IMG/VR virus record: IMGVR_UViG_3300046003_003791 | Span: 1 to 22,865 of that record | Direction: 5' to 3' (one strand) | From: a virus | DNA length: 22,865 nt | Shown here: positions 1-22,865 of the stretch, piece by piece | How positions within the stretch are numbered: the first letter of the stretch is position 1 | Layout of the letters: the number at the start of each line of letters is the position of its first letter | Position numbers and translations under genes: made by a program | Notes under the pieces: generated by a model | Told to the model about the DNA's origin: nothing | Seen by the model: only the letters and a program-made list of their open reading frames with translations | Database searches by the model: none

Positions 1-333
1 AAGGGCATTTTCTGTGTCAATATAGACAGCAAGACCACCCTTCTTTTGAGTGTTGAGTAGGGTGTGAGCGGCAAGTAGTGACTTACCGCTCTGTTCCAAC
101 CCTGTTATTTCACAAACACGACCAACGGGAAATCCACCATTCTTTCTGTTTGAGATGGCAAGGTCAAGGATAGTTGACCCAGTAGATACCCATTCCTTCA
201 CGATGGTTGGTGCATCATCGTCACCTTCCAAGAAGTAAGCCGTTTTGAGATTTTGAGATTTGAATTGCTTGTTGATAGTTTCAGCAATTAGACCACCGAG
301 TTCATCGGTGAGTTCCATTTTGTTTTTTGCCAT
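1..333 (-). CDS. RecA-like recombinase, N-terminal part (gene cut by the left edge)
   Basis: The first 111 codons of a RecA/UvsX-family recombinase are present; the rest lies outside the window. The protein should form ATP-dependent filaments on single-stranded DNA and drive strand exchange for recombination-dependent phage replication. Seen directly: a Walker A loop GLEQSGKS at residues 78-85, preceded by GGFPVGRVCEI, which matches the RecA segment before its P-loop, and YIDTENAL at 104-111, matching the RecA segment FIDAEHAL. This reads closer to bacterial RecA than to T4 UvsX. The ATG at 333 has a good ribosome-binding site (AGGAGT). The gene starts 12 bases after the stop of the gp32-like gene, so the two are almost certainly co-transcribed from the promoter at 1172-1200. 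Family is confident; orthology to uvsX is not settled. Confidence 0.9.
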   Translation of the reverse strand, partial: MAKNKMELTDELGGLIAETINKQFKSQNLKTAYFLEGDDDAPTIVKEWVSTGSTILDLAISNRKNGGFPVGRVCEITGLEQSGKSLLAAHTLLNTQKKGGLAVYIDTENAL

Positions 334-345
334 GATTGACTCCTA

Positions 346-1101
346 TTAGTTGAATAGGTCGTCAAATGCGTCTTCGATTTCAGCTTTAGTTACCGTCTGC
401 TTTTGTGGCTCTGGTGCCTTCTTGTACTCAATCTCCTCACTCTGTTCTTCAGCATGACCCATCCAAGTCTTCAATTGAGTCGTGAGGTCATCATAAGTTG
501 GTTCAGGATAGAGTTCTGTGATTGCCGGTTGTTCCTTGATTTTCTCAAGAACTTCGGGATTTTCTGTAGCTGGTGTTTGCTTTGGCTTGATACGGATTGT
601 TGTTTCTGCGTAACTCTTACCAGCTTCTTCAGCAGACTTTACTGTTACAACGATGTCACGTCCTTCCTTTAGGTCTGTGATGTCACCGTAGTCTGGGTCG
701 GCGATGAATGATAGAAGTTCTTGGTAAAGTTGCTTACCAAATCCCCAAAACTTTACACCTTCCTTTTCTTGACCACGGACGAGAACAGGAACGTATGTAC
801 GCATCTTTGGTTCCAACTTACGCCCAGCAATCCAATTTTCTTTGTCACCCATCTGCTTTAGTTTCTCGGCGAATTCTACAATTGGGTCAGGACGACCGAA
901 TGATACCGGTGATAGTGTGGACTTCTTTCCAAGGTTATAGTGGAAATATAACTCGATGAAAGGATTTTCACGATTGTGAATATAAGGAACAATTCGAATT
1001 TGGTGTTCGCCAGGTTCTGGCTTCCAAATGTTTGAAGTGCGATTGTTCGCGTTCTTCAGATTGGTCAAACGGTTTTTGATAGCATCAAGATTGATTGCCA
1101 T
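346..1101 (-). CDS. gp32-like single-stranded DNA-binding protein
   Basis: This 251-residue protein resembles T4 gp32, which coats single-stranded DNA and recruits the recombinase and replisome. Residues 24-38 (IWKPEPGEHQIRIVP) match the gp32 core start 'GEWKLKL...AVIRFLP'. Residues 99-130 follow the gp32 order, with YVPVLVRG ahead of KFWGFGKQLYQELLSFI, like T4 'YWANILVV...FKYRFGKKIWDKINAMI'. The C-terminus is acidic (DAFDDLFN), as in gp32, where the acidic tail binds partner proteins. The T4 zinc-binding Cys/His cluster is missing: the matching stretch (about 61-80) has no cysteine, and the whole protein has none. Start ATG has AGGAG eight bases upstream. It is the first gene of a unit with its own sigma70-type promoter and a 64-base leader, and is followed at once by the recA-like gene. 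Confidence 0.85.
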   Translation of the reverse strand: MAINLDAIKNRLTNLKNANNRTSNIWKPEPGEHQIRIVPYIHNRENPFIELYFHYNLGKKSTLSPVSFGRPDPIVEFAEKLKQMGDKENWIAGRKLEPKMRTYVPVLVRGQEKEGVKFWGFGKQLYQELLSFIADPDYGDITDLKEGRDIVVTVKSAEEAGKSYAETTIRIKPKQTPATENPEVLEKIKEQPAITELYPEPTYDDLTTQLKTWMGHAEEQSEEIEYKKAPEPQKQTVTKAEIEDAFDDLFN

Positions 1102-1136
1102 AGTGTTACTCCTAAATGTTAGTTGGTAATTGTGAA

Positions 1137-1153
1137 CTGATAACTGCTATCAG
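1137..1153 (-). promoter_or_regulatory. Hairpin in the leader of the gp32-like gene
   Basis: A perfect 6-bp inverted repeat (CTGATA/TATCAG) with a 5-base loop lies between the promoter and the ribosome-binding site. Flanking AATTG (1129-1133) and CAATT (1156-1160) can extend the stem across an internal loop. T4 gp32 represses its own translation by binding a structured leader, so this could be a similar operator. The sequence shows the structure; the regulatory role is inference. Confidence 0.4.
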
Positions 1154-1171
1154 GTCAATTGTCATTTTGAT

Positions 1172-1200
1172 AATATACTAAATCAATGTGTAATAGTCAA
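1172..1200 (-). promoter_or_regulatory. Sigma70-type promoter for the gp32-like/recA-like unit
   Basis: On the minus strand, TTGACT (1200-1195) is followed by a 17-base spacer and TATATT (1177-1172). This is five of six matches to each consensus box with ideal spacing. It sits just after the terminator of the lipoprotein gene and about 71 bases before the gp32-like start, so transcription would begin near 1165. Such a promoter would allow early expression by the unmodified host polymerase. Confidence 0.8.
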
Positions 1201-1213
1201 TAGGTAGTTTCAT

Positions 1214-1247
1214 AAAACCCAAAAGGGTCGAGGATTATCCCCGACCC
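1214..1247 (-). terminator. Rho-independent terminator after the lipoprotein gene
   Basis: On the minus strand a 10-bp GC-rich stem (GGGTCG... paired with ...CGACCC, one G-T pair) closes a 3-base loop at 1225-1247, followed by TTTTGGGTTTT. The loop consists of the TAA stop codon of the lipoprotein gene itself (1235-1237). It insulates that gene from the gp32-like promoter immediately downstream. Confidence 0.85.
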
Positions 1248-1852
1248 CCTGTGTTTCCAGTTTTCTTATCGGTTCCTCTCTTTTCACGAGAGGCAATCCA
1301 TTTTTCGAGTGTTATTCTTTGTTCGGGTGTAAGTATTTCTTTGAGTGAATTCAGAAAACGTGTATCACACTCTTTTAGACATTCGCGAACCTTTTCTCGT
1401 GGAAGTGCCTTTAGTCTTTCTTGTGTTGATTTCTTGAGTTGAGCCAATTCACGTCTTGCGACTTCTTTTGTGATTTTTCCGGCCTTTACCAATTCTTTGA
1501 TTTTATCTTCTTCGATTCTTGCGTTCATAAGAATCTCACGTTCAGCTGTCTTGAGTGTTTCGATACAAGATTGTGTACATTCTTTGTGTTGTGTAAGTAA
1601 TCGTTCTACAAGCGGTTTTTGTTCTGCTGTAAGATTCAAAAGACGAAGTAAGTCAACAAATGGACTAGGTGTAACCTTCTTACCATTATCTGGCTTTGGT
1701 CTTTCAATTGGCTGTTCTGAAATAGAACCGTCTGAACCAAGTGTCATTGTTGTGTACATTGCCTCTGGTTCTGTTGGACCGGTTTCTGTATTTGAGCAAC
1801 CGATGAATACCAGTGAAATGATGGCAATGAGTGAAAGAGATAGTGACTTCAT
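1235..1852 (-). CDS. Lipoprotein with paired LTxxQ and CX3C motifs
   Basis: A 205-residue predicted lipoprotein. Residues 1-18 form a signal peptide (MK, then a hydrophobic stretch ending VFIG) with Cys19 as the lipidation site. A Pro/Gly/Thr-rich spacer follows (about 20-65), then a highly charged helical domain. That domain carries LTAEQ (74-78) and LTPEQ (174-178), like the LTxxQ motifs of the Spy/CpxP periplasmic family. It also has two CX3C pairs (C92/C96 and C158/C162) placed to join two antiparallel helices by disulfides. A clear ribosome-binding site (AAGGAG) precedes the ATG. The gene has its own candidate promoter and strong terminator, so it looks like an independently expressed unit. 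Function unknown: surface exclusion of other phages, envelope stress handling or a lysis role are possible. Lipoprotein call confident; family by motif only. Confidence 0.8.
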   Translation of the reverse strand: MKSLSLSLIAIISLVFIGCSNTETGPTEPEAMYTTMTLGSDGSISEQPIERPKPDNGKKVTPSPFVDLLRLLNLTAEQKPLVERLLTQHKECTQSCIETLKTAEREILMNARIEEDKIKELVKAGKITKEVARRELAQLKKSTQERLKALPREKVRECLKECDTRFLNSLKEILTPEQRITLEKWIASREKRGTDKKTGNTGGRG

Positions 1853-1883
1853 AAAAACTCCTTGATAAATGGGTATTGTAAGA

Positions 1884-1912
1884 AGAATACAAATCCCAAT
1901 GAAAAGTTACAA
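1884..1912 (-). promoter_or_regulatory. Possible sigma70-type promoter for the lipoprotein gene
   Basis: Minus strand: TTGTAA (1912-1907), a 17-base spacer, then TATTCT (1889-1884). It begins immediately after the TAG stop of the upstream gene and ends about 30 bases before the lipoprotein ATG. Both boxes are only moderate matches, so this is tentative. Confidence 0.4.
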
Positions 1913-2683
1913 CTACTTCCTATTTCGTTTCATGTCCAACAAAGATTCACGCACCAACCGCTTTACAATACGCCTGAAGCTTTCTTCAGTCTTTGTCTTT
2001 TCTGTTTCCGTTGGCTTCGGTTCGTCTGCTGGTTTTTCTTCTGGCTTAGATGCTTCCGTCGATTTTGGTTCTGATTTAGGTTCTTCAGTGGGAGTCTCTT
2101 CCGGTTTTGGTGTCTCTGCCGGTTTCTCTTCTGGCTTCGGAGTTTCCGATGGTTTTTCCTCAGGTTTCTCTTCTGGTTTTTCCTCAGGTTCTTCGGCAGG
2201 CGGTTCTTCTTGTTTTACAGTTGATGTGATGGATGTGTTGAGATTAGAGTTCAGATTATCACTGAAACCGTCGAGTGTATCTTCCATCTGACTGAACATC
2301 TCACGTTCATCACTTGTCAGTTTTCCGTTTATCATTCTCTCAATCTTTGAAAGAACGCGGTTTATGTCTTGCATTCTCTTATCAGATTCTGCCTGTGGTG
2401 TTTCTTTAGATGTAAGAAAAGCCAATGTCTTGTACAAAGCCTTGATTGGGCCGTTGTTGTAAAATCTTTCTGCAATAGCAACGAGTTGTTCTTTCTTGTC
2501 TGTATAAACTTGATTCTGTGACATACTCTTCAACATAGAGTATACACCCTTGTTGCCGAGTTTTGGAAACGCAACTGATAGCATACCACGTTGTTTTTCG
2601 ACGACTGTTGCTAAGTCAATAAAGACCATCAAAGATGTTGCGTTACCTGCTGAGAGTAATGTTTCCTCATGTAATTGTTTCAT
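1913..2683 (-). CDS. Unknown protein with Pro/Glu/Lys-rich linker and basic C-terminal helix
   Basis: A 256-residue protein I do not recognise. Residues 1-155 look globular and mostly helical, with a moderately hydrophobic stretch (about 14-28) too weak for a membrane segment. Residues 158-234 are a low-complexity linker of repeated EEKP/PKPEEKPAETP units. The last 22 residues form a basic amphipathic helix containing RRIVKRLVRESLL, a type of short helix found at the ends of many phage virion proteins. The linker superficially resembles the TonB spacer, but there is no membrane anchor or TonB domain. The ATG has AGAGGA upstream and lies 9 bases after the preceding gene's stop, so it is likely co-transcribed with that gene from the late motif at 3045-3053. 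A structural or head-internal role is a guess. Confidence 0.75.
   Translation of the reverse strand: MKQLHEETLLSAGNATSLMVFIDLATVVEKQRGMLSVAFPKLGNKGVYSMLKSMSQNQVYTDKKEQLVAIAERFYNNGPIKALYKTLAFLTSKETPQAESDKRMQDINRVLSKIERMINGKLTSDEREMFSQMEDTLDGFSDNLNSNLNTSITSTVKQEEPPAEEPEEKPEEKPEEKPSETPKPEEKPAETPKPEETPTEEPKSEPKSTEASKPEEKPADEPKPTETEKTKTEESFRRIVKRLVRESLLDMKRNRK
1982..2212 (-). repeat. Low-complexity repeats coding for the Pro/Glu/Lys linker
   Basis: Imperfect short in-frame repeats of the EEKP and PKPEEKPAETP type encode residues 158-234 of the 256-aa protein. Such tracts often change length by slippage. Confidence 0.8.
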
Positions 2684-2692
2684 AGTTTCCTC

Positions 2693-3013
2693 TTATGGTA
2701 TCGGTGTTATGAGACCTTTTTGTTTATCAAAGTATACACTGATGCTTGTCTTCTTGTTGAAGAAGTGGAGCTTGTTTCCATATGGCTTCTTGTACTCGTA
2801 GCCGAGTTTCCGAATCGCCTGAACAATCTCCTGCTCTTTATACTTACTAACGTCGATGACATTATTTGGCATCATTGATGCATCCTTGAGAAATTTCTGT
2901 ATCTCATTGAATACACCCTCAAATCCGTCCGCCTCAGCAAGAGAGGCAAACTCCTTACGGATGGACTCGATTATCTCGTCTGTTTCTTTTATTAGTTTCA
3001 GTTCATTCATCAT
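2693..3013 (-). CDS. Small protein of unknown function
   Basis: A 106-residue protein from the ATG at 3013. I do not recognise it. The N-terminal half is acidic and helical (KETDEIIESIRKEFASLAEADGF). The C-terminal half reads as alternating helix and strands (IRKLGYEYKKPYGNKLHFF, then TSISVYFD). Two adjacent ATG codons (3013 and 3010) are possible starts. An in-frame GTG at 3034 would add seven residues but lies only about 10 bases from the late-promoter motif and has no ribosome-binding site, so I prefer 3013. The nearest ribosome-binding match (GAG) is weak for all candidates. It is first in a unit with the 256-aa gene. Confidence 0.7.
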   Translation of the reverse strand: MMNELKLIKETDEIIESIRKEFASLAEADGFEGVFNEIQKFLKDASMMPNNVIDVSKYKEQEIVQAIRKLGYEYKKPYGNKLHFFNKKTSISVYFDKQKGLITPIP

Positions 3014-3044
3014 AATACTCGGTAAGTAAAACACACCATATAGA

Positions 3045-3053
3045 ATAAATATG
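3045..3053 (-). promoter_or_regulatory. Late-promoter-like motif, copy a
   Basis: Coding-strand CATATTTAT lies between the stop of the 129-residue gene and the 106-residue gene, 31 bases before its ATG. It is nested in two inverted repeats: catat/atatg at 3037-3041 and 3049-3053, and gtaaaac/gttttac at 3026-3032 and 3065-3071. Confidence 0.55.
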
Positions 3054-3067
3054 AGGTTAGAGACGTT

Positions 3068-3457
3068 TTACACGACGTAAACACGACTCACATCCGTCTT
3101 TATTATCTTCAGTCCCTCTGGCTTTTTGATGAGCATCTTGTCACGATAAATCTCCCAATCTATTCGGTACGACTTATCAAGGACACCGTTGTTCAGATTC
3201 ATAATCAATTCATTTAGTGCATTGATTGTGTAGATCGTATTTGTTTCCTTTTTACGATGTACGAGTATCGAACCAGGCAAAAAGTCTTTGTGTGAATCCA
3301 AAAGAATGTTGTAGGACAATATGAGTTCATTTATCAGTTCAGTTGATTTCAAAAGGAAAACCTTCCCACTCAGAACTGTAAACTCACTTCTTATATCATC
3401 GAGTTTCTCATCTATTTCATACTTCTTTACAAAGGTACATACAAGTTGTGTCTTCAA
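3068..3457 (-). CDS. Conserved-looking phage protein of unknown function, TTG start
   Basis: A 129-residue protein. The segment HRKKETNTIYTINALNELI (about 68-86), followed by a hydrophilic DWEIYRDKMLIKK stretch, looks like a strongly constrained core of a kind I associate with environmental phage proteins, but I cannot name a function. The start is a TTG at 3457 that overlaps the TGA stop of the upstream 60-residue gene (TTGA). GAGAGG sits four bases before it, supporting this start and coupled translation. No signal peptide, membrane segment or known catalytic motif is visible. It forms a two-gene unit with the 60-residue gene behind late motif b. Confidence 0.75.
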   Translation of the reverse strand: MKTQLVCTFVKKYEIDEKLDDIRSEFTVLSGKVFLLKSTELINELILSYNILLDSHKDFLPGSILVHRKKETNTIYTINALNELIMNLNNGVLDKSYRIDWEIYRDKMLIKKPEGLKIIKTDVSRVYVV

Positions 3458-3636
3458 TAATCCTCTCTCATTTGTTCGCGAATATTTTCCATGACCTCCC
3501 GTACTACTGCCGTATTTTCAATTTTCGTATTCAATACCTGAAGAAGTTCGTATAAGTGATCTTCTCGTTTTAGGTCGATTATTCCTGACGGTATTCTCCG
3601 TGACCACTCAGTTACTATTGAATCAATGTCTAGCAT
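3454..3636 (-). CDS. Small protein of unknown function (60 aa)
   Basis: A 60-residue acidic, helical protein: a short N-terminal part ending WSRRIPSGIIDLKREDHLYELLQVL, then a charged tail. The ATG at 3636 is preceded by GGGGA. Its stop overlaps the TTG start of the next gene, indicating translational coupling. Late motif b lies 29 bases upstream. Function not recognised; the pairing with the next gene suggests the two work together. Confidence 0.7.
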   Translation of the reverse strand: MLDIDSIVTEWSRRIPSGIIDLKREDHLYELLQVLNTKIENTAVVREVMENIREQMREDY

Positions 3637-3663
3637 AGGTTTCCCCGTAATGATAAGTTATGT

Positions 3664-4878
3664 CTATAAATATGATTCCATGCTACCAAAATCATCACCG
3701 ATGGAACATTTGGTCGTCATACCATCCGTCTCAAAGACTCTTTGTAGAGATGAAATCAATCCCACCTCATCTGACGGAACATCAAATACAAAGGCATCGT
3801 AAAGGTACATACACAAAACGGTCTTCTTCCCATCCAATAGGGATAGAATAGTTTTCAACTTTCGCACATTGTATTCAGTTTCAAGAGATTGTAGGAAATA
3901 ATTGAACACCTTATTTGGTGTTGGGTCTTCTATCTCACGAAATCTCTTGTGGTAGAAGTATGATTCAATGTACCCACTTTCACTGTACTCTTGATATAGT
4001 TCATCAATCATTGCCTGAACTCTTTGGAAGAACGGGTGTTGTATGAATTGGTCTGTAATTGTTCCATAGATGTTTTGGAATACTCTCGACTTTACCTCAT
4101 CATATGGAATATCGAGACCCAACTCTTCCTTTATTTCGTCGTATGGGTGTTTAGTGAACTTATAGTCAAGAATCTTTGCCAGAAGTTTGATGTGGAAAGC
4201 ATCATAGTCAAACTGAACAATCTTTCCACCTTGAAACCGTGAGTGAATCTTATTACGTGTACCGTCATTTTTATTCAAGGCAGAGAAGTTGAAGTTATTC
4301 CACGAGTTACTTGGACGAGAAGTCGCTGTATACCACATATAGTTCTGTTTCTTCGTGTCCCCACTGACGGGTATTTCATTCTGTTCTATCTCCATCAGTC
4401 TATGGGTAAAGTCCTCACAGTAATCAATACATTCCTGTGAGATTCTGTCTGGCTTGTAGTATGGAAGGGTAAATAGAATGATATTCTCTGCGAATTCAAT
4501 CAGCTTCGAAAGGGGAATTATCTTGGTCAACTTCTTTGATGAATAAAACTTAGTGTGAAAATTTTCCATCACACTTGTGTAAAATTCTTGTATATTCACA
4601 TGGTCGTGAATGTAGTAGTGTAGGTATGAATTCAAGTCTATGCCGAAATCAAATCCATGATACAACATCCCCTTTTTGTTCAGGACAAGTGAATTTTGGT
4701 GTAACTTCAATGATTGTAATGTCTGTACCGACTCTAAAGCATCGGGATGTGTGAAATTGATAAAGGACGTAGTTCCATCTACAAAGTAGAGATACAAGCC
4801 AACCACTTCCGTTTCAGATGGATGTAAGTTGTTGTTTGAGAAGAATGGAACACAGATACACGGGGTATCCTGATACAT
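3664..4878 (-). CDS. Family A DNA polymerase-like protein, probable exonuclease remnant at N-terminus
   Basis: A 404-residue protein whose C-terminal half follows the DNA polymerase I palm and fingers. TSRPSN (186-191) matches the TGRLSS motif. Motif A is FDYDAFHIKLLA (223-234), with D224 as the first metal-binding aspartate. Motif B has K263, F267, Y271 and G272 in the exact Pol I spacing (K-x3-F-x3-YG). Motif C is YLYDAF (358-363), with D361 kept but His and Glu of the usual HDE replaced. The first 170 residues loosely follow the 3'-5' exonuclease fold (EVVGLYLYFVDGTTSFINF; NKKGMLYHGFDFGIDL) but lack the usual metal-binding acids. At 404 residues it is much shorter than Pol I. It sits downstream of tail genes, unusual for a polymerase. 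Family assignment is fairly sure from motif spacing; activity is not. Confidence 0.75.
   Translation of the reverse strand: MYQDTPCICVPFFSNNNLHPSETEVVGLYLYFVDGTTSFINFTHPDALESVQTLQSLKLHQNSLVLNKKGMLYHGFDFGIDLNSYLHYYIHDHVNIQEFYTSVMENFHTKFYSSKKLTKIIPLSKLIEFAENIILFTLPYYKPDRISQECIDYCEDFTHRLMEIEQNEIPVSGDTKKQNYMWYTATSRPSNSWNNFNFSALNKNDGTRNKIHSRFQGGKIVQFDYDAFHIKLLAKILDYKFTKHPYDEIKEELGLDIPYDEVKSRVFQNIYGTITDQFIQHPFFQRVQAMIDELYQEYSESGYIESYFYHKRFREIEDPTPNKVFNYFLQSLETEYNVRKLKTILSLLDGKKTVLCMYLYDAFVFDVPSDEVGLISSLQRVFETDGMTTKCSIGDDFGSMESYL
3666..3674 (-). promoter_or_regulatory. Late-promoter-like motif, copy b
   Basis: Coding-strand CATATTTAT overlaps the last codons and stop of the polymerase-like gene (…TCA TAT TTA TAG) and lies 29 bases before the 60-residue gene. 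Confidence 0.55.
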
Positions 4879-4883
4879 GGTGC

Positions 4884-5543
4884 CTACTTATCGTAAATGG
4901 AAAACTGAATGAAGTTCGTTACTTGTTTTGCCAATATAGGAAATTTCTGTGAGAACTTCAAAACAATCCTACGATTTGTATCTACCACACCTGGCTGTTT
5001 CAGGATATTGTTTTCCACAACGTCATACTCAGGGCCAATAAGTTTCCAAGGCATTTCAATCAACTCATATAGGTGTTGATTTATACCACCACCGTTTACA
5101 GTGTAAGTGGACGCCTGTTCTGCATCGATCTCAATAGGTAGACGAGTATGTACTTCGTTTCGTTTGATTAGAAAGTACCGAGTCATCAGACCGTTTTTCT
5201 TTTCGACTTCACTCGGTCTAATAGGATACTGAATTGGTGGTAAAAACTTGTGGAGTTTTATAGGCCCAACGATTTCTTCTTTCTGACCGTTGATACGTTT
5301 ATAGTGTGTCAAATCTACGTACCTAAAGTAGGAACGGTTTTTTCCAGGTCTGTATGGAATCAACTTACGTGACTTTGTGGGATGCCAGTCTGCCTCTGAA
5401 AACACCTCTCCCGTTGATTCATAGTAGTGATATGCGCCTATGTAGTTTTCCCATGTCTCCAAATCCATAAGGTAATACCCATTCGTAAATTGACTACGAA
5501 CGATTTCAGATTCGGGATAGTATATCTTTCTACGCTTTACCAT
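4884..5543 (-). CDS. Unknown phage protein (219 aa), possible tail-associated
   Basis: A 219-residue, Tyr- and Lys-rich protein. Its N-terminus (KIYYPESEIVRSQFTNGYYL), followed by a WENYIGAYHYYESTGEVFSEADW segment and KSRKLIPYRPG, resembles unassigned proteins of large environmental phages, but I cannot name a function. No membrane segment or catalytic motif is seen. ATG 5543 has AGGAAG upstream and begins one base after the hub-like gene's TGA, so translation is probably coupled. Its place directly behind the hub gene suggests a baseplate or fibre-attachment role; this is inference. The polymerase-like gene starts 5 bases downstream with only a weak ribosome-binding site (TAGG). Confidence 0.75.
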   Translation of the reverse strand: MVKRRKIYYPESEIVRSQFTNGYYLMDLETWENYIGAYHYYESTGEVFSEADWHPTKSRKLIPYRPGKNRSYFRYVDLTHYKRINGQKEEIVGPIKLHKFLPPIQYPIRPSEVEKKNGLMTRYFLIKRNEVHTRLPIEIDAEQASTYTVNGGGINQHLYELIEMPWKLIGPEYDVVENNILKQPGVVDTNRRIVLKFSQKFPILAKQVTNFIQFSIYDK

Positions 5544-5544
5544 A

Positions 5545-7917
5545 TCAACTTCCTGCGTTCAATCGTGATTTTGTTTCTAAGGTTGTTTCCCAAATACCAT
5601 TTTGAATCGTGTGGTTTATTTTGGTGATAACAAACACGAGACCTTCTTTGTTGTATGTGCGGGGAACAAGTGTTGTCTTTATGACATCACCAAATTTGAA
5701 TCCGTTTATTCCATCAATTGTCAATGATAGGTTGACGGGATATAGTGCCTTGTTCAACCAATGTGCCTGTGATGTATTTGAGGCCGCACGTTTATATGAC
5801 GCATACGCACCCTTCAAGTCTGTGTGGAACTTATCACTCGCACCTACATCTGCCAAGGCGTCTTTCGTACTCTGTATGATTGTCTTCGTTTTTGTCAACT
5901 CGTCTGAACTACCACCCTGTCCTGTTGCCACATCTATCTGTTGTGAACCACCTTTCTTACCACTACCACGAGCATCAACATAGGCAGCTGCAGCGAGTGG
6001 GCCGGGTGGTTTTGAACTTATGTTTACGGATTTCATAATAGGTGCAGCGATGTTTGCGGTAAACATATACGGTGTAACCGCATCAGTAACCGCTTTTGCT
6101 ATGTTTGCATCTTCAACACTGAGTATTGCAGTTCCATTTGATTGAAGCCCTGGCAACGTACCGGGGTCAATCAATCGGGTAGTCAACTGGTATGTTTCAC
6201 CTGAGGCGAAGTTTATCTTCTTTATCAAAGCATCCCAAAAGTTCGTGAGATTCTTATAGGTTATGTTTGTCTGATTGTCTTTCAGAAATTCACGATACGT
6301 TTCTATAACACACGTTGTTGAAACAAGTATGTTTCCAACGTTTACAGGGTTTCCAAGGAAACCATTACTACTAAATGGAACAAATCGTCCATATGCACCC
6401 ATCTTTGCGTCTGGAAAGAATACCTTATCTGGCATAGTAGATACCACATCCTCAAGATATTGAGTGATATTCCCGTCGATTTTTACTTCAGCGATACCAC
6501 CGACGGGACTTCCATTCTTGATAAGAAGACCATTCATAAACTTAGCTATAGAACCTAACTTCACAAAGTACGTTGGTTCGGCAATTGGTTTCGGTGGTGG
6601 GACATTTGACCAGGCGGGAGGATTTGCAGTTGCATCGGTAGATGCACTTTGATTTTTGAAAGTTTCCTCACGAATTCCACGTGCCTTTTTACCCCCAGCG
6701 TCAAATAGATTGTTGATGTCACTTGCCGTCCACTTCTTATCAGATGCCTCAAGTTCTGTCCTCTTCCTAGCAAGTTCTGCATCACGATACAACTCAACCC
6801 TCTTCGCTAAAAGTTCAGCAGACAATGTATAGAGTCCTGTATTTTTATCTGGTTCACCAGCACCCTTGATGATTTCTTTATCAACATCATTATTTGGATC
6901 CAATTTTGCCTGTTGACTTTGACCACTCTTCCTGTAATTATCCGCCTCCAAATTCTTTTGTACGTAGATATTTGCGATAGCATCTATCTCAGTATTTTGG
7001 GCTTCACGAGTTTCTTGTAACTTTTGATCTTGTTGTTTCTGTTGTTTCTGTGCATCTGTCAGTTTCTCGTCAGGCATATCACGAACCGACCGTGGTATAG
7101 CAACCAACCAATAAGTAAAACCATTACCACTGAATTTTGACATGGATTTAGTACCTGTATATTCAATAGCAGGCCCGTCTATTTGTGCCTGTGTGTTTTT
7201 GTCTCCACCGAGTCCGGCAACATCTTGTTCGAGAACACCAGCTAAATCACTGTTTGGTATAGGTCTATCTTGTGGGTCTTTTACATCGGAATCAGGATCG
7301 GGATTGTGTTGTTCACCAGAGAGACCAATTGCTATTGTTGCCTTTGAAACAAAGCTGACCTTTGCACTGATTGCCAAATCAGGTTGAACGGACCACTCGA
7401 AGTTGTAAATGATTCCCTGCATCTGTCCTCGATTTGCCTTTGAGTTTGAACGAACAGACCATCCCCATTTTGCAAGTATAACTTTTCCTGGTTTGAAGTA
7501 AGCACGTTCTATCTTCTCCATACTAAAACCACCGGCGGTTATGTTTGGATAGACAGTGAAGTCAAATGTTCCCTTTAGAAGAGAACCGATAGTTCCTTCG
7601 TTTGAAATAGTCAAGGACTGAAGTAGTGGATATTTTGGAACATTTCGTATTGGTTCATACAGAAGAAGCTTACCCTTTTCATCAGACATCAATTTGGAGT
7701 ATTGAGAACCGAGTGCAACAGAGTTTCCACCGTCTTCGGAGAAAATCTGTGCCCATGCAACTTTTCCATACGACCAAAACAACTTTGTTGGATCACCCGA
7801 TTCGGGTGTACGTACACGTGTACCATAGGCATTTGCCCTAAACGATAACTCAGATGAAACGGAACCATCAACTTGTTGATAAAATGGATTTACATATTTT
7901 CCACCTATAACCGGCAT
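5545..7917 (-). CDS. Baseplate hub-like protein (gp27/gpD type)
   Basis: A 790-residue protein. The N-terminal third is beta-rich and includes FDFTVYPNITAGGFS and AKWGWSVRS followed by QGIIYNFEWSVQPDLAISAKVSFVS, the style of barrel found in hubs of contractile tails. Residues about 290-440 are a long, charged, helical insertion (QKQQDQKLQETREAQ…ELLAKRVELYRDAELARKR). The last 70 residues have the hub-type closing barrel (NLSLTIDGINGFKFGDVI… VFVITKINHTIQNGIWETTLE). It would form the ring joining the tail tube to the spike. It follows the LysM protein directly, the order of P2 X-D and of other contractile injection systems. The AGGAGG ribosome-binding site is formed by the last two codons of the LysM gene. 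Hub assignment rests on context and fold-style reading; no spike gene is seen in the window. Confidence 0.65.
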   Translation of the reverse strand: MPVIGGKYVNPFYQQVDGSVSSELSFRANAYGTRVRTPESGDPTKLFWSYGKVAWAQIFSEDGGNSVALGSQYSKLMSDEKGKLLLYEPIRNVPKYPLLQSLTISNEGTIGSLLKGTFDFTVYPNITAGGFSMEKIERAYFKPGKVILAKWGWSVRSNSKANRGQMQGIIYNFEWSVQPDLAISAKVSFVSKATIAIGLSGEQHNPDPDSDVKDPQDRPIPNSDLAGVLEQDVAGLGGDKNTQAQIDGPAIEYTGTKSMSKFSGNGFTYWLVAIPRSVRDMPDEKLTDAQKQQKQQDQKLQETREAQNTEIDAIANIYVQKNLEADNYRKSGQSQQAKLDPNNDVDKEIIKGAGEPDKNTGLYTLSAELLAKRVELYRDAELARKRTELEASDKKWTASDINNLFDAGGKKARGIREETFKNQSASTDATANPPAWSNVPPPKPIAEPTYFVKLGSIAKFMNGLLIKNGSPVGGIAEVKIDGNITQYLEDVVSTMPDKVFFPDAKMGAYGRFVPFSSNGFLGNPVNVGNILVSTTCVIETYREFLKDNQTNITYKNLTNFWDALIKKINFASGETYQLTTRLIDPGTLPGLQSNGTAILSVEDANIAKAVTDAVTPYMFTANIAAPIMKSVNISSKPPGPLAAAAYVDARGSGKKGGSQQIDVATGQGGSSDELTKTKTIIQSTKDALADVGASDKFHTDLKGAYASYKRAASNTSQAHWLNKALYPVNLSLTIDGINGFKFGDVIKTTLVPRTYNKEGLVFVITKINHTIQNGIWETTLETKSRLNAGS

Positions 7918-7918
7918 T

Positions 7919-8260
7919 TTACCTCCTACTGTTCAATTCTGAAATCATAGCAGAAATCGGTGCATACTCATCAAAATAAGGAATACGAATTACTAAACCA
8001 GGTGGGACAAATAAAGAACCGTGTCCAATTCCGTTTGCCTTTGCGATTACGTGCCAGAATAATTCATCCCCGTAAAACTCTTTAGCAAGATTATCCAACC
8101 TATCACCCTCTTGTGCAAGGATGTAGGTATCATCTGCGTGAAGCGTACTGAAGGTGGGGTAGATAGTCGTCTCTAACCTTCGAACAGATGACACAGAACC
8201 TTCTGTGTTTATCTTCCTAGCATTAGTTACGATGTTTGCATTTTCATATCGTGATGACAT
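7919..8260 (-). CDS. LysM-like baseplate protein (gp53/gpX type)
   Basis: A 113-residue protein whose residues 45-95 read as a LysM domain: TYILAQEGDRLDNLAKEFYG, then LFWHVIAKANGI and PPGLVIRIPY. In phages and contractile injection systems, small LysM proteins such as T4 gp53 and P2 gpX join the baseplate to the tube rather than bind peptidoglycan. The residues before 40 are basic and probably extended. ATG 8260 has GAAGGA upstream. Its stop codon is two bases from the ATG of the hub-like gene, and its last two codons (AGG AGG) serve as that gene's ribosome-binding site. Confidence 0.8.
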   Translation of the reverse strand: MSSRYENANIVTNARKINTEGSVSSVRRLETTIYPTFSTLHADDTYILAQEGDRLDNLAKEFYGDELFWHVIAKANGIGHGSLFVPPGLVIRIPYFDEYAPISAMISELNSRR

Positions 8261-8278
8261 TATTACATCCTTCCGTTA

Positions 8279-11200
8279 TTAGTAACCGGGAACATTTGCA
8301 GTTTGATTCTTTTTCAAGTTGAATGTCTTTCTCATATAGTAAACAGCTGCCGCTTTACCAGCAGGAATTCCTTCGTAACCCTCCAATGCAGCTTTTCTGA
8401 GTGCTTCGAGGTGTGTTCTAAATGTTGCATCCTTTGGTTTTTTCGATGACCACAGCGCGTCATATGCTTTGTTTTCCTCACTACTTATAGCGACCCAAGT
8501 CGTCAAACCGGTTGGTAGTGGTGATGGTGGGATAACCCCGTCTTTTGGACGTGGTATCGGTGAATCCGTCTTACCATCCTTCTTATCCGTATTTGCAGGA
8601 GGTGTTTTACTTGTAGTCGAACTTGTACTTCCATTTTGACCAGCTTGTAGTAGTGCAACACCCGTCAAGTTTTCTCTTGCCGTGTTGGCCCGAACGATTG
8701 GTACACCCGGTATCGGTGTGTATGAACCACTCATCATTTGTTCAAGTGCAGTTGCCTGCGTCTTTGGTAAGGCACTTGGATTTACAAAATTACTCGTTGG
8801 TGTTGCCGCGTTTGGTTTTTCTGTGGCGGAACCACTTGTTTGCGTTCCATTCGACTTTTGAGGATCTGGTTCAGGGTCACTCGGGTCAGGAGAAACCGTG
8901 ATAGTTTGTATTGGTTTTGCCGCATATGGTTTACCATTGTCATATCCTGTGTAAATAACCGGAGTTCCCTTGTCCTCATACTCAACAAAGTAGTTGACAC
9001 GATTTGGTGAGTTGTGTGGAATAAGTCCCGTCTCAACATTGGTTCCGGTTGTTGTATCGTCGTATAGACTGTACATGACACCACGGAACTCTGGTCGGTA
9101 AACACCAACAGGTACGAATGAAACACTAACATCAATGTGTTTAGGTAATTGAAGAACGCCAGGCGAACTTAGTGCCTTTATAGTTGCGTCATTCAAGTTC
9201 ATATCTTCAGGTAACTTAGCGGTTTCCCAAGTTGTTTGTTGATTATCAAACGTATAGCTCAATGAAGAAATGTATCCCGGCATTTTACGATACAAGTGAC
9301 CTATGTTCAGACGAACCATTGGGCCTCTCATAAATCCGTTATCACGATATTCAGGTGCCGTCCATGACGCAAGATAATTCAATTTACGCCATGATGCACG
9401 CATCTCATCACGAGAACCAATGTGTACGGTAAAGTCAAACGATACCTCACGCTCATAACCTTGGTAAACGTAAAGTGGATCTGCACGACCCATGTACTTT
9501 ACTGAATTCCAAGATGGTTTATGGTTATCTGTGATACTACCGAATGTTGCTCGGAATACAATAATCTCAGCAGGACAGTTATCGTGTCCTTGTAACACAA
9601 GACTTGAGAAGTAAAATTCAATCAAGTCACGTGTACCATTCACACCACTTTCTGCCAAAGTTGTATTACCCAACTCGTATGCCAATCCAGTATTGATATT
9701 GAAGTTTGCCCTCTTGTAATCAATAATGTTTATTCTGTCACCACGGAAGTACTGTCCTTCTTTTTGAATAGGTACACCATAGTCTCTAAACTCTTTGTTT
9801 CCGTTTTGTTGTATGATTTCGGGGTTGTCAAACTTCGCATATCTAACACTACTAATGAACGGTTGATCTCGACGTACACCTGGTCTACCTTGGTCACCAA
9901 ATCCATAACGTTCTGAAAGATTACGAGTCCCAAATCTTGCTATGTTTGGGTTGGTTACAAAAGCACGACCCTGATCATCCGCTTGTGAGCCCGATGCAAA
10001 ATCAACTCCCACGTCCGCCCTAAAGTCATTGAAGTACTTGTTGTTCAATCTGTTGTTTCGACGTAGTTTATCATAGTTTGCAGTTCTGTACTGTTTTATC
10101 AAACTATCCTTGTCAACATTATCAGGATGAACTGAATTTGCAAGTAACGTTTCGGTCTTACCAAGATTGATGGAGGTTCGTCTTTCTGTTCTCGAGAATT
10201 GTGTATCGTGTCTCGGACTGTATGGGTTTACTCCACTGATGATGTTGTTCTGTTCCTGTTGTATGTTCGGACTACCAGCTTCTTGTGATACATCATTCAA
10301 TTCTTTCGGTCCACCCGGTAAAAGGTACGAAAGTGCCTTGAGTAAACCACCGACTCCATTTTCTTTTAGGTATGAACCGTAAGTTGTTGAATACGCATAA
10401 AAGGTATCACGTCTTGACTCAGGTGTATACGTTGGTTCACGTTGTGCTCGTAAATCTGGAGCAGTAGTGTAGTGAACGAGGTACGGGTGGGTCGATCTGT
10501 GAATACGTGTACCACCTATACCTAAGAACGAGCTTGGGCCACCAAAGTTTGAAGAGATACGTACTATCTCAGAGTTTCCACTTATATCCTGTGGTATAGA
10601 TGGTGGTGGAGTCGGTTGCTGACCTTCCTGGTCGGTAGGTGTTGGTGTTTGTGATGGTGTAATTGAAGGCGTGAATGAGTTAGGTAATAATTCCTTCATC
10701 AAACCAATCAAACGATTGTAATTTGTTTTGTTATCTGTGGTTGGTTTTTCTAATTGACTAAACTGTCCCTCGGCAGTTCCTTGTGCAGTTAGTTGTAATT
10801 CACGTGCAACAGTTGCCTTTTCATACATATTCAGTCTACCACTGTCAAGTAGGTCGAGAGTACTTATACCATGTCTCGGTATATGGAAACCAACCCTTGC
10901 GGTTGCAACGTTTGCAATTACCGATAGTGGATTGAATGTCAGTGTTGTTGATACCCCCGCAATTTGACTCAACTCGTTAGATGGATTTATATCCACAACC
11001 GGGTTCATAAATTGAAGTCCAACTTGTCTTACATTCCAAGCAAGTCCTTTTATAGAAGTCAGGAATTTTCCAATGCGTTGTGAATCAAAGATTACACGAT
11101 CAACCATAGTGGCTATACCAGCACGTGCAACACCATCATCAACACCACGGAAAATTCCACCCCAACGTTCAGGTTCCAACCCACCTTGAATACCACGGAG

Positions 11201-14200
11201 TACAAACGGTTGATTCCAAACAAAGTCATAATTGAAAGAATCATCACGGAGATTGAACTTGGAATACTGTGCATCCAACGGTGATGGCGAACGTCTTGTT
11301 ATCGCCCACTTTGTTAGATAACCCCTTTGTTCTGTGTTGTCTTTTACACCACGTTCGTATTTGTTCTCATATGAACCAGCGATTCCACCTGTAACTATAT
11401 CGGGTACTTGATTCTCAAGTGTTGCTGAAAGTGTACCATTTGACCACGGACGTTTGCCTAACGATAGTGGTGCATACTTCTCTTGATTGATTGTCTTTAT
11501 ACTACGTCTCTGTGCCCTTGCAGACTCTATATCAAATCTACGGGATGAGTCTTCGTCAAAACGAAGAACAGGATCGATAATAGGGTAGAGTGTACTTTCA
11601 CCACCGGTCATTCCAACCATGAATCCTGTGCGTTCAGACGGTGTATATCCAAAAAATGTAGTGAACGGTACGTTTTTAGGTATCGCGAGATTTGATGAAC
11701 CGGCAAATGAGAAACGAGAAAACTGTTGTGATAACTTTGTCTCAGTCGTTGAAAACAAACGAGTGAATCCTTCAACTGACTCTGGATTCTCAGCTGTTAT
11801 TCCTAAGTAGTTTACTTCAGGTGCCTCTTGACGAGTTCCCGTCCAACCAAAGGTACTATCTCGTTGTGCAAGTTTTGATTCCACTTTGGATGTTATATCC
11901 ACACCACCGTTTTTCAAGTCTTCATTTACTTTAGCGTTACCCGGTATACCGAACAAAGATTCACCAACATATTCTGATGTTAGTGACTGTGGAAATGAAG
12001 TAAATCCTGTTGCAGAAAGATCATTGAAGAAATTCGCTGTGTTTGCAGATTTTGGATCGCCCTTGAATGTGAATTGACTTGAGTCTTCCACATATTTGGT
12101 TTCATTCAAAGCAACCTTCAAATCAAAACCACTACCATTCGTGTTTCCAAGAAAATCAACGGGTGTTGGTGTAGAACCTTGGAATGTAAATGTACTAGAA
12201 TCCTTCACATACTTTGTTTCAAGTAAAGGTGTCTTGTTTACAAACCCACTTCCGTTTGTGTCTGCAAAGAAGTTGATTTCCGTAGGCAGACCACCTTTGA
12301 ATGTGTACTCCGATATGTCCTTTACATACTCGGAACTCAACTTCTGTGCAAATGTGGTAAATCCCTTACCTTGTGTATCCGTGAAAAAGTTAGTCTTTGG
12401 TGCAGACCTATTTGCACCTTTGAATGTAAACTCGGAACCATCTTTTACATACTTGGTTACCATTCGTTGTGGGAATTTTTCAAATCCCTTTGTTGCAAAC
12501 TTCTTGGTCAGGTCAACGTAGTCAGTCTCAGGTGCAGACTGTGCACTTCCATCGAAAACAAATCTCGAGGCATCACGAACATATCGTGTTACCATAGACG
12601 GTGCTATTTTCTCAAATCCCTTTGTTGTACTACTACGTATCAGGTCGAACTGGTCAACCTCAGGTGCACTCTGTTTGTTACCATCCCAATCATAGATAGA
12701 AGAATTTGGTATGTACTTTGAATCATAGAGTTGTGCAAACCTATGGAATCCTGTTGAAGTGCTCTGACCATTCAAGTCAAAGTAATTCACTTCAGGTGCT
12801 TCTTGTTTATTACCGTCCCAATCAAATCGTGAAGACTGATGGATATACTTTGTATCGTATTGTTGAGCAAATCTATGAAATCCCGTTGTAGTGTTTGTAC
12901 CATTCAAATCAAAGTAGTTTACCTCGGGAGAATTATTCTTATCACCAGCAAAGGTAAACACAGATGAATCAGACACATACTTGGTATCAAGTGCCTGTGC
13001 AAATCTATGAAATCCTGAAGTCGTGTTTCTTCCATTCAAATCGAAGTAATTGACCTCAGGTGACTCGGTTGGATTTCCTTTGAACGTAAATAGCGATGAG
13101 TCGGGAACATACTTTGAATCCAAAGATTGTGGAAATCTGTGGAATCCTGTAGTAGTGTGAGTGGCACTCACATCGAAGTAATTTACTTCAGGTGCATTTT
13201 GATTATTACCATCCCAATCATAAGTTGAGGACTCGTGTACAAACTTTGAATCATAGAGTTGTGCAAATCTGTGGAATCCGATGGTAGTATTCGTACCATT
13301 CAAATCAAAGTAGTTTACCTCCGGTGAGGATTGTCTATCGCCACCCCAAGTAAATGCAGAGGCATCACTGACATACTTTGTATCATACAACTGTGGAAAT
13401 GTTTGAAATCCAGCATTTGTGTACTGACCTGTTACATCAAAGTAGTTTACGGCTGGCGCAGATTGTCCAACCCCATCAAAGTCATAGATTGATGAGTCAG
13501 GTATGTATCTTGAATCATATATCTGAGCAAAACGGTGGAAACCATTTGAATTCTGACCGGTGACATCAAAGTAGTCCACTTCTGGTGCCTGACCACTCTT
13601 GCCCTTCCAAACAAATTCGGATGCATCTTGTTTATACGCAGTTTCATATTGAATCACAAATGTCTTGAATCCGTCAGATGCGTATTGTTTAGTTACATCA
13701 AAGTAATCTACACCGGTTGGTCTTGAAAATCCAAACTTAGAACTTTCAGTATTGTAATCAGTCTCACCCACACTAGCAAACTTTTTGAACCCCACACCGT
13801 TTGTATCGGTTATGAAGTTTGTTGTTGGTGCGGCTGTGCTGTTACCACTCCACCCAAAAACAGAATCACCTGTGTATTCAGTTGAACCTTGTTGTGCCCT
13901 TACAACAAAACCTCTTGCATTTGTGTCCGGGAAGAAGTTTACTTGTTGAGTACCAACTATTGCAAGTGAAGTACCTTCGGTATTTTCGTGTCTACCACCT
14001 GGAATTGTCTTTATTACCGTATCCACGTTCAACGATGACCTGTCAGTTGTTTGTACGGATTCCAAGTCATAACGTTCAGTATCAGGTTCTTGTGTTGGCT
14101 CGATATTTGCCAATCTCGAAGTTGTTACGAATCGAACTGGTTTTTCATCACGATTCAGAAAACTCTCGTCACCCGCTAAATGAAACTCCCCGTTCTGAAC

Positions 14201-15091
14201 ACGAAAGACTTTTGTGTTTGGATCTACAACAAGACCTTGCTTTATTGTCTCTGTTATGATGTTTGGTGTCTGTGCCTCGGGTACGAGTATCAATAGTTCA
14301 GACTTCTGAAGTGCAAGATTCGGGTCAATCACGTTATTGAGTGGTGAAAACAAATCCTTATTGATTACAACCGATTGTCCACTTCTATCCGTTGACTGTT
14401 CGGGACGTGTAATTGGTATGTTTGGGTTTGTAACGTTACCACTCTCAGTTCTTATTTCCGTTCCACCGATGACAGTACGAGCCGGTGACAGATTCGGTGA
14501 TTGTGCACCTCTTTCAATTTGTTGTTCTGGTCTTGTGATTTCTATTTCAGGAATGACGATGTTGTTTGTTGTATCATTCTCAACACGCACAACATCAATT
14601 GGTGAGTTCAAGTTATTTGTCCCAACATTTGTCTTTGTAACAATGATGTTAGATTTATCTAATCGACTAACAAACACTTCCTGACGTATATCGTCAAAAC
14701 GTGATTGCACTTTATCCAATGATAGAGCATTCACATTTCGTAGACTAAATTCCTTATTGATATTCGAAAGACGTGACACGGAGTTTAGTGTCATATCTTC
14801 CATTGCAACTTTGATGATGTCATCAAGACGGGTTGAGTTCAGTTTCGTCTCAACCGGAGTAGTGTTGAATTTCTCGACCTGTGTTCTACGCGAAGACAAC
14901 TTGTCCTCTATTGGAGTTTGGTCTGGTCTTGCAATCTGTTGTTGCATAGACTTCAGTTTCTCAGTTATCGGTTGGAACGTTGCAAAGTTTTTGTTACTCG
15001 TGGCTTTAGATGCCTCGGGTGTACTCTTAGGTTCCCTTGAAACTTCAGAACGAAATTTTGATAGGTCGGATTGTAAATCTACTAAAGCCAT
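8279..15091 (-). CDS. Giant tail/baseplate protein with about 17 tandem repeats (2270 aa)
   Basis: A 2270-residue protein. Residues 1-384: hydrophilic, with a duplicated ITRPEQ…DR/ER…GQS element. Residues about 385-1132: about 17 tandem units of 39-46 residues; the core unit is 44 residues, of the form NYFDLNGTNTTxGFHRFAQ followed by YDxKYxxDSSxFTFxG and SPEV. Residues about 1480-1510: Pro/Thr-rich linker. Residues about 1830-2010: a conserved tail domain with GRADPLYVYQGYEREVSFDF, then SRDEMRASWRKLNYLASWTAPEY, a signature I associate with tube-like baseplate proteins (comparable to T4 gp48/gp54). A low-complexity region and a final helical segment follow. It lies between tape measure and LysM, where tube-initiator proteins belong. 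ATG 15091 has AGAGGA and late motif c 21 bases upstream. Location in the baseplate is well supported; the repeats' role is unknown. Confidence 0.75.
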   Translation of the reverse strand: MALVDLQSDLSKFRSEVSREPKSTPEASKATSNKNFATFQPITEKLKSMQQQIARPDQTPIEDKLSSRRTQVEKFNTTPVETKLNSTRLDDIIKVAMEDMTLNSVSRLSNINKEFSLRNVNALSLDKVQSRFDDIRQEVFVSRLDKSNIIVTKTNVGTNNLNSPIDVVRVENDTTNNIVIPEIEITRPEQQIERGAQSPNLSPARTVIGGTEIRTESGNVTNPNIPITRPEQSTDRSGQSVVINKDLFSPLNNVIDPNLALQKSELLILVPEAQTPNIITETIKQGLVVDPNTKVFRVQNGEFHLAGDESFLNRDEKPVRFVTTSRLANIEPTQEPDTERYDLESVQTTDRSSLNVDTVIKTIPGGRHENTEGTSLAIVGTQQVNFFPDTNARGFVVRAQQGSTEYTGDSVFGWSGNSTAAPTTNFITDTNGVGFKKFASVGETDYNTESSKFGFSRPTGVDYFDVTKQYASDGFKTFVIQYETAYKQDASEFVWKGKSGQAPEVDYFDVTGQNSNGFHRFAQIYDSRYIPDSSIYDFDGVGQSAPAVNYFDVTGQYTNAGFQTFPQLYDTKYVSDASAFTWGGDRQSSPEVNYFDLNGTNTTIGFHRFAQLYDSKFVHESSTYDWDGNNQNAPEVNYFDVSATHTTTGFHRFPQSLDSKYVPDSSLFTFKGNPTESPEVNYFDLNGRNTTSGFHRFAQALDTKYVSDSSVFTFAGDKNNSPEVNYFDLNGTNTTTGFHRFAQQYDTKYIHQSSRFDWDGNKQEAPEVNYFDLNGQSTSTGFHRFAQLYDSKYIPNSSIYDWDGNKQSAPEVDQFDLIRSSTTKGFEKIAPSMVTRYVRDASRFVFDGSAQSAPETDYVDLTKKFATKGFEKFPQRMVTKYVKDGSEFTFKGANRSAPKTNFFTDTQGKGFTTFAQKLSSEYVKDISEYTFKGGLPTEINFFADTNGSGFVNKTPLLETKYVKDSSTFTFQGSTPTPVDFLGNTNGSGFDLKVALNETKYVEDSSQFTFKGDPKSANTANFFNDLSATGFTSFPQSLTSEYVGESLFGIPGNAKVNEDLKNGGVDITSKVESKLAQRDSTFGWTGTRQEAPEVNYLGITAENPESVEGFTRLFSTTETKLSQQFSRFSFAGSSNLAIPKNVPFTTFFGYTPSERTGFMVGMTGGESTLYPIIDPVLRFDEDSSRRFDIESARAQRRSIKTINQEKYAPLSLGKRPWSNGTLSATLENQVPDIVTGGIAGSYENKYERGVKDNTEQRGYLTKWAITRRSPSPLDAQYSKFNLRDDSFNYDFVWNQPFVLRGIQGGLEPERWGGIFRGVDDGVARAGIATMVDRVIFDSQRIGKFLTSIKGLAWNVRQVGLQFMNPVVDINPSNELSQIAGVSTTLTFNPLSVIANVATARVGFHIPRHGISTLDLLDSGRLNMYEKATVARELQLTAQGTAEGQFSQLEKPTTDNKTNYNRLIGLMKELLPNSFTPSITPSQTPTPTDQEGQQPTPPPSIPQDISGNSEIVRISSNFGGPSSFLGIGGTRIHRSTHPYLVHYTTAPDLRAQREPTYTPESRRDTFYAYSTTYGSYLKENGVGGLLKALSYLLPGGPKELNDVSQEAGSPNIQQEQNNIISGVNPYSPRHDTQFSRTERRTSINLGKTETLLANSVHPDNVDKDSLIKQYRTANYDKLRRNNRLNNKYFNDFRADVGVDFASGSQADDQGRAFVTNPNIARFGTRNLSERYGFGDQGRPGVRRDQPFISSVRYAKFDNPEIIQQNGNKEFRDYGVPIQKEGQYFRGDRINIIDYKRANFNINTGLAYELGNTTLAESGVNGTRDLIEFYFSSLVLQGHDNCPAEIIVFRATFGSITDNHKPSWNSVKYMGRADPLYVYQGYEREVSFDFTVHIGSRDEMRASWRKLNYLASWTAPEYRDNGFMRGPMVRLNIGHLYRKMPGYISSLSYTFDNQQTTWETAKLPEDMNLNDATIKALSSPGVLQLPKHIDVSVSFVPVGVYRPEFRGVMYSLYDDTTTGTNVETGLIPHNSPNRVNYFVEYEDKGTPVIYTGYDNGKPYAAKPIQTITVSPDPSDPEPDPQKSNGTQTSGSATEKPNAATPTSNFVNPSALPKTQATALEQMMSGSYTPIPGVPIVRANTARENLTGVALLQAGQNGSTSSTTSKTPPANTDKKDGKTDSPIPRPKDGVIPPSPLPTGLTTWVAISSEENKAYDALWSSKKPKDATFRTHLEALRKAALEGYEGIPAGKAAAVYYMRKTFNLKKNQTANVPGY
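11696..13939 (-). repeat. Tandem repeat array of about 132 bp units within the giant tail gene
   Basis: About 17 in-frame units encode residues 385-1132. Units in the middle (about 12650-13450) are exactly 132 bp and similar at DNA level: the stretch beginning gtaccattcaaatcaaagta occurs at 12897 and again at 13293, exactly three units apart. Outer units are shorter and more diverged, typically with a DTNGxGF core in place of NGTNTTxGF. Confidence 0.9.
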
Positions 15092-15112
15092 AGTCCTCTA
15101 CTGTTGTTTCAT

Positions 15113-15121
15113 ATAAATATG
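15113..15121 (-). promoter_or_regulatory. Late-promoter-like motif, copy c
   Basis: Coding-strand CATATTTAT (in CATATTTATATG, a 5-bp dyad) lies 21 bases before the giant tail gene and 15 bases after the tape measure stop. Confidence 0.55.
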
Positions 15122-15136
15122 GAATGGTGAGGATTA

Positions 15137-18100
15137 TTAGGCAGTTCTACCATAGGTGTTATCTACCTTCACGTTGTATGCAGACTTGAAGTCTATTTGT
15201 GTCTTTATCTCGTCAATGACTCTTTCACCAAACTTGATTACAGTTGGTGTATTAGCTGCCTGAGTCATTACGTTGATAAGTGTATCGAGCTTCTTCTCTA
15301 CGTTTGCCATTGGGTTACCGGCACCTTCTTTACCACCACCTTGTTGTGTCAGTCCAATACCAACGGGTTGTGCCGTTTGACTTTGTGTTGAGAACATTCC
15401 ACCAAATATACCACCCCCACCTGTTTGTGCGGCTTTTACTTCTTCCATCTTTTCAATGATGGTGTCAATCTTATCTGTGTCAAAGTCTTTCATCTTACCA
15501 ATTTGGTCGGCGAAGTAACCAAACGCATCGGCAAGTGAACGTATAGCCAATGAAACACCATCTAACTTCGATGGATCCAACTTTGCCATAATATCCATTA
15601 TCTGTTCAACCGGCGACTTAGCGCCAAACATGGCAGATAACCCGGCACCTATACCACTCATCAATCCACCGGCACCAAAGTTTAGAATTGCCTCACCGAG
15701 TATTCCTAACTTGTCAGCAACACCTTCGAGTTTTTCATCGTCGATTGCAGTAAGCTTTTCAATATCCTTTGTTATGTTCTGTAGTGCAACCGAACCAAGT
15801 GCAATCGCCGATGCAACAACGAGGAGACCGGCACCTAATACAACGAGTGCAGCTCCAAGTGCAATGAATCCAACAATACCGGCGGCAAATAAAGCACCAC
15901 CAACACCCGATGATATGATTGCCCCGAGTCCAAGTACAGCCGCTGTCAATCCGACTAATGCGATGGCGGCTATTCCAAGGGTTTCTAACTTTATATTTTC
16001 GAACATCTGTAAGGCACCACCAAGTATGTATAGTGCACCCGCCATTGCAATCAACGCTATACCACCCTCTATCAATGAACCCTTCATCTTTGATATTGCG
16101 AATAAGACGACGGTCAGTCCCAATAAAGCAAGACCAGCTTTACCCATGTCTTCTATATTTACAGTTGCGAATTCTTGGAGTGCCTTGGCGGTAACCCACA
16201 GAGCAGCGGCTACTACGAGTAATGCAGCTGCCCCTTGTAACATTTTCTTTGCATCAAGTTTCTCGAAGAACTCAGATATTCCACCACCTTTCTTCGGAGA
16301 AGCGGCTTCGGTTGAGGACAGTGCATCGGCTCCATCCGAAACCAAGTCGTCTGCCTTATCACTAAGCAAACCCGTTGCCTTATCTGTTACAGAGTCCTTA
16401 GCCTTATCAGCCAAATTTGAAGCAACGTCTTCACCAGCCTCGGATACTTTTTCTGTTGCGGCTTCCTGTGCCTTTTCTGTCAAACTTGAAACCGCATCCT
16501 CTGCCTTGTCACCGACTTTTTCAGCAATACCACCGGCCTTGTCTGCAAGTTCATCCATGACTTCAGACCCCGGTCCTTTGATGTAATCGAACAACTTCGA
16601 TGCACCATCCTTTATTGCACCGAAACCATCCTTTACAAGACCGATACCGTCCTTTATCTTCTTACCGATGTATACTGTTGCGATTAGACCAAGTAATCCA
16701 GCAACAGTCCACAGAATTGGTTCAAGTAGTTTTGCACTGTCAACAACACTCAAGAACTTATCAGCCATCTCGATGAGTGGTGTAATCATCTTTGCCAACT
16801 TCTCTTGTATTTTCGTCATTGCATCCGCAAGTTTCTTCTTTGTTTCTTCGGATTCTTTTTCTTTCGCCAAGTTTCTAACATAGTCTTTATATGCCTGACT
16901 TCCACCTTTTGCTAATTCCTTATTTAGTTCTTCGGCATTCATCTCCTGAAGCTTCTTCATCTTTGCATCGTCGATACCGAGTTCTTTCAGTTTCTCCGCG
17001 TTCGTCAACATTGTAGTCATTTGTTCAACAGTCATACCCATAGCATCTGCCATAGATTTCTGTTGGAGTGGCCCCATTGCCTGAAACTCTTTCAGGGAAC
17101 CAGCTTGTCTCAACAATTCGTCTTGGAGAGAAGCCACATCGCCCTGAAGGGCATATGCACGAGCTGCATCAAGATTGAGATTCTTACCTGTTAGGACACG
17201 TGCCTCCATTTCTTTTTCGAGAGAAGACTCAATGTCCAGCATTCCCATACCGATGTCCTGAACTTGTTTCAGTTCCATACCAAGTAACTTTGCCTTTGCG
17301 GCCGCCTTGATAAGTTCTTGTGTTCCACCCTTGAATCCAACCGCAACTTCTTTTGGAACCTTTGAAAGTAACTTCAATGATTCCTTACTTGTCATCAAAC
17401 CTTTGTTTAGAGTTGTTGCTTCTGCGGTGAGTTGACCCATACTCTTGCCGGACATTGTGGCAAGGTCGTTGATGTTTTTGATTTCATCGGATGATAAACC
17501 AAACTTCTCACTCAATACAGTTGTATCTTTTACAAGTTGTTTTGCCTTCTCGTCACCAGCGGCGAACTTAGAGGCAATATCAAGACCACCCATTATTTCA
17601 GATGCAGTCTGTACACCCTTAGCTACCTCGGCTGCATTTACACCAACGATTCCCATTTCACCTGCAACGTCTGTTGCGGCGTGATGAAGTTCTATCGCTT
17701 CATGTTTCGATATTCCTAAGTCTTGACCAAGTTTTGAAACTTCCTCGTCTACCTTACCAAAAGATTCAGCTATGAAACTAACTATTGATAGAAGTCCACC
17801 AATAGCGAGTGCCTTCATAAACATAGGTGCCATGTTGAGAAGTCCCTTCATACCAGCACCGGCTGCCTTCAGACCACCAACTAAACCTTTCTCACCTTTC
17901 ATCTCAGCAGCGATATTGACGAACGTTGCACCAACTTTTTCTTTTACTTCAGACTGAATCTTATCGAAACTGAAACCTTCTCGTATTGCACCCTTTATAT
18001 CAAGTTCCATTATCCTATCAAATGTACCGAGAACTTTCTTCGCACTATCAGATGCATCTGAGAGTGCTTTGTTTTGCAATTCAAGTGATGATACAACTTT

Positions 18101-18934
18101 CTTATCAAGTTCAAGTCGTCGTTCCAATGACTCAAGCTCTTCTTTTGACATATCACTCTTGCCACTTTCAAATTGGCTACGCTTGTATGCTAAATCGGCC
18201 TGGCGTTCTTCAATCATTTCTTGTTGTCTTGAAAGGTCGAGTTTTTTGTATTCACCCTTTGACGCTTCTCCAGCTGATTTCGTTATATCACGTTGAACCG
18301 AAAGAATACTCTTTGCCGTCTCTTCATGATCTTCATATGCATCCATGAAAGATTCTGACACAGAGCCCTGCCTCTGTATCAGTTGTATGAGACCCTTGGC
18401 CTCAGCGTTTTGTTGCCTCATGTATATTAGACTAATGTCTTGTGATTTTGCCCATACTTGAGATGCACCAGTCAATTTCTCTTGAGAACTCGTTGCAAGA
18501 ATGGTGGACTTTGCTCGGTCATCCGCCATTTTTGTCATATCGTCTTGTTGGCGTTTTCCAATTTTCAACAAATCTTGTGCAAGATTCTTTTGGTCTAAAC
18601 CAATCTTGTTCCGTTCTTCTTGAAGCTTATTTAGTTTTTCTTCACGTTTATACCACTCTTCATGTTCTTCATCTATTTCTTTCTGAAGCTTTTTGGCTAA
18701 TTCAGTTTCACCTTTTCCAATAGTCTTCAACTTATTGAGTCTTTCAGTTTTTTTCGTGATAGACTCTACTAGCTTCTCCGTTTCAAGAAACTCATCATTC
18801 GTCTCTTTGACTATCTGCTTGAATTTTTCCGCACCCTTTTGTTTTTCCGTGAATTTGGACGCACGTTCTTCCCTCACATTTGGTGTGGGGTTTCCTTGAG
18901 ATTGGTTTGTTTGTTGGTCTTTTCTTTTAGCCAT
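15137..18934 (-). CDS. Tail tape measure protein
   Basis: A 1265-residue protein with the standard tape measure build. It would set tail length inside the tube and be ejected on infection. Residues 1-320 are charged coiled coil. A hydrophobic stretch at about 360-395 (MAPMFMKALAIGGLLSIVSF) precedes a helical core (about 400-700). A second hydrophobic segment at about 740 (WTVAGLLGLIATVYIG) is followed by Ala/Asp/Lys-rich helices. Several Ala/Leu/Gly-rich, membrane-like helices lie at about 900-1055. The C-terminus (VEKKLDTLINVMTQAAN…) is a short helix that could bind the hub. Length and position between chaperone genes and baseplate genes match. The stop of the upstream 77-residue gene is 8 bases before its ATG; AAGGGA lies upstream. 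Confidence 0.9.
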   Translation of the reverse strand: MAKRKDQQTNQSQGNPTPNVREERASKFTEKQKGAEKFKQIVKETNDEFLETEKLVESITKKTERLNKLKTIGKGETELAKKLQKEIDEEHEEWYKREEKLNKLQEERNKIGLDQKNLAQDLLKIGKRQQDDMTKMADDRAKSTILATSSQEKLTGASQVWAKSQDISLIYMRQQNAEAKGLIQLIQRQGSVSESFMDAYEDHEETAKSILSVQRDITKSAGEASKGEYKKLDLSRQQEMIEERQADLAYKRSQFESGKSDMSKEELESLERRLELDKKVVSSLELQNKALSDASDSAKKVLGTFDRIMELDIKGAIREGFSFDKIQSEVKEKVGATFVNIAAEMKGEKGLVGGLKAAGAGMKGLLNMAPMFMKALAIGGLLSIVSFIAESFGKVDEEVSKLGQDLGISKHEAIELHHAATDVAGEMGIVGVNAAEVAKGVQTASEIMGGLDIASKFAAGDEKAKQLVKDTTVLSEKFGLSSDEIKNINDLATMSGKSMGQLTAEATTLNKGLMTSKESLKLLSKVPKEVAVGFKGGTQELIKAAAKAKLLGMELKQVQDIGMGMLDIESSLEKEMEARVLTGKNLNLDAARAYALQGDVASLQDELLRQAGSLKEFQAMGPLQQKSMADAMGMTVEQMTTMLTNAEKLKELGIDDAKMKKLQEMNAEELNKELAKGGSQAYKDYVRNLAKEKESEETKKKLADAMTKIQEKLAKMITPLIEMADKFLSVVDSAKLLEPILWTVAGLLGLIATVYIGKKIKDGIGLVKDGFGAIKDGASKLFDYIKGPGSEVMDELADKAGGIAEKVGDKAEDAVSSLTEKAQEAATEKVSEAGEDVASNLADKAKDSVTDKATGLLSDKADDLVSDGADALSSTEAASPKKGGGISEFFEKLDAKKMLQGAAALLVVAAALWVTAKALQEFATVNIEDMGKAGLALLGLTVVLFAISKMKGSLIEGGIALIAMAGALYILGGALQMFENIKLETLGIAAIALVGLTAAVLGLGAIISSGVGGALFAAGIVGFIALGAALVVLGAGLLVVASAIALGSVALQNITKDIEKLTAIDDEKLEGVADKLGILGEAILNFGAGGLMSGIGAGLSAMFGAKSPVEQIMDIMAKLDPSKLDGVSLAIRSLADAFGYFADQIGKMKDFDTDKIDTIIEKMEEVKAAQTGGGGIFGGMFSTQSQTAQPVGIGLTQQGGGKEGAGNPMANVEKKLDTLINVMTQAANTPTVIKFGERVIDEIKTQIDFKSAYNVKVDNTYGRTA

Positions 18935-18942
18935 TTACCGAC

Positions 18943-19176
18943 TCATCCCTTGTAACGGAATTTATTCTCTCTTTCTTCTGCATCTTTACAACGTTCAGGA
19001 TACTTCTTGCAGTACTCTGTCAAGTGGTTATCTATCTCAGCGTATGTATCATTCATACGTTTTACCGTAGCCATGAGTTTTTGATCGCCTTTGAACGCAC
19101 GTTCGAGTGCAGCGATTTTACGTCTTGAAATAAAGTCGATAATCATATCAAGTAGACTTTGTTTGACCGTTTCCAT
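18943..19176 (-). CDS. Small helical protein before the tape measure (77 aa)
   Basis: A 77-residue, highly charged helical protein with two cysteines in EYCKKYPERCK. It is not recognised. ATG 19176 is preceded by GGAGGA. It is first in the unit with the tape measure gene, 34 bases after late motif d. Position alone suggests a tail assembly helper. Confidence 0.7.
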   Translation of the reverse strand: METVKQSLLDMIIDFISRRKIAALERAFKGDQKLMATVKRMNDTYAEIDNHLTEYCKKYPERCKDAEERENKFRYKG

Positions 19177-19195
19177 TCATTCCTCCATAAAAAGT

Positions 19196-19227
19196 AGGGT
19201 TTACATACCTATAAATATGTAAACCCT
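19196..19227 (-). terminator. Terminator hairpin containing late motif d
   Basis: Perfect 12-bp arms (AGGGTTTACATA at 19196-19207 and its complement at 19216-19227) enclose an 8-base loop. On the minus strand the hairpin is followed by ACTTTTTA. It lies directly after the gp51-like gene and would end that unit. The late-promoter motif occupies part of the arm and loop. Confidence 0.7.
19211..19219 (-). promoter_or_regulatory. Late-promoter-like motif, copy d
   Basis: Coding-strand CATATTTAT lies 34 bases before the 77-residue gene and is embedded in a terminator-like hairpin. Confidence 0.55.
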
Positions 19228-19232
19228 GAAGA

Positions 19233-19478
19233 TTATCGTTTTGTTGGTGGAGAAAACGTTGGTACAGTTCGTTTTGCCTTACTGTATTCAGAACTCTCCG
19301 CTTTGTTCTTTGTTTCTATTGCCTTCGTCACCTGTTGTATGTAAAAACGTCTCAGGTGAATTGGTAGTGAATAAACATCATCCCATATGAATCCACCTTT
19401 TCCATAATAACACAGTGAAAAGATTTCCTCATGCAATCCTAATTTATACTCAGTTCCCAGGCCAAAAAAATGAAACAT
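19233..19478 (-). CDS. gp51-like tail assembly chaperone partner (81 aa)
   Basis: An 81-residue protein with YYGKGGFIWDDVYSLPIHLRRFYI at about 24-47. The FxWxDVYxLPxxLRRFY pattern is typical of the small second partner of tail assembly chaperone pairs. In T4, genes 26 and 51 are adjacent and have been proposed as the tail assembly chaperones. The frame overlaps the end of the gp26-like gene by 29 bases, in the +1 frame. Its ATG at 19478 has no well-placed ribosome-binding site (AAGGAG is 16 bases away), and a T7 run in the overlap could let ribosomes shift from one frame to the other. It may thus be made partly or only as a fusion to the upstream protein. Assignment is from context and motif. 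Confidence 0.65.
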   Translation of the reverse strand: MFHFFGLGTEYKLGLHEEIFSLCYYGKGGFIWDDVYSLPIHLRRFYIQQVTKAIETKNKAESSEYSKAKRTVPTFSPPTKR

Positions 19479-20319
19479 CCATCGGAATGTCCATCTCCTT
19501 TACCTCACCCGTTGCATCTGAAACAAATGTAAACGTCATATCGAGGTCGGGAGATATTTCCTTCATATATGAACGTAAGGCACGTGAATCGAGTGCAAAC
19601 AGTTCGTTATCTACGAAGTTGTTTATTGCCGCTCGACCCATTTCACCATCCACGGCTATGATAACGTTCTTCAACCGTGTTGTCAATTCATTATCAATAC
19701 CTGTGCGTACTTTTGTTTTATTCATACCCTTGATTTCTGTTTGGATTTGTTTTTCCAAACCATGTGTCATTAGACGGAAGGTGACAACCCGCTTTGACTG
19801 CGGCAACTCAAAATCAAATTCATTCTGTCTGGACTCTAATAGAGAATAATCCACCTCCTTGTGCTCTATTTGAGTAAGGTCTATTGTAACTTTTTGTTTT
19901 GTTCCCGGCGAAAACGGGTCGTCAACTTCTACCGTGTAATCCTTACCATATCCTAAAATTCTTGCAGCAACCATCACAGCATTCTTATCACCGATGTGTA
20001 GGTCTGAGTAGTTCATTGGAGTAACGATTAGTGACTCAAACAACTTATCCAAGACCACACCCTGTTTGATAAGGTTCTGTGAGGTTAGAATATCCTCTTC
20101 CTTTGCAGTCATATACTTCATCTCAATCACACCTTCTCCAAGTGGATGTCCTTCTGGATAAAGTAATCCTCTTGATGGGAGTGGTATGATTTCTGTTGGG
20201 AAGTTCGACTTCTTGACGGACGTTTGCTTGAAATCCGCCATCAAATTGGCTTTCAATTCTTCGTCAGACATCTCCATAGCTGTCTGTGGGAGATTGTATC
20301 CCGTTGGGACTTTTGACAT
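19450..20319 (-). CDS. gp26-like baseplate/tail assembly chaperone protein
   Basis: A 289-residue protein resembling the T4 gp26 family. After a 40-residue polar N-terminus comes FPTEIIPLPSRGLLYP (40-55), then VIEMKYMTAKEEDILTS (64-80), the family's hallmark opening. Residues 100-150 hold a helical segment and a DPFSPGTKQKVTIDL strand pair. T4 gp26 was long listed as a baseplate hub assembly protein and has been proposed, with gp51, as the tail assembly chaperone that guards the tape measure. This version is longer than T4 gp26 (208 residues). ATG 20319 has AGGAT upstream. The gene's last codons include TTT TTT T, where the +1 frame opens into the gp51-like gene. Confidence 0.75.
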   Translation of the reverse strand: MSKVPTGYNLPQTAMEMSDEELKANLMADFKQTSVKKSNFPTEIIPLPSRGLLYPEGHPLGEGVIEMKYMTAKEEDILTSQNLIKQGVVLDKLFESLIVTPMNYSDLHIGDKNAVMVAARILGYGKDYTVEVDDPFSPGTKQKVTIDLTQIEHKEVDYSLLESRQNEFDFELPQSKRVVTFRLMTHGLEKQIQTEIKGMNKTKVRTGIDNELTTRLKNVIIAVDGEMGRAAINNFVDNELFALDSRALRSYMKEISPDLDMTFTFVSDATGEVKEMDIPMDVSFFWPGN

Positions 20320-20366
20320 AACTAAATCCTGTTACTAATGAAACAATGTTATTGTAATTCGAGCTA

Positions 20367-20933
20367 TTACTGAATCTTTTTTGCAAGTGTTTTCAGATCA
20401 CTTACATCCCTATTGGCACCCTTGAATTTAGTCTTCAGTCCAGCGAATAGAGCTTTGATCTTATCCTTTATAGTACCAAACAAAGTTCCTTCACCAACAC
20501 GTTGAACACCAAGTGAAGCACTTACCTTTGTGATAGTTTTTGTGCTCTCGAGTGTCTCATTGAGAATGTCTTTTATCTTCTGATTCACCTTCGTTAGTGC
20601 CAAATCAAATGCCTGCTTGTAACTGGTATTCGTTCTTTCATAAGCACTTCGCTTTATGGTCAATAAGAACTTCTTCGTCTCAATTGCCTTTTGTCCAAGT
20701 GCCTGTACTTCTTCCATAAGAGGGAGTAGTTCATCATTTAGATCGTTATATTCAGTTTTGAGTTTATTGAGGTGAGCCGTAACTTGATCTATTTCACCTG
20801 AAAGTTCTGCATATCGTTCTATCTTTTCTTCGATTTGCTCAAAAGGAAGCACTGCTTCATGAAGTTTCTTACGAATACCTCTTAGTGTTTTTTCAGACTC
20901 TTCTAAGAGTTCTTTTCTACTTGATAGTTGCAT
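20367..20933 (-). CDS. Coiled-coil protein with LSSR…LLEE N-terminal motif (188 aa)
   Basis: A 188-residue, almost wholly helical protein of unknown function. The N-terminus MQLSSRKELLEESEKTL closely matches that of the 155-residue gene at 21580-22047. Residues about 20-110 are coiled coil. A Gly-containing break (GVQRVGEGTLFG) separates it from a basic C-terminal helix (KDKIKALFAGLKTKFKG). ATG 20933 has GAGGT upstream and late motif e 39 bases upstream. The gp26-like gene follows after 47 bases and probably shares its transcript. The shared N-terminus suggests a targeting leader; see findings. Confidence 0.75.
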   Translation of the reverse strand: MQLSSRKELLEESEKTLRGIRKKLHEAVLPFEQIEEKIERYAELSGEIDQVTAHLNKLKTEYNDLNDELLPLMEEVQALGQKAIETKKFLLTIKRSAYERTNTSYKQAFDLALTKVNQKIKDILNETLESTKTITKVSASLGVQRVGEGTLFGTIKDKIKALFAGLKTKFKGANRDVSDLKTLAKKIQ

Positions 20934-20972
20934 TGATTCTACCTCAGTTGAATGATACCGTTACCTATAGTA

Positions 20973-20981
20973 ATAAATATG
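20973..20981 (-). promoter_or_regulatory. Late-promoter-like motif, copy e
   Basis: Coding-strand CATATTTAT lies 39 bases before the 188-residue gene; its first bases overlap the downstream arm of a hairpin. Confidence 0.55.
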
Positions 20982-21011
20982 GGCACGTCGAGAAAAACCC
21001 AACGTACCCAT
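20979..21011 (-). terminator. Terminator-like hairpin after the tail tube gene
   Basis: A 10-bp stem (20979-20988 with 21002-21011, one G-T pair) closes a 13-base loop and is followed on the minus strand by ATTTATTAC. The large loop and the broken T tract make it a weaker terminator than those at 1225 and 22071. It abuts late motif e. Confidence 0.5.
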
Positions 21012-21031
21012 AAAAATGTTGACTTCAAAGA

Positions 21032-21520
21032 TTAGTATTGAAGTATAGCGTAATCATAAGCAAGGGTGAGTGAAATTTCAACGAAGTTATCCGTTGACCA
21101 ATCCATATCACCAAATGTTGTTGCTGTAATGAAAGCACCCTTCAGAGTCCATTCTTCGACCTTATCACCAACCGGGCCGAGAACGTTGAAAGTAATGTCC
21201 TTCTTGTAGAAGTCCGAATAACCATCACGACCTGTTACAGACTCGTGTGATAGACGAACCCACTCCATAACTGCTTGTGCAGCAGATGGAACAATCGGGT
21301 CATATAGCTTGATAGTCACGTCCTGCCATTCACCCTTACCCTTTACTTTACGCTTGACGTTGATGTGGTCAAGTGTGATTGGGTTGAAGTTGATATTTGG
21401 TCTGCTCGCACCCTTGATAAGGTAAGCAGGAACGCCTTCAATGTACATGATAAACCTATTCGCAAGTTTAGGTTCATATGGGGTAAAAAATACTTCGGTA
21501 GGATCGAGTAATTCAGCCAT
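21032..21520 (-). CDS. Tail tube protein (gp19-like)
   Basis: A 162-residue protein, the same length class as T4 gp19 (163). It should polymerise into the inner tube through which DNA passes. Seen: an opening PYEPKLANRFIMYIEGVPAYLIKGASRP, a central VTIKLYDPIVPSAAQAVMEWVR, and a closing WTLKGAFITATTFGDMDWS followed by EISLTLAYDYAIL. These match the layout of T4-type tube proteins, including the closing strand pair. ATG 21520 has GGAGA upstream and late motif f 33 bases before it. The gene has its own likely promoter and a terminator-like hairpin after it, consistent with very high expression. The sheath gene lies just upstream, as in T4, but with an extra gene between the two. Confidence 0.9.
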   Translation of the reverse strand: MAELLDPTEVFFTPYEPKLANRFIMYIEGVPAYLIKGASRPNINFNPITLDHINVKRKVKGKGEWQDVTIKLYDPIVPSAAQAVMEWVRLSHESVTGRDGYSDFYKKDITFNVLGPVGDKVEEWTLKGAFITATTFGDMDWSTDNFVEISLTLAYDYAILQY

Positions 21521-21553
21521 TTATTTCTCCAAGTTTGAAAATCTCTCTTTCAC

Positions 21554-21562
21554 ATAAATATG
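21554..21562 (-). promoter_or_regulatory. Late-promoter-like motif, copy f
   Basis: Coding-strand CATATTTAT lies 33 bases before the tail tube gene, between it and the 155-residue gene. Confidence 0.55.
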
Positions 21563-21579
21563 GTTGCCAGAAAAAAACA

Positions 21580-22047
21580 TCAGAATAGATTCCACATAAT
21601 ACGTTCCGCATCCGGTCTACTGATTGAGATGTTGTGTTTCTTAGCAGTATCTCTAATCCAAGTCTGACAATCCTTCATAAATGTCTTTGCCATATCAGAG
21701 TAACGTTTCATTTCAGTTTTGAACTGAGGATTCTTCATCACTTCTTTTTCAAGGATAGGATAATTTGTACCCGTGTCTTCTGATATGTCATAACGCACTT
21801 CTTCGTGTTCGATGTCATAGTATAATGATACAGGAACCTTTGCCGTTATGGCTACACTCATTTTCTTTCCTTCTACATTTATCATATCAGTGTAACGCTT
21901 ATCAAATTTCTTATAGTTGCCGGTATCTGCACGTAGTCTATCAACTAGGAAGTTTGTTTCAGACTCGTTGAGTGTTGACTCTTCCTTCATCTTACCAAGT
22001 TCTTCCTCGGCTTCTTTTAGTAATTGTCTTCTCGATGATAGTTTCAT
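21580..22047 (-). CDS. Unknown protein with LSSR…LLKE N-terminal motif (155 aa)
   Basis: A 155-residue protein of unknown function. It opens with MKLSSRRQLLKEAEEEL, sharing 10 of its first 17 residues with the 188-residue gene, then a charged segment. A mixed domain follows with KMSVAITAKVPVSLYYDIEHEEVRYDIS and a helical C-terminus ending PDAERIMWNLF. No membrane or catalytic motif is recognised. ATG 22047 has AAGGAAA upstream. It lies between the sheath terminator and the tail tube, a place where T4 has no gene; I saw no clear promoter of its own, so it may depend on read-through. Confidence 0.75.
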   Translation of the reverse strand: MKLSSRRQLLKEAEEELGKMKEESTLNESETNFLVDRLRADTGNYKKFDKRYTDMINVEGKKMSVAITAKVPVSLYYDIEHEEVRYDISEDTGTNYPILEKEVMKNPQFKTEMKRYSDMAKTFMKDCQTWIRDTAKKHNISISRPDAERIMWNLF

Positions 22048-22061
22048 TTGTATTTCCTTTT

Positions 22062-22092
22062 GTAAAAATTGGGGAGCCCGTTAGGACTCCCC
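22062..22092 (-). terminator. Rho-independent terminator after the tail sheath gene
   Basis: A 9-bp stem GGGGAGTCC/GGGCTCCCC (one G-T pair) with loop TAAC at 22071-22092, followed on the minus strand by AATTTTTAC. It starts 10 bases after the sheath stop codon. Confidence 0.85.
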
Positions 22093-22102
22093 ATTTATTT
22101 CA

Positions 22103-22865
22103 TTAGGCACCAGGGAATGCCGCACCTGTTGATTGAATGTTGAAGTCAAGAATGATGAATTCAGCAGTCTTAGCCGGTTGTAGGAACAACTGACCATACA
22201 GGATGTTACGGTCGATGATGTCAGGTGTATTGTTCGACTCGTCCATGATAACACGGAAGGCATAAAGACCTTGACGTTGTTGGATTGACTCAAGATATGG
22301 AGTAACAATGTTCAGGAAGCGTGTACGTGTTTGTGTTGTGTTTTGTTCGAACACAAGGTAACGTGTAGCGGATGCGATGAACTTCTTAGCTGCAATCAAG
22401 AGACGACGAACATTGATACGGTCAAGAGCAGATGGACGACCTTGAAGTGTCTTCTGACCCCATACACATACTCCTGTTGATGGGAATACTGCGATTGGGT
22501 TGATACGTGATTCATAAAGTTCATCACGTTCAGCGTGTGTCAGACGTGTCTTCACTTCAATAACTTCTGTGAGACCACCACGATTCAAACCAGCAGGAGC
22601 GAACCATTCAGCAGCAACACGGTCGTTGAAAGCGATAACACCAGGAAGAACGACTGAAGGTGGAACCCAAATTGGCTTGTTTCTATCGAAGTCAAGAATC
22701 TTGACCCAAGGATAGTATGTAGCGGCATAATTTGAATCGAATCCTTCTGTTGTTGATTTAGCAGCAGCAATATTTTCATTGATACCAACCAAATCCATCA
22801 CATAGAAAGCATCACCACGGTCTTCGCAAACATCCTTCGCGTATGTTGTAATAGGTGAGTGGTCT
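22103..22865 (-). CDS. Tail sheath protein, C-terminal part (gp18-like; gene cut by the right edge)
   Basis: About 253 C-terminal residues of a contractile tail sheath protein. The frame is open to the window's right edge, so the start lies outside; codons before 22801 continue in frame (…CEDRGDAFYVMDLVG…), so the internal GTG/ATG there are not starts. Typical sheath features: YYPWVKILD, PPSVVLPGVIAFND, AAEWFAPAGLNRG, INPIAVFPSTGVCVWGQKTL, INVRRLLIAAKKFI, and a closing LQPAKTAEFIILDFNIQSTGA. These match T4 gp18 and other contractile sheath C-termini, which hold the polymerising domain. It contracts around the tube to drive injection. A strong terminator follows. Confidence 0.95.
   Translation of the reverse strand, partial: DHSPITTYAKDVCEDRGDAFYVMDLVGINENIAAAKSTTEGFDSNYAATYYPWVKILDFDRNKPIWVPPSVVLPGVIAFNDRVAAEWFAPAGLNRGGLTEVIEVKTRLTHAERDELYESRINPIAVFPSTGVCVWGQKTLQGRPSALDRINVRRLLIAAKKFIASATRYLVFEQNTTQTRTRFLNIVTPYLESIQQRQGLYAFRVIMDESNNTPDIIDRNILYGQLFLQPAKTAEFIILDFNIQSTGAAFPGA

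Follow-up and report, generated by a model that had tools for sequence, protein, structure and literature searches.

What is the function of a nine-base word that recurs six times in a fragment of a phage genome, each time shortly ahead of a gene? The fragment, which we call the window, is the whole stretch of DNA that was analysed, an entire virus record of 22,865 bases. The first-pass annotation of this DNA saw in the word a phage-specific late promoter, inverted relative to that of phage T4, or alternatively a set of sites that fire antisense. We conclude, with a probability of about 0.78, that the word is a clade-specific late promoter box that is read in the sense direction, probably by a gp55-like sigma factor. 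The clade is a large, widespread and mostly undescribed one of T4-like myoviruses; its named relatives are Microcystis phage Mel-JY01, Flavobacterium phage immuto and Rhodothermus phage RM378.

The box in the window

The window has six copies of ATAAATATG, starting at positions 3045, 3666, 15113, 19211, 20973 and 21554, all on the + strand and none on the − strand. Dinucleotide shuffles give an expectation of 0.25 copies, and none of 100 shuffles reaches six. The plausible genes of the window are all on the − strand, so that the coding-strand reading of the box is CATATTTAT. The candidate sites and the two annotated genes downstream of them are:

21554..21562, − strand: candidate late box CATATTTAT, 33 nt 5′ of the tail tube gene 21032-21520
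21032..21520, − strand: tail tube protein gene (T4 gp19-like; phrog_4542, E 6.9e-27)
20973..20981, − strand: candidate late box CATATTTAT, 39 nt 5′ of ORF 20367-20933; abuts the 3′ arm of a terminator-like stem, 21012-20978
19211..19219, − strand: candidate late box CATATTTAT, within a terminator-like hairpin, 34 nt 5′ of ORF 18943-19176
15113..15121, − strand: candidate late box CATATTTAT, 21 nt 5′ of the 2270-aa structural gene 8279-15091
8279..15091, − strand: gene for a 2270-aa tail or baseplate-region protein, downstream of box 15113; its neighbours are a LysM-like baseplate wedge and the tape measure
3666..3674, − strand: candidate late box CATATTTAT, 29 nt 5′ of ORF 3454-3636; overlaps the stop codon of ORF 3664-4878
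3045..3053, − strand: candidate late box CATATTTAT, 31-34 nt 5′ of ORF 2693-3034

The six + strand coordinates given by the first-pass annotation are exact, and it was right for the window that no copy lies within the body of a gene, the copy at 3666 only touching the last codons and the stop of ORF 3664-4878. Coding sequence makes up about 95.5% of the window, and the core TATTTAT (ATAAATA on the + strand) is confined to the six sites on either strand. In the order of the copies, the distances from box to start codon are 34, 29, 21, 34, 39 and 33 nt (for the first copy 34 nt if the GTG start is used, and 31 nt if the in-frame ATG is), which bears out the placement 21-39 nt ahead of a minus-strand start that had been claimed for every copy. 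The 9-mer as a motif survives in part: the core is real, but the leading C is not, as relatives have T, C or G at that position. What the relatives conserve is ATATTTAT with A or T as the next base.

The copy at 3666 has counterparts in named relatives, a box immediately past the stop of the orthologous gene in Mel-JY01 (51624) and one 9 nt past it in immuto (1336). The copy at 3045 is the least certain of the six, because both of the orthologues that we found lack a box.

The phage and its relatives

Among the window proteins there are matches to the tail sheath, a T4-like tail tube, a LysM-like baseplate wedge, the tape measure, a single-strand binding protein and UvsX. The closest named relatives of the tail tube protein are those of Mel-JY01 (87%), immuto (54%) and RM378 (41%), and at least 600 stretches of the virus collection encode a relative. 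Of nine tail tube relatives found in bacterial genome bins, seven are in Flavobacteriales, Winogradskyella, Sphingobacteriales, Flavobacteriaceae or unnamed bacteria, and one is in Alphaproteobacteria; phage contigs are binned unreliably, so these bin names do not fix the host of the window phage.

Other features of the window are worth recording. The 2270-aa protein has many PEVNYFDLNGTNTTTGFHRFAQ-type repeats. Adjoining the single-strand binding protein gene, at 1235-1852, is the gene for a predicted lipoprotein, whose signal ends in GCSN, and a terminator-like stem at 1222-1250 closes that gene.

Conservation of the box in related loci

In a set of 80 related loci, no 8-mer is more enriched upstream of starts than ATATTTAT (297 genes vs. 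31.9 expected), which is also the most strand-biased of the AT-rich 8-mers, with 425 sense and 57 antisense copies. By placement, 303 copies clade-wide are just 5′ of starts, 59 are within genes in sense, and 43 are within genes in antisense. Gene bodies across the clade thus hold the box at background level, not at zero. The first-pass annotation had named one outcome as telling against a promoter, a box just as frequent within genes or far from starts; two complete genomes and the 80 loci do not show this outcome.

The same sites recur at orthologous genes. Ahead of the tail tube gene, ATATTTAT or TATTTATA is found at most 90 nt upstream in 67 of 76 loci (most of the others have CTATTTATT). 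In three further tallies, which each count Mel-JY01 twice, 80 of 83 tail tube orthologues have [AC]TATTTAT at most 100 nt upstream; a box is upstream of the hub gene in 23 of 25 orthologues, and upstream of the giant gene in 9 of 11 orthologous loci, where protein identity is just 30-52% and the flanking DNA has diverged. The two loci of the giant gene that have no box are one Mel-JY01 sequence in duplicate.

In the more distant RM378, TATTTAA is found ahead of 40 genes vs. 2.7 expected, and the full box is TTATTTAA. There, TTATTTAA is followed by a run of A and is often just 6-9 nt 5′ of the start codon, which suggests that RM378 leaders are very short. In the literature searched, no paper presents TATTTATA or ATATTTAT as the late promoter of a phage; the 2014 RM378 genome paper may do so.

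Anatomy of the aligned sites

An alignment of 379 non-redundant box sites shows a single strong box, [A]TATTTAT[A/T]. Upstream of it there are two A/T peaks, at offset −15 (93%, z 10) and at offset −6 (83%), and no −35 element: in these 379 sites we see only AT-rich spots. Past the box, bases 8-13 are AT-rich in the sense direction, and offset 12 is a purine in 86% of sites and C in 1%. The spacing from box to start codon is loose in relatives, 0-65 nt.

If offset 12 is the transcription start, the box would span about −12 to −5, and the two A/T peaks would fall at −18 and −27. Flavobacterium johnsoniae promoters have AT-rich spots at −18 and −28 (PMC6847099). We propose that the functional element is ATATTTAT[A/T] in that position, that it is aided by AT-rich contacts near −18 and −27, and that it is read in sense by the host RNA polymerase together with a phage sigma factor. 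Transcription from the purine ~5 nt past the box would give leaders of ~10-35 nt. It is the sequence that points to initiation at the box, and to its being late.

Genes behind the box and a class of host-type promoters

Which genes carry the box? With the limits of the "late" region drawn by us from annotation or gene content and synteny, the box is ahead of 16 of 80 late-region genes in Mel-JY01 vs. 5 of 156 elsewhere (p 4e-5, Fisher test), and ahead of 23 of 69 in immuto vs. 14 of 163 elsewhere (p 8e-6, Fisher test). Some immuto boxes do stand before non-structural genes, those 14 of 163. In the genome G007, boxes are spread across 5-104 kb, and none is found in 104-141 kb.

The early and replication genes of Mel-JY01 have instead a host-type arrangement, TTG-N20-TAnnTTTG, with 28 sites at spacing 20, while each of the remaining spacings between 12 and 27 has 3-17. 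A strict search of immuto for TTG-N17-21-TAnnTTTG returns no site; its early promoters carry TATATTTAG instead, and at ~25-77 kb there are 15 near-identical ones of the form TTGC-...-TATATTTAG, with fixed spacing. Both forms resemble the Bacteroidota promoter described in PMC6847099. The window itself has a site of the two-box, host type:

1172..1200, − strand: site resembling a host-type promoter with two boxes, TTGACT-N17-TATATT, upstream of the gene for the ssDNA-binding protein (346-1101), which has no late box

The Mel-JY01 orthologue of the ssDNA-binding protein gene likewise has a host-type site upstream, TTG-N20-TATATTTG. We suggest that genes outside the late set would be read from such two-box promoters.

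As a side observation, the recorded host of Mel-JY01 (PP395634), Microcystis elabens, may be wrong, because its early promoters are of Bacteroidota type and the bins of tail tube relatives are mostly Bacteroidota. On the other hand, Mel-JY01 leaders look Shine-Dalgarno-like, and Bacteroidota are reported to lack such leaders.

Hairpins at the box

A hairpin is found upstream of the box in 88 of 322 sites, compared to 9-15 in shuffles. Two of the window sites are of interest here:

19196..19227, − strand: terminator-like hairpin, 14 pairs followed by a T run; encloses box 19211; fold −19.6 kcal/mol, z −4.75
20978..21012, − strand: terminator-like hairpin that ends in box 20973; fold −23.1 kcal/mol, z −4.98

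The hairpin at 19211 is kept by compensatory changes in 10 sequences, where 5 of 11 pairs are changed on both sides. A box within a hairpin is seen at the corresponding position, ahead of the tape measure region, in the window and in the loci L007, L008, L009, L010, L011, L016, L019, L020 and L088. Such a hairpin would form in RNA that arrives from upstream, and would not form in RNA begun at the box. There is a parallel in T4: the leader of gene e has a late promoter in the 5′ arm of a hairpin, and the late RNA lacks that arm (PMC3014915). In both cases a late box lies within a hairpin, but the one at 19211 is terminator-like, with a T run after it, rather than a demonstrated block to translation.

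A candidate late sigma factor

The first-pass annotation had advised looking for a gp55-like sigma gene elsewhere in the genome, and in complete relatives we do find a previously unannotated gene with a predicted sigma region 2. Searching the relatives with the T4 late sigma family (phrog_234) returned a single weak match, immuto gp118 (78174-78872), which led to this sigma-like gene. Its orthologue in Mel-JY01 is 158764-159534, RM378 has it too (E 2e-10), and the virus collection contains at least 500 relatives of the gp118 family. These were found with an alignment as query; single Mel-JY01 proteins used as queries in two scans of the virus collection returned no relatives.

Sequence and structure comparisons both lean towards a sigma factor. 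By profile, 22 of 34 family members match Pfam Sigma70_r2 (PF04542; best E 8.5e-5), in a tally where the member displayed in full falls under Pfam's cut-off, and 9 of 24 match the phrog_234 late sigma (best 1.7e-4). Against T4 gp55 itself the alignment is collinear but weak (hhalign E 0.015 over 139 columns). In the predicted fold, residues ~6-116 align to sigma region 2 (sigmaE 2map, 92 residues, rmsd 2.8) with Z 8.4, in the range of 8-9 where the comparison tool warns about helical folds. Most Foldseek matches of the model are sigma factors, with weak E-values (best 0.42), and a sequence search of the PDB with the sigma profile gave no match.

In 32 of 34 loci there is a box 3′ of the sigma-like gene, and in none of the 34 is there one 5′ of it; the gene comes immediately ahead of a late transcription unit and has no box itself. 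The one link that pairs the box with this protein is co-occurrence, which suggests, as the likely reader of the box, a gp55-like factor of ~230 aa that has a sigma region 2 and whose gene would lie elsewhere in the genome. Of 12 relatives reached through the tail tube, two have both box and sigma-like gene, the rest being mostly fragments. The window, a fragment too, has no sigma-like gene, and neither do G001 and G002, the nearest large contigs, which also lack most of the segment that carries the gene in Mel-JY01.

Other candidates were considered and set aside. Mel-JY01 ORF 157744-158427, picked by gene order, is a Clp protease, and a search of the relatives with phrog_12791 gave no sigma. 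For the C-terminal half of the sigma-like protein we make no claim of a region 4 or gp33 domain: modelled alone, it has no sigma match, and its best matches are weak and mixed, TFIIB among them. Two further occurrences may be noted. RM378 also has a second, ordinary sigma-70-like protein (128329-128928), and a 484-kb uncultured jumbo phage (LR756508) has a tail tube relative as well as a relative of the gp55-like sigma.

Alternative explanations

Could the host do without any phage sigma factor? The primary sigma of the host might read the box simply as a variant form of TAnnTTTG, the −7 element of Bacteroidota. An A and a TTT are common to the two elements, the AT-rich spots at −18/−27 match those of F. 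johnsoniae, and host-type promoters are present in the same genomes. We still find this unlikely. The near-invariant host T-12 is not kept at the matching position (33% T), the invariant host G is replaced by a constant A that is followed by an invariant T, and the late boxes lack the −33 TTG that the early promoters of Mel-JY01 and immuto have. Moreover, the two classes of promoter serve different gene sets. The box might also act in the RNA, as a processing site or as an enhancer of translation in the leader, rather than as a DNA promoter. The box does lie in the leader zone ahead of starts, often behind terminator-like stems, and one site is within a conserved hairpin; against this, the distance to the start codon is loose while the AT-rich spots keep a fixed distance upstream of the box, and the box marks mainly one class of genes and co-occurs with a sigma gene. 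We regard an RNA element as quite improbable.

The antisense firing that the first-pass annotation offered as an alternative would make the sites literal TATAAATA-like promoters of the T4 type on the opposite strand, which reads ATAAATAT, near to TATAAATA. The anatomy is one-sided, and in sense, which argues against it: a purine at offset 12 and AT-richness at 8-13 on the sense side, AT spots and terminator-like stems preceding the box. The start codon also lies on the sense side, antisense RNA would re-enter the preceding gene, and TTATTTAA, the box of RM378, is no inversion of the T4 one. We give antisense firing next to no credence. A phage-specific late promoter with a non-T4 box, read in sense, as had been favoured at first, is what is supported by the enrichment, the conserved orthologous sites, the late-gene specificity, the one-sided anatomy and the gp55-like sigma gene of the complete relatives.

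Is the box then a T4 box turned around? The inversion is only apparent. The T4 sequence TATAAATA is nearly palindromic, and its reverse complement, TATTTATA, is TATAAATA with two central A changed to T. Since the two differ at these two central bases only, no inversion is needed, and the TTATTTAA of RM378, as a further direct variant, favours the same reading. A direct variant box is the simpler description, and accounts for both placement and anatomy.

Relation to known late promoters

T4 late promoters have TATAAATA and are served by gp55 with gp33 and gp45 (PMC2988020); in our T4 control, TATAAATA is 24-28 nt ahead of most late genes having it. Like the sites described here, they consist of one TATA-like box of 8 bp, roughly a turn of the helix upstream of the start (here a presumed one), with no −35 and an AT-rich stretch downstream, and they too stand ahead of structural genes in a genome with a gp55-like sigma. 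The T4 consensus, however, is not what we see in this clade, where sites are ATATTTAT[A/T] or TATTTATA-like, with two central bases different, and the sigma is longer than T4 gp55 (~230 vs. 185 aa), with an extra C-terminal helical domain. Among other T4-like phages, Aeh1 has a late box with a/gC at −13/−12, and the boxes of KVP40, 44RR and S-PM2 are highly similar to that of T4 (PMC2988020). There too one late box varies by lineage, but those boxes alter the first two positions or none, whereas here the central AA becomes TT and RM378 has TTATTTAA. The Bacteroidota primary-sigma promoter, −33 TTTG and −7 TAnnTTTG (PMC6847099), differs in that the late box has no −33 element, does not keep the host T-12 and G, and serves another gene set.

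By profile search we found no relatives of gp33 or gp45 in Mel-JY01, immuto, RM378 and G007, with T4 as positive control, and no clamp loader of the T4 type (gp44) in immuto and RM378. One may speculate that a single protein, with sigma region 2 and a new C-terminal domain, covers the roles of both T4 gp55 and gp33 in a clamp-independent way, and that its box has drifted towards the Bacteroidota −7 element. We hold this as a tentative idea, somewhat doubtful as it stands. It would have the T4-type sliding clamp missing in immuto and RM378, and ATATTT would fit the host TAnnTTTG just as T4 TATAAATA resembles the host TATAAT.

Implications

Such a clamp-independent system, if true, would be relevant to a question asked in PMC2988020: why has a single-protein late sigma not been found? 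Given that no T4-type clamp loader was found in them, immuto and RM378 are natural comparison systems for the coupling of late transcription to replication. For T4-like phages in general, the late box appears to vary by lineage rather than being fixed. And we have a usable late-promoter signature, together with a candidate sigma factor, for environmental T4-like phages that form a very abundant group and whose genes are mostly unannotated; with that signature late genes may become recognisable from sequence alone.
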